Below, piece by piece: positions 1 through 64,000 of a stretch of 64,000 nucleotides of DNA. Source of the DNA: Posidonia oceanica (taxonomy: Eukaryota; Streptophyta; Magnoliopsida; Alismatales; Posidoniaceae); contig JAZBRS010000029.1 of assembly GCA_037176725.1 (NCBI GenBank), forward strand, positions 129,117,001-129,181,000. The letters run 5' to 3'. Below the pieces are notes generated by a model. That model worked only from the letters and a program-made list of their open reading frames with translations. It ran no database searches and was not told the origin of the DNA. A program made the position numbers and the translations under genes. Within the stretch, counting starts at the first letter, position 1; each line of letters begins with the position of its first letter.

Positions 1-34
1 ACTTGGCCGAGGTTCAAACACTGACCCACGGGGT

Positions 35-44
35 CTATTTATAG
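35..44 (-). promoter_or_regulatory. TATA box of LTR (minus strand)
   Basis: The minus strand reads CTATAAATAG. It sits 60-350 bp downstream (minus direction) of a swarm of 29-bp inverted-repeat modules, as expected for a U3 promoter. Confidence 0.5.
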
Positions 45-103
45 ACTCCAGGGGTGTGGGTGGTTGACACATAGAAGTTTCTAGAAGAAAAGTGACAGTT
101 ATG

Positions 104-394
104 GTCAGTCGACTCATGGGTGGGCGACTAAGACCAGCAACCGCCCAAGCAAACGTGGGAAAACCGTGGAAATTCGGTTCGATAGAGGCCACGACCATTA
201 GTCGCCGATTATGTTGGTGCCTATGGGTTGAGGGGCTCGTGGGAAATAACCGTTGCAGTTCCACGACCGTTAGTCGCCTGTTAGGTCGGCGCCTAGCTGT
301 CGAGGGGATCGTGGGAAACAACCGCCAAAAATAAGCGTTCGATTTGGTTAATAGAGCCCATGATAGTTAGTCACCGTCTAGAGTGGTGCCTAAC
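104..394. repeat. Four 29-bp hairpin modules (10+9+10)
   Basis: Modules at 104-132, 197-225, 269-297 and 366-394 each have two 10-bp arms around a 9-bp loop. The last pairs GTTAGTCACC with GGTGCCTAAC (9 of 10 complementary) and the third pairs GTTAGTCGCC with GGCGCCTAGC (8 of 10). Start-to-start spacings are 93, 72 and 97 bp. The arm sequence differs between modules while complementarity is largely kept. Confidence 0.6.
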
Positions 395-779
395 TTAGTC
401 GCCTCCCCAGCTAGCAACTAGCAAACTCAGATCATTTCAGCTCTAACTTTTAGGTTTTGCCCAGAGAAAGCAAGATAAAAGGCCGAGAAACTTCAGATAG
501 TCTATGAAATCATAAAAATATCTTCTTTAACTCAAATCTGCCACGGATTTGAGTGGGATAAAGTGTGCTTAAGGTACTCGGACTTGCCACGAGTCTGAAT
601 GCATCAACTCTGCCACAGCCAACAACCTTAAGTCAAGTAAAATCAAGCATTGTTTTTAAGCAGATCATGAAAACTCCAGAAAATATGTTATTAAGCCTTA
701 GTTGTGTGATCTAGGTGCCTCAGAAGTTCCTATCCTCTATGAACTCTGGGAAATGTGAAAATGGGATATCTACAAAATG

Positions 780-1770
780 CTGTGCTCGAACCAGCCCGAG
801 GGGCTGGCCACCAAGTGGTGGAGGTGCATGCTGTGCGGTGAATGAGGTGTGTGCAGAGGGCGGAGCCTGCGCCCCTATCACCGGAGTAGAGAGCAGCTTG
901 GGCGATGGCTGGAGCAGCAGTGCAGCAGGGAATGCCTAGAGGGCAGGAGCAGGATGTAGGGGGATCTCAAGTGCAGAAGGAGCCGGAGGGGGGCGGGCAG
1001 ACAAAGCCATGCCGTGAAATATCTGGGCAAGCTCCGCCAAGCGCTGGTACCGCTCTTCAGGGGTCCCGTTAGTGGGAATGCTGAATTACAGTACCGACGG
1101 GGGACCAGATGCAAGAGGGGAGGACGCAGACTGTCCAAGAGGATAGGATCCTATGGCGGGAGTCGCCGCAGCAGAACCAGTGCCATAGATAATATGGCCC
1201 TGGGGGTCAGAAAGAGTCGGAACGGTCTCCAGAAAGCGAGTGGCAGTCACCAAGGTTGCATCGATGACAGGATCTGGAGGGACATAGACTTGCCCAGACC
1301 CTACGGTATGCAGGGGTCCCCCAGACACAAAGGGGGGAAACCCCGGCGTCGTAAGGAGCACAGAAGGGGCCAAGACGGAAGTCGGAGGGATCGAAGTGGA
1401 AACCCCGCCCCCCTGCGACTGTGGAGAGCAAAGGCTCGATGGCGCACTGGTTCATAGCTGACCGCGAGTGAGTAAGAATAGGGCTGCGACAGAAAGGTGA
1501 AGGACGACGCCTAGGAGGAGCTATAGTCGCAAAGGTGAATAGCTTAGAAGAGGAGGGTCGAGAACAGGTGACACAACAGAGGCGTCAGTGAAAAGAAGCA
1601 CCCAAGCTCCGACAAGGGAACTCGCTCACTTATCTTTGTTGCAGACAAAGCAAACAGGTGTTAGAACCTGAAAGAAAAAATACAAATGTTTAGTTGGTGG
1701 TATGAATGCATTCATGCAAATGGTATGCTTTCTAGCATGCTCTCTCTCACTAATCTAGTGTGTCCTAGTA
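780..1770 (-). pseudogene. Antisense remnant of Tat-like gag N-terminus and 5'UTR
   Basis: Read on the minus strand, this segment parallels the 5'UTR and start of the plus-strand element near 48.0-49.0 kb. Shared landmarks are a 'gagagag(a/c)gcat...tagaaagcat' stretch, a 'gtgag(t/c)gagttcc' stretch, and the start region where a cgcagccctattc...ctca(c/g)gg run precedes the ATG. Minus-strand peptides also share the phrase PRGWPP with the other copy at 48.74-48.99 kb. There is no continuous reading frame, so this is a decayed fragment with only the gag N-terminal region left. The family is Ty3/Gypsy Tat/Ogre-like by association with the 48-64 kb copy. Confidence 0.6.
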
Positions 1771-2489
1771 GGTGTTGACACCCCATCTTGACAGGCTTGA
1801 ATCAATTGGAATCTCCTGATGACTTCTGGATCCAAACTTAGGTCAAAACTACACATTCCTTTTCAACCTACCCTTCAAAACAAACCTAAACTTGACCTAA
1901 GATTACACTCCTTTTCCTAGCCAAAAATCTATCCAAAAACTATAGGAAAATCCACCATTCCCAACTTAGCAAACCTACCCAAACACTTAGAAATTTTCAA
2001 CCCAAAACCACTCCCAAAAACCCTAGAAAACCTAGGTAAAACTACCTTTTTTCTACATCTCAAAATCCTTCCAAAACTTTCCCAAAACTAAACCAAAACC
2101 CTAGGTCCAATACTAGAGACCCTAGGCCACATACTCCCCAAATTTCACCTCTTCCCAAAACTTCTAACCCTTCCAATTACCCAAATTATTCTTTTCTATC
2201 TCTTAGATTATTCTTTTCTCCCTCCTCTCTCTCTCTCTCTCCTGATTATCCTCCCTCTTTTCACCCCCTTCTCTCCCTTCTTCTTGCCTGGCGGTGGGCC
2301 CCTCTTGTGCATCTATCTCTTCTCAATCTTATTTTTATTTTTATCTTATTTTTAGCATTTTCTTTGACTTTCAAAAAATTATTTTCTTTCAACTCCTCTT
2401 TTTCCTCCTTACTCCTCCATTTCTCCCTTTTCTTCTTTCTTTCCCTTTTCCTTTCCTTCCTTCTACTAAATCCCTGAAAAATCCTTAAA

Positions 2490-3240
2490 AACCTCTAAAA
2501 CTCTAAAACAAGAGGAAAACAAACCAAAACCCTAAAAGAAATAATTAAAAACTTAAACAAACCATTAAAAACCAAAAACCTAACTAAATCTAGCCAAAAT
2601 GGAAAACTAAGAATGCAACTTAAAAATGCAAAACAAACAAAAAGAAAATGCTGTAAAATCAAGGAAAAAACCAAAATGTAATCAAAACAAGTAAAAGTAT
2701 AATCCTATTAAAAAAACAATCAAGAAAACAAATCCTAAAAAGAAAGAAAACACTTAAAAAATGCTAAGGCTAGAAATTAAGGAAAAAACCTAACTTAACA
2801 ATCCTCAAAAGAAAAAAATTGAAAACTTAATTAAAAAATAAAAACAAACAATCAAAATTTAAGAACACCTAATTAAAACTTAACAAGAAAACCTAACCTA
2901 AAAAATATTAAAAGAAATTAACAAACGAAAACAAATTAAAAAAGACCTAACAAAAATCCTTAAAAGACTAAAATCAAAAAATCTAAAACTCACCCTAATT
3001 AATCTAAAAACAAACTTTAAAAAATCCTAATTAATATCCCAAGTACTTAACAAGAAAAACATAATTAAAAAACAACTTAAAAGACTTAACAAACATTTAA
3101 ACAAAATTAAAGACAAAACAAAACAAAGAAAACCCTAAAAACCCTAATCAAAACTAAATCCCTTTAAACCTAATTAACTAATTAAAAACAATCATTAAAA
3201 GACCTAATCAAAAAATCCTAACCTAAATAACTACTCTAAG
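2490..3240. repeat. A-rich low-complexity tract
   Basis: About 750 bases composed almost only of short A-runs separated by cct, tta and aac words. No gene, RNA or ordered repeat unit is visible. Confidence 0.8.
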
Positions 3241-5394
3241 AACATCTTCAAATCTTTCCTATTTTTATTTTTATTTTTATTTCTTCTTCTCTTTCTTTTC
3301 TTCCCTTCTTTTTCATCCTTCCTTTCTTTCTTTTTTATTTTTCTCTTTTGGTCCGGCCTAGTTGCAGCCCTCTTCCCCTCCTTCCTTCCTTCTTTCCTTT
3401 CTTTTTTTTCTTTTTTTTTCCCGCAAGACCCGGCCCGCTCGCTCGTCCTCCTCCTTCCCTCCTTCTTCTTCTTCCACAGTTTCTCCCACGCCAGCCATCT
3501 CCCTCTGCCTCTTCAAATTTGATTTCAAGCCTTCCCTCCCGATCACCATCAGCATCCAGCTCACTCCCCCTCTCTCGGCTCTCAGCAGGATTTCCGGGGG
3601 GGCATTGATTGCCATCACCTCCGGTCGTCCTTCACTACTACAGCTGCTGCTCCCGCTGGTGGAATTTGAATTCCACTGCGCGCTCCACTCGCTCGGGCCC
3701 CCTGATAAAGCCTCCAGCCTCTTCCTCCTTCAACGCCTTTGGATCGACCAAGAGAGAGTGAGAGAAACCAGAGCTCAGAGCACCCAAAACTCCCTCCCTC
3801 TTCCACTGAAATTTAGCATCCTTCTTCCTCTTCTTTTTCATCCACACCAGAGCACCTAACTCCCAGTAGAATCCCCTCAATTTCCTCCCCAAATCCACCC
3901 CGACAACTACCATTACAGCCCTCCATTCAGCACCCATATCTGCCTTGCATCCACCTCCCAATTCATCCATTTCCCCAGCAGAACCCATCACCCCCATCCT
4001 TCCAAAATTCCCTCCTCTTCCGACCACAAAATCCCTCCAAACTTCACCCGGAGACTCACCAGCATACCACCTTCCAGACCCCCCAAACCATTAGCCTTCC
4101 CTCTCCCCACAGGCCAAGGTCTCCACTTCAAACACCTAGCTACCTTTTGATCAGAAAATCCACCCGACAGCCCTCTCCTTCTCCAAGCCTCCACTGACCC
4201 ACCTAAGCATCCAGGAATGCTCACAAACCCTCCAGCAAGTCACCGGTACCCTCCATTTGATCCCGAGAGTAGAGGACAGCCACCTCCATCTGCTGCTGTC
4301 CGCAGAGCACCCACTGAAGCAAACTTCCGCTCCACACTGCAAAGCTCCGTTCCAAGCTCTCAAGAAGCTCCGGAAGACTCCACTGAGGAGATCCAGACGT
4401 CCGCAGCCCGTCGACAACGCCCGTGGCAGCCAGACGAAGCTCGCCGTCTTCTGCAAAATCAGCCGACGTCGGGGGAAAGATTCGGTCGTTGAATCAGGTA
4501 CTCTCCTGCACCAATAGATTAGTCTTCCTCTCCTTCAGCTTTTCCGGCCTTTAGATTAGGATTTCGCTGCCTCTTCTCCGGAGTCAATGCCGCGGTCAAC
4601 TGCTTCTTCTCCGGCGAGCTTTGAGCTCGGATCGCCGCTTCGCCAGCAGAACGCTGCTCCAATCGTTGTCCGAGGTCCGCGCGAGTTCTGGGAGCGCAGC
4701 TGTGCTTTCAGAATGCCCTCCCGTCGCCCCGATCGTTCGAACGGTCTTCCTCTGGACTACATTGTTCCGTCGTCTTCTCCGACCATCACCAGGCTCTGTC
4801 ACGGCTCCCTGACGCCGCTCCGGACTCCGTCGAGCTCCGGTGAAGCTCCCCAGCCGATCGGCACGTCCCCAGCACCCCTCCTCCGCTCACGACGACCACT
4901 GGTAGCACTGTGCTACAGTGGTCGCCATTCTGTGGATCACTGTGCATTTATTTTTCTGTTACTAAGCTATTTTGTTATTAAATTGCATTTTCGGTCCCTG
5001 TTTTTAATTTATTGCATTCTAGTCCTGCCTCTGTTTAAAACTCATTTAATTCCGCATTTAAATCATATGAAATTGCATGAAAAATCTAAAAAATTGATTA
5101 ATTACATGTTAGTCCCTCTGCAGTGTTTTCCTTCAGTGTTTATTTTAGTTCTGGCCCTCTAGTTTTCCATTTTTGCATGTTAGTCCTTCAATCAATAATC
5201 TGATTTAATACTTATATTTTATCTTAGTAAATTGCATTTTTAAATCCTACTGTTTCCCCCATTTGCACTTTAGTCCTCTGTTCTGTTAACTTATGCATTT
5301 ATTTTTCAATTTTTCTTACTGCATTGCATCATTTCCCCCATACTTTCTGATTTTTGCATATAAGTCCTTCATTAATGCACAGCATATATTTAAA

Positions 5395-5760
5395 TACATA
5401 TTTTGCTTATAAAATTGCATTTTAGACCCTACATGTTTTAAAATTTACACATAGGTCCTCTGCATGCTTATAAAAGTCATTTAAATGTATATTTTGCTTA
5501 TAAAATTGCATTTTAGACCCTGCATATTTAAAAATTGCATATAGGACCTCTGTTTGCATTCCCAAACCATTAAGACCACTATTTTGCTTACAAAATTGCA
5601 TTTTAGACCCTACATATTTAAAAATTGCATATAAGACCTCTGTTTGCATTCCCAAACCATTAAGACCACTGTTTTGCTTACAAAATTGCATTTTAGACCC
5701 TGTATATTTCAAAATTGCATGTTAATCCCCCATATGATTTCAAAACTTGTCCAAATGCAG
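5395..5760 (+). repeat. Tandem repeat, about 90 bp, 4 copies
   Basis: Units begin near 5401, 5492, 5581 and 5671 with a 'ttgctta(t/c)aaaattgcatttta' word followed by 'gaccct(g/a)cat' and, in the middle copies, 'cattcccaaaccattaagacc'. The reading frames that run through this block are consequences of the repeat. Confidence 0.85.
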
Positions 5761-6697
5761 GTTTACCTTGTAAAATTGCATTTTGAACCCTGCACTTTGC
5801 AAAATTGCACTCAGACCCTCCAGTTTTCAAAAACCTTGCATAAAAGCCCCTAACTTTTCAAAATCTTTGCATTTAGACCCCTACTTTTTCAAAAATTGTA
5901 TATAAGTTCTCAAGTTTTCTGAAAAATCATCCCTAGGTCTTTTCTTGCATTCTGCATGTATTGCACTCATGTATTCTTGCATTTGGCATTCCTTCCACAC
6001 ACTTAAGCGCATTCTTAGCTTCCATTTATGTGGGAGGACCTGTTTTGCACACCCCTAGGACCTCATTTACACTTAGATCCATTCTTCTCCCCTGTTCTTA
6101 GCCCTCCTGCCTTGAAATCTGCATATCTTCTGATCGGGCCGCCGGATCTTCTCAACCGAGCTACCTGGACGACCCCGGCGGAGCGCTCTTCAGCATGGAC
6201 CAAGCAGTTTTCATATCAGGCTTCAGATTTCCAAGGTAAGTCCTCCTGAACCCTTGCACAGCATTCATTTGCACACCATTTGCATTGCATGCATCGTTTT
6301 TGCTTTCTATTTCCTCGAGCATGTAGAATAGGACTCCCTCTTCCTATCTATCAACACTGCTTCCTCTTTTCGCGTACTCCCGGTGCTTTGTGTTGCGTTT
6401 CCCCTGGATTCACCACTAATTACGACTTTCTTCCCCCTTTTCCACGATCCGATCGCATTGTGAACTTTTGGCAGCGTGCCAGACACAACATGGGACATTT
6501 TGGTGGGAAACAGTCACAAAACAGTGGTAATCCTTCTACTTGCTTCTCTTCCCCTTTGTAGGTCTTCACACCTACTTTGCGCGGTCTTTAAACAGTACTC
6601 GTTCTCACACTTGCGCTGTTTACTTCCCCTTTGCTTCTTCTGCCCTTTCTCTCTGCATCTGCATCTGCATGACTTTATCGATGTTTTATCTCGCTTG

Positions 6698-7075
6698 TTT
6701 TGGCACCGTTTTGCGTGCCCGCTTCGCTTTTTCCACCGTTTTGCATGCCCGCTTTGCTTTTGGCACCGTTTTGAGTGCCCGTTTCGTCTTTTGGCATCGT
6801 TTTGCGTGCCCACTTCGTCTTTTGGCACCTTTTTGCGTGCCCGCTTCGCTTTTGGCACCGTTTTGCTTGCCCGTTCTTGTTTCTTGCACCGTTTTACGTG
6901 CTGGCTTTGTTTTCTCGCACCGTTTTGCATGCCGCTCAATCTTTTGCGCTATTTTGCGTGCCGATCTCATTTTCTTGCACCGTTTTGTGTGTCGCTCTCG
7001 TTTCTCGCATCGTTTTGCATGTCTTATGCTGTTTTCTCTTGCATGTCGCCTGCATTGCTTGGTTTTACCACCGTT
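6698..7075 (+). repeat. Minisatellite, about 30 bp, around 13 copies
   Basis: The unit is close to 'gcaccgttttgcgtgcccgcttc' plus a short T-rich joint. Because the unit length is about a multiple of three and the unit lacks stops, long frames open on both strands with 10-residue periodicity. I treat them as artefacts, not genes. Confidence 0.85.
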
Positions 7076-7289
7076 TTGCTTTTCCGTCTGCATTTGCATA
7101 TAGGGCAGTGATGCTTACTGCCTGGAGTTCTCAAAAGCCAGGTTTCGCCCGGTTCGGAACACAGACAGCGTTGCTGAGCACTTAGATTGCTTGTTTACTT
7201 CCTTGCATTGCATCCCACCACTTAGAGCACACCTATGAGCATTCATTCAAGCATTCATTGGCATTTAGGCATTCAAACCTGCATTTCCC

Positions 7290-7560
7290 TGCATATGCGA
7301 GCATAAGCCTAGAAAGACCGATTCTCGGGCGTGTCGGGGGTGCTTAACACCTTCCCCGCACGTAACAGGAATCCTTGCCCAGTCTTTTGGCCTGTAATGA
7401 CCATATTGCCCTTATCCTAGGCATGAGTCATATCATTTGCATTTATTTTTGCATTGCTTTGCATTGCATCTTTTGCTTGGTTTTGCGTGTTAACTCGCGT
7501 ATTTCCCCTGGTTTTCCTTGTCTCCCGATAATAGACACGGTGGCGACTCTGAATTGTCTT
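7290..7560 (+). repeat. Conserved block of LTR-like family A
   Basis: This block contains 'gcctagaaagaccgatt', 'GGGTGCTTAACACCTTCC', 'cctaggcatgagtcat' and 'GGTGGCGACTCTG'. The same words in the same order occur at 13030-13290 (plus) and, reverse complemented, at 8780-9010. Similar words are found near the 3' end of LTRs of many plant Gypsy elements, which is the basis for calling this LTR-like. Confidence 0.6.
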
Positions 7561-7989
7561 ATCTTCTTCTTTTCTTATCTTTCCTTCTCTGTTTTAAGTG
7601 TTTTCGAGTTGAGTCCTCCTCCTCGGACATAGCCGCTTATAGTGAGCCTGATTCCGATCAGTACATGCGAGCTTCTAGCAGTGTGCATGGACGATCTGAA
7701 CACCGAGATTACTACAGTAGGTTGTTTACTTTGGACTCACAGGTGTACAGGTCACCGACTCGGTCAGAAAGTAAGGCTCCTGTCTAGACCCTGGCCTAGA
7801 GCTCAGGTATAACGGGTGGCGCAGTAGTAGTCTTGACCCTGCTGAGGCATGGGTTGTACCCTCTAGTAGCACCAACACGACCCCTGACAAGGGGGGACAG
7901 ACCGATCGACTTGCTCTGTGCCAAAGCAACTGAACGAGAGACCGGGACTGTCCTTCTCAGAGTGATAGGTAAACTCAGATGAGAAGATG

Positions 7990-8603
7990 CATGCCCTATA
8001 TGATGATTCATGCAAAATGATTAAAGTTTTTTAATCTTGCACGTTTTATTAACCCAAGAGGGGTGAAGGTGTGTTGATGTCTCTAGTTAATCCTAGATTT
8101 GACTTTTACTTGCTGTTTTTAATTGCCAAGGAGGAGGGAGCAACCAGTCCCTAGTTGTCCTTAAGCCTAAAGCAAAAGGGGAAGAAAATCACCCAAACAT
8201 GGCAAGCAAACAACATACAATCACTGCAAAAAGCATGGACATGGCATGTGCATGTGTATGTAGGCATGATAGTGAAAAAAAAAAAACACTAAGCATGTCA
8301 AAAGGCAGGTATGCATGGCATGTGCAGGTGTAGCGGCATAGCACTTGTGTAAAACAAAGCATTTACCACTCAAAAGGCATGTATAGTACGACAAGCAAGT
8401 ATTTAAGCATGTATAATGCATAAATAAAGCAAGTAAAGACAATGTAAGCGATAAAGCAAGTAAGCAGGCATACGGCAAGCAATAAAGCAAAGAAGCAGGC
8501 ATAAAGCAAGCAATAAAGCAAGGCAGGGCAAGTACAAGCAAAAACAATGCAAGCGGAAAGCCAAAAACGAAAGCCGGAGTCTGAATCCCCAGCAGAGTTG
8601 CCA
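7990..8603. other. Non-coding spacer with AAGCA-type short repeats
   Basis: Bases 8390-8540 are made of short direct words (aagcaagt, aataaagca, gcaggcata). I see no gene. In minus orientation this would be the start of the internal region of the element whose LTR-like part begins at 8604. Confidence 0.5.
8587..8603 (-). other. Primer-binding-site-like sequence
   Basis: The minus strand reads TGGCAACTCTGCTGGGG directly after the minus-oriented LTR-like block. This resembles the tRNA-Arg-type primer site described for Ogre elements, but I cannot check it against a tRNA. If right, it fixes the 5' LTR/internal boundary of a minus-oriented element at about 8604. Confidence 0.4.
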
Positions 8604-9517
8604 CTTTCCTGTGACCGTCTGCCGCTCGGGCCCACGGCGGGCCTCGCAACGTTGCCATAGCTCGCGATGCGATCGTGCCGTGAGAGAAGGTGGGAAGCCG
8701 TGGTCAGCAGTGAATCCAAGGAGAAACTCAACTCAAAAATACCGAGAAAACGCGAATAAAATAAAGATAAGACAAAAGGGAGTCACCACCTAGTCTACTA
8801 TCGGGAAGATGAGGAAAACCAAAGAAAAGCATAGAAAACAAGCAAATGAATGCAATACTATACAAAATGTATAACTCGTGCCAAGGACGAGGAAAAAATG
8901 GTCATTGCGGGCCAGAGAAAGGGTAAGGACTCTTGCTACGGGCGGGGAAGGTGTTAGACACCCCCAACACGCCCGAGGAATCGATCTTTCAAGGCTAATC
9001 GCTCGCATTTATGGGAATTTCGGCTGTGACCCTATGCTATGCCATTGGAGGCGACAAATGCTATGCCATGCTATGTATGCTTTAATGCCTAAATGCCTGA
9101 ATGCCATGCATGGGAAATTAAACGTGCACCTTATGTGCTCAGCAGTGCTACCTATGTTTCGAACCAGGCGAACCCTGGTTCGTGAGAACTCCAGGTAGTA
9201 AGCATCACTGCCCTAATGCAAATGTAGGTGATAAAACAAAACGTCAATAAAACCACGCAATGCAAGTCGACATGCAAAGGGGAAAGCAAACAGAGGCGGG
9301 AAAGCCAAATAAAACCACACGATGCAAGCGATATGCAAAGGAGAAAGAAAATCGGCATGGAAAACCACAGGAAAATGTGCAATGCAAGGCGCAAAACCAA
9401 AATAGGGGTCTGGCAGCATGCACAGGTGTTACAGCATGTGTCAGAAGTGATAAAAAGCGGAAAGCGACAAGCAAAACCAAATCGGCGCTTAAAGACTGAA
9501 TTAAGCCAACTGTAAGT

Positions 9518-10749
9518 GTTGGACGCAGCTATGACCTACGTCCAATGTTGACGCAGGAAGAGACAGCGTCCAACATAGACAGGAGAGAGGCAGCAGAAAA
9601 CATGCGACCGAAAACCATGCATTCTAAGATGTATAGATGCAATGCCAATGCAATGATGCAGTAGAATATGTGTATGACATGCAGAGCAATGAAGGCAGCA
9701 AATCAGAAATGATTTCAGAGTAAGATGCAAGCATAGAACTGGATTTAAACATTACAGGATGTTGGACGCTAGAGACCTCAGCGTCCAACACTGGACGTTG
9801 AAGAACTCTGCATCCAACAAGCTACAGATAGATGCATAGCAAAATGACATACAAATTGATAGAAAAATCACAGAGGCATACAATTAGGTTACTGTAAACA
9901 GATATAGGCTAAGCATGCAAACATGAGACATGCAAAATTCAAGAAAAGAGAGCATCTGCAAAGCATGCAAGGAAGGAAACACAACCAGAGTGTTGGACGC
10001 ATGCTGCACCTGCGTCCAATTTAGGACGCAAGGAATACCAACGTCCAACACACTGGGAGGCACAGACATGAAAGAACCTGCATAAAACTCAGATAAAAAG
10101 CCATAAAAGCTTGGCAACAATTGCTGAGAGGGCTAGGTACATACATGAAAGTATATATCAAGCAAACATATGAAGTAAGGGCATCATGCTAGCATTCAAG
10201 TATATGTAGGCATGCAGATATATTGGACGTAAGCTGTAGCTACGTCCAACATAAAACGTAGCAAATAGTTGCGTCCAACACAGAAAGGAAGCACAGCAAA
10301 CTGCAAAGGGAGATCTGAGCTCAACAACCACTTAGATAGGCATGCAAGCTACTGAAAGCAAGATAAATCAAGGCATGCAACATAGATCAAACATGTATCA
10401 AAAATAAATGCAATATTCAAGCATCAAAATACATGTATAAGCTAACAGAGGCATTGGACGCAGAGCATACCTGCGTCCAACATAGGACGTAGTGTGTACC
10501 TATGTCCAACACAGGAAAGAAGCAAACTGAACTAAAATAAGTAGTAAACTAGGATCAAAGCTTAGTATGAAACATGCCATGGCATCAGTAAGCACAAGAG
10601 AAAGCATGTAGAGCAAACTCACAAAGATGCAACTGAGGTATATAAACATAACTGCAAAAATAAGCAAAATGAACTAAAATACCAGCAGAGGTGTTGGACG
10701 CTGCCTCGGGGCATGTCCAACGTTGGACGCACCAACTGGTGCGTCCAAC
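9518..10749. repeat. Array of six paired 28-bp palindrome modules, ~231-bp spacing
   Basis: Pairs lie at 9518-9574, 9761-9818, 9992-10049, 10222-10279, 10453-10510 and 10693-10749. Each is 57-58 bp: arm GTTGGACGC (or close), about 10 bases, arm GCGTCCAAC, then the same again. Start-to-start distances are 243, 231, 230, 231 and 240 bp. The 170-180 bp between pairs is only weakly similar from copy to copy, so the pairs are far better conserved than what separates them. Confidence 0.8.
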
Positions 10750-10868
10750 AAGTCGGGAAGCTTCCCGGCCAAAGACAGTGGCCAAATCGACCTAAAAAGC
10801 TCAATCAACTTGCTAGGAAGCAAAAGAGAGTGACGACGAGCATGTTGGTATGCTCGGCGTCAGAAATG

Positions 10869-10892
10869 GGTGGGTGGATTGCTCCACCCACC
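10869..10892. repeat. Perfect hairpin, 10-bp arms, 4-nt loop
   Basis: GGTGGGTGGA and TCCACCCACC flank TTGC. A second, weaker inverted pair (GGCCGG...CCGGCC) follows within 50 bp. Confidence 0.8.
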
Positions 10893-11601
10893 TCCTCCTC
10901 CTTGCGGCCGGTGGCTGAGACTTTTCCGGCCAACCAAGGAGGCGTGCGTGTGTATTAGCTATCCTAACATGCTACTAAGTGTGTGTGCTAGATAGGTGTG
11001 AAGGGAGCTTACCGGTTGGCGACTCGGATGTGGTGTTTGCTGTTGCGGCTGACGCTATGGAAGATGGCGGTAGGCCAACTCCGGCGAGCTCCTAGGAGGC
11101 GCTGGGAGGTCGGGAGAGGTGGCTCAAAGCTTGGGGAGGATCGTGGGTATTCTCTCTTGGCTCTGGTGTCGCTCAATTCTCTAGGGCACAAGTGTGGGAA
11201 GTTTTGTGTCGTGGTGAAGTCAGCTGTTTGGCATGGTTTTGTTGGGCTTAGGTGTTGGGTTCCTCACATTGGCAGCGGCGTTGCAAGCCGTGGCAAGGCT
11301 GTGGCAGGCATGGGTGTGAGTGGGAGGCCACGCGAGCATGTCAGGGAAGTAAGTGTGGATGTCAGGAAGGTCGCCGAAGTCTTGGTGGTGGCAGAGGTTG
11401 GGTGGCAACGGCAGTGAGCGGCTAGGTGAGCGGGAGACGCGTCGGAAAGGGGAATGGCTTGGTTACAGGGAGTTACTCGGCCTTGGCAGCTAGTGGGTGG
11501 CTGTAGTGAGGTGAGGGGATGGCTAGTAAGTGATGTACAGACGGCGGAGGGGATGGAAGGTGAGCCAGAGGTGGCGAAGCTGCCGCTGCAACTCCCGGTG
11601 C

Positions 11602-11659
11602 ATTGGACGCCAGCACAGGTTGTGTCCAACATTGGACGTAGCCCATGTCTGTGTCCAAT
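11602..11659. repeat. Paired 28-bp palindrome module
   Basis: ATTGGACGC opens and GTGTCCAAT closes a 58-bp pair with an internal GTCCAAC/ATTGGAC centre, the same design as the 9.5-10.75 kb array. Confidence 0.75.
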
Positions 11660-11869
11660 GAGCGCAGGAGGCCAAAGGCTGAAATGGGCTTTGGCCTTGG
11701 TTTAAAATTGGTTTAAAAAGTGGGTTAAGGCTCTGGTGGGCTTGAGTTTGGGTTGGGTGATGGTTTTGGGGTTTAGGTGGGTTTGAAAGAAAATGAACCA
11801 TCCTAGAGTCCGAGCAAGCTTGCAGGAGTCCACCATCTTCCAAGCAGTCAAAATAGAGTATATACACAA

Positions 11870-13500
11870 CTTAATCCAACAGTTTATTTTAATTGCATGT
11901 TAATCCTAATCTTAAACTGTTACATACTTTCATGTCTATATTGCTTTGCAATTTAATCCAACAGCTTATTTTAATTACATGTTAATCTTAATCTTAAACT
12001 GTTGTATGCTTTCATGTATATATTGCTTTGCAATTTAATCCAACAGTTTGTTTTAATTGCATGTTAGCCCTAACTTCAAACTGTTGCATGTTTTCATGTA
12101 CATTCTGCTTTGTAATTTAATCCAATAGTTTATTTTAATTACATGTTAGTCCTAACTCCTAAACTGTTGCATACTTTCATGTTTATTTTGCATTGCATAT
12201 AAGTCTAGCATGTTTCCTATATTGCATGTAAGTCCAAATGTTGCATGCATTCATATTTATTCTGCCTTGCATATAAACCCTACAGTTTTTCTATATTGCA
12301 TTTAGGTCCAATATTTGAACTATTACATGCATTGCACTTGCATGACATTGCATGTTATCCCTTGCACTTTTCCCAGCATCATTGGTTGCATTGCATGTAG
12401 AACATCATTGCATTGCATGCATACATAGGCATATTACATTTAAACCCCTAATTTGACCTCTATTGCCTCAGTGGGATTCATTTGGCTCTTGATCTATCTG
12501 GCTTGATCTCTGAATAACTTTTGATCAGACCATTGGATCTTCATGATAATCATCTAGATTTTCCTGGTTAAATGATCTTTCATTCTAACCTAAGTTTGTT
12601 CAGATCAGGCATCAAATCGTCAAGTTATGCCCACTTGAGTCACTGCATATCATTCATTGCTTTATAACTTGCATTGCATGCATCATTTTCTCAATTTGTC
12701 TTCTCGAGCATGTAGATTAGGTTTTATCGCCTTTACTTTGTTTCCCTTTGCTTATTGCTTCTTTGCATTGCATGGTTTTCCGTTTCTGTTTTGTTTCCCT
12801 TCGCATGTCTCTTTGCATTGCATGGTTTTCTTCCGATGTTTTGTTTCTCGCCTGCATTGCATTCAGGTCAGTGATGCTTACTGTCTGGAGTTCTTATGAA
12901 CCAGGGCACACCCAGTTCAGAACACTAGTAGTGTTGTTGAGCATATAGACTGCACGTTTAATTTCCATCACGCATCTTAGCACCTTGAGTATACATTTGA
13001 GCATGTAATTAAGTATTCATGGCATTTAGGCATTTAAAGCATGCATCTTCCTGCATATGCGAGCGAGAAGCCTAGAAAGACCGATTCCGGACATATCGGG
13101 GGTGCCTAACACCTTCCCTGTGCGTAACGGAAGTCCTTACCCTTTCTCTTGGCCCGCAATGACCTTTATGCCCTCATCCTAGGCACGAGTCATTTATTTT
13201 GCATAGCATTGCACCCCTTTGCATGTTTTCATGCTTTTCCTAGGTTTTCCTTGTCTCCCGATTTAATAGATTAGGTGGCAACTCCGAATTTGCTTTATCT
13301 TTATTTTTCGGCCTTTTTTTGGTATTTTCAAGTCTAGTTTTCTTCCTCGGATCCACCCACTTATATTGGCCTATTTTCAGTCTGTACACGCGAACTTTGG
13401 CAACGTGCATGGACGTGTCGATTTTCAAGGTTACTACAAGGTCGACACCGCTAGGAGAGGCAACCACCTTGCCTATCCTTCCGACGACTGAAATCTATCC
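11870..13500 (+). mobile_element. LTR-like region, family A copy 3 (plus)
   Basis: After the 82-bp array come 'gcattgcatgcat' rich sequence, 'cagtgatgcttactgtctgg' words and the conserved block at 13030-13290 with GGGTGCCTAACACCTTCC and AGGTGGCAACTCCG. The order matches copy 1. Homology with copy 1 persists to about 13450. No gene is visible. Confidence 0.55.
11872..12199 (+). repeat. Tandem repeat, 82 bp, 4 copies
   Basis: The word TAATCCAA recurs at 11872, 11954, 12036 and 12118, an exact 82-bp period, followed each time by a 'tttaatt(g/a)catgtta' word and a 'ttcatgt' word. Confidence 0.9.
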
Positions 13501-16350
13501 CTGACAGATTGCATGTCAAACAAGTTTGTTCCCTAAACAGGTTTTCAAATAGAAACACTGATTTTCTTTTGTTTGAATAATTACTTAGTTGATTTAAACC
13601 TGCACCTGCGTGCTCTCAACTTTTAGGTTCCTAAGGTTAGGTAAGGCCGACTTTGTTGGATCTCAGGTCATATAATAGGATTTTTAACATGCTTCTGGTA
13701 CCACTCTTTGACCTTTCTTAGGGTCCACCAAGAGGACCTAGGCGACGGATTTGTCTCTCTATAGAGAGGCCCGCAACCTAGGATTGTGTCTTTATATATC
13801 ATGTCCTAACATACCACAAAGCAGTAAATAAACACAAAGTACAAGAGAATCAAGTATGTACTAAGGAATGTTGTTGACTCAGGGAGAAAGGAGGTGTCAA
13901 CAATGATTCCAAAGGACACCTTAAGTTCACAAACTAACTATCACAATCAAGCACAGAGTATGGATGAATGACTTGCACTGACTCGGTTCACTCAGCTTAA
14001 CTACTTTAATTAGAGAGATCCCTTAAGGAACTTTATCTTTAATGCAAACCAAATAGTTTCCACTCTAATAGTGGACAGCAAACAAAACCTTAGAATCCGA
14101 TAAAAATCAAACAAGAGAACAATGTGGATAGGATATATTTCATTTTTTTAATTACTACTGTAGACCGAAAAAAAACAACACAATCAAATAAAAATAAAAA
14201 ATCTACAGGAAAATCCTAATCCAGAGGTCGTCGTTGGTCATACAGGTGTTGAAAGTCGTCGCCTGTTCCACTGGCGGCTACTACTAGGTGCCTTTCAAAT
14301 TATTAAAAAAAAATCGAATGAAAGGCCTGGATCTCGTGAAAACCTACATGCACAATCCTCAAACCGAAAACAACACTTAGATCTAAAATAAAATAACTGA
14401 CAAAGGAAGATTAATGCTTATGTAGTAGGGAGGGTTGACTCAAAAACCGTCCCACCGTGATCGTTAGTCTGTGGATACATGGATTTGGGGGTGAGATGGT
14501 GATGTTGACGCTTCCACACTCGTCGACAACACTTGTGATCGCCACTCGTCGATTTGTTGTGTCAGCTGACAAGATGTCTTTGGAGAGATGCAGATATTGG
14601 TGCGATGTGAGTTCTCAGTTCACTGGATCGGCGGTAGGATGTCATCCAGCAACGTCTTCATGTTACGTAGCGTATCTTTTCCTTCGAAACAAACAAACAG
14701 ATCTAGATTATCCTATATGTGCAGTAAATAATTCAAGAAAAATAGCAAACAACATGAACAAATAATAACATTACTAACTGGGGATGGTTCCCCAAATGCT
14801 GATGCAATGACCTATCTAAGAAATGCTATAATGTTAAAGGTAGTAAAATGAAAATGAATACTCCCTTCACCCTTGTGCTATATGATGTGGAATGAAGAAG
14901 TGGAGATGTAGACGGAATTCTAAAGACGTGTCTCTCTTAGAACGGTCGTAATCTCTTTGAATCTCGGTTCCTACACAAGGATTTGACAGTATGGGACTAT
15001 GGATTTCTCAAAATCACCACCCTCTAGCTCTGTGAGGGCTCTTTGGAATCATTCATGTGTCTCCTCTCAAAAGCTCTAACAGATCCCCTCTCCAAACCCT
15101 AATTCAGATTCAACCTCCCTTAACACTAGGTTTAGAGATTATTTTATATGATATTTTCTAACGTCATCTCGTTAGAAAACGTGTAGGTATTATTTTAAAT
15201 TTAAATTTAAATTTAAATAATTTAAAATTAGATATTTTAAGTCATCACCGCATGAAACGGCAACAACCACTGATATTCCTGGAATATTTGTTTTCTTAGC
15301 ACGAAAAATCTATATAAAATAATGGATTTAAGGTAAAGTAGGCAACGACTTCTAAATTTCAAATTCTTTAAAATTTAAATCCCAAACTAATTTGTTACAA
15401 ACTTAGAAACCGTTTAAGACTTAATATCCATTTTTTTAATTTTCCCCATAACGAAAATCTATTTATAAGAAATTTTGACTTTAAATACAAGCTTACTTAT
15501 TAAGTAACCTGAATTTAAAATAAATATCTTCTATAATTTTGTAGAGGAGTTTAATTTATTTTTTGGATATTTTGGAATTGATTTAAATTCGTAACTACTT
15601 AGATATTTTGGATTACCTTCACTTTTTAATATTATTTTAAATTAAATATAGTTATAACATTTAAAAATGTGATAATTAACTTAAAATTTCCATTTTTATC
15701 TAACATAAAAATATATTATTTTAAAATAGACGTCATCAACTTTCTATAATTTTCCTCAATTAGTTACTATTTTCAAAATTATATAAATATATATATCTTA
15801 GAAGATCATGTATTTAACTGCTAGGAAAATCATAGAAATACTAATTATTATGGAAATAATATTAAAATATTTTAAAAAATCCCATATAATATATTAAAAG
15901 CCAAGATAACCAAATATTACGTGAGAGATCTCCAGGATAGTCATCGCCTATGTAAGTGGCGACGACATCCGTTGCTAGTAAGATAGACGATGAAAATTCA
16001 CCTATTCTACAGGCAACAAATGTTACCTTTTGTAGTTTTTCCCTCTGATTTCTGCATTAATCCAAAGAAATGTATTAATAGTTTAGAATAATCTCAGAAA
16101 TTCCATAAAATGATAAAAACATTTTTCTATGGTTAAAGTACTCAAACTTGCCACTAATTTAAACTTAACGAGAGTATTAACTCTGTCTCAGCTAACAAAC
16201 TCGGATTAAGTAATGTTTTTAAAGAGATTATGAAAATTCTAGAATATATGTTAAATATTCTTAGTTATGTGATTTTAGACACCTCAAAATTTCCTATCCT
16301 TAATTAACTCTCGGAAATACAAAAATAAAATATCTACAAAAAAAACTCAT
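13500..16350 (-). mobile_element. Diverged LTR-like region (family B relative)
   Basis: No gene is supported. Bases 16040-16345 resemble 480-780. Two 29-bp hairpin modules of the family B type occur at 14254-14282 (AGTCGTCGCC with GGCGGCTACT) and 15939-15967 (AGTCATCGCC with GGCGACGACA). The stretch between 15170 and 15920 is AT-rich. A minus-strand TATATAAAG lies near 13791. Edges and orientation are tentative. Confidence 0.4.
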
Positions 16351-17119
16351 TACTTTTAGAAATAAATAAATGAATAGGTATTCTCATGCCTGCTTATTTA
16401 TTTATTCACATATAACTTGTGTAAGATATATATGTTGTATGGAAAACTGTAATGTTTTTTATTATATGATTATATATTAGTAAAGAGTAAATAACAATGA
16501 ATATAAAGGAAAAAATAAAAAACAATTATCGATCGCATATAATTGGTAAAAATTATATTTGTTAATTTTAAATTTAAACCTTCAAGATCAGATCAAATCT
16601 CATAATTGAAATGTATTTTTCTTGATACTTTAAGTTTAAATCTATCATCATTCAAGTAAAAATTAGGATTTTGTGTATCAATACTCTCCATAGGATGCAT
16701 ATTTTTATCAATTCTCTCTTTCTAACGAAAATTATTCTAATATCCTCAATGCACCGCAACGAAAGTGCGATGCAAATGAGTTTTGAGACATCATTCTTTC
16801 TTTAAAAAAAATGTTTTTCATACAAAGATTCGCCAAATTCTGCCGTTGTATTCGGACACTATTATGGATTTCTAACCAGATTCTCAATAAGACCCACCGT
16901 TTGTGTCACTCATATAAAAAGTTTACAAAAAAATATACAAACAAGATAAAGTAAACCTTGAAGGGACATCACAGCACTAGAGGTAGCGGCGATCCATGAA
17001 CCATCAACTCGGTTAAGATAATTTTATATCTGAACCCAAGCATGCTTGAAGAAACAACGCCAACTTATGGATTGTGAAAGTGCATCCAGGTAGCTGTTCA
17101 AAGTCTGACCAAAGCAACT
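16351..17119. other. AT-rich 3' flank of the SFT2 gene
   Basis: The stretch is AT-rich and I see no gene. Its right part, next to 17119, must contain the 3'UTR of the minus-strand SFT2 gene, but I could not fix a polyadenylation site. Confidence 0.5.
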
Positions 17120-17198
17120 CTATATTTCAGTATCGCAACAGCTTATAAGTAACTCTCTGACCATTCTCCGAGCAAAAGGTACATAACTCAAACTGTAC
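17120..17198 (-). CDS. SFT2: SFT2 exon 6 (end of Trp136 to stop)
   Basis: The acceptor is ACAG/G at 17199-17201 and the stop TAG is at 17120-17122. The exon encodes YSLSYVPFARRMVRELLI and the CCDTEI terminus. Confidence 0.9.
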
Positions 17199-20100
17199 CT
17201 GAATAGTTCAAACCCATAGTAGTATCACTAACGGCTTGCTGAAAAATACAAATTCTAAACAAACAGAAACACTTCTTAAGATTTCAATCCAGAATTTAGA
17301 ACACCATCCTAGCAGAGAAACTAATTGCTAAAGAGAAAAATGGCAAAGTATTTTTAAAGCTGTCTGTCAACAGCAAGACATTAGGTCTGCCAAAATATTT
17401 TTCAAATGAATGGTTGACAAGAGGAGAGAAACTGCTTGCAGAAAATTTCAGGGCACTATTAGCACCAACTAGTAATAGAACTGTCTGCTGGTCCCTAATA
17501 TAAGTGCCTGCTGCGTGATAGAATGAAGTCTTGTATTCACAACCATGTGTTAGTACAATATAATTACTAATAAAGATTCATTAGAATTTCAAAATAGTTA
17601 ATGAGATCATTCTCCTTCTCCGTCAAGGCTACTTGAGACCTCATGTTCCATACTCCTATCCCTTAGTCCATTTCCTTTCTCTTTCATCACGTTCTATCTC
17701 CTTCCAGCAAGGTTTAGTCCAGGCAGAACTGAATAACATATTCTACCACAATTAGCTTGCGACAATAATTGAATAGCATTGACCATGGATTTTTATCTAT
17801 GTATATACATCAATTCCATGAGAACTTGTATTATCTTGCAAGACAGCATTTTGACATGACACCAACAAATTTCAAAGAGGTAGCAGCAATAGATATCTGA
17901 CATCAAGGTACCAAGACTCTAGAATGGCAGGCCAAACATTGAGAATTCCACAGAATTATATATGAACCATGGGTACACTCACTCCACACAATACTCTACA
18001 CTGATATGGTGCAAGAACAAGTATATGTTAACACAAATGTAATTTCATTCCAAATCTTTATTGGCCTGACTGACGTAGCTTATAAAGCTCTGACTTTATA
18101 CTCAATTTGGAAGCACTTTGCTAATCAACTAACATTCTTACACCAATATCCCCTTGATTGAATTAGACTGACAAGTTTATTTAACTACATTGATCAAGGA
18201 TATGAAATCCAGGTGAGAGATCACAGAAACAAAAGTAATATCAGCATTAACCTAGATTCTCTCTCAGTACAATAACCAGACCTGAAAATCAATGACCCAG
18301 GAATTGAAAAAGATGTTCTACACACATTGCCAAGAAGTCATTTCCAACATTTCACTTAGTGGAATAGAGAGGTCGCTTCTTTCTAGAAGAAGCAAATAAC
18401 ATTTTTTTGATTGTAAGCAGTGGACATCAGACAACTATATCAATGCACATAAGGTTTATTCAGGAAATACAACAACAGTGAACAAATTGATCACATAACT
18501 TCGATTTGAATATAAGGTCATTGTGCAATATGAAAAAATGTAGTATACGTACCAAATAAGGGCACATATCTCAGTAATCACTGCAAGTAGTGTTAGGATC
18601 TTGTTATGAATCTGCATGACATTGAGATGTGAGTAAAGAAAATGATTTCTCAAGTAGGAAGATAAACTAACGCAACATAACTGTTGTAAGGAAGTAAGAG
18701 TATCTTTGCCTTTCTATCGGTGAAAACATACCAAAAGAGCACATAGAAGAGCAACAATGACACTCCCAACATAAATACTTGCTGCATAAACACGGACAGG
18801 ATCAAACATCATTCTAGCTTGTTGGCTGAGCCCAATAACAAAGACTGTGCTGCCACACAAAGTACCAAGTTTAACAAGTTAGGCTGCAGACAATTGGAGG
18901 ACTTTATAAAAAGATAGATAGGAGTAAACTTTGTAAACTATGAAGCACGAGCACGCCTCAAGGTAGATGTGTGGATGTCTCATACATGCCGGACATGGAC
19001 ATTGCACAACAAGGCACAGATATGTGTTGGACTTTGCTAATGGGGTTTCTAAAATATTATAATTGTCTTAACTTAGGACCTATCCCAGATATGGGTGGGG
19101 CACTCTTTGGACATGGTTGGGATAGTTTTTAATTAAGACCAGGCATTTTACAGGACTATCCACATATATTGAGACTTATATTGAGACTAACGTATATTTA
19201 CTTTGAGATATAAGATATTACATGCATAGTAAGGGACTACACCAATTTGAATTCAATAAAAAAAATTAAAAAAATCAAATTCTAATCGCATTAGTTGTTA
19301 AATTCATAATAAGAAATTTACAGTTCATGTGTCCAGTAACATTTAAATTACATCAAAACTTCAAGGTCCATTAAAGTCTTTGCTTCATTTACATCATTCT
19401 TATCTAGAGCAATAGATTGAGACTCAACCAAAAAAAAATTGAATCCCAATTTTTGTATATTGCAGCATGTTCAAATGTAATATGCTTAGTTAATCATATC
19501 AACTCTTTCATTTCAGCTATGATTTAGTTGAACATGATTTTTATAGACATTAATAAAATAGCAGTATGTCCTCTATGTGTCTCGATTTGCCATTTTCCCG
19601 TATACTTGCCGTGTCATATCCCATGTCCCAATTCATGTCAACAATTCATATGCAAAACATTGTTAGCATGCCAAAAAAAGGTTCTCTTTGCCAATGCTAA
19701 TATTGGAAGGAAGGAAGTGAGAGCTTCTGTACATATTTTGTGAAGCTTTCTAGCAAAACCATATGCTTGAAATTCCAATGTTAATTACATTCTTAATTGT
19801 TGAGAAGAGTTGGCATGTTATGAAAAACAAAAAACATCACGTGAGATCCTAATGCTCAAAATTTGTCACCTTTCCAGTAACATATAAAGTTCTTGAACCA
19901 GTACTCCTTTGCAATCAACATATGTTGATATCTACAGTCATGGCAGTGCGGTGAAATATTTTCAAAAGAAAAATTCTGATTTAGATTCATTCCAACTTGT
20001 CCTTTGATTGGCAATAATGCAATGCATTTTTGCACATTGGACAACATGTTATAGTCGCCAAGAAACATTTCACACAAATGGGAAATCCATTTGGAAGTTG

Positions 20101-23100
20101 GAATTCTTATCCAACACAGAGTACAATCCCTCAAACTTTTGTGAGGCTTAAGAAAACCAAAATTGCTTTAAAAATTACCAGGAAAAGCATTGAAAATGAT
20201 CAAGAAACAAGCTAGTTTCACAGCAAAGTTTATATTTATCTTTTAAAATTGGCAGATAGAGAGAACTGATGTCACCACCTTCTAACAGATGTGACACTTT
20301 CTAGCTGCAAACCCTTAATGCCTCACGTAAAGTTATGCACTCAGCCACATCTAAAAATATCTCACCTTCCAATAGCCAATATATTTCCAAAGCTGAACAA
20401 TAGTGCAAACTTTATGGGCTTGAAGATAACAAGTAAAGACTGCAAAGAGAATAGGAAATGAAATGAATAAGACAACTAAAAATAGAAGTCAAGTTTCATA
20501 ACAAGCTTATGGTTCCCTTTTTTATATCGAATATAACAAACACAACATGCTCTTTCTTATCTGTTCATCAGACAATCAATTGAACAAAGGGCTGAGACTA
20601 ATACCAGTTCCTTTTGAAATTACCATGTAATATAAGGAAATTATTGAAGACTGCAGTAGAAGACAGAAAATTTTATGTTGTTTTCAGACCTTTATGTGCA
20701 CGCCACTGATTTGCTGTGCTGTTGCCCAATATAAACTAACACCCTTGTGGTCTTAAATTTTTGGCAGTCACATAATTCCACTCTCCCTAGGCTAGCACTT
20801 TCTGTCGTACCGATTACCAATTTGACATTCTAGTTCCATTTTGTTGCTAACAGGACTTGTTAAACCCTTCAAAAAAAAACTTCAGACTTTTTGTAGTTGT
20901 TAAGGTGACATACAGCACGTAATAACTGAAGAAGGAAATCCATCAACGGATCAAATCAACGATAACCAATATCATTGATTTTGTATATGTAAGTTTAGTA
21001 GAGGGAAGAATTCAGATGAACTGAGATGGAGAAGAAACGAGAGAAAGGAAAACTGACAGAGCTCAAAGATGGGTGTCAATGGTGGAAGCCATACTTTCCA
21101 ATACCACAGCTAATGGCTATTACAAGACTTAAATAGCAAACTAAGCAACCACTCAACTCCTCAGCTACTGACTTGGCATGATATCAGCCAATCAACTAAA
21201 ATAGATTTAACAAACTCACCAAGACTCTAACTGAAATAACTGACAGACTCTAACAGCATTAACCAACTGAAGAGGCTGAACAGATTACTCTTATCACCCG
21301 CCCTCAAATTGAGCGGAGTGATCAACGATGCTGAGTTTGGACTTGAGATATTGCAATCGTCTTGGATGAAGCCCTTTAGTGAAGACATCAGCAGCTTGAT
21401 CAATGGTGTTAACATACTCAACGCTCAATCGTTTATCAGCAACCTTCTCCCGGATGAAATGCACATCAATTTCAATGTGTTTTGTGCGACCATGGAAGAC
21501 CGGATTGCGATTAAGAGAGATGGCAGAGATGTTGTCACACCAGACAAGAGGAATGGCTGAAGAACAACAATGGAGCTCTCTGAGAATCGACTGAACCCAA
21601 CAAATTTCAGTCACCGCTAAAGCAAGACTCCGATACTCTGCTTCAGTGGATGAATGCGCAACAATTGTCTACTTCTTAGAGCTCCATGAGATTGGATTCC
21701 GACCCAGAAAGATGCAGAAACCTTGAGTGGAGCGTCGATCATTAGGACATCCAGCCCAATCAGAGTCACAGTAAGCTGTAAGCTTGCAAGATCCTGAGGT
21801 GAAGATCAACTCCGAGGTGATGGTGATGGTTCCTTTGAGATACCGTAGTATTCTTTTGACAGCCACCATGTGGGCATCAGTAGGACTTTGTACAAACTGA
21901 CATACTTGATTCACAACAAAGGAGATGTCAGGTCGAGTTAGAGTAATGTACTGCAAAGCCCCAACCATGCATCTATACAGTGTAGGATCAGGTAGAGCCA
22001 AGCCTTCAAGCTTGGATACTGGCTGAGTTGCAGCTGAAGAAGATACTGGGACATATCATAGCGATCAAGACTGTCAACAATATATCTAGACTGACAAAGC
22101 TTCAAGCAATTTAAAGAGCTAGTGATTGAAATACCAAGGAAGTAAGATAGAGCTCCCATGTCTTTCATATGGAAGTGAAGATTCAAGCTAGCAATTAGCT
22201 TCTGTATAAAGTCATGACAGTTACCAGTGCTAATTATGTCATCGACATACAGAAGAAGGTAAACCAAGCTGCCATCCTTGTGATACACAAAGAGGGATGA
22301 ATCAGAAACAGTCATATGAAAGCCAAGCTCTTCAAGCTTTGAAGAGAATTTAGTGTACCAAGCTCTAGGTGCTTGACGCAAACTATAGATAGATTTAAGC
22401 ATTTTACACACATGAGTAGGCTTAGCGAAGTGCACAAACCCCTGTGGCTGCTCCATGAACACTTCTTCTTGCAAAGTTCCATGAAGAAAGGCACTTTCCA
22501 CATCAAGTTGTCGAAGAGACCACCCAAAGTTCACAGCCAAAGCAAGAACAATGCGAATGGTTGCATGCTTGACAACAGGGCTGAAAGTTTCAGCAAAATC
22601 CACACCAGCAACTTGGTGAAAACCTTTAGCAACTAACCTTGCTTTATATTTGTTTAAACTTCCATCTGCATTTAACTTCGTTCTATACACCCACTTGCAA
22701 CCAACCACATTCATGTCATGAGAATAAGGAACCAGCACCCATGTTTGTTGATTCTGAAGAGCAGAAAACTCTAAGTCCATAGCTTGCCTCCATTGATGGA
22801 ATTTGAAAGCTTGAGTATATGAAGTAAGTGTAGACACAAAGCCAGATACAAGCGCAGTGGGAAGCTTGTGATTAGTACTAAAGTACACCTTCTTCTTATA
22901 GATACCAAATTTGGTACAAGTTTGCATGTGATGAGAGTTAACAGGTGGATTAACAAACAGGGGTGAGTTTTCAAAAGAATTAGCAGTCATGGAGATAACA
23001 GGATCTTCAGATAAACTAACAGGCAGAGAGGATGATGAAGAAGGGGCACGAGACACCAAGATCAATAGACAAAGAAGGTCTAGTAAGATTAGTAGGTAAG

Positions 23101-26100
23101 ATGTACTCAAAAATAGGACAAGGAAAGAGTCATGAGGCAGAAGACAAGAACTGCAAATTAGCAGAACTTGAAGATGAAATGGAGGGTGAAACATAAGGAA
23201 AGATATTCTCATCGAATCTAACATTTCTAGAAGCATAGACCTTACCAGTAGAAGGATGCCAGCACTTGTATCCTTTTTTATTTTGACAGTAACCAAGAAA
23301 GATACACTCACCACTTCTGAATTGAAGTTTGTTTGAGTTGTAGGGCCAGAGCCAAGGAAAGCACCTACATCCAAAAGGTCTTAAGATGAAATAATCAGGT
23401 TGCTTGTTAAACATCAGTTGAAAGGGTGGCAACAATAGACATTCGATGGATGAGAAACACAGCAGTGGTGAATGCTTCAAGCCACAAGGATAATGGAAGC
23501 TTAGATTAGGCAAGCAAGGTTAAACCTGTCTCAACCAGGTGAACGATGCTTTCTTTCAACAATCCCATTTTGCTCAGGAGTATAGGAACATGTTTTCTAA
23601 TGCAAGATACCCTTAGTTTGAAGGAACTTAGCAAGTAACTTGGTGGAGAATTCACCACCTCCATCAGTCCGTAGTATCTTGATAGAAGTGTTAAATTGAT
23701 TTTCAACCAAGGTACAAAAATTCTCAAAGACGTGATAGAAATCAAATTTAAGTTTGATAGGAAGCATCCAGCTATATCTAGTGAAATCATCAATTAATAA
23801 AACATAGTACTTAAAACCAGCAAGACTAAGAATGGGAGAAGGTCCCCACAAATCACAATGCAAGAGTTGAAGAACACCAGTGGTTGAAGGTGCTACTGAA
23901 GTGAAGGGAAGTCTGCAACTCTTCCTTTGTTGACAGGAGGAACAAAGTGATTCAAGTGAAGAAGAAGGAAGCTGAAGTTGATGAAGAATGGTAGACAGAA
24001 TGTTGGATGACGAATGTCCAAGCCTGTAATGCCAGAGCTTGGTGGAGTTCTTCTTACTGATACAGGTTTTAGGAGGAGAAGTTGCAAGAGCTGTAAAGGA
24101 GATAGGATACATATTCCCTTCAGCATGGCTTTGATGAAGAGTCTTCCCTGAGATCTTGTCCTTGATAAGAAAGCCATCGTCATCAAATTGAAACACACAA
24201 CAGTTATCACACGCAAATCGTTTGACAAATAAGAGATTAAAAGAGGCTTTAGGACAATGTAGGACCTTATGCATGGAGAAGGTGGTATCACCGGCTGAAC
24301 ACATGAAACTACCAACATTGGAAATAGGAAGGGTGTCACCATTACCTATCAATCAGAGCCATGATACAGCCATGATACAGAGTAGCAATCTGAAGATGTC
24401 CAAATTCAGAGGTAACATGGTGGGAAACACCAGTATCAGTGTACCACAGAGATTCATCTGTGACAGAATTCTTGCTTGCAACCATGGCAGCAAGTTTCTC
24501 AACTGGTTGCCTACCAATGTAGTTCATGTTGAGCCTTTAGAAGCAATCAATCGTAGAATGACCAAACCTTTGACAGATTTGGCACTGAACACGATTCTGA
24601 AAAAATCTAGAAGACATGTTGGAATTAGGCATGGGTAGCAGAGGAGGTTGCTAAGAGGGAGATGCACTTTTGAATGAGGTATTCTTAGTTTGAAAATTTC
24701 TGAATCCTTGAGATCCTTTGTTACTGCGGAAATGCTTCTTAGACTAATTTTGAGCAGCCATTGCAAGCATCGTTTCAGATGAACATTCATCAAGTAAACA
24801 AAGTTCTTCTGCAACGAGAAAAGAATGGAGCTCATCAATGTTTACAAAAGTAGACCTTGCTCAAATAGATGATGCAAAGGATCGATATTCAGAGGATAAT
24901 CCGTTCAGAATAGAAACTTGCAGATCATCATTTGACACCAGAGAATTACTTGCAGCAAGCTGATCAGTGATCATCTTAAAGTATTGCAGATAATCACCCA
25001 TGGATAGAGATCCTTTCTTAATATTATGCATCTGTTTACGAAGAGATAGAACATGTGCGGAGGTGATTTTGCCAAACCTTTTGGCAAGCTTGTCCCATGC
25101 TTCTTTAGCAGAAGTTGTCCCAATAGTGTAAGGAAGAGCTGACAGAGACAGAGTCGCATTAATCCAAGAGAGAAGAGCTTGATCTGTAACATACCAGAGA
25201 TGAAATTCCGACGAGTCACAATTCGAAGAAGAGACAGATCCATCAACGTGATACATAAGATTCTGTCCTCGAAGAATAGGCTCGAATAGAGATCGCCACA
25301 TCAGATAGTTTGTCCCATCGAGCTTGATCGGAATCAGGCCGACAATGTTGTTGATTACCATTGGAGAGCTAGCTGAAGACGACGATTGACCGGACAAAGC
25401 TCCGATAGCAGTGCCGCCGCATGAGGAGATGGACGCCATGAACACAGGCCACAGTCAGTTGCAGTGATGCATAGAGGCGACTGATACCATGTAAGTTTAG
25501 TAGAGGGAAGAATTCAGATGAACTGAGATGGAGAAGAAACGAGAGAAAGGAAAACTGACAGAGCTCAAAGATGGGTGTCAATGGTGGAAGCCATACTTTC
25601 CAATACCACAGCTAATGGCTATTACAAGACTTAAATAGCAAGCTAAGCAACCACTCAACTCCTCAGCTGCTGACTTGGCACGATATCAGCCAATCAACTA
25701 AAACAGATTTAACAAACTCACCAAGACTCTAACTGAAATAACCGACAGACTCTAACAGCATTAACCAACTGAAGAGGCTAAACAGATTACTCTTATCAGT
25801 ATAATGCAATGGATTTATTAACTAATCCAGTTAGGCGACTTCCCAAAATTTCTATTTTGCTACTTTACAATGACCAAGAAGACCTCACAGAAAACGTTAG
25901 TCTTTTTTCCAGAATCATATATGGCAGGAAAGAAAAGAAAAGAAACACGCATGAACAAGAAATCCATCTGAACAGCAACACATTGGCAGGCGGGCATACC
26001 AGAAACATGAGAGCCGATCCCACCACCAAGCACGCAGCGAACGCATACATCCTCTGCTCGGAACACCAAAATGGGATCGTTTGAAGCATGATTGCTTGGA

Positions 26101-26234
26101 TTTAATCAACTGTAAAGAAGAAGAATACGGACCTGCAGGGGCGACATGGAGCAGAGACCGCTGGGGTCCAAGAAGGCCTCTTCTTCTCCTCCATCGTCGC
26201 CTTCTCCGAGCAGAGATCGGTGGAATCTGCCCAT
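17120..26234 (-). CDS. SFT2: SFT2-family vesicle transport protein (six coding exons)
   Basis: The coding sequence joins 26133-26234, 26000-26053, 20366-20439, 18732-18849, 18553-18611 and 17120-17198 on the minus strand. Every intron is GT-AG, all phases agree, and the product is 161 residues, normal for the family. SFT2/Got1-type proteins are small four-helix membrane proteins of the Golgi that help vesicles fuse in retrograde endosome-to-Golgi traffic. The N-terminus (1-34) is hydrophilic and acidic, ending CSMSPLQ. Four hydrophobic helices lie at about 37-57, 63-83, 97-116 and 119-139, followed by PFARRM and an ending CCDTEI, all typical of plant SFT2. I chose ATG 26234 because the frame upstream has no ATG. 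Intron 2 is 5560 bp, of which 4811 bp is a Copia element in the same orientation. The reading frame is intact. Confidence 0.93.
18553..18611 (-). CDS. SFT2: SFT2 exon 5 (residues 117-135 and part of Trp136)
   Basis: The acceptor is CATGCAG before ATTCATAAC and the donor is TTTG/GTACGT. The exon encodes IHNKILTLLAVITEICALI, a highly conserved SFT2 segment in helix 4. Confidence 0.9.
18732..18849 (-). CDS. SFT2: SFT2 exon 4 (residues 77-116)
   Basis: The acceptor is GTGGCAG before CACAGTC, completing Ser77, and the donor is TTG/GTATGT. The exon encodes the loop with FDPVRVYA and helix 3 (ASIYVGSVIVALLCALL). Confidence 0.9.
20366..20439 (-). CDS. SFT2: SFT2 exon 3 (residues 53-76 and part of 77)
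   Basis: The acceptor is TTTGCAG before TCTTTACTTG and the donor is AAG/GTGAG. The exon encodes SLLVIFKPIKFALLFSFG and the rest of helix 2, including the diagnostic FKPIKFA segment. It lies on the far side of the Copia insertion from exon 2. Confidence 0.9.
20983..20987. other. Target site duplication, left (Copia)
   Basis: GTATA at 20983-20987 is repeated at 25799-25803 and flanks the Copia element exactly. Confidence 0.93.
20988..21296 (-). repeat. Copia LTR (3' LTR in element orientation)
   Basis: 309 bp, six substitutions from its partner at 25490-25798 and no indel. It is immediately preceded in minus orientation by the polypurine tract at about 21297-21308. Confidence 0.93.
21300..22001 (-). 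pseudogene. Copia RT end and RNase H
   Basis: The frame from 22001 reads to PISWSSKK, meets an in-frame stop near 21669, and continues HSSTEAEYRSLA, PLVWCDNISAISLNRNPVFH, TKHIEIDVHFIREKV and ADVFTKGL, which are the RNase H motifs of Copia polyproteins. The protein ends a few bases before the polypurine tract. Confidence 0.88.
21990..22830 (-). pseudogene. Copia reverse transcriptase
   Basis: The RT shows WVLVPYSHDMNVVGCKWVYR, YKARLVAKGF, LDVESAFLHG and the catalytic YVDD at 22238-22249, then FHMKDMGALSYFLGI. A frameshift near 22050 separates it from the following LPDPTLYRCMVGALQYITLTRPDIS segment, which resumes at about 22001. Confidence 0.88.
23130..23513 (-). pseudogene. Copia integrase C-terminal region
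   Basis: The peptide FGCRCFPWLWPYNSNKLQ...SGECIFLGYCQNKKGYKCW is the conserved region after the Copia integrase core (FG-C-P ... C-FLGY). It ends in a Ser-rich linker before the RT. Confidence 0.8.
23520..24352 (-). pseudogene. Copia GAG-pre-integrase and integrase core
   Basis: The frame shows the zinc-binding region (LWHYRLGH...CSSCQQRK), the first catalytic Asp in LLHCDLWGPSP, the second in ILRTDGGGEF, and, after an in-frame TAG near 23608, the third catalytic residue in EQNGIVERKHR. The catalytic D-D-E triad is therefore present but the frame is broken. Integrase would insert the cDNA in the nucleus. Confidence 0.85.
24342..24600 (-). pseudogene. Copia zinc knuckle and protease start
   Basis: Minus-strand CQICQRFGHSTIDC is a CCHC knuckle (C-X2-C-X4-H-X4-C). 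It is followed by LWYTDTGVSHHVTS, the Copia protease active site, with DTGV where DSGAS or DTGAS is usual. The piece is separated from the integrase part by a stop or frameshift near 24342. Confidence 0.8.
24861..25439 (-). pseudogene. Copia gag (UBN2-type), interrupted
   Basis: From ATG 25439 the frame gives a Copia gag of the UBN2 type: KLDGTNYLMWRSL near residue 40, then SLSALPYTIG, AKEAWDKLAKRF and SMGDYLQYFK, ending near LNGLSSEYRSF. The first in-frame stop is at 24861-24863. The same frame continues with a second stop (TAG) about 40 codons later, then SSETMLAMAAQN-like gag sequence, so the protein is cut by nonsense codons, not deleted. Gag normally packages the element RNA in virus-like particles in the cytoplasm. 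Confidence 0.85.
25478..25489 (-). other. Copia primer binding site
   Basis: The minus strand reads TGGTATCAGTCG, matching the usual initiator-Met tRNA primer site of plant Copia elements in its first nine bases. Confidence 0.8.
25490..25798 (-). repeat. Copia LTR (5' LTR in element orientation)
   Basis: 309 bp, the partner of 20988-21296. The element promoter should lie in it. The primer binding site follows at once on the minus strand. Confidence 0.93.
26000..26053 (-). CDS. SFT2: SFT2 exon 2 (residues 35-52)
   Basis: The acceptor is GAGCAG before AGGATG and the donor is CTG/GTATGC. The exon encodes RMYAFAACLVVGSALMFL, the start of helix 1. It is phase 0 on both sides. Confidence 0.9.
26133..26234 (-). 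CDS. SFT2: SFT2 exon 1 (residues 1-34)
   Basis: It starts at ATG 26234 (MGRFHRSLLGEG...) and ends in CTGCAG before the donor GTCCGT. It encodes the cytosolic acidic N-terminus with a DDGGEEE run. Confidence 0.9.
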
Positions 26235-26400
26235 TGCGTTGCTCACCGTCTCCACTGGATCGTAGAGGTCAGACGACCTCACCTCACTCGCCAAAGAAAG
26301 GGCCGGAGAACGTGTTGGCGAGTGGGAGAGAGAGGAATTAAAATGCTTCCCGGGCCCAAACTCTAGGTTTCTTTATTTATTTATTTATTTATGGTGTAGA
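26235..26400 (-). promoter_or_regulatory. 5'UTR and proximal promoter of SFT2
   Basis: Upstream of ATG 26234 the minus strand holds a CT-rich leader, a GGGCCCGGG word of the TCP/site-II type, and an AAACCTAGA telo-box-like word, all common in plant housekeeping promoters. A (TTTA)n microsatellite follows at about 26371-26392. No TATA box is obvious. Confidence 0.45.
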
Positions 26401-26936
26401 GATATTTTTAGATATTTGCGATTTGGTATAATTAAACGTTCCAAAATACATATTTCACTAGGCTAATGTTGTTTTCATCCATCAAAAACTGCACTTCATT
26501 ACTGAAACTTAATCATGACAACAAGTATATAATTTTATGACCAAACTATCATTATGTATTTTTTAAATTAGATACCGAATTGTTAGAATTGAAAATATTG
26601 AGGTACTAAAGTGTAACATTTTTATTTAAGATTTGACAATCCAAACATATATGACTGTCAAATCACAAGAAAAGACGGCACTGCTAAGCATTACGATTAT
26701 TTAGATACATTGAGTAATGAAGTTTGTATTTTCCGTCGGAACAAATCATAACTCATTTGGTATGTTACTATTATTCTAATCAGAAGATGCGGATTCAAAT
26801 CTCAATGTTTGTATTTTCAAACATTAAGTACTAAATTGTTGTAACTCTTAAAACATCGAAGTCCAAAATGTAACTTTTCCTCCTTTTTTTATGGTATGTG
26901 CATGTCAATATAATCTTTTGTTGCATAAACAACGTA
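26401..26936. other. Intergenic AT-rich sequence
   Basis: I see no gene, RNA or repeat unit in this stretch between the SFT2 promoter and the MITE. Confidence 0.5.
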
Positions 26937-27163
26937 GGGTCTGTTTAGTAAAGTTTCAGTTTCTTTCTAGACCTAAGTGTAGAAGCTAGCTTCTAGTCAA
27001 AAGTAACCATACCTTAGCTTCTAGAAATGTAAAGGAATCACTATTCTAAAAGCTATATGCTTCTGAGAAGCTGATGGTGTTTAATAGAACTGTTAGACCA
27101 TTATAGCTTCTGGAGAGAAGCTATATGTTCAAAAGCTGTCCAAAAGCTTTACCAAATAGACTC
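26937..27163. mobile_element. MITE-like element, 227 bp
   Basis: Terminal inverted repeats GGGTCTGTTTAGTAAAG and CTTTACCAAATAGACTC (15 of 17 complementary) flank AT-rich sequence that can itself fold (several AGCTTCT/AGAAGCT words). The terminal word resembles plant hAT or PIF/Harbinger MITEs. I could not identify a clean target duplication, so the superfamily is open. Confidence 0.75.
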
Positions 27164-27369
27164 TTAGTGGAGATTTTTTGACGACATAGCAAGCATCAAA
27201 TAATAGATACGAGTTTTGAATTTTCCTTAATCTCATTTTTTTCAAAAATAAGTCCTGATGTTGGTGAACTTAAATTGTCACATTTAAATTAAGGGTGTGT
27301 ATGTGTACGAATTGATCTAAAAATAGAACCAACCTGACCCATATGAGTGGGTTAGGTTGGGGTTTTTAA

Positions 27370-27511
27370 CATCATAGGTTGGATATGAATCACAAAATCT
27401 CATACTTGAAAAACTTGGGTTGAGTTTAGGTCTCAAGATACATCATGGGTTGAGTATGAATCATAAAATCTCAAACCTGAAAAACTTGGGTTGAGTATAG
27501 GTCTTAAGATC
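27370..27511 (+). repeat. 71-bp direct duplication
   Basis: Two adjacent 71-bp copies start at 27370 and 27441 with CATCAT(A/G)GGTTG and share 'aaaacttgggttgagt'. They differ at about ten positions. Confidence 0.85.
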
Positions 27512-27712
27512 AACTTACCTAATCTAACCCAAAAACCAAAGATATATTATATAATTTATTTGTATTTATAAATATAAATTATATGTGTTTTATCCATTGT
27601 GGTATGGGCTTATGTAAGCCCAAAATAACAACCGTTGGATTAACTTGGTTTGCAACTTGATCGAATGGCTATGGTTCTAGGCTCACATGAGCATTGCCAG
27701 CAGTAGATCAAG

Positions 27713-27734
27713 TATATATATATATATATATATA
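27713..27734. repeat. (TA)11 microsatellite
   Basis: A perfect TA dinucleotide run. Confidence 0.95.
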
Positions 27735-28560
27735 AGCAAATTTTCTGGTAGGGTTCAACTTTATTTATGTTAATTTGAGTCCTACATCTAAGCCATTGAA
27801 TTTAGATAATAAGGTTCTAATTAAGTTCCAATTTTTTATTGTTTAATACCAATTTGAATTGATGGTGGTTTGTATTCCTTATTTGATGGTTATTACAATC
27901 AATTAGTTATAACATTAAAGATCTCGTGGATTTGGTTCACATTAATAAATCCTATTTATTAGGAATTTTTTAAATATGGACGATTATGTGATAGATGCCA
28001 CAATGATCGAAGCCACAATGACCTTCACATAGAAAAACATAATACATCTTATCATATCAACCTGTATCCAAAACTCATCAATAAAATCCACTGAAAACTC
28101 AACACAGCAAGAGTACTCAATTATCTTAAGTAACTCAAAAACACGCAATCTAATCCAAAGGAGAGGAGATCTCCACCAATCGAACAGCATAATGTCATTT
28201 GACCCACCAACAAATAGAAATCAACTGAGCATCCAAAATAGAACACAGAAAACAACACACAGAACTATGTCACTCCATGGGCCGGGCCCCTAACGCATCA
28301 CGAGCAAGCAACACCAATGCGCAATACTAACACGTGGCACCTCCTAGATAACTCTGTCCTCATTCAGAATATCTGGAGCAACACCACACATTTGAGAATT
28401 CACAAATATCACCTAGAAGTTGCAACGAGAGGATGAAACTCAAAGTATTCTCACACAAAAGGCAAATCCAGATCAAAAAGCAAAAGACCACAAACAACAA
28501 ACACAAAGGGCCACACAAGAAGCAGTCATCTATTTCACCTCTCCCTTCACGACAATATCA
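27735..28560. other. Intergenic sequence
   Basis: I see no gene. The right part (28250-28560) becomes CA-rich and may belong to the LTR-like region that follows. Confidence 0.4.
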
Positions 28561-28564
28561 CAAG

Positions 28565-30720
28565 TGTAACACCTCGAACCTAGCTACCTCTTTTCTCCCT
28601 TTATTATTATTATTTTTATTATCATCAACATTGAAACTAAATCCAAGCACATAATTATTAACAACTATCATGATCAGAAATTAAACTAAACAACATACTT
28701 ACTTAGAACCCTTGATGTGTGGAAGAGTGACTCCTCTCTTTATGCACCAGCAAGCCAAACCTACTCCTAACTTGCACCTATGAAAAACAGAAATCAAAGC
28801 ACACAAGAGTGACCACTGAAAGGTCACTCAACACACACCCCACCTAACACACACACAACAACTCAACAGACACCGTTGAGGAAACAGGTGTAGCTATGCC
28901 ACAGCAAACAAGCACGGGCATCACACCTGGATGCCACAACACCACAACAAGGCAACTCGCTATTGCCCAGCAAGCAACAAAACTTATAAAACATGTCTTC
29001 GAAATCAATTTCCTTTTTTTCCTTTAAAAATCATATGCATGTTCTTTAAAAAACCATTATGCACACTTGAGATGGTGTAACACCCCAACGCGTCACATAC
29101 CAGCATCAGTACTACCCAAATTAAATAATAATAATCAATTAAAAGAAAACTAAGCTACGATTAACATTGAAATTAAAATTGAACAAACTACACTACCCAG
29201 AAACCTCAGTGTGCGGCTACGTGGCTCCTATAAGGTACCAGAACTGGACTGCACTCCTAATCTGCACCTGAAAACCACACACAAAATGCATGAGCGACAA
29301 CAAGTCACCTAGCACACCCCCACAAAAAACACAGAGGAAAACACATAAAAACTCAAGGTTTACGATAATTAAAATCAAACTAAGTAATCCATTGCAAAAC
29401 CATGCTAATTCAGAACACAATCAATTCCTCGTCATTCACATGCTTTACATAAAACATTTTACGCATTTAAATCCATGTCTGAAACCGTTTCAGAAAAAAC
29501 CACATACACAGTGAACAAAACCTCATCATGCCACCCTGGCCACAAGCAGTCACTAGGGACTCGAACCCCGATCCCTACTCTATTGCCGCGGTGCAACTAC
29601 CCAATGTGGGAGCATACCACTGCCACAAGAACTCAACCCTCAATTTATCATATTTTCAGTACACGAGGTTGCGTTCTCTGACGCCCCTTTGGTGTCCGAG
29701 CGTCTGGGGACTCTAACCCCAACCCTAGCTAGCACCGGTACAGAAGGTAATCCATCTGTTTCACTAGGCCTAAATGTACCACATACCTCACCCTAGGCAA
29801 CTGACTCTCGACCATCTAGGGGTATCAGTCGTCCTTAGTCCGCCGGTTAGAAGCTTCAGTCTCTCGGTCTTCGAAACCACAGAAATCCTTTTCAAAACCT
29901 TTGCAAACCATGCATTTCCTTTCCAAACTCTTTTGGAAATCATTTCGAAAACATTCCTTACTATTTGCAAATCATTTATATTGCCAAAATATCCATAAAA
30001 CCAATACATCATCATAATCCAAGAATCAACAAAGAAACCACAAAATATCAGGTTCAGGCTCTAATTCGGCAGACCGAAATCATCCGGTCGACCGAATCAG
30101 GAACCTGTGCCCACTCTCAGGCTCTGGTTCGGCAGACTGAAACTCCTCGGTCGACCGAACAGCTTGCTATCACGGTCTACCAAAATGGGTCGGTCGACCG
30201 AACCAGGGACCTGAGCTCTCATTTAGGAGCACAATCTGCATACCGAAAAATATCGGCACACCGAATTCTGGGCAAAATCGGCATACCGAACCTGACGGCC
30301 TCTGAAAACTGAAAACAAGATGATTAGAAATCGCCCAAAATGGGAACCACAATCAGTTCCACCACAGGCTACGAAAAATTCCACAAAATATATGGATGCA
30401 AAGAGCTCGTAGTCATCTACCATTCAAGACAAAAATCACAAGAATCCATTCACAATAACTCGAGATATGAAATTTCAAAGGATAAAAGCTCAAATGGCTA
30501 AACCGAGATTCCATCACAAATTCCTCTGTAAAACTCATCCAAAAATTCCAATAAAATCCTACAAGCTTCATTCATACATTAAAACTAACTAATCAACCAA
30601 TCTTCAGAGATTTAACAAGAAATCGAAGAGGAAAAGGAGGTGGGACACGTACCAATCATCGGCAAACGTCTTCTCCCTTTCTTCCTTCTCCGGCTGGCTG
30701 ATGGTGGTGATAATCCGGCT
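28565..30720. mobile_element. LTR-like pieces with TGTAACACC starts
   Basis: TGTAACACC words at about 28565 and 29092 each begin a segment with the same loose order (a 'tgtg(t/c)gg' word, 'cctactccta' or 'gcactcctaatctgcacctg', 'aagtcacctagcacac'). They look like two diverged copies of one LTR start, of the kind seen in chromovirus-type Gypsy elements. Bases 29520-30000 continue as non-coding LTR-like sequence and 30064-30300 holds CGGTCGACCG-type inverted repeats. No coding domain is present. Confidence 0.4.
30064..30160. repeat. Two 34-bp covarying inverted repeats
   Basis: At 30064-30097 ATTCGGCAGACC pairs with GGTCGACCGAAT, and at 30127-30160 GTTCGGCAGACT pairs with GGTCGACCGAAC, each around a 10-bp loop. 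The end base pair changes from A-T to G-C between copies. Outer arms CAGGTTC/GAACCTG enclose the first. More CGGT...ACCG words follow to 30296. Confidence 0.75.
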
Positions 30721-30724
30721 GAGG

Positions 30725-31189
30725 CTAATTGCCCGCCGTTGGTGCTTGGAGATGCTGTTCTTGGTGCCCGTAGGGCTGACCAACTCTTTTCCTGTATTCG
30801 CCATGTGGCATGTGATTTTGTTCCTGAATCAAGGGATTTGCCCTTGATTTATAAGCTCCGTTGAGTATTGTACCATGTCCTAGGTGATTCGTGTACGATG
30901 GTGGATTGCCATACTGTCCCTGGTATAGTTCGTTAGGTGTATGGTCCGCAACTAGCCTTCGTTGTCTTTCACCGAGATAGGGTGGTTGCTGAAGGTTGTT
31001 CTGACATGGCCCCGTAGGGGCTGATGTTTCTTCATTTAAGAACTGATACATGGCTCTATACTGGATTGAGTCTGGATCCAAGGCTTCTTCGGTGGTCGGA
31101 TGGTAGATTATAGGCTCCTCTCCCACTGTACTTACCGAGTCTAACCTCTCTCTTTCTAGCTGTTCAGCTTCAAAGACCTGGTTCATCAT
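30725..31189 (-). CDS. Hypothetical ORF, 154 aa
   Basis: From ATG 31189 (MMNQVFEAEQLERERL) the frame is open for 154 codons. The product is hydrophilic, rich in Gln, Pro and Tyr, with no domain I recognise. A different frame at 30604-30804 continues with similar composition, suggesting a frameshift near 30790. A paired palindrome module lies 41 bp upstream at 31230-31286. It could be the N-terminal part of a gag-like protein of the Tat-type element to the right, or a chance frame. Confidence 0.35.
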   Translation of the reverse strand: MMNQVFEAEQLERERLDSVSTVGEEPIIYHPTTEEALDPDSIQYRAMYQFLNEETSAPTGPCQNNLQQPPYLGERQRRLVADHTPNELYQGQYGNPPSYTNHLGHGTILNGAYKSRANPLIQEQNHMPHGEYRKRVGQPYGHQEQHLQAPTAGN

Positions 31190-31229
31190 TGTAGCAACTT
31201 AGATAATGAGATGAGATTGGCTTTAGGGA

Positions 31230-31286
31230 GTAATACGCCTCACACTGCAGCGTACAACGTTGGACGCAGACTTTGCAGCATTTAAC
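31230..31286. repeat. Paired 28-bp palindrome module
   Basis: A 57-bp pair with the arms GTAATACGC, GCGTACAAC, GTTGGACGC and GCATTTAAC. Confidence 0.7.
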
Positions 31287-31305
31287 GTTCTCAGCTGTAT
31301 TCCTC

Positions 31306-31484
31306 TGTTCTTTTTTTCTTGTCTTCACTGTTTTCTTCCTTTCCCTTTTTTTTTCTCTCCTTTCTTTTTGTTTTTTTTTCTTTCTCTTTTTTTTTCTTTC
31401 TTTTCCTCTTTTTTTCTTTTCTTTTTCTTTCTTTTTTCGATTTCTTTTTTTTCTCTCTTTTTTTCTGATTTTTTTCTTTTTCTC
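31306..31484. repeat. Polypyrimidine (T4-7C)n tract
   Basis: Almost pure T/C. The Phe/Ser/Leu-rich frames here are compositional artefacts. Confidence 0.95.
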
Positions 31485-33620
31485 TTATATGAAGGATTAC
31501 AAGTGCTTACAAAAGGAAATTACAAAAAAATTGTGATTTAATACAGGTTCCTAAAAAAGTAAAATAGAAACTGAAAAACTGACTGTCACTGTTTTGGTTT
31601 GTGAAACGTTTTCTCTTGCCAATCAATCACAGAAGAGCCAAAAAGAATAAACAGCCAAGCAGAGAATGTGTTAGACGTAGGATCTGCTGTGTACAACGTT
31701 AAACGCAGATATCCTGGCGTCTAACACCCTGTTTACAAGAAAACTGCACAAAAACACTTTCAGACAGCGATTAGAGTTTTAATTTCCGTTTTCGCTTTGA
31801 GATTAGTGTTTTAAACCTGCGTAGCTCTCAGGGTTCCTTAAGGCTTAGGTATGGCTTCTTTTCCGGGATTTCTATGGTTCCTCACAAAATGGGTGAAAAT
31901 TTTTCTTTGGTACTGTCCCCTACGTCAACTCCTGAGAATGTTAGGGGGAGCCCAAATACACTTAGGTCCCTACCCCGTAGAGGTAGAGCCCAGCATACTC
32001 AGGATTGATCGGATCTCTCGCGTATCAACACACCAAACACAATCAAACCACCGAAAGGGGAAGGGAGGAATATAAATCAAAACTTGAGGTTCTAATTAAC
32101 TTTCACAAAAAGCTAAGGAAGAAGGAGGGCCCCTTGTGAAAGAAAATGATAATACAATCACCTCTTCTAGGCCCTTTGCAACAGAGGTGCTCAGGACCTA
32201 GATTGTTACTTATATAACTCAAGAGAAGATACAAGCAATTAGTTCCCAATAAGGGCCATGCAAGTCATATAGAAAGATTCAATTTTTTTTTATTTTTGAA
32301 AAGCACCCAAAGATTCAGGTTCCGGTCCCTATGGTAAAGCCGATTACCTCACACCTCAGTTCTTGAGCCAGTTATAAAAAGAAAACTAAGAAAACTTTAA
32401 AACAGAAAGGTTTCTATTTAGTGGTCGTTGGACGCGTATACTGGAGCGTCCAATGTTGGACGCAGCAGATCACATGTATAACGTATTGATAGTGTTTTTT
32501 TTTCAGAAAAACAGTAGCTTTTATAGATCACCCCCACGCCCGAGAATCTCAGAGAGAAGGGGGGTGATTTTAGTTATTTTGATGTAAAAGAAAACAAGAA
32601 AAAGATCACGGCGCCTCGAAACACTATGAGGAATTTCACCACTTCTTTAAAACTTTAAGAAAACTAAGAAACTAAGAACTAAAACTAGGAATGTCAATAA
32701 TGAGGAGGAAGAAGAAAGAAGGGCTTACTCACCTTGCACGGGGGCACTTTTAGCTGTCCTACCGTGATCGCCAGACTGTGGAATGTGGAAAAATATGAAG
32801 AAGAAAGGGGGAAATCGGGGACGGGGACGGTTTTGTCTTGCTTTGACCGCTTTGACCGTCGTTGGCGTTGCCTACCCTCGTTCTTCTTGGTGCACGGTTT
32901 TTAGCTTGTGAAGTGATGAGAAGAAGCTTTGGTTCTTTTGTTCTCGTTACCTCACTTTTCCCGGCGCCTTTCCTTTTATCCAACTCCATCGCTCCATAGG
33001 AGATGGAATCGGTGTAATCGCCACTCTAGGTTCGCTTTTGCCGGCCCTTGAGACGCCTTGGGAGATGTGGGGTGTGGGTTCTACTACCTTGGGACAACGC
33101 TTGCGTTGCCCAAGGGTGCCCATGCTTGGTGAATCTCTTCTTCTTTCTTCTTCCTCCTTGTATGACAAATGTTAACAAAACAAACAGAAGTAACACATAT
33201 ATGGATCAATATGGTGTAGTATTCTATTCAAAATATGTAAGACAAATATTGAATATATGTGAAAAAAGAAACTCACCCAAGGGATTTGATCCCCTGGTTG
33301 CAACTAATGTAAATGATTATGCTATCCTATTCTACGTAATCGAAATATGATATGAAGAAAGGAAATGAAAGAAAATATAACAAAGGGTCCCATTTTAATT
33401 CATGCACATAGTGCCATGTGGATCGACATGATGTTGCTGTCGATAAAGGGGGACTAAAGCTTTCTTAGAACTCTCTCAGTGATTTGGTTTCTCTCTCTAG
33501 GAATCTCTCCATTATTTTACTTCTCAAAATATCCTTTCTTTTTTCGTCTCTCTAAAGTCTATCCCTTCGTCCCTTTCGTGTCATGTCCTCGTGTTCTTCG
33601 ACCTTGTGGGGGTACCCTTG

Positions 33621-33630
33621 CTTTTATAGA
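33621..33630 (-). promoter_or_regulatory. TATA box (minus strand, LTR-like)
   Basis: The minus strand reads TCTATAAAAG, with palindrome modules 63-377 bp upstream in minus direction. Confidence 0.45.
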
Positions 33631-33692
33631 AGCAGGGGAGGAACAAATATAGAATTGAATGAATTGATCAGCAAACTTTCCAATTCAGGGAT

Positions 33693-34007
33693 GTTATACG
33701 CTGGAAATCCAACACATAACGTTATCTAGTGGGAAACCAGCGTATAACGACCTTCAAAGCACAGCTACTAGGATTAAGGAATATCTCCTAATTAAAACTT
33801 GATTAAGTGTCATTAAACTAGTGTTAATTGCCTTGACCGGTCAACAGAGTCTAAAGATGGCAAAAACACGGATTTTATTTCTGACCAAATAAAGAAAGTT
33901 TGGGGCTGGCACTGGGCTCCCATGTTAGATGTTGGAAAACCAACAGCCAACGTTAGCCACTGGAAAACCAGTGGCCAACGTTATAAGCTAGGAATCCAGC
34001 TTATAAC
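33693..34007. repeat. 28-bp palindrome modules: pair, pair, single
   Basis: At 33693-33748 the outermost arms GTTATACGCTGG and CCAGCGTATAAC are perfect complements. At 33924-33979 each 28-mer folds on itself (CCACTGG-AAAA-CCAGTGG in the second). The lone 28-mer at 33980-34007 pairs GTTATAAGCT with AGCTTATAAC perfectly and shows that 28 bp is the basic unit. Confidence 0.85.
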
Positions 34008-34419
34008 ACCCTTAGTCAGTCCATCTTCCAAATTTGGTCAAGAAATGAAGAACATTCAGGCTGCTGACACTTAAAGCTTAATAAGGGATGACAATAAAGC
34101 TTTGAACTGGAGAATAGGTGTTTGGCTCAAATGTGAGAGGTCCTGGATAGAACAAAGAGTTTCTAAGAACGACCTAATGCAACAGACTGTACTACTATGA
34201 AGAGAGTGTCAAAACGAGGTGTCTACAGATTGCCCCTCCTTGAAGATGGCTTCGGCACGAAGCTGTCTACAAGGCGAGACGATACCCTTGTTTGGCGCTA
34301 CCTAGAGATCTTAAATGAAATCCAATGCCTGCTGCCACTAGACTTGGACAAGACACAATGAGGGTCGGCTAAAGAAACACGGCCAATGGGATTGCCCAAG
34401 GGGAACAAAACTAAAGACA

Positions 34420-34660
34420 CGATCACGGGGGTTGCCCGCGGGATTCAAACTAAAAGACACTGCTACGGGGGTTGCCCGCAGGGGTGAAACTAAGAGACAC
34501 TGCTACGGAGGTTGCCTACAGGAGTCAAACTAAAGACACTGCCACGGGGGTTGCCCATGTGGTCAAACTAAAGACACTGCTACGGGGGTTGCCCGTAGGG
34601 GTCAAACTAAAAGACATGGCCACGGGGGTTGCCCGTGGGAGTCAAGCTTAAGGGATGGAT
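34420..34660 (+). repeat. Tandem repeat, 38-40 bp, 6 copies, each with a hairpin
   Basis: Each unit carries (C/T)ACGGGGGTTGCCCG(T/C)(G/A) followed by 'tcaaactaaa(a)gacac'. The hairpin arms covary between copies: CACGGG with CCCGTG and TACGGG with CCCGTA. Confidence 0.85.
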
Positions 34661-35016
34661 AGCTAATGTTTCCGACGACCACTCAATGTGAATGCAGTAC
34701 AATGCACTATGCATGGATGCGTGCTGGCGGTAATGCAAAGGAGGTGATCATGATATGCAATACATGGCCCTAGATAAAGAGGTTCCTCCATCATCGCCAG
34801 CTTTAACTTGTATATCGGGTTGGCTCAGGAATTTTTCTCATCACCGAAGGCGGACTGACACATGCGTGAATGCAATTTGTCATAATCAGGTGCCCTTTCC
34901 TTGAGTGTAGCCTACACTCTCCATAGGGACTGTCGTTTCATGACACGCGGGTTACTGAGTGAGAGGTCTATGATGCTCCCAGGCAAAAGGGGATTGATCT
35001 CTTCTCTACTAGCCGC
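34661..35016. other. Spacer between arrays
   Basis: No gene. Bases 34860-34990 contain a diverged extra copy of the 112-bp repeat that follows (the 'ataatcaggtg' and 'gcctacactct' words). Confidence 0.5.
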
Positions 35017-35360
35017 GTTGGCTCTATTTATCACAATCAGATGTCTTTTCATCGAATGTTGCCTACATTCTTAACAGAGACCATCGTCTTGTGATCTGCA
35101 ATTAGTGAACGATGAGTCCACTAACACCGTTGGCTTATTTGTCAGAATCAGGTGTCCATTCATTGAATGTTGCCTACATTCTCGATAGAGACCGTCGTCT
35201 TCTGATCCGGGAGTTAGTGAGCGATGGGTCCACTAATACCGTTGGCTTTATTCGCCGGAATCAAGTGTCCTTTCATCGAATGTTGCCTACATTCTCGATA
35301 GAGACCATCATCTTTTGACCTGGGAGTTAGTGAGCGATGGGTCCACTAATTCCATTGGCT
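35017..35360 (+). repeat. Tandem repeat, 112 bp, 3 copies
   Basis: The word (G/A)TTGGCT recurs at 35017, 35129, 35241 and 35354 with 'gaatgttgcctacattct' and 'gggtccactaa' between. Confidence 0.9.
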
Positions 35361-35514
35361 TTGCTTTGTTTATCCGGTTGTGCTCCGGGTTTGCTTTGTT
35401 TATCCGATTGTGCTCCGGGTTTGCTTTGTTTATCCGATTGTGCTTCGGATTTGCTTTATTTATCCGATTGTGCTCTAGGTTTGCTTTATTTATCTGGTTG
35501 TGCTCTAGGTTTGT
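35360..35514 (+). repeat. Tandem repeat, 30 bp, 5 copies
   Basis: The unit is 'ttgctttgtttatccg' plus '(g/a)ttgtgctc(c/t)(g/a)gg'. It creates a 10-residue repeat in an open frame, which I reject as a gene. Confidence 0.9.
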
Positions 35515-35566
35515 TAAGGGACACGGCCAAGGGGATTACCCAAGGGAGTCAAATAGAAACTTAAAG

Positions 35567-36142
35567 CTTGAGCTGGATCAGTGATCCAACACTCAGAAAC
35601 AACAAGCTGGATCGATGATCCACCACTCGAAAATCAACCTTTAGGCGTTACCCAAAGGGAAAACTGAAATAAAAGGACTGAGCTGGATCGGTGATCCAAC
35701 ACTCAGAGACAACGAGCTGGATCGGTGATCCAACACTCGGAAATCGACCTTTAGGCGTTACTCAAAGGAAAAACTAAAATAAAAGATTGGGCTGGATCGG
35801 TGATCCAACACTCAGAGACAACGAGCTGGATCGGTGATCCAACACTTGGGAATCAACCTTTAGGCGTTACCTAAAGGGAAAGCTGAAATAAAAGACTGAG
35901 CTGGATCGGTGATCCAACACTCGGGAATCAACCTTTAGGCGTTACCCAAAGGGAAAACTGAAATAAAACTGAGCTGGATCGGTGATCCAACACTCGGGAA
36001 TCAACCTTTAGGCGTTACCCAAAGGGAAAGCTGAAATAAAACTGAGCTGGATCGGTGATCCAACACTCAGAGACAACGAGCTGGATTGGTGATCCAACAC
36101 TCAGGAATCGACCTTTAGGCGTTACCCAAAGGGAAAACTGCG
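35567..36142 (+). repeat. Compound tandem array with GGATCGGTGATCC palindromes
   Basis: The palindrome GGATC-GGT-GATCC (or a one-base variant) occurs ten times, each in 'gctggatcggtgatccaacactc', alternating with 'acctttaggcgttacccaaaggga' blocks. Spacing alternates between about 34 and 75 bp. Confidence 0.9.
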
Positions 36143-36149
36143 ATAAAAA

Positions 36150-36475
36150 CACTGAGGGGGTTGCCCAAGGTAAAGCTGTGATAAAACACCAAGGGGGTGG
36201 CCCAAGGTAAAGTTGCGATAAAACACCAAGGGGGTTGCCCAAGGTCAAGCTGCGATAAAACACCGAGGGGGTTGCCCAAGGTAAAGCTGCGATAAAACTA
36301 CCAAGGGAGTTGCCCAAGGTAAAGCTGCGATAAAACACCAAGGGGGTTGCCCAAGGTCAAGCTGCGGTAAAACACCAAGGGGGTTGCCCACGGTAAAGCT
36401 GCGATAAAACTACCAAGGGGATTGCCCAAGGTTAAGCTGCGATAAAACACCAAGGGGGTTGTCCAAGGTAAAGCA
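36150..36475 (+). repeat. Tandem repeat, 37-38 bp, 9 copies
   Basis: The unit is 'caccaagggggttgcccaa' followed by 'ggtaaagctgcgataaaa'. It is related in wording to the 34.4-kb array (GGGGGTTGCCC core). Such arrays next to the 3' part of Tat/Ogre elements are known sources of plant satellite DNA. Confidence 0.9.
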
Positions 36476-36537
36476 AAGGATACTTCTCCGATTATGCTCC
36501 AGGATATCCTAATTTGTTCTCGATTCTGCTTTGGATC

Positions 36538-36621
36538 GTTAGCCGTTGGATTTTCAGCGTTTAGCGTTGGACGGGCTGTTCTCCGCGTCTAACGTTGGAT
36601 GGCTTGACGGCCACGTATAAT
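36538..36621. repeat. 28-bp palindrome modules upstream of the first accessory gene
   Basis: Two clear modules, 36566-36593 (GTTGGACGG...GCGTCTAAC) and 36594-36621 (GTTGGATGG...ACGTATAAT), follow a weaker one at 36538-36565. Confidence 0.8.
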
Positions 36622-36721
36622 GACTCGATACAGACTGCCTTCCTTTCCTATTTTGGTATCACCGTTTTGGCAGTAAATCTTTGATTTTCTCTGTGTTTCC
36701 TTTCTGATGAAGGCCTCAAGG

Positions 36722-36734
36722 CCTATATTAAACC
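36722..36734 (+). promoter_or_regulatory. TATA-like box of DUF7745-like gene 1
   Basis: CCTATATTAAACC lies 100 bp after the palindrome pair and about 97 bp before the ATG at 36821. Confidence 0.5.
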
Positions 36735-36820
36735 TCTTTTTGGCTTAGATCTGTAGAACAAACACTGATCTTTCTCTCTTTATTGATTTTTGTCATTTGC
36801 AAAGAGTTGCGCTTCCTCTC

Positions 36821-38177
36821 ATGGATTTGAATGAGATCCCGCGTCATGCTTTTCGAGTGGCTGTCTTTTCTTCTCCTTCTGATATGGTGCAACTTCGGCT
36901 GGAGACTATACCTAATCACCTGGCGAACCTTTTGGTGAATGAGAAGGTAGTTTCCGCTTTTGTTATTACTTCATGCTCTTATTCTTGTATCCTTCTATTT
37001 CTGCTGATTTTCTATTCCATAGCCCTTGGCTTCTGCAAATAGCAACCGCGATTCAAAAGCCTACCAGTTGGACTAGGTTCAGCACTTCCGTTCTTGGGCG
37101 TTGAAGAAGTATCGGGAGCGCTTGGAGGAGACTGGCCTTTGTCAAGCTCTCCGTCAATTGTGGCAGCCTGTTGATTGGAAGGCACTTTTCGGCCTCTGCG
37201 GGCTGTGGAATCCTCTGACTCATACATTTTTCATCTCCTCAGGGGAGTTGACTATTCTTTTGGAGGAGCTGAGCATCCTTTGAGGCACTCAACAGGCCAA
37301 CCCGTCCATTTATTCCAGAGACGCCTATCTTTTGCCAATCGGGGTGGTGGGCTCTTTCTCTCTCTTGAAGCGCATCTTCGGCCCTGTTGTTGTGCTAGAG
37401 GACCTGGTGCTAGACGGCTGTATCAACCTCGCATCTTTGTGGAAGTTTTTCTGGAAGCAGCGCGATAGCATCCATTCCAAGGCTTCTTGCTTAGAGTGCA
37501 TCTTCGTTCTGATTAGGGGGCTAGTACTCTTCCCAAACGAAGCCCTAACCATCAGCGCCTATCATGTCGAGCTCATGTGCATCTGTGTTCGCAACCCGGA
37601 GAAATGCCTGAGTCAATCTATGTTGGCTTTTACTATTCGGGGCTTATCCAGTGCTTGTCTCAGGGGACCGTTCTTCGGCTCGCCTTTCCTTGTTCTGCGC
37701 TGGCTAGAGGAGCATTTTCTGTTGTCTTCTCTTGATGCCAACCTTCCCTTGGAGGAGTACATTCGCCGACTATGTGCCTGTGAAGTCAAGCCCCAGATGG
37801 ACTCCTTCAGTCCTCCTTCGTCATTCTGAACAGTATCTGACCCAGAGTACTTCTTGATGCTGATTGGGGCGATAGAGTTTGTGAGGTACAACCCCCAACG
37901 ATGCTTCTCAATGCTGGGCACTCCTAGGGCCATACCTCCCTTGCCTCGTTTCTCTGACATGATTCTCCTGTGCTTGAGAGACACCCCTGGGGACATCATT
38001 CAGGTATTTTATCAAGCCGGCACTTGGGACGAGAAGGGATGGAACCGTGTCCTCTCTTCGTGGGAAAGTTCGAACGCAGACCGTGAAGCCATCTCCCTTG
38101 CCACTCATGATGCATGGTATGAGGGCATGAGGCCCAAATTAATTATTGAATTTCCTACCAAGAAACAGAGGATGTAA
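36821..38177 (+). pseudogene. DUF7745-like accessory gene 1 (retroelement-associated)
   Basis: Exon 1 is 36821-36946 (MDLNEIPRHAFRVAVF..., 42 codons, donor AAG/GTAGTT). Exon 2 runs from about 37077 to the stop at 38175-38177 in one frame, with only two interruptions, TGA at 37281 and TGA at 37827. The approximately 408-residue product resembles the plant-specific DUF7745/putative transposon domain: FRSWALKKYRERL, WNPLTHTFFISSGELTILLEEL, then SLWKFFW and LIRGLVLFPNEALTISAYHVEL, FFGSPFLVLRWLEEHF, and a basic end TKKQRM. It is homologous in layout to the gene at 42.6-43.9 kb. Its function is unknown. The acceptor of exon 2 is weak. Since the nearby pol is on the minus strand, this gene is antisense to it. 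Confidence 0.7.
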
Positions 38178-38308
38178 TCAATATTGTGGCTTTTATCATC
38201 AATAAAATTTCATTTTGTTCTTTTCTATTTCTTTTCAATAAATTCGTATGACTTTTACCAAGAGAACTAGGAAAAAATAGAGTTCAGAAACTTCCCTAGA
38301 TTTAAAAC

Positions 38309-38456
38309 GTTATACGTGGAGAATGGAGCGGCCAACGTTATACGCTGGAATAGCAGCGGATAACGTTTTAGCTTTCGAAACATTGGACTAGCTGAATCTC
38401 ACGGATAACATTTCAACTTCCTCGATGCGTTGGACGTCCCAGATCATGCGTATAAC
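38309..38456. repeat. 28-bp palindrome modules upstream of the PMD gene
   Basis: Pair at 38309-38336 and 38337-38364 (GTTATACGT...GCGGCCAAC, GTTATACGC...GCGGATAAC), then singles at 38382-38409 (ATTGGACTA...ACGGATAAC) and 38429-38456 (GTTGGACGT...GCGTATAAC) with a truncated 19-bp piece between. Confidence 0.85.
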
Positions 38457-38463
38457 ATTGAAT

Positions 38464-38474
38464 GATATAAAACC
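38464..38474 (+). promoter_or_regulatory. TATA box of PMD gene
   Basis: GATATAAAACC lies 8 bp after the last palindrome module and about 140 bp before ATG 38605. Confidence 0.6.
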
Positions 38475-38604
38475 TTCGTCCTACGCAATAGGCGGTCACC
38501 TTGCTTGCTTTCCTCCTTCTTCTCCGGCAACTGCGAGCTCTCCTTGACCTCTGGTGAACTCGGTGTGCGGTGGTTCCTTCATTCCTCTCTCCTTTTTTGT
38601 GAAA

Positions 38605-41600
38605 ATGCAACGGTTCGGCAAGGTGTACATGAAACCGACGAAACGTGCTCGAACGGGACTTGGGCCGTCGTCCCTCGGCGAGCTTGGGGCAGCTCCGACA
38701 GAAACTCCGGTGGTGACAGAGGTGGTGAGAATGGTTGTAGAGGGCACGGCTGTGGTGGGCACGGCTGTGGAGGCTGAAACGGCCGAGGTGGCGCCTGTGG
38801 AAGCGGCAGTGACGGCTGTGGAGGCTGCAGAGGTGGTGGAGACCACGGAGGCTAAGACAGCGTCTGAGGCCGTGGTGGTGGGTTCGACTACTATGGAGGC
38901 CGGGGTGGCAGTTCTGGCTGCTGTGGTGGGTCCAGATACTATGGAGGCTGGCGAGGCGGCTGGCGGCGAGGCTGCGAAGGCAGGGGCGAAGCTGGGTTCT
39001 GGTTCCAGCAGCTCCTTCAACTACGAGGACTCGAAGGAGGAGTCCGAGGAGACAGTCTTGGAGATGAGGTCCGAGGCTGGTTCGGACGAGGTGGGCCCTG
39101 TGGTGGAGCCGGATGCGAGGCTGGTCGATCCCCTCATCGTGCAGTTCGGTGAGGATGACGGTTGGTGGTGGAACATCGTGGATTTTGTCCGATGGGAGGC
39201 GGAGGGCGGCACGAGAGATCCCTCGGACTACTGGCGGGATCAGATCCCTCGAGACGAGATGCAGGCGTCAGGACCGCATAGGGATGCATCCCGATTGGAG
39301 TATGCTACCGCCACGTTAGCCTCGAGAGGGCAGGTAGTCACTTTTCACTCTTCCTTTGTTTGATTTAATCATTCAGCTTGACTAACAGCCTTTTTTATTT
39401 TTCCAGAGTCGAGCACCTGCCGTGACCTGCTGCTACTGGGGACAGGTCTGCCGGTCCTACGTCTTGCTGACTCCCTTCCAACAAGAGCGTCTAGATCAGA
39501 TGGGATTCGGACACTTCCTGTCCATCCCGGACTTCCCCCTTCGTCCGATGTTCTTGGAGGCCGTTGTGGAGCGATGGAACTTCCGCACTAGCTCGATCGT
39601 CATGAGGGCGGGCGAGTTCATTATCTCTCTTGAGGACATGGTGCGGCTAACCGGTCTATGGATCACAGGTCGACCGGTGACGGGGCCGGTGCACTTGGAC
39701 TACTCAATCTTGGCACGGCAGCTCGTCGAACAACAGTTGGCCATGAGCGGACAGCAGCTCGTGGTGATTACCTCCGTTGTTCGCTGGGTCAGTGCTTTGG
39801 CAGAGACGGTGGTTGGATTGGGCGTGGAGGCCGATCAGCAGTTGCGGGCCTTCCTACTGGTGCTGTTCGGAGAGGTGCTCTTCTCGCACGCCTCCTTGAA
39901 GTTGTCTGCGTGGTTCCTCCCCCTCTTGGCGGACTTGGAGCGAGTGGGAGAGTATGCTTGGGGTGCGGCTAGCTTGGCGTACTTGTACTCCACCCTCTTC
40001 CACTTTATAGATGGCAGTTCTCGCCAGCTAGGCAGGAACTTGCCATTTCTTCAGGTAAAAGCACATGCTTAAATTTGCAATCTTCAAAAATATTGCTGAA
40101 TATTATGTGTTGTTGAAAGTTTCCTCGTTTTCTATGCAGATGTGGGCGTGGGACCACTTTGCTTTCTTGTGTCCTACCCCTCCTCCAGTTCCTCCGACGA
40201 GCCTACCTTTCCCCCGAGGATTATTCTGGGCTGATGCTGAGCAAGCCCTCGAGCCTGCGGATGACAACTGCTATGTCGGTCATCTGTTTTTCGAGTTGCT
40301 GGTCCTGGCTCAGGTAACTTGCCTCTTTTGACTTTTCAGCTTATGTTTATTCATTTATGCTGCTTGCTGACACGCATTGCTCCTTTCAGGTAGTCTGGCG
40401 TCCATATGCTGAGGAAGAGCATGCGGACGTTCTTGAGATTGCCCGTGACTGGGCAATTTTTGACCGAGACGTGTGGATCTACTGTTGGAACCACTGCCAT
40501 TTCCAGCAGATTGGCAGGGCGCTACGACAGTTGGGGCGTCGGCAAATTCAGCCTCTACCTCCCCCTCACAGGATTTGGCGAGAGACTCGGGGTGGAGGCA
40601 GCCATGCTCGTCACTGGGTGGATGTCTACAGTCCGCAGCTCCTGGACTGGACTCGCTGTGGTTCTCCCGCTTCGACAGACGCGATAGAGGAGGATGAGGT
40701 GGTGTGGGTCGAGAGTTCTCTTCTTTGATGGTCTTCCACCGGTCCCACTTCCTTGGGAGCGGGAACCTTCCTTTAGGGGACATAGATCCCAGGGAGGCGG
40801 TGATGTCCCATGCAGCTCTGCTAGGTGAGGCGCGGTCCTATCGAGCCCAGCTGGAGATAGCGGTGAGCTTCTGATTTTTAATTTGTAACTTGTTGATTCA
40901 CATTTGATAACTTGCTGACTTGCTTTCCTTCCTTCGCAGCTCAAGGCGGCAGATGAGCAGGCTCAGCGGGAGCATAGTCTAACTCAGCAGCTCTCCGCTC
41001 TGACCGGAGAGATCGAGCACCTGCGTGCTTCTACCTCTCAGGTAGCTTCATATTTCTTGTAGCTTTTACAGTTTGATTATGAATTGTGGCTGACTGTATT
41101 TCCTTTCTTTGCAGCCCTCAACTAGCACCGCCCCTCCTCCGGACCATTCAGAGGAGATTTCCTGTCTCCAGGATAAGGTATAAATGTCTTTATTTATTTT
41201 TCCTTTCTGCTTTTAGCTAAATTCCTCTTGATTCTGACATTACTACTTGTAGGTTGCTTATCTAGAGAGTGAACTGAAGGAGCAGGATGGTCACTTCATC
41301 GCTACTAGCTCTGTTGGGATGTTGGAGGAGCTGGAGGGGACTGTTGCTGCTAGGGATGCTCAGATTCAGGAGCTGGAGCAGTAGGTTGCTGACAGAGATA
41401 CCGAGATTGCCCTGGCTCAGGCGGTATGATTTGATTCGATGCTCCTTTATGTCCTTTATGTCTTTGCTTGTGTCTGATATTCTGGCTGCTTCCTTTCGCA
41501 GGGCACGGTGGGGGTCACCTCTCAGCTTGAGTTTGAGTTAGGGCATTACCGAAGGTTTGCCTTCATGATTGGTGCCATGCTCGGGGTGCCTGTTCCTCCT

Positions 41601-41675
41601 GTACCAAGCCACCAGTCGGGTAGCCACCGCTCTCGGTCTATCTCCAGGGCTTCGTCGGGAGTTTCTGTTCACTAG
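38605..41675 (+). pseudogene. Plant mobile domain (PMD) coiled-coil gene, eight exons
   Basis: Exons: 38605-39333, 39407-40054, 40140-40313, 40390-40862, 40940-41041, 41115-41177, 41253-41423 and 41502-41675. All introns are GT-AG and, except in exon 4, phase 0 throughout, giving about 845 residues. Residues 1-243 are an Ala/Glu/Val-rich acidic region. Residues about 244-600 form a plant mobile domain: LLTPFQQERLDQMGFGHFL, PMFLEAVVERWN, FIISLEDMVRLTGLWITGRP, WGAASLAYLYSTLFHF, then QMWAWDHFAFLCP, VVWRPYAEEE and GRALRQLGRRQIQPLPPP. The C-terminus is a coiled coil. PMD proteins (MAIL/MAIN group) act in the nucleus in silencing and development, and many copies sit in transposons. Defects: exon 4 is 473 nt, so a one-base frameshift lies near 40720, and TAG at 41382 interrupts exon 7. 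The final frame ends at TAG 41673-41675. Confidence 0.8.
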
Positions 41676-42242
41676 TCGCCTCGACCTCCTACCGCTCCTT
41701 CTACGGCTCCTCCTTCAGCTCCCGAGGGTGAGGGAGAGAGTGCTCCTTAGCTTTCTTGTACTTCAGGGGTATGCCCCGGTGATTTTGTAGAACAACTATA
41801 TATATATATTTTTTTTGAAATGATATGGATTTTTGCACACTCAGTAAACTTGTCAAATATCTCTTTTTAAATACCTTTCTCGGAGTTAAAATGAGCTTAA
41901 GCGACCATTATAATAAAGTAATGGCTCTTAATTCAGATTAACTTGAAACCAGCATATTCATGTGAAATAGTATGTAAATGACATAGTTATAAAGAATGAT
42001 TTCACTTGGAAGCTTTAAAATCAAGTTTTGAAGTTGTCGGCGCTTAAGCGACCCCTTAACTTGATGAAATGAACAATCAGTGATTCTGAATGGCTCGGAT
42101 GTCTAAAAAATATGAAACCAACGCTCACACGTGTATTTCAACTCAGTTAAACCTCTGGGACTGATAAAAATGGTTCATGCAGCATAATTACAGATTAGGG
42201 GGTGATTCAGCCAAGTTTAGTGACTTAAGTCACTGATAAAAC
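41676..42242. other. 3' flank of the PMD gene and spacer
   Basis: No gene. A short TA run lies at about 41799-41808, and the word 'cttaagcgacc' occurs near 41898 and 42047. The stretch ends in the palindrome modules of the next gene. Confidence 0.5.
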
Positions 42243-42374
42243 GTTACACGCCTCATCTGGCGCGGCCAACGTTATCCACTGCATTTTCTGCGTCCAACGC
42301 CGAAAAGCTGATTTAAACGTTATATGCCTCACATGGCACGGCTAACGTAGGACACACTTGATCTCGCGTACAAC
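42243..42374. repeat. Two palindrome pairs upstream of accessory gene 3
   Basis: 28-mers at 42243-42270, 42271-42298, 42319-42346 and 42347-42374, in two abutting pairs 20 bp apart. Examples of arms: GTTACACGC...GCGGCCAAC, GTTATCCAC...GCGTCCAAC. Confidence 0.85.
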
Positions 42375-42484
42375 GAAGCGAGTCCAAAATCCTTTCTTTC
42401 CTTTCTTGTTATTCGCTAATCTTCTAGAATGTTTCGAAATTTTCTCAATGCCCGCGTGGGGAGATTTCCCACGATTCTTCCTAT

Positions 42485-42497
42485 GCTTATAAAAGTC
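42485..42497 (+). promoter_or_regulatory. TATA box of DUF7745-like gene 3
   Basis: GCTTATAAAAGTC lies 111 bp after the last palindrome module and about 104 bp before ATG 42591. Confidence 0.6.
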
Positions 42498-42590
42498 TGG
42501 CTACCCCTTGGAATTTGTGCACACTTGCCCCTTGCATCCTTGCTTATTTTCTCTTGACTTGTGCTTCTTCCTCTCTTCTCCCCTGTTCTC

Positions 42591-43935
42591 ATGGCTTCTA
42601 GTTCAGTCCCCAATGTTTTCATGAACAACAAGAAGGGAGCTGCAAAACCTTTGGAGGAGATTGAAGGGCATATGATGTCCCATATCAAAGCGGGGAAGGT
42701 ATGATTTTCCTTCATTGATCCTTCTAGTCTCTCTTGTTCTTCATGCTTTTAACTTTATTTGCAGGAAATCCTCAACTTCACAAAGACACCATGCTTTGAT
42801 AATGACTTCCCTTACTATTCTCCTTGGGTGAAGGACTTCGTACTTTGGGCTCAGGAAAGGAAATCCGTTTTGACCCGTTCACGCTTTGGTGGACTTCTGG
42901 ATTTATTGGACACAACCTTGGATTGGCCTCTGCTCCATGCCACATGCGCCTTCTAGAGTCCTGAGACTCATACTTTCTTCTTTGGGGGCTGTGAGATGAC
43001 GATCCTAGTGGAGGATGTTCATGGCCTGCTTGGTGTGACTCATATTGGAATGGCCCAACCAGATATTGATTTTCCATTGCCATGCAGGACAACGGATATG
43101 TAGATATTCATAGACCGTATCTTCACTGCTCTGCCTACTTTCCCAATGATTAGAAGTCGCCGACTCAACTTGGCGCATTTATACTACAGCTTCCGGCGGA
43201 TCGAGGACTCTGCCTCCTAGGATCAATTGCTGGTGTGTCTACATTTATTGATTGGAGGCCTCACCCTATCTGTCTCCAGAGACTTCTCCTTGGATGTCTA
43301 TCACACTGAGTTCTTGATAGGCCTTACTGAGCATTTTTGGCATTCTCCTTCAGTCGCCATCCTTGCAGCTACATACCTTGGTTTGACCAGTGTCTCAACT
43401 AGAGGGAACTTTGTCGGCTCTCCTTTTCTTCTTTCCAGATGGCTACAGGTCCATTTCCCGAGGCTCAAGCCTGTGAGGACTGATTTGATTGAGGAAAGGG
43501 TTTGCTCTTTGTCTTCTGCCCCTATTTATATCTTTTCACCTTCCATGCCCTTCTATCATAAGCACCAAGCGCAAGGTTCTTCAGTTGAGTTGGAGCTGAT
43601 AGGGCCCACTCACTTTGTGGTGTACAACTCCCATCGCTGTTTTGAGATGGTGGGGCAGAAGAAAGGGGTGTCGCCTCGGCTAAGTTCTATTCCTCGTATT
43701 CTGACTCGGGAGCGTGGCTTCCATCTGATGCAGTGATGGTGTACTACATCCGGGCTCTTTAGTCGTCTCTGGATAGCCATGATGATTTAGATGGGACCTC
43801 AGCTACTCCTTTGACTTGCTGCCTACTATGGGAGGATGCGCACTGGAGTTGGTATTCAAAGCTACCGTCCAAACCCGAGGAGTGGGTTGAAGCAACCGGC
43901 GTGCTGTGCAAGAAGAGGAAGAAGACAATTAGATA
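42591..43935 (+). pseudogene. DUF7745-like accessory gene 3
   Basis: Exon 1 is 42591-42698 (MASSSVPNVFMNNKKGAAK..., 36 codons, donor AAG/GTATGA). Exon 2 starts at 42765 after TTTGCAG. The frame of exon 2 shows WVKDFVLWAQERK, LDLLDTTLDWPLLHATC, ETHTFFFGGCEMTILVEDVHGLLGV, LLIGGLTLSVSRDFSLDVYHTEF and GNFVGSPFLLSRWLQVHF, the same succession as gene 1 at 36.8-38.2 kb. It is a pseudogene: TAG codons at 42954, 43101 and 43218, a frameshift near 43735, and one more TAG shortly after. The shifted frame ends in a basic tail with KKRKKTIR before TAG 43933. The function of the family is unknown. Confidence 0.7.
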
Positions 43936-44126
43936 GGCAATTATTGTAATTCATGTCATTTTTGACCCATGTACTTTTATTTTCAAGGAAATAAATATCT
44001 CTTTCATTTTTTTATCCTTGTTCATGTGCTTTGGACTGTTTTGGGCTTAGAAATACTCCCTAATGATTTCAGCATGGGATCAAGGCCCCTCTTTAAGAAT
44101 TCTGCAGCTTAAGTCACAGTTAAAAC

Positions 44127-44253
44127 GTAAGACGCTCAAACTGGAACTTATAACGTAAGATGCCTCATATCTCGCGGCTAACATTTCTCTGGTGATCGTT
44201 GTCCGCTCCAGATGGCGCGTCCAACATTGGACGCTGCGTTTTGCTCGTTTAAT
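44127..44253. repeat. Two palindrome pairs after accessory gene 3
   Basis: 28-mers at 44127-44154, 44155-44182, 44198-44225 and 44226-44253 (for example GTTGTCCGC...GCGTCCAAC followed by ATTGGACGC...). No gene follows on the plus strand, so a fourth gene may have been lost here, or these belong to a minus-strand promoter. Confidence 0.8.
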
Positions 44254-45670
44254 GCGTCTGAACTATTTTTCTGTACAATCTTGGCAAATTTGTTATTCCA
44301 TCTAGGGGTATTATTGCCCCTAGGCCAAAGTGACCTCTGAAAACTCAGATACATCCTTAACATGGCTTCAAAAAACTTAGGAATAACATATATACAATGC
44401 ATGCTTTAAACCAACCTAATGCTATGAAAGAAAAAGTCTTAATGCAATGAAAAAATAAGGGAAACTTAGGTTTTGGATAACAAGCATTGGCCTCAGCTTT
44501 GTTGTCTAAAGATGGTATACCTAGCGAGGGATTGTTTCTTCTTGAAATTGCAATCTTGGCTCGTAGGCGAATACCAAGTGACCATCCTGAGTAGGAGGGG
44601 TCAAGTACGACACAGAGTCGTAAAATTTTCTAAATTTTTGCATCATCGGCCTTACTTGTTATCAATTTTATGAGGTGATGTTGGTTGGGTAGATTTTACT
44701 CTACTCACTATATTTGGATTTTTGATCTTTTGCCATTTTTTGGATTTTTGGTTTCATCATTTTTTGGATTTTTGACTTTATCATTTTTTTGGACTTTATG
44801 GTTTTATTATTTTTTTGGAATTTTAGTTTTATCATTTTTTTGGAATTTTGACTTTATCATTTTTTTGGATTTTTGGTTTTATCTTCTTTTTTTTTGGAAT
44901 TTTGTCTTTATCTTTTTTTTTTGATTTTTGACTTTATCATTTTTTTTTTGGATTTTTGTAGGAGAAGAAGAATCTTCCAAGAAGTTGGGAAACAAGAGAC
45001 CTCATGGTTGGAAAACCATGACAGTTTGGTCCCTTGTGCATCTCAGAGCCATGGATACTTCAGGCTTGCTTTGGCACTTAACTACCCCTAGACCTAGGCT
45101 TCTGCCCCTTACCTCTAAGTGTACAGTGCAGGATGTGGGTGGAAGGAAGGTCAATGTCCTATCCTAAGATTTCAGCTAAAGATTGGAAGCCTATACCCCT
45201 CCCAGTTCAAGGTTGATCCTTACTACGCTCAATATTTTCCCAGTTTTTTAGTTTTGACTCCTGGATAGCTCTTTGTTGCCTTCTTTTCCATTCTCTTACT
45301 TTTCTTGCACATGGACAGCTTCTTTGCTGCCTTCTTTTCTTTTCTTTTCTAGGTATTTTGGCAAGTAGTCTCACCCCGTTTGAGTGCTCGGTCAATGGAT
45401 ACTCGTTCCTTGACGAACCGAGACACTCTTCTATTTGGTACACTCCCCTCTTTTTTGCGTTTCTAAGTTTTGGCCTTAGATACCTACCCGATTTGTACTA
45501 GGGTAACGTGTCTGACTCAAGGGATGTGTGCGGACTTGTTGTTCATGAACTGGGAGGGGGCTTCTTATGATTTGCCTCTATGTCAGTGTTGGACCATTTT
45601 CCCTCTTTCTCCCACAAGGTGTTTGTGAGGTGAGGTTAAGGTATGACTCTTAGACTTTGGAAACAGTAGG
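44254..45670. other. Non-coding spacer with T-rich minisatellite
   Basis: No gene. Bases 44700-44960 are a minisatellite of about 26 bp built from 'tttttggatttttg' and 'ttttatca' words, roughly ten copies. In minus orientation this is the 3'UTR just after the integrase of the Tat-like element. Confidence 0.7.
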
Positions 45671-45674
45671 TGCT

Positions 45675-46890
45675 CTAGCACGGATACTCTAATGGCTCAG
45701 TATGCATGTCAAGGGTAATACCTCTTGAGGTGCAATGCATTACAGGATATTCAAGCCTAGTGCCATCCTCTCTGGCCAAATAATAGGCATTGCCCGGATA
45801 TGCCTCAACCACCAAGTATGGTCCTTTCCATCTTGGTCTCAGTTTCCCATGCTTGTGAGGAAGGATTTCTTTGAGGACCCATTCACCAATATTGAATTTA
45901 TGTTCAATTACTTTCTTCTTATAAGCTCTTGCAATTCGTTCTTGATAGAGGCGTGCATTCTCAACTGCTCGCAACCGCTTCTCATCTAGCAAATCTAACT
46001 ATAGACTTAATAATTACCTCTTATCCTCGGCAGTTATCTCATCATCGAGTTGTACTCTAGATGAGGGGACCATGATCTCAAATGGGACTACTGTCTCCAT
46101 ACCATAAGTAAGCGCAAACGGGGTTTGACCCGTAGGCATTCTTATGGAGGTTCAATAGACCCATAAGGTATCAATTAGCTTATCTGTCCAATCATGTCCC
46201 TTGACTCCTCCTACCATTTTCTTAAGGATTCGGATTAACGTTTTATTAGTAGCTTCAGCTTGCCCATTACCTTGGGGGTAATATGGCAATGAATGATGCA
46301 ATTCGATCTTAAATTTCTTACAAAGCTTTTTGAAGTCTTGGGATACAAAGATTGCGCCATTGTCTGCTATTAGTCTCTTTGGAACTCCAAACCTTGAGAG
46401 GATATTTTCCGCACGAACTTGCAAAGATTTGAAGCTTTGATCTCGGTGAACGATTCTGCTTCAGCCCATTTGGTAAAGTACTCAGTGGCTGTGAGTATGA
46501 ACCTATTCTGCTTTTCGATGTCGAAGGGTCCTACGACATCAAATGCCCACATGGAGAAAGGCCACACTGCTTGAGTTGGGTTTAGCTCTGATGTTGGTGC
46601 ATGTATTTTGTCTACATGAATCTGGCATTGTCTGCATCTCTTCACCTTATTTGCACAATCTGCCTCCATTGTGGGTCAGTAGTATCCTCTGCGCAGTATC
46701 ATTTTTGCCATGAACTAAGAATTGATGTGTCCTCCACATATTCCTTCATGCATTTCCCCTAGGATTACGCCGACCTCCTCGTAAGTGATGCAGTGCAGCT
46801 CTATTCCGCTGAAGGACCTTTTGAAAAAGATTCCAGCTCGCACGAAGTATCTTGTGGCCATCCTTCTAACCGCCTCTCTGTCTTGTGAAG
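45675..46890 (-). pseudogene. Tat-like Gypsy integrase (minus strand)
   Basis: In order on the minus strand: zinc-finger end CRRCQ-like CRQCQIHVDKIHAP, first Asp in WAFDVVGPF, TATEYFTKWAEAES, second Asp in RLIADNGAIF, Glu in YYPQGNGQAEATNK, and a C-terminal part ARAYKKKVIEHKFNIGEWVLK...GKLRPRWKGPYLV. The D-D-E residues are present. A frameshift near 46400 and stops near 46150 and 45995 break the frame. The wording is that of Tat/Ogre-type Ty3/Gypsy integrases. Confidence 0.85.
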
Positions 46891-46894
46891 TTGC

Positions 46895-47401
46895 TTAATC
46901 GGGGAAGATCTTGTCTTGGATGTAGTTCTGGATGTCAAAGAACCATGGGTTCCCATCATCCTCTATGTTGTAGCAAACTTCAAACTTAGCTGCTTTTGAT
47001 TCCCTAATTTTCTGTCTAAGCTCCACGGCCCATGGCTCAGTTGAGTCAATGGCGGATGTCCCGTGTTGCTGTACCATGATTGTTTGTTCTTGGACATTGA
47101 TGGGGAACTTGATCGAGGAGGCCAATGAAGCGAGGGCATCTGCTAGCAGGTTATGACTCCGGAGGGTATGGACATATACTACTTGTTGGAACCGGGCCAA
47201 TAGTAGGCGAGCAATGCCTTTGTATGTTTCCAGCCTTGGGTTAAGGGTTCTATATTTGTTCAAAATTTGTCTTAGAACCAACTGGGAGTCCCCAATGAGT
47301 TTTAGCCACTTTGCCCCTAGCTCTAGTACTAGGCGTAATCCAAGGATCAAGGCCTCGTATTCTGCAACATTGTTGGTATTCGCAGCGAAGTTTAACTGCA
47401 C
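46895..47401 (-). pseudogene. Additional RNase H (aRNH) of a Tat-like element
   Basis: The frame reads LNFAANTNNVAEYEALILGLRLVLELG, LIGDSQLVLRQIL and HNLLADALASLAS. This is a plant/archaeal-type RNase H with the E of AEYEA, the D of GDSQLV and the D of ADALA, an extra domain that marks the Tat lineage of Ty3/Gypsy. It lies between the normal RNase H and the integrase, as expected. Confidence 0.85.
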
Positions 47402-47518
47402 AGCTCGGGGGATGAGAACTCCTTCTAGGGTGAGGAGTGCTACTCCGATGCCTGCCCCTTGTCTGTTGAGTGCTCCATTAAAGTAAAGAGTCCACTGTTG
47501 AGTGGGAGACTCGGCAGC

Positions 47519-47880
47519 TCATATTTCCAGTATTTCTTCATCGGGGAAGCCTGTTTGGACTGGTTGATAGTCTTCTATGGGTAATCCTGCCAAGTGATCT
47601 GCTATGGCTTGCCCCTTGACCGCTTTTTGGGATACATACCACAGGTCAAATTCAGTGAGGAGGAGCAGCCATCTTGCCAACCTTCCAGAGAGGACTGGCT
47701 TCTCGAACATTTATTTGATTGAGTCCATCTTGGAGATGTAACAGACTTCATGGGCCAGGAAGTAGTGTCTCAGCTTTTGGGATGCCCATAGCAAGGCCAG
47801 ACAATGCTTATCTATGGCCGTATACTTCTCTTCATAGTCCGGGGTCGTGTCCGTGTTAGTAGGGGCTCGCTGCTACAGTA
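47519..47880 (-). pseudogene. End of Gypsy RT and RNase H
   Basis: Minus-strand frames read EEKYTAIDKHCLALLWASQKLRHYF, then, after a stop near 47709, KPVLSGRLARWLLLLTEFDLWY and KGQAIADHLA, the usual end of RT/RNase H. The sequence stops abruptly near 47880, so the rest of RT, protease and gag of this minus-strand element is missing. Confidence 0.85.
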
Positions 47881-47884
47881 GGAG

Positions 47885-48298
47885 TCGAAGCTCTCAATGC
47901 ACCACTTGTTTACTGCCTGGACCTTGGCTAGGATTTAGACGGGCACCTAATTTCTATCAATGAGTCGGAGACCTATATACCCCTATGAGTACCTGGAGTA
48001 AACGACCAATCAGGACACACTTAGAATGGTGAGAGAGCGCATACTAGAAAGCATTCATGCCACCTTAATAACATTTGCATTTGTCTTTTTGAGACTAATA
48101 CTTCTTTTGTCGTGTTGTACAGGATTGTGAGTGAGTTCCTTAGTCAAAGCTCGAGTCGTTCCTTCCCTGATACCCCTATAGCGACATATTCTTGACCATC
48201 TTTCCTCGAGTTATTCGTCGTTTCTGACGATAGCTCATCGTAGACCTCGTCCTCTTGGTTTTTGTTGCAGTCCTATTCGCATTCGCTCACGGTTAGCC
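47885..48298 (+). other. 5'UTR of plus-strand Tat-like element
   Basis: No gene. The stretch from about 47990 to the ATG resembles the reverse complement of 1450-1770, so it is the leader of the same family. The LTR itself was not found to its left; instead it meets the truncated minus-strand pol at about 47880. Confidence 0.55.
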
Positions 48299-49670
48299 AT
48301 GGCCCAACGCGTTAGCGAGCCTTCACCTTCAGTTGCCTTGGAGGAGATCCCACTATCGGCTCCTTATTCCTTTGCTGTGACTTTAGTCATTCCTTCATTT
48401 CAGTCATTCCAGTCTCAAGCGCCTGGGAGTTCTACTTCGCTCATTTTGGGGCGTCGACAAACTTTTGCTAGTTCGAAGCCTATCACCGAATCTGTTTCGG
48501 TGACCACCACTCACGCTCCAGAGATCCTGTTTACTGCTCCCCTTACTCAGGGCTTTGCTACTTTTGGCACCCACTCTGCTGAGTCATCTTCTGTAGTAGG
48601 TTCCTTGCCATTTGGATAGTCTATATCCCAACCATCGTTGGCATCTGGCCCGTTGACATTTCCGTCCTTCGGTCTTCCCACCAATGGGACTCCGGCCATG
48701 TAGGCGACATTGTCTCTAGAACATGGCCCTTTCTTTTCAACCTGTCTCCACTCCTGTTGCCACTCCTAAGGTTCCTTTGTAGCCAGCTTCGGTGTTCCAG
48801 GCACCCCTTGCAGCACCCCCGCCTTTGCCATCGCCCCAGCTTCTCACTGCATCGGCGATGGGGGCGACATCGTCTCTGCCACCAGCACAGACACCACTTA
48901 GCGCATAGCATCTACCTCCAGCATCTGGTGGCCAGCCTCTTGGGTTGGCAAGAGCACAGTACACACAGAGCCCGTTGCTTGGCACCATACCAGTGCAGCA
49001 GCTGTTGCTCCCTCATTTTGCACCTTACACTGCACAACATCCTGCATACCCATATTTAGTACCTCAACTGTTTTTCCCCCCAACATGCATGCCACCTCCC
49101 TCGGCACTATCACACGAGTACACTGGCCCTCACGCCATGACACCAGGCGGCGTAATGGTAGATCCGGAGGACCCCTCAGGGGTAGCCTATTCAGTGTACG
49201 TGGCTCTTGCTCCAGCTGCACAATCTCCATTGGCAGCACCCTCAGATGCCCTCCTTGCCAGGATGGGCAATCTGGAGAAGGCACTTCGACAAGTGCAGGG
49301 CGGAGACCGCCGGTCCTACCAGTTCTGGGACCTCTGTTATTTCCAAGAGGCCATACTCCCTTTGAATTTCTATGTCCCAGAATTCGAGAAATATAATGGT
49401 AAGGGTTGTCCTATCTCCCATATTCTAGCATACTGTGGAGACCTCGCTCAGCTTCAGGCTGATGACAGGCTCCTGATCTGGCTATTCTAGAAGAGTCTGA
49501 CTGATCCAGCTCTCAAGTGGTTCACTTCACTTGACATGGCCACCATTAAGACTTGGGACGACCTCAGCCAGGCGTTCCTGGAGCAATACTCCTTCAACCT
49601 CGACTTGATTCCAAAGCGCGAGGATCTTGTTGCCACCAGACAAAGACCCCATGAGCCGTTCGGGGAGTAC
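48299..49670 (+). pseudogene. Tat/Ogre-like gag, first part
   Basis: From ATG 48299 a Ser/Pro-rich N-terminus is open to TAG 48617. The main frame continues at 48945-49670 with NLEKALRQVQGG, EFEKYNGKGCPISHILAYCGDLAQLQADDRLLIW, an in-frame TAG at 49488, then KSLTDPALKWFTSLDMATIKTWDDLSQAFLEQYSFN and PHEPFGEYV, the Retrotrans_gag domain of Ogre/Tat elements. The frame is cut at 49675 by a solo LTR and resumes at 50949. Confidence 0.85.
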
Positions 49671-49675
49671 GTTAG
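49671..49675. other. Target site duplication of the solo LTR (left, decayed)
   Basis: GTTAG here corresponds to GTCGG at 50949-50953. The difference is one CG to TA change, as expected from CpG deamination. Removing the LTR and one copy restores the gag frame across the site (EYV then GRWCTFALHVR). Confidence 0.75.
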
Positions 49676-50948
49676 TGATGTAAATTTTAATTAACCGCAA
49701 GTGTACGGTGTACTATGTAGTACATATGCAAAATACGGGTCGATCCCACAGAGAATAATGTTTAAAAACAAAGACTTATTATCAACTATTGAAAGGGGGG
49801 TTGAGATTGATGATGATTAAGAACTACAAATAGAAGATGTAATCAAACTAATTAAAACAAACCTAGGGCTTTGAATCCATTTATGTAAAATCCAATATGC
49901 ATGATTAAATCCACTCTTGTCTCTCTTCATGATCTAAATAGTTTACTCAATGGTTCTTATCCTAACAAGCATAACCTATATGCAAAGCACTATAGATTAT
50001 CAAGTCCTAAGATAAAATCACACAAAATAAACTAAATCAAATGATATACGATAGATCTGCGATTATAAACACAACCCCAAAGTATTCTTCCCCAAGCATA
50101 GATTAAAAAGATGTTATCAATATTAATCTATCAAAGTTTATCGAATAATGAATGATCCATGTCATATACATCCAGTCTACATAATCATAGCATTTTAAGC
50201 AAGAGAAGACTATAAGAGACTTAATCACAACACATGAACATACATAAACTTCATCTAAGCCCTAGATCTAAAAACTTAGCTACACTTGATAATGGAAAAT
50301 ATCAAAATAAAAGAAAGGGAAGGAGAAGAGCAAGACATAATTAATATAAAGAAATGAAATTGCATTAATAAAATACCTTGATTACAGAAAATAGCTTGAA
50401 GAGCTCTACAACAATGGAGGAAGAAAGCTTAAGCCTAATGTGGAAGATTAAGGATCCCTTAGGGTTTACACAATGAGTCCCTTTTATAGGTTTACAAGGC
50501 TTGGCCGTCACATAAACAAATCCGGATACCAATGAGGAAACTAAATTTTAATTACAAGATATTTCCAAGATATTTCTGTGTTTGCCAAAGACGGAGTCAA
50601 CATGATCTCCTCTAGGCGCCTGGGAGGCGCCAATTGTGCACTTAGGCGCCTTCTAGGTGCCAGCCTGGCCTGAGTTGGCTCCAACTTTGTTGCTCAGGTT
50701 ATCTTATCTTACTCATCGTGTTCACACATGTGGAAAAGATATATTTAATATCTTACACGGATTTTCATTTCTTTTATCCTTGGATTTGCATTTCTTTTTG
50801 TCTTTTATCATTTTTCCTCCTTCTTTTCCTCTTTTCTCTTCAGGTCCAAAGTTTCTGCACAAATTGCACAAAATACCTCGAGTAATATTATTTATGAAAA
50901 AAAGAGATAAATATGGGTATAAAATATGTAAGAATAATGTGCTAATCA
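49676..50948 (-). mobile_element. Solo LTR, 1273 bp
   Basis: It begins TGATGTAAAT and ends GCTAATCA in plus reading, is flanked by a 5-bp duplication, and has no coding sequence or second LTR, so it is a solo LTR. The 'ccgcaagtgtacgg' and 'gggtcgatcccacagag' words are common in Athila-like and related plant LTRs. A minus-strand TATA box (CCTATAAAAG, 50481-50490) with AGGCGCC palindromes 120-180 bp upstream suggests minus orientation. It interrupts the Tat-like gag. Confidence 0.85.
50612..50661. repeat. AGGCGCCT palindrome cluster
   Basis: TAGGCGCC, AGGCGCC, TTAGGCGCC and TAGGTGCC follow one another within 50 bp, and neighbouring copies can pair as well as fold on themselves. Confidence 0.75.
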
Positions 50949-52152
50949 GTCGGCCGATGGTGCACCTTCGCCTTACATGTCCGAGATAGGCCCTCCGACG
51001 AGGAATCTATCGAAATTATCATTCGAGGTGCGTAGCCAGACACAGGGGCCCTGTTGAGCATCCAGCCTATTACGACCTTTTCATTTTTGATTCGGGCAGG
51101 CGCCCGCGAGGAAGGCTCACTCCGTAGTAGTAGCTTTCCTGCACTCACTGCATTTGCCAAGCAAGCCACCACTCACAAGCACAATAGTGGTAGCAGCAGC
51201 AACAACGGCAACAACAACCCAAGAGGAGGGACCCTCTGAAGCCCTCTATTGCATACGTTAGATCACCTGCTACACCAATCAATATGGTGGCTCAACCAAG
51301 TCTAAGTGAGGTGGTATATGCTCCAACACCTAGGACACACACACCACAGATCACTCCCACCGCCCAACCGGTGTATTCTGCCCCACCGGTCCGGCAAGGA
51401 CGCCGGGGGCAAAGAAGGCCTCCGCGAGCTCCACGTAACTATACTCCTTTGGTTGAACCTTTGAGTGTCGTCTTTCCCAAGGTAGCGTCGCTCCTGAGGC
51501 TTCCCGAGGTTTGTCCACCTCCGAGTCCCCTTCCGCATTGGTACAACACGAACCTCTATTGCAGTTTCCATCAAGCCGCGAGGCACTCGACTGACAGTTG
51601 TTTTTCATTGCAGAATGCAATTCAAGATTTGATTGACTACAAGGTCATCATTATCAACACTCAGGAGGCAGCTTCCACTCCAGTGCCACCACCTGCACCT
51701 ACACCTATCTCCGCACCTCAGCACCTCAACATAGTCAACCAGCCCTTGCCTTCACACTCGAGCTCAGGAGGCGTTGGGCCCTCAAGAGTCCATTGTATCT
51801 TTCCTTTTGAGCCTGCCACACTAGTAGTGGACCCTTCCTCCTTGATTCATGACATTTCAGAGCCCTTTCCTGCACAGTTGTATCAGTTGGCTCTCGTCAG
51901 TTCCGAGTCGGTGATTCACATGATACGATTGACCACAGAGTCGGAGTGCAACGTTGTGCAATCTGTCACACAATCCCGAGCTCAGCCTCCTATTTGTTTG
52001 CTAGCTAGACCTCAGCCAGGTCCTTCTCCATTATCAGCCCAGTATCAATCCTTGCCAATTTCTTCTCCTATCGGCCTACCTACAACCTCGTTGGAGCTAG
52101 TAGCTCACACCTCTCTAGTCATCAACTTGACTAGGGATACCCACCACGTTCC
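50949..52152 (+). pseudogene. Tat/Ogre-like gag, second part
   Basis: The frame resumes GRWCTFALHVRDRPSDEES, hits a TAG near 51030, and continues LLSIQPITTFSFLIRAG. The stretch 51284-52152 is open and contains WYNTNLYCSFHQAARHSTDSCF followed by NAIQDLID, the variant zinc-knuckle (C-X2-H...H-X4-C) typical of Ogre/Tat gag. The frame is cut at 52152 by the SIRE-like insertion and resumes at 61599 (VPYDYATEM across the junction). Confidence 0.82.
52148..52152. other. Target site duplication, left (SIRE-like)
   Basis: GTTCC at 52148-52152 is repeated at 61594-61598. Confidence 0.93.
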
Positions 52153-53384
52153 TGTTAGGATCGAGTGGCTACTCTAGAGGGGGGTGAATAGAGTATTTAA
52201 AATTTATGCGGAATTTAAACAATTTTAAACACACAATGAGTAATATTCAAATAAATGATCTAAGTTAAGCAATTTTAATATTAAACTATAACAAGCATAG
52301 AAGGAGGTAAGAGGCAATGAGATATGACACAATAGATATATTGTGGTTCAGCCAACCTGACCTAGTCTACTCCCAGATCCCCTCTAGAGTTCCCTTAATC
52401 TTATCAACGTAAATACACTTACTTGATGAAGATATAAGCTTCCTCTGCAAAACCCACAGAGCTCTTCTCATAGCTAGAGAAATATTCTCCTTGATTACAA
52501 CCATCTTACAAGCAGTATCTCTTTTGATCTCCCAACAGAATTTTCACTAGGAATCTCTTTTTGGCTATCTTGGGAGTATTCTTACTGAATAAGATCTTTG
52601 AGCTTAGCAAATGGGTAGTACAAGATAGTATATGTGTTGGTGTCCCTTAGGGGGTCCCTGGGGGTCCTATTTATAGGTATAGCAAGACCCAAAGATGTGT
52701 CTAACGGATAGCTCAACGTTCACAAACGACTAGTATAAACGGTATTCCGAAATCAATCGGTCGACCAGAAATCTCCCACGTTCGACTAAATCGGTATTCA
52801 GTTTTGAAATGGTGTTCCGATATTAATCTTAGCTGTAGATCACACTAGCGGTGTACCGGTGGGATTCGGTGGGTTAGACTCTTTCCAGATTTCGATGTTC
52901 CGATATAGATCGGTTTTCCGTTTAGGCTCAATGGTCACATTTAAATGAATATTTCACTGTAGCCCTGTATCCCCAGATAACGGTATACCGGTGAGAATCG
53001 GTTTTCCGTTTCTGACCTAACTTCTAAACTTTTAGGATTTTCTAAGTGTTTTCCTCAGGTTTAGGTATGGATATTTTCTTAATTGTTTTAGGATGTCTTG
53101 GGAGATCTTTTACATCCTTTCTTAGAGTACAATAATGAAGAAAAAATTGCATACAAATTATTACAACATGAATAATATTGTCTTGGCTTTTCTTCCTGTC
53201 TTCATGTAGTCTCTGATGTAGAATTCTCTTCTGCATTCCATGCTTTACTTGGTATTCTTCAAAGATTGACTTCCCTCAGATATTCCACCTATCTTAAAAT
53301 CAACTGAAGAGTATTTCCTCAAGTAATATCATTAGTTCTATTTGTTATCATCAAAATTAAATATATCATAGATATTTTTCAACA
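52153..53384 (-). repeat. SIRE-like LTR (3' LTR in element orientation)
   Basis: 1232 bp. A minus-strand TATA box CTATAAATAG lies at 52667-52676. CGGT-NN-ACCG type words lie upstream of it (minus direction) at 52740-53010: CGGTATTCCG, CGGTCGACC, CGGTGTACCGG, CGGTATACCGG, CGGTTTTCCG. Confidence 0.92.
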
Positions 53385-54283
53385 ATCTCCCCCTTTTTGA
53401 TGATGACAAAACTATATATAAACATATTCATAACTTTCTCCGATTATCAATAGGCATAAAACAAATTTGATAAACTAATAAACATTTGAGTAATTTTCAA
53501 ATTTATATAAATGCTCCCCCTTACTATAAGCCTAGATAAGCATAGATTATATTGATACTTTCAATTTAATTTTCATGCTCTCCCTTACTATAGCCTTTAA
53601 TTCAAAATATGTGATGTTAATTTTTCTCTCCTTTTTGTCATAATACAAAAAGTTTCAACTTTAACCATAATATATTTATAATTAGGACTTTATACCATAT
53701 TCAAACTAAGAAAATGTTCCAAACTGGAATAATTTTCTGTAATTATTTCATACATCAAAAGAGAAATACCAAAAAAAAATTTATATTAATCAAATGAATG
53801 TCAAATTTGTCAATCAAGTATTCCTTTGAGATATCATGAGTAATCTGAACTCAGAATTTGATAACCATTCAAGATATCAATAAGATATTTTAATTTCCTT
53901 CCTTTTCAATTTAAGTTAACACTATTACTATGAATATTATTCATTTTTAAGTAATATGTATAGAATCTAAGATCATTCATATAACTCAACAATTTCCTTT
54001 TATAGCATAACAACACATAACACAAAATCATATAGGCAACATTCCATGTCATATAAGAAATGATACATGCCATATATAATCAGTTCCATATAATTCAAAT
54101 AGATAATGTTACAATATTATCCTAATATATTTGACCATTTACATGCCAGAATATGAAGAAATACATAACAGTAGAAGAGAGAAAATAACCCAATTATTGG
54201 CTAGAGGGTCGAGGCGGATGTCCTTGGAGATATCTCAAAATCTCCACGTGTTGATCTTCCATTGTCTTCTCAATTCTCATCTG
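53385..54283. other. SIRE-like 3' untranslated region
   Basis: AT-rich, no gene. The polypurine tract is at 53385-53400 on the minus strand. Confidence 0.7.
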
Positions 54284-55292
54284 CTAATCATCCACACTGT
54301 TTTGCCAGTTGTCAACTTTGTTTTGCCATTCACAGTTGGCCGCAAAGTTTGACTCTTGACGGAGTTTGATCTCTTCTATTTCTTTTCTCAATTTTTCTAT
54401 TTCTTCTTTATTATTATCTTCTTCTTCGTCTTCAGAACTCTCAACTTGAGGTACTTGAGGAAGATGGACGGACACTTTTAAGAGCATTTGCTCTCTCCAA
54501 AGCTTTCTCCATTCTATCTATGGCGATACTATCTATAGGACGGGTTCTAATAGGAAGGGATGGCTCATTATCTTATGGTACATTAAAGTGAATGAACAGA
54601 TATGTAAGGAGAGGTCCATAAAATAGTTTGGTTTTGATATGTATCATATGGTGGATTATGACATGAGCCCAATTTAAAATGATCTTTTTCATGATTGCAT
54701 ATACTGCCTTACAAGTCATGCTACTTAACTCATCAAAATGTCTTTTCTTTTGAATGATGTTAGCAGCAAGAATATATGCGATTATTCTAGCTATCCTAGA
54801 CAATTGATTTATTTTGTTGGGAATAAAGGTACTCCTTTTATTTAAAGAGATGGTTTTATTTATTTCAGGATAAGTTAAACCTAATTCCTCAATAGATAAA
54901 GTAATGTCTATTCCTGAGGATGGGATTTTTAGCACCTGACCTATAAGAACCTCATCAAAGGTCATGTCCATACCTAACAGGTAGGAATCATAAGTGTTAG
55001 CTGAAATTACTAAATTGGCATAGAATTGTGATACTAGGTGTGGATAGTACTTATGATCGCCAATAGATGCTAAAAATGGAGTTAAAGACTGAGCTTGAAA
55101 GGGAGAGCCATTGTCACCCAAAGTGTCGAAATTCACTTTCCGGCCGGTGAGGACTTCTCTGTTGGCAAATCGCTCCCAATGAGCCTTCATGCTTCCTCGT
55201 CGACGATGGTCATCTTCGGAGGAGTCGTCGGGGTGAGTGATGGAGGGAGCTTTCCTTTTGGGCTTCTGAGCAAAACTTTTCTTAGGTGCCAT
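54284..55292 (-). pseudogene. SIRE accessory ORF (plant transposon protein-type, coiled-coil tail)
   Basis: From ATG 55292 the frame gives a basic start (MAPKKSFAQKPKRKAP), an acidic HPDDSSEDD, then SMKAHWERFANREVLTGRKV, YPHLVSQFYANLV, LGMDMTFDEVLIGQVLKIPSSG and INQLSRIARIIAYILAANI. This is the 'putative plant transposon protein' domain seen in accessory ORFs of many plant retroelements. TAA near 54573 interrupts it; in the region beyond, 54284-54487 (another frame) codes for a Glu/Lys coiled coil (EEDNNKEEIEKLRKEIEEIKL). It occupies the place of the env-like ORF of SIRE elements, but I see no signal peptide or fusion region. It is preceded by its own TATA box and palindrome swarm. Confidence 0.7.
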
Positions 55293-55450
55293 TGATGAAG
55301 AGGAGGACGGAGAGGCGACGGCGAAGGGTTTTTGAGAAGGGAAGAAGGAGGACGGAGTGGCGCCGGAGGAAGGAGGAGGATGCTAGGGCTTTCGAGCGGA
55401 GGAGGAGGCTTAGGGCTGGAAAGGAGTGTCGGCTGAAAACGGAAGATGGG

Positions 55451-55460
55451 GTTTATATAG
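55451..55460 (-). promoter_or_regulatory. TATA box of SIRE accessory ORF
   Basis: The minus strand reads CTATATAAAC about 160 bp before ATG 55292. A swarm of CGGT...CCG inverted repeats lies just upstream (55510-55990). Confidence 0.55.
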
Positions 55461-55509
55461 AAAATTTTAAACCCTAAGTTTTACAGCGGAAAAAAAATGA
55501 TTTTAAAAT

Positions 55510-55990
55510 GAAAAACGGTATACCGAAAACTAAATGGTATTCTGGTTTGTTCGATATAAAATAATAATTCAGTCTACCGGAGAAAAATGCTCTTCCGAAT
55601 CAGGGACTTTCGGAACACCGATTTAAATCGGTTCACCAAAAGAATCTATATAACTTTTGTTTCACATACAAATCGGTAGACCGGAACAAAATGTTCTTCC
55701 GAAATAGGGAATTTCGGAAAATCGGTGAATATCGATTCACCGAAAAATCTGTAGAATTTTTGTTTTTTGAATAACCGGTAGACTGGACCAAAATGCTCTT
55801 CTGAAACAGGGATTTTCGGAAAATCGGTCCAAAATGATCTTCCGAAACAGGGATTTTCGGAAAATTGGTCAAAAAATGAACTTCCGAAACACGGATTTTC
55901 GGAAATCTGGACAAAATTGGTGATTCAAAAAATCTGTCAGATTTATACAGAAATCGGTAAACCGATGACTTTCGGTATACCGAATTTGAT
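55510..55990. repeat. Swarm of CGGT-NN-ACCG and TTCCGAAA...TTTCGGAA inverted repeats
   Basis: Words such as CGGTATACCG, GTCTACCGG, CGGTAGACCGG, ATCGGTAAACCGAT and repeated 'cttccgaaa(t/c)aggga(a/t)tttcggaaa' fill 480 bp. The central part is loosely tandem with a period near 110 bp. Confidence 0.8.
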
Positions 55991-56019
55991 CTCTATTCAA
56001 AAAAATTTTATTTTAATTT

Positions 56020-56409
56020 TTATTGAAGGTCACATATCTTGCATAAACTTAGATGTCTTCTAATTTTTACAAATTGTGATTCATCTAGAGGTTTAGTAAA
56101 TATATCTGCTAATTGAATACTTGTGGAAATAAATTCTAATTTTATATTGTTGTTTGCAACATGATCTCTTAAGAAGTGGTGTCTAACTTCAATGTGTTTA
56201 GTTCTTGAATGATTTACAGGATTTTTAGAGAGATTAAATGCACTTATATTATCACACATTATAGGTGTTGTGTTAAATGTTAAGTCAAAATCTTTTAAGG
56301 TTTGTTTCATCCATAATATTTGGGCACAACAACATCCAGCTGCGATGTATTCTGCTTCAGTAGTGGATAAGGCAACACTATTTTGTTTCTTGCTAAACCA
56401 AGAAACCAA
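56020..56409 (-). pseudogene. SIRE-like RNase H
   Basis: The frame reads SWFSKKQNSVALSTTEAEYIA, MCDNISAFNLSKNPVNHSRT, KHIEVRHHFLRDHV and ADIFTKPL, all Copia RNase H motifs in order. The end of the polyprotein is at 56020. Confidence 0.9.
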
Positions 56410-56601
56410 TGAATGCCCTAAAAATTGACAAGTTCCACTAGTGCTCTTCCTATCAGTCTTACATCCAGCATAATCAACATCACTATATCCTATTAATTCT
56501 AAGTTTGTATTTTTAGGATAGAATAGACCTAATTATGTAGTTCTATGTAGATATCTAAATATTCTTTTAACTACAATTAGATGAGATTCCTTAGGTGCAG
56601 C

Positions 56602-57162
56602 TTAATATCTAGCACAAAGACAGACACTAAACATAATGTCTGGTCTACTAGCAGTTAAATATAGGAGAGAACCAATCATGCCTCCATACATCTTTTGATC
56701 TACATTTTTTCCATTTTCATCCTTGTCTAACTTAGTATTTGTACTCATAGGTGTCTTAGCTTCCTTTGAGTTTTCCATTCCAAATCTTTTCAACAATTCT
56801 TTTGTATATTTTTCTTGGAAGATAAATATTCCTTCATTCATTTGTTTCACTTGAAACCCAAGAAAATAATTTAATTCTCCCATCATGCTCATCTCAAATT
56901 CCTTTTGCATAATGTTTGAGAATTCTTCACATAGATTTTCAATTGTTGATCCTAATATGATATCATCAACATAGATTTGGATTAATAGGATGTCTTTTTC
57001 ATTCTTCTTGATAAATAGAGTTGTATCAGCAACTCCAATAACAAAGTCCTTTTCAATTAAAAATTTCTTTAACCTATCATACCAAGCACTAGGAACTTGC
57101 TTTAGTCCATAGAGTGCTTTGTTTAATTTAAATACATGATCCTTTGGTTTTGGAACCAATTC
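56602..57162 (-). pseudogene. SIRE-like reverse transcriptase with internal deletion
   Basis: The frame passes from NNV-stop-ELVPKPK directly to DHVFKLNKALYGLKQVPSAWYDRL, so about 110 residues are missing, including the KWVFRNK, VARLVAKG and DVKSAFLNG motifs. The palm motif IYVDDIILGS, GELNYFLGFQVKQ and TASRPDIMFSVCLCARY remain. RT cannot work without the missing half. Confidence 0.85.
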
Positions 57163-57822
57163 CTAAACATTGTTTCTTTTAAATTGATTTAACTGTTCAT
57201 TCTTAGTAATCATCCAATATTCATCATTACAAGCCTCATTAATATTTTTCGACTCAATAGATGAAATGAATGCATAGGTAGCACATTCGTGATCCAATTT
57301 GGATCTAGTCAAAATTCCCTTGGAAATATCTCCAATAATTTGTTCCTTAGGATGACCATGAACGAATAGCAAATTAAATGTGTTGATTTCAGTGTCTTCT
57401 ATGTTAGTTGTGTTTTCATTATTTACTGTCTTACTTACTTGATCATTATTTTCTTCATTTTCAAGATTAAATATTTTGATGCTATTTTCATCAAAGTTTA
57501 CATGCATTGATTCTTCTATAGTAAGTGTTCTTTTGTTATATATTCTAAATGCCTTGCTTCTAGAGGAATATCTAAGAAATATTCCTTCATCAGATTTGGG
57601 ATCAAATTTATCCAAATTATCTTTGGTATTCAAAATAAAGCATTTGCAACAAAAAACCTTGAAATATGAAATTTTTGGAGTCTTGCAAAACCAAAGCTCA
57701 AAAGGAGTTTTATTTAAAACAGGTCTAAGTAGAACTCTATTTAAAATATAGCAAGCTGTATTGACAGCTTCGGCCCAGAAATGCTTAGGTAAATTGTTTT
57801 CACAAAGCATAGTTCTAGCCAT
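57163..57822 (-). pseudogene. SIRE-like integrase C-terminus and RT linker
   Basis: The frame MARTMLCENNLPKHFWAEAVNTACYILNRVL, KTPFELW, FKVFCCKCFILN and DEGIFLRYSSRSKAFRIYNKRT is the conserved region between integrase and RT. It ends at QLNQFKRNNV, just before the missing RT segment. Confidence 0.85.
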
Positions 57823-57840
57823 TTATTGTAATGTTCTATT

Positions 57841-58330
57841 TTTCCTTTCAACAATTCCATTTTATTGTAGAGTCCTAGGAAAAGAGAAATTATGTTGAAA
57901 GCCATTTTCTTCACAAAAACTTTCAAAAGCCTCATTTTCAAATTCTCCTACATGGTTACTTCTTATTTTAATAATACTTAATCGAACCATTTTGCAAAAC
58001 TTTTGAAATTCAGAAAACACATCATTTTTATTTGTTAAAAATAATACCCATGTAAATCTCAAAAAATCATCTACTAAAACAAATGCATATCTTTTGCCTC
58101 CTAGGCTTAGGGTTCTACTAGGACCAAATAAATCGATATGAAGTAGTTCCAATGATTTGGTAGTAGAAATCATTTCTTTTGTTTTGAAGGAAGATTTAAT
58201 TTGTTTTCCATATTGGCATGCATCACATAATCTATCCTTTTTGAAATCGATTTTTGGCAAACCATGAATAAAATCACCTTTGGATAATTTAGATAATTAT
58301 CCCATATTGGCATGACCAAGTCTTCTATGC
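57841..58330 (-). pseudogene. SIRE-like integrase
   Basis: HRRLGH and CDACQYGKQ form the zinc-binding part; the first Asp is in LLHIDLFGPSR, followed by YAFVLVDDFLRFTWV; the second catalytic Asp position reads IRSNHVGEFEN, with Asn in place of Asp, so the active site is lost. After a stop near 57864, NGIVERKNRTLQ carries the Glu. Confidence 0.85.
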
Positions 58331-58689
58331 CATAGCCAAGCATCATCATTTGTAGAAGCAACACATGATATTATTTTATTTGTTGTATAGGATACTTTAA
58401 TTTTATATACATTATGTTTTCTATTTCCAATAAATATTATTTTGTTTGTGGTTGATTCAAAGATTGTACATTCTTTCTTATCAAATAAAACTTTATAACC
58501 AATATCATATAATTGACTAATGCTAATTAAATTATGTTTTAAACCATCAACTAATAAAACATTTTCAATAGAAGGGCTGTCAGGATTACCTACACTTCCT
58601 ATTCCGACAATTGTCTTTTTAGCATTATCTCAGAATGTGACTGTTCCTTCATCTTTAGACTTAAGAGTGATCAGGAGTTTATAATCTCC

Positions 58690-59150
58690 AGTCATGTGAC
58701 GAGAGCAGCCACTATCCAAGATCCACTTTAAGTTCATCATGTTCCTATATTAGAGGATAACAAAGTTTTAGGTATCCAAATTTTGGTAGGACGGATTCTA
58801 CTGTTGCTAAATCTATCCCTTTGTACCTACTTAGATGGATTTGGTTTCTTTACCACAAAAATGTATTTCTCATGTGTTGATTCTCTAATAAATCCATTTT
58901 ATATGGTTTATCCTTAAAAGAGGAATAACCAATACCTTGTTTGTACATTGAAGGTCTTTGACTAGATAATAACAAATCTAGATTTTGTTTTCCCTTGGTA
59001 AATTTTACAACAGTGTTAAAAAGATCATTACTCTTATTTTTTAAAGTTTTTATATCTTTTTCTAAGTTGGAAATTTTAAATCTCATATGTTTTAGATCCA
59101 TATTTAATTCTATATTCTTAAGACTTAGATCTTCATTTTCAAACATTAAT
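58690..59150 (-). pseudogene. SIRE-like gag-pol linker and protease
   Basis: A coiled-coil stretch (FENEDLSLKNIELNMDLK...ISNLEKDIKTLKNK) is followed by the protease site DSGCSRHMTG at about 58694-58722. In-frame stops flank it. Confidence 0.8.
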
Positions 59151-59245
59151 TTTTCTCCTTCATTTATAAGTGCATCATTTTTCTTTACTAAATCTTTATT
59201 TTGTTGAATTAGAAGTTTTGATGATGATTTTAGAGTTTTATATTT

Positions 59246-60310
59246 TTAATATAAATCATTAAAGACATCTAATAGCTCTTCCATATCATCACTTTGGGAG
59301 ATAAAGCTTTCTTCTTGTGCTATGAAGCACATATTTGCTCTTTCAGTATCAGAGGATGATTCTTCATCAGAAGAAGAGTTAGTCTCATCCCAAGTGGCTT
59401 GGAGAGCTTTTTTCTTAGGCCTTCTAGTATTTTTTCTAAAATTTTTCATTTTGAGCAATGGGCAATCTCTCTTGAGATGTCCAAGTTTGTTACAATTAAA
59501 GCATAATGGTGCATCTTCTTGTTCATTAAATTTTCCCTTCTTTGGAAACTTCTTGTTTCTTATAAATCTTTTGAATCTTCTTGTAAGAATAGCGATCTCC
59601 TCATCATCTTCATTTTTTGTTTCTGAGTTGGTAGTTGTTTTAAGTGCAATTACCTTTTTAATTGGTTGTTTGTCATTTTCTTTCTCTTGCATTTGAACTT
59701 CATATGAAGTTAAATTTCCAATTAAGTTTTCTAAGGCATAAGTTGATAGATCTTTAGCTTCTTCTATAGCAGTAGTTTTCTTTTCCCATTCAAGGGTTAA
59801 AGATCTTAATACTTTTCTTACCAAATTACTTTGAAGATAACTTTTTCCTAGAGCTTGTAGAGAGTTTGTTATATCACAGAATTTAGCAAACATCTCTCCA
59901 ATAGGCTCATTTGATTTCATTTTAAACAGTTCATATTTATGGACTAGAATGTTGATTTTTGTTTCCTTGACTTGATTAGTCCCTTCATGGGTTACTTCAA
60001 GATTATGCCAAGCTTGTTGTGCAGTTGTACTATTTGATATTTTATTAAATTGTTCCTGATTTACAGGACAAAATAGTTTGTTAAGACCTTTTGCATCTGA
60101 GGTAGCTAATCTTTCATCTTCTTCACTCCATTCATTATAAGGTTAATCATTTTTAGGAAAACCATTATTTATTATATCTCATAGTTTGATGTTTATTAAT
60201 TTTAAATATATTATCATCCTACATTTCCAATAAGTGTAGTTGTTTCCATCAAAAAATGGTAGTCTATTAATGCTTTCACCCTCAATTGCATTATTACTAG
60301 TTGAAGCCAT
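59246..60310 (-). pseudogene. SIRE-like gag
   Basis: ATG 60310 opens MASTSNNAIEG, then LPFFDGNNYTYWKCRMIIYLK, the typical SIRE-type gag start. Two in-frame stops lie near 60180 and 60145. From 59920 the frame is open to 59246: PIGEMFAKFCDITNSLQALG, KVLRSLTLEWEKK, NLIGNLTSYE, a CCHC knuckle CFNCNKLGHLKRDC and an acidic tail. Gag forms the particle that holds the RNA. Confidence 0.88.
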
Positions 60311-60359
60311 TTTTCTTTGTCTAAATAGATTGTTAGATCTTAATTTCTAGACAACCAGG

Positions 60360-60370
60360 CTCTAATACCA
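60360..60370 (-). other. SIRE-like primer binding site
   Basis: The minus strand reads TGGTATTAGAG just inside the right LTR, one substitution from the common Met-tRNA primer site. Confidence 0.75.
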
Positions 60371-60372
60371 AT

Positions 60373-61593
60373 TGTTAAGATCGAGTGGCTACTCTAGAGG
60401 GGGGTGAATAGAGTATTTAAAATTTATGTGGAATTTAAACAATTTTAAACACACAATGAGTAATATTCAAATAAATGATCTAAGTTAAGCAATTTTAATA
60501 TTAAACTATAACAAGCATAGAAGGAGGTAAGAGGCAATGAGATATGACACAATAGATATATAGTGGTCAGCCAACCTGGCCTAGTCTACTCCCAGATCCC
60601 CTCTGGAGTTTCCTTAATCTTATCAACGTAAATACACTTACTTGATGAAGATATAAGCTTCCTCTGCAAAATCCGCAGAGCCCTTCTCACAGCTGAAGAA
60701 GTATCCTACTTGATTACAACAATCTTACAAGCAGTATCTCTTTTGATCTCCCAACAGAATTTTCACTAGGAATCTCATTTTGGCTATCTTGGAAGTATTC
60801 TCACTGAATAAGATCTTTGAGCTTAGCAAATGGGTAGTACAAGATAGTATATGTGTTGGTGTCTCTTAGGGGGTCCTGTTTATAGGTATAGCAAGACTCA
60901 AAGATATGTCTAACAGATAGCTCAACGTTCACAAACGACTAGTATAAACGGTATTTCGAAATCAATCGGTTGACCGAAAATCTCCAATGTTCGACTAAAT
61001 CGGTATTCCGTTTTGAAACGGTGTTCCGATATTAATCTTAGTTGTAGATCACACTAGCGGTGTACCGGTGGAATTCGGTGGGTTAGACTCTTTCTAGATT
61101 TCGGTGTTCCGATAAAGATCGATTTTCCATTTAGGCTCAACGGTCACATTTAAATGAATATTTCACTATAGTCCTATATCCCCAGATAACGGTATATCGG
61201 TGAGAATCGGTTTTCCGTTTCTGACCTAACTTCTAAACCTTTAGGATTTTCTAAGTGTTTTCCTCAGGTTTAGGTATGGATATTTTCTTAATTGTTTTAG
61301 GATGTCTTGGGAGATCTTTTACATCCTTTCTTAGAGTACAATAATGAAGAAAAAATTGCATACAAATTATTACAACATGAATAATATTGTCTTGGCTTTT
61401 CTTCTTGTCTTCATGTAGTCTCTAATGTAGAATTCTCTTCTGCATTCCATGCTTTACTTGGTATTCTTCAAAGATTGACTTCCCTCAGATATTCCACCTA
61501 TCTTAAAATCAACTGAAGAGTATTTCCTCAAGTAATATCAATAGTTCCATTTGTTATCATCAAAATTAAATATATCATATATATTTTTCAACA
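60373..61593 (-). repeat. SIRE-like LTR (5' LTR in element orientation)
   Basis: 1221 bp, the clear partner of 52153-53384 with scattered substitutions and small indels. TATA-like CTATAAACAG (minus) at 60876-60885; the CGGT...CCG words are at 60950-61220, some mutated. Confidence 0.92.
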
Positions 61594-62050
61594 GTTCCCT
61601 ACGATTATGCCACAGAAATGTGTGCGGAAATCACGTGGTCTGGGAGGGTGTACTAGCCAGCGGCACTGACATCCAGACCTAACCACCCAGAGCCAACTCC
61701 TTCACCTCCCGTGGGACAGCCAACTTGGACTTTCACTGTCGACAGCCCAGCTCAACCCTCCACCTCATCCCCTACCACTCTGAAGAAGGATCAACCTTGT
61801 GCTGATCATAGCTCAGTTGAGAAAAGAGAAGGCTAATATTTCAATTTGGGATCTTATCCACACATCCTCAGAGCACAGGGAGGCCTTTCTTAGAGTTTTC
61901 CAGGCTGCCCATGTCTCCCCGACCATTGAGCCTGTTGCCCTCGAGACCATGGTGGGCATGATTGCGGTTCCCCAAGTTATCTCTTTTTCAAGTGAGGAAC
62001 TGCCTCCAACGGGGATTAATCATAACCAACCCCTTTTCATCATGGTGTAG
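61594..62050 (+). pseudogene. Tat/Ogre-like gag-protease linker
   Basis: After the SIRE-like element the frame resumes YDYATEMCAEITWSGRVY, then a stop. The frame of 61799-62050 reads ANISIWDLIHTSSEHREAF, VSPTIEPVALETMVG and VISFSSEELPPTGINHNQPLFI, the Ogre/Tat segment just before the protease. TAG 62048 breaks the link. Confidence 0.8.
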
Positions 62051-62470
62051 TACCAGAGCTTTTGTATTCCCCTAATGCTGGTAGATAATGGAGTGGGCCT
62101 TAATGTCTGCCCCTTGCGCACAACAAGCAGACTCGGATTCAAAGCCGAGGATATTACACAGGCTATAAAGGGAATGACTGCCTTTGATAACACGCACCAT
62201 GATGCACTAGGGATTTTGATTATTCCACTCACCATTAGTCCTATTGTTTTCAATGTAGAATTTTACATCATTGATCTGAAACCATCTTTCAACCTCCTGC
62301 TTGGGCGCCCTTGGCTCCACAAGTATCAAGTCATCCCCTCGACTCTCCATCGCATGATAAAGTTCCGTTGGGGCAACGACGTTATTGTCGTCATAGCGAA
62401 AAAACTTCGACAAGGAGAAGGTCGAGGCAGTCTCTTCTGTGTCTCTACAGACTGTCCAGTTCGATCCTAA
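62051..62470 (+). pseudogene. Tat/Ogre-like protease
   Basis: MLVDNGVGLNVCPLRT holds the active-site position as DNG, as in Ogre/Tat proteases, where DTG/DSG is usual elsewhere. It is followed by FNLLLGRPWLHKYQVIPSTLHRMIKF, the conserved C-terminal part of the retropepsin. The frame ends at 62470. Confidence 0.82.
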
Positions 62471-63356
62471 GCCTTCTGATATTCTTTATCGTGTCAACCG
62501 ATTTGAGCCGGTTAATTTTATTCTTGATCTCAAACGTGCCAGCCTGGTTGTTCATAGCAATCCACCTTTGATGGTCGAGAACTTATGTCACTGTTGCGGT
62601 TATGAGAAAGAAACACCACTCGGGCGGTACGACCAAGGGATCGCCGAGTCCGTCGTTGCAGTAGAGAGGAGAGACAATGAAGGACTTGGCTACGACTGGT
62701 AGCCTCACAAAGATGGATTCGCGCGCTTGAAGAACCGAAAGCTGATCATTCCGCGGGACCTTACCAATTTCATCAATGCAGGCATCCTTGATCCCAATCA
62801 AAGTCAGACTTCTGCACAGCCAACACCATTCCAGACATCCCCACTACCGACAGAGGAGTGGGTCTGCGTCGAGGACGTCTACTAAGACGAGGAGTATATG
62901 ACAGAGACAGACGGGGCCGATAGAGAGGTCCAGACAGCTGGACATGTAGCCCCAAGAGCGGCCGGCACCTACTACGTTGATTTTGCACAAGATGAGGATG
63001 AGGGAGCGATCGTAGAGGCACAAATGGACAGCCAGCTCGGTGACTTGGAAATTTTGTTCCAAGAGCAACTCACCGCGTTGGCAGAGGATGCCGCAGAGCA
63101 GCACGCGCTGAGAAAAGGAAAGGCGGTGCTCACAGAATGCGAGCCTGAAGGTTCCGGCGAACAGCAAGACCACCCAGCCATCATGGTCTTGGAAGAGTCG
63201 GAGGTTGCACCCACTAGACTAGTCGAGTTGATTACTCTGCAGTCAAGAGGCGGGTCTAGATGGTATGTCCAGCCCAAGCCCCACCTTAAGCATGGTGGGG
63301 GTCAAAAAAAAAACTCCGATTTAGATTTGGGCAGTGACCTAGGCGGCAACAGTTAG
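62471..63356 (+). pseudogene. Tat/Ogre-like protease-RT linker
   Basis: The frame of 62439-62702 has CHCCGYEKETPLGRYDQGI and DNEGLGYDW, resembling the degenerate G-patch region between protease and RT in Ogre elements. The frame of 62898-63356 is acidic and low in motifs (DFAQDEDEGAIVEAQMDSQ). Stops at 62700 and 63354 break it. Short polyA at 63305-63313. Confidence 0.65.
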
Positions 63357-64000
63357 ATCAATCAGCAGCAGGACAGCCACCAGACTGCAGCATCATCTGT
63401 AAATACATCAGAAAATCCAAAAAAATCAGAAAATTTGGAAAACCCCAAAAACACAGTAGAGGTAGTAGAGGTAGAGCGACCAGGTCAATCAGCAGGTCCA
63501 GAGACTACCAGGGCAGATGTCACGCATCGTCAGCATAACAACACCAGAGTCAACGTGACCATCTTGAAGCATCAAGGGCAGAGCACCGAACGCGTCCTCT
63601 CATTCGATGTCACTGATCCAATTTTTGAGAAGGAGATCCTCTCAGAACTTATTGCATACGAAGAGGAGGATGATATAGGCGTAGAAGAGGAAGCGACGCC
63701 TGAATTTCAGCCCTATGATGACGACCCAGAGGGACCAAACCTCCATGTTGAAGAAGAGACGGAGGTCATCAACATCGGCACAGCCGAAGAGGTTAAAGAG
63801 GTTCGCATCAGCGCCAAGTTGACAACCCAGGCCAGAGTAGAATTCATAGCGTTCCTCATGGAATATGCAGATGTCTTCGCTTGGGGTTATGACGACATGC
63901 TCGGCCTCAATGTTGAGGTAATGGTGCATACTCTGCCACTTAAGTTGGATGCAAAGCCAGTCAAGCAGAACCTCAGAAGATGGCAACTACAGTGGCTGTT
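63357..64000 (+). pseudogene. Tat/Ogre-like RT start, cut by window end
   Basis: The frame gives TRVNVTILKHQGQSTERVLSFD, ETEVINIGTAEEVKEVRISAKL, FIAFLMEYADVFAWGYDDMLGL and HTLPLKLDAKPVKQNLRR, the standard entry into Ogre/Tat RT. The RT core with YVDD lies beyond the window, so its integrity cannot be judged here. Confidence 0.82.

Follow-up and report, generated by a model that had tools for sequence, protein, structure and literature searches.

Arrays of a rigid GTT-NNN-CGC dyad in Posidonia LTR retrotransposons are candidate sites for a dimeric DNA-binding protein

Non-coding DNA of LTR retrotransposons in Posidonia oceanica, of which at least one is Ty3/gypsy, carries arrays of a GTT-NNN-CGC dyad that are probably clustered candidate sites for a sequence-specific dimeric (or paired-dimer) DNA-binding protein. 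Each dyad comprises two converging copies of a 9-bp half-site, GTT-RDM-CGC, separated by 10 or 11 bp, for a total length of 28 or 29 bp, and the next dyad usually adjoins without a gap (36 of the 56 gaps shorter than 400 bp are zero). The arrays are located in LTRs and around accessory genes of the plant mobile domain (PMD) type. The first-pass annotation of the 64,000-nucleotide stretch analyzed here (the window) described swarms of short inverted repeats at nine places as one promoter design with a different word in each family. Palindromes are present at all nine and the words are family-biased, but five of the places share the same dyad: GTTGGACGC, GTTATACGC and GTTAGTCGCC have a common frame and a common 28/29-bp geometry, so these five follow one grammar in which only the triplet varies.

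The geometry is strict. In a triplet-blind test of 292,758 bases, 18 frame dyads were found, eight of 28 bp and 10 of 29 bp, with none at the other 29 lengths between 18 and 48 bp; four of the 18 sit in loci that were fetched for a word or dyad. A PWM scan of the window plus 200 kb, in which the training DNA was also the DNA scanned, yielded 43 dyads of 28 bp and 31 of 29 bp, while all other lengths from 20 to 40 bp had six or fewer, except for 18 matches of 35 bp, each of which is a 28-bp module plus 7 neighboring bases. Genome-wide, GTTNNNCGC-N10-GCGNNNAAC occurs 65,123 times (reversed control, 5), GGA dyads of the form GTTGGACGC-N0..28-GCGTCCAAC occur 97,263 times (control, 0) and ATA dyads, a set disjoint from the GGA dyads, occur 4,226 times (control, 0). 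Among the matches listed, which are the first ones on contig C1, all 54 GGA dyads are 28 or 29 bp long, though lengths of 18-46 bp were allowed, and all 50 ATA dyads are 28 bp long. The genome counts and the triplet-blind test are independent of the PWM, but the frame itself was first suggested by the window and the sample for these tests as well. The copy number of the dyads is partly due to amplification of whole elements.

Table 1. Dyad arrays, repeated-motif boxes and associated genes in the window
Feature	Position	Strand	Remarks
Class-2 dyads with the GTTAGTCGCC word, at about 197-225, 269-297 and 366-394	197..394	-	Upstream of TATA box 35-44
Array with the highest density: 11 dyads, almost all GGA-type	9518..10749		Missing from the first-pass annotation
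Two abutting 29-bp dyads	11602..11659		
Two abutting dyads, 29 + 28 bp	31230..31286		
Two abutting 28-bp dyads	31670..31725		
Two abutting 28-bp dyads	32427..32482		43-98 bp downstream, not upstream, of minus-strand TATA at 32525
Five 28-bp dyads (33693, 33721, 33924, 33952, 33980)	33693..34007	-	Upstream of TATA 33628
Three abutting 28-bp dyads	36538..36621	+	Upstream of PMD-type gene
PMD-type gene fragment 1, ORF 37284-37829	37173..37829	+	PF10536 7.8e-05 over 37173-37289, below cut-off
28-bp dyads (38309, 38337, 38429)	38309..38456	+	End 10 bp before TATA 38466
PMD gene 2	39386..40072	+	PF10536 1.2e-28; DUF1985 0.094, below cut-off
Four 28-bp dyads (42243, 42271, 42319, 42347)	42243..42374	+	Upstream of TATA 42488
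PMD-type gene 3, antisense to gypsy pol	42915..43736	+	PF10536 3.7e-08 and DUF7745 1.8e-04, both below cut-off
Four 28-bp dyads	44127..44253	+	3' of PMD gene 3; partly kept in L023
Ty3/gypsy pol: RT_RNaseH and RVT_3 (two RNase H-like domains), integrase zinc-binding domain	44800..47900	-	
Solo LTR within gag gene	49673..50948	-	AGGCGCCT patch 50612-50661, TATA about 50481
SIRE 3' LTR	52153..53384	-	CGG-CCG repeated-motif boxes before TATA
SIRE accessory ORF, Transposase_32	54573..55382	-	PF20167 9.3e-17
CGG-CCG boxes and 41-104 bp tandem repeats	55510..55990	-	Upstream of accessory ORF
SIRE 5' LTR	60373..61593	-	95% identical to 3' LTR; CGG-CCG boxes

Within the window (Table 1), the swarms first noted at 33693-34007, 36538-36621, 38309-38456 and 42243-42374 are borne out, mostly as abutting 28-bp dyads; three of the five at 33693-34007 exceed the PWM threshold. 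That at 104-394 resolves into TAGNCGCC-N9-GGCGNCTA dyads with a 25-bp core, or 29 bp with flanks, and three of its four spaced pairs are at 25 bp. The same layout recurs in both LTRs of another element, L033, where five of six and four of five pairs have the 25-bp spacing and a TATAAAT lies at the same offset as the 35-44 site. The swarm at 50612-50661 proved to be a single weak 50-bp AGGCGCCT patch without common spacing, and the arrays at 9518-10749, 11602-11659, 31230-32482 and 44127-44253 had been overlooked. The first of these is organized in groups of one or two dyads from 9518, 9761, 9992, 10222, 10453 and 10693, about 235 bp apart. When 425 bins of 300 bp were compared with dinucleotide shuffles (20 per bin, moderated z), the strongest inverted-repeat excess was found in the bins 10651-10950 and 10501-10800 of this array; the best 45 bins also included 55651-56100, 33601-34050, 50551-50850 and parts of the SIRE LTRs, with weak excess at 36601-36900 and 42151-42450, while 104-394 and 38309-38456 were absent from them.

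Although several arrays are upstream of a TATA box, as had been claimed for all swarms, this position is not general. An outward TATAWAW within 400 bp accompanies 16 of the 32 clusters in the window and sample, which are not independent of each other, vs. a random expectation of 7.6; as the other 16 lack it, the claim fails, and several GTT-NNN-CGC arrays are not promoter-proximal. The TATA box at 36722 is a weak TATATTAAA. Nor do the arrays at 36.5k, 38.3k and 42.2k belong to unrelated designs, because all three precede PMD-type genes. What does stand is that cis-words are dense in U3 and ahead of accessory genes, far above chance, that they are family-biased, and that they recur in other copies.

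While the frame is common to different families, the middle triplet shows a family bias, in that half-site pairs agree in it in 66% of cases within a locus and in 25% between loci; the 28- or 29-bp spacing is likewise family-biased. In an orthologous pair, GTT and CGC are kept and the triplet is changed. The flanks of 33693-34007 still align to those of L016 by blastn, whereas the arrays themselves no longer align; nevertheless the frame persists, with a different triplet in L016.

Among the elements with dyads are a Ty3/gypsy element that bears PMD, an element on contig C1 that bears gag, and an LTR element, at least 8.5 kb long, that has no Pfam domain. Dyads are present in each LTR of L033 and in each of two C1 sequences that probably form an LTR pair; PWM dyads are found in only six of the 20 sample loci, one of which (L012) is weak. 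The pol of the PMD element encodes RT_RNaseH (1.2e-10) and RVT_3 (3.7e-15) in one frame, then an integrase zinc-binding domain, so that an additional RNase H follows the RT-linked one; such an additional domain is described as a mark of the Tat lineage (PMC10508981), and a PMD accessory ORF is reported for 57% of Ogre elements (PMC6317226). PMD-type gene 3, which scores 33.4 bits against a Pfam cut-off of 34.9, is antisense and 3' of pol both in the window and in L023. An antisense accessory gene downstream of pol is also known from Retand, in which antisense ORFs (TRP28) and tandem repeats lie between pol and the 3' LTR and for which a DNA-binding regulatory role of the TRP28 gene was suggested (PMC11963269). 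Retand differs in having TRP28 instead of PMD, and the available text of that report gives no dyad grammar.

We propose that two subunits would contact each dyad from the same side of the DNA, separated by about two helical turns, and that abutting dyads may permit cooperative loading. A bound array could then open or activate the LTR or accessory promoter, as an enhancer or by anti-silencing, and clusters far from a TATA box might be enhancers or chromatin-opening targets. As the predicted binder, a host factor and an accessory protein encoded by the elements have roughly equal odds. A host transcription factor, which the families would have converged on or inherited, is a tentative choice: the frame is common to carriers of different coding content, including the one without a Pfam domain, but family-biased triplets and a family-biased 28- or 29-bp spacing are less expected for one host factor. 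To our knowledge, no plant factor has a composite site of this kind.

It is possible, though not likely, that the binder is a PMD protein encoded by the elements themselves, which would counter silencing as VANC does, with triplet and protein co-evolving by family. Arrays precede all three PMD-type genes and also follow the third, and the triplets are family-biased. VANC proteins of Arabidopsis VANDAL elements contain a DUF1985 domain (PMC5735166). Of PMD gene 2 and the three of its relatives that were scanned, gene 2 (0.094) and two relatives (0.0016 and 0.00098) match this domain, all below the cut-off. VANC targets are short-motif arrays in which related VANDAL families have different motifs (PMC5735166, PMC10398659). 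Like them, the arrays described here consist of dense, short, family-specific motifs in non-coding element DNA and turn over in repeats. VANDALs, however, are DNA transposons whose binder is known by ChIP and EMSA, and the VANC21 motifs are reported in one orientation, whereas the half-sites here converge as dyads in LTR elements. Also against a PMD binder, no PMD domain was found on either strand of L033 or of the gag-bearing copy on C1, so some carriers have no detected PMD; conversely, L020 has a PMD gene without a dyad in its 10 kb, and the PMD gene of L023 has no array upstream. The structure models, with pLDDT of 39.7 and 43.4, were unusable, and a profile comparison of PMD with the SIRE accessory protein gave no match. 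PMD genes are carried by Ty3/gypsy elements here as elsewhere, and PMD proteins are tied to transposon silencing and a promoter motif (PMC5418596, PMC7156037, PMC9899485); the available text of these reports mentions no DNA binding. The DOWN-motif instance for Arabidopsis PMD proteins, CATGCAGTTT, differs from the dyad, and whether their complex touches chromatin is given as not known (PMC9899485).

Mobile palindromic micro-elements, or neutral tandem duplication of one ancestral unit inside repeats, are an improbable source of the arrays. The modules do abut in tandem in a repeat-rich genome, retrotransposition has multiplied them, and a residual spacer bias exists, chiefly in the 28-bp GGA class (at most 0.97 bit at position 13). 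A common spacer would, however, be expected in recent copies of a unit, and 49 of the 54 listed GGA dyads (the five duplicates were removed before spacer analysis) and 98 of 100 in a second listing are distinct; the persistence of the frame at 33.7k relative to L016 also argues against such copying. Very improbable are DNA or RNA hairpins, for although the dyads are inverted repeats whose complementarity reaches the spacer edge in the ATA and GAA classes and spacer pairs 1 and 4 of the 29-bp GGA class are complementary in 18 and 15 of 31, the other three pairs are so in only 7-11 of 31, paired positions within families match no better than shuffled partners (none at P < 0.05), triplets are equal in just 33 of 100 listed dyads and several arrays lie upstream of TATA. 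With variable spacers and no within-family covariation, the dyads look like protein half-sites, not hairpins or mobile palindromes.

The system of the SIRE element is a separate one, which uses a different word and has been described before. As first noted, its LTR U3 and the promoter of its accessory ORF share one word: CGGTNNACCG has two sites in each LTR and four in the 550 bp before the ORF, vs. none in the remaining 6.4 kb of the SIRE internal region and three in window positions 1-52000 (printed counts were halved because the word is palindromic). ACCGATT occurs three times per LTR and six times in the same 550 bp, and the LTR TATA box is CTATAAATA. The repeated-motif (RM) boxes of Sireviruses, published in 2010, are palindromic dyads that occur in multiple copies immediately 5' of the TATA box of the LTR; where an envelope gene is present, a second cluster precedes it (PMC2829016). 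The SIRE copy has a palindromic CGG-CCG core in several LTR copies upstream of TATA and extra boxes 5' of its accessory ORF, which matches Transposase_32 and not a known envelope; we interpret it as an instance of RM boxes, taking this ORF as the envelope-gene counterpart. RM boxes are a looser version of the paired-site array. They have a CGG-CCG core in Ty1/copia elements, unlike the GTT-NNN-CGC arrays, which have the half-site GTTRDMCGC, a 10/11-bp spacer and zero-gap abutment and are also found away from TATA.

A broader and rather doubtful scenario is a combinatorial self-recognition system of Ogre/Tat-type elements, in which PMD proteins, as distant VANC relatives, would be dimeric readers of GTT-NNN-CGC dyads, with triplet and 10- or 11-bp spacing as the family address; non-autonomous elements would bear that address too in order to exploit the reader, and the host silencing proteins MAIN/MAIL1 would descend from such readers. 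Present in more than 100,000 copies in a single plant genome, this rigid composite site constitutes a large and directly testable putative cis-regulatory system, and it takes palindromic promoter boxes beyond Sireviruses to Ty3/gypsy elements. A factor that binds it, if there is one, addresses a large number of transposon LTRs simultaneously. In the fixed frame and the family-biased triplet, the co-evolution of a DNA reader with its targets could be read, and the dyad provides a concrete DNA target for asking what plant mobile domain proteins do.

The palindromes of the window, when written out, are 28-bp units that begin with GTT, end with AAC and abut one another, and the underlying module is a dyad of two converging 9-bp half-sites (GTT-RDM-CGC) separated by 10 or 11 bp, for a total of 28 or 29 bp. 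With a minimum of 8 arm pairs out of 12, GTT..AAC pairs occur 13 times at length 28 in the window and at most five times at each other length from 14 to 60. In a 200-kb sample (20 stretches of 10 kb taken at fixed steps from two contigs irrespective of content), the top 8-mer inverted repeats found by a prior-free search are GTTGGACG and TTGGACGC, chiefly at lengths 29 and 27. Scanning window and sample for GTTRGWCGC with one mismatch yielded 11 converging pairs at 28 bp, 20 at 29 bp, at most one at any other length to 55 bp and 18 at 56–58 bp that are double modules, together with a diverging peak at 18 bp (n = 16) that is the junction between abutting modules. The reversed word had neither a converging nor a diverging peak in the same scan, and with two mismatches it gave a direct-repeat peak at 27. 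By a position-weight scan, 43 dyads at 28 bp and 31 at 29 bp were found; the window contributes 36 and the sample 38, the latter from 6 of its 20 loci. All 18 matches at length 35 are a 28-bp module plus 7 adjacent bases. When the middle triplet was ignored, the GTT/CGC dyads of 18–48 bp in 292,758 bases numbered 18 (eight at 28, ten at 29 and none elsewhere), four of which come from loci fetched for containing a word or dyad. Of 56 gaps shorter than 400 bp between neighbouring modules, 36 measure exactly 0 bp, 12 measure 172–219 bp, six 15–64 bp and two 325–383 bp.

Genome-wide counts cover the 2.96-Gb assembly (80 contigs) and, for repeats, are lower bounds. The GGA dyad GTTGGACGC-N{0,28}-GCGTCCAAC is found at no fewer than 97,263 sites (reversed control, 0; chance expectation, about 1) and the ATA dyad GTTATACGC-N{0,28}-GCGTATAAC at no fewer than 4,226 (control, 0). 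Among the matches listed, which are the first along contig C1 and were not drawn at random, 18 of 54 GGA dyads are 28 bp and 36 are 29 bp long, with no other length, while 50 of 50 ATA dyads are 28 bp long. With the 12 fixed bases only, GTTNNNCGC-N10-GCGNNNAAC occurs at least 65,123 times (control, 5), a count that overlaps those of the GGA and ATA dyads, and the word GTTAGTCGCC at least 28,648 times with both strands summed (control, 686). In a viral contig collection used as an outside control, four stretches carry the GGA dyad. Extrapolated from the two contigs sampled (38 modules per 200 kb at a score of at least 12), the genome total would be of the order of half a million modules. The composite site, refined from the earlier claim, is real, strict and very abundant.

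Among 100 listed triplet-blind dyads, only 19 of 64 possible middle triplets are seen, mostly R-[GTA]-[AC]. In 33 dyads the triplet is the same on both sides, compared with 14 after shuffling (maximum 26 in 5,000 shuffles), an excess that is weak without the GGA/GGA dyads (17 of 84 vs. 9.3 shuffled, maximum 20). Triplet sharing is 66% within and 25% between loci. Both flanks of the array at 33.7 kb of the window align with those of another genomic locus, L016, and the triplets differ; likewise, one half-site reads GTTATACGC in locus L023 and GTTGTCCGC in the window. The first-pass annotation had given each family a word of its own. The middle triplets are indeed family-biased, but independent words are rejected because the GGA, ATA and AGT classes, named by middle triplet, share frame and spacing.

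We read each dyad as two half-sites, each a predicted contact for one protein subunit. An element-encoded plant mobile domain (PMD) protein is a candidate binder, given that PMD genes adjoin arrays and that PMD gene 2 of the window and two of three relatives scanned have below-cut-off similarity to DUF1985, which the available text of PMC5735166 describes as a domain of VANC anti-silencing proteins; however, some array carriers have no detected PMD, one PMD gene has no arrays, and a host factor is just as likely. The DUF1985 matches of the PMD relatives P0001 and P0006 and of window 39386–40072, all below cut-off, span overlapping parts of the domain, which suggests a possible distant relationship between the PMD and VANC domains. 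A fold shared by the PMD protein and the SIRE accessory protein was rejected, as hhalign gives no match; their AlphaFold models (pLDDT 39.7 and 43.4) are unfit for use. With duplicates removed, the spacers of the 29-bp GGA class hold little information (at most 0.54 bit, position 10), and 18 of its 31 dyads have a complementary outer spacer pair; spacers of the 28-bp class are more informative, reaching 0.97 bit at position 13. A stem or hairpin is rejected because within-family covariation is absent: partners at symmetric positions match no oftener than shuffled ones (lowest P 0.060, position 11 of the 28-bp class). On the spacer, triplet and covariation data, the dyads are not read as copies of a mobile palindrome either.

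The window, plant DNA from contig C28 (129117001–129181000), consists of LTR retrotransposons nested in one another, with a SIRE-type element inserted within a gag-bearing element. PMD gene 2 is far over the Pfam cut-off (E = 1.2e-28), and PMD-type genes 1 and 3 (E = 7.8e-05 and 3.7e-08) are under it. PMD-type gene 3 lies 3' of the gypsy pol in antisense, a layout also found in L023 with 81–85% DNA identity. A single frame at 42500–44100 matches both the PMD and the DUF7745 profile, and the two matches share residues, so these Pfam families may overlap. By alignment to locus L015, positions 1773–7715 look like a 5.9-kb solo LTR of a gag-bearing family, inserted into another copy of that family in the same orientation (leader 7716–9290; gag 777–1772, minus strand). 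A segment of 600–700 bp is present three times, once inverted, at 7033–7693, 8710–9303 and 12794–13415 (70–73% identity), and loci L009 and L015 have inverted layouts of similar kind. Dense tandem repeats at 34369–36474 (units of 30, 37, 73, 109 and 113 bp) are flanked by two divergent dyad-carrying stretches. A frame of the gag-bearing element at 61800–64000 scores 21.6 bits against G-patch, just under the cut-off of 22.

Elements, arrays and triplet classes in the window and at other loci (L numbers) or on contig C1 of the same genome
Feature	Location	Strand	Remarks
SIRE-type Ty1/copia LTRs	52153–53384, 60373–61593		95% identical to each other
Solo LTR	49673–50948		also splits gag of the element hosting SIRE
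Ty3/gypsy pol	44.8–47.9 kb	minus	RT_RNaseH, RVT_3, integrase zinc-binding domains
PMD-type genes (three)	about 37.2, 39.4, 43.0 kb	plus	
LTR U3 array before TATA	104–394		TATA 35–44
Array ahead of first PMD-type gene	36538–36621		TATA-like TATATTAAA, weak
Arrays upstream of TATA, ahead of PMD-type genes	38309–38456, 42243–42374		
Array 3' of PMD gene 3	44127–44253		
L033 LTRs with arrays before TATA	535–1556, 8054–9075 (aligned parts)		95.6% identical; TATAAAT at 928, 8447
Probable LTR pair with arrays in both members, C1 gag-bearing element	105.6–107.1, 115.4–116.9 kb		aligned pieces 93–94% identical
GGA triplet	L009, L019, window 9–12 kb		mostly 29-bp spacing
GAA triplet	L016		28-bp spacing
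AGA triplet	L021		
Mixed triplets (ATA, GGA, others)	around PMD genes		

The SIRE words proposed earlier are real and, within SIRE, restricted to its LTRs and accessory promoter; in a copy of about 80% identity at locus L027, the LTR has two CGGTNNACCG and one ACCGATT, compared with two and three in the window LTRs. The proposed further array at 50612–50661 was discarded, being a lone AGGCGCCT patch in a solo LTR with neither common spacing nor dyad geometry. Bousios and co-workers are reportedly the authors of a 2010 description of palindromic repeated motifs. The SIRE part of the finding is already known, because the available text of that description (PMC2829016) reports repeated palindromes that have a CGG-CCG core and lie upstream of a conserved TATA box. 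It adds further boxes 5' of ENV. The accessory ORF of the SIRE copy has a Pfam match to Transposase_32. Among the matches listed, PMC2829016 alone came close in the literature on LTR palindromes, and at least one of four exact words occurs in 193 papers, of which those listed are unrelated in their available text; as far as these searches reach, the GTT-RDM-CGC dyad is unpublished.

It had also been claimed that the palindromes precede TATA boxes in one promoter design. TATAWAW lies within 400 bp outward of 16 of 32 clusters (random mean 7.6, P 0.0005), a weak indication, as adjacent clusters are not independent of each other; the stricter TATAAAW lies near 10 of 32 (vs. 5.2, P 0.022), and [CG]TATAAA[AT] shows no excess near the 32 clusters (2 vs. 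1.6). The element at L033 is at least 8.5 kb long, yields no Pfam domain on the plus strand or, inside its LTRs, on the minus strand, and is matched weakly by a gag protein of the window (31.6% over 95 residues, 8.9e-06). Along the probable LTR pair of C1, the arrays form groups of one to three dyads about 200–240 bp apart, with a single gap of about 710, and on the strand of the element the closest TATA-type word in 115.2–122.5 kb lies about 2.4 kb upstream, at 119106; gag is the only domain found on either strand of 107–114 kb. The window array at 9518–10749 resembles these arrays and adjoins homologous leader sequence, and the TATA words close to the dyad groups at 9–12 kb are on the plus strand, taken to be the wrong strand for the element there. 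CATGCA/TGCATG, which we take to be an RY-type word, is concentrated at 4000–14000 (44 of 72 window occurrences), a region that also holds the densest dyad array, and a link between the RY and DOWN motifs was considered for these clusters. Arrays do stand before TATA boxes in LTRs and ahead of PMD-type genes, but half of the clusters lack an outward TATAWAW within 400 bp; since arrays occur in several settings, promoter placement is one use of them, not the rule. We propose that the arrays are one kind of palindromic regulatory box in LTR retrotransposons, and a regulatory role is predicted for them.
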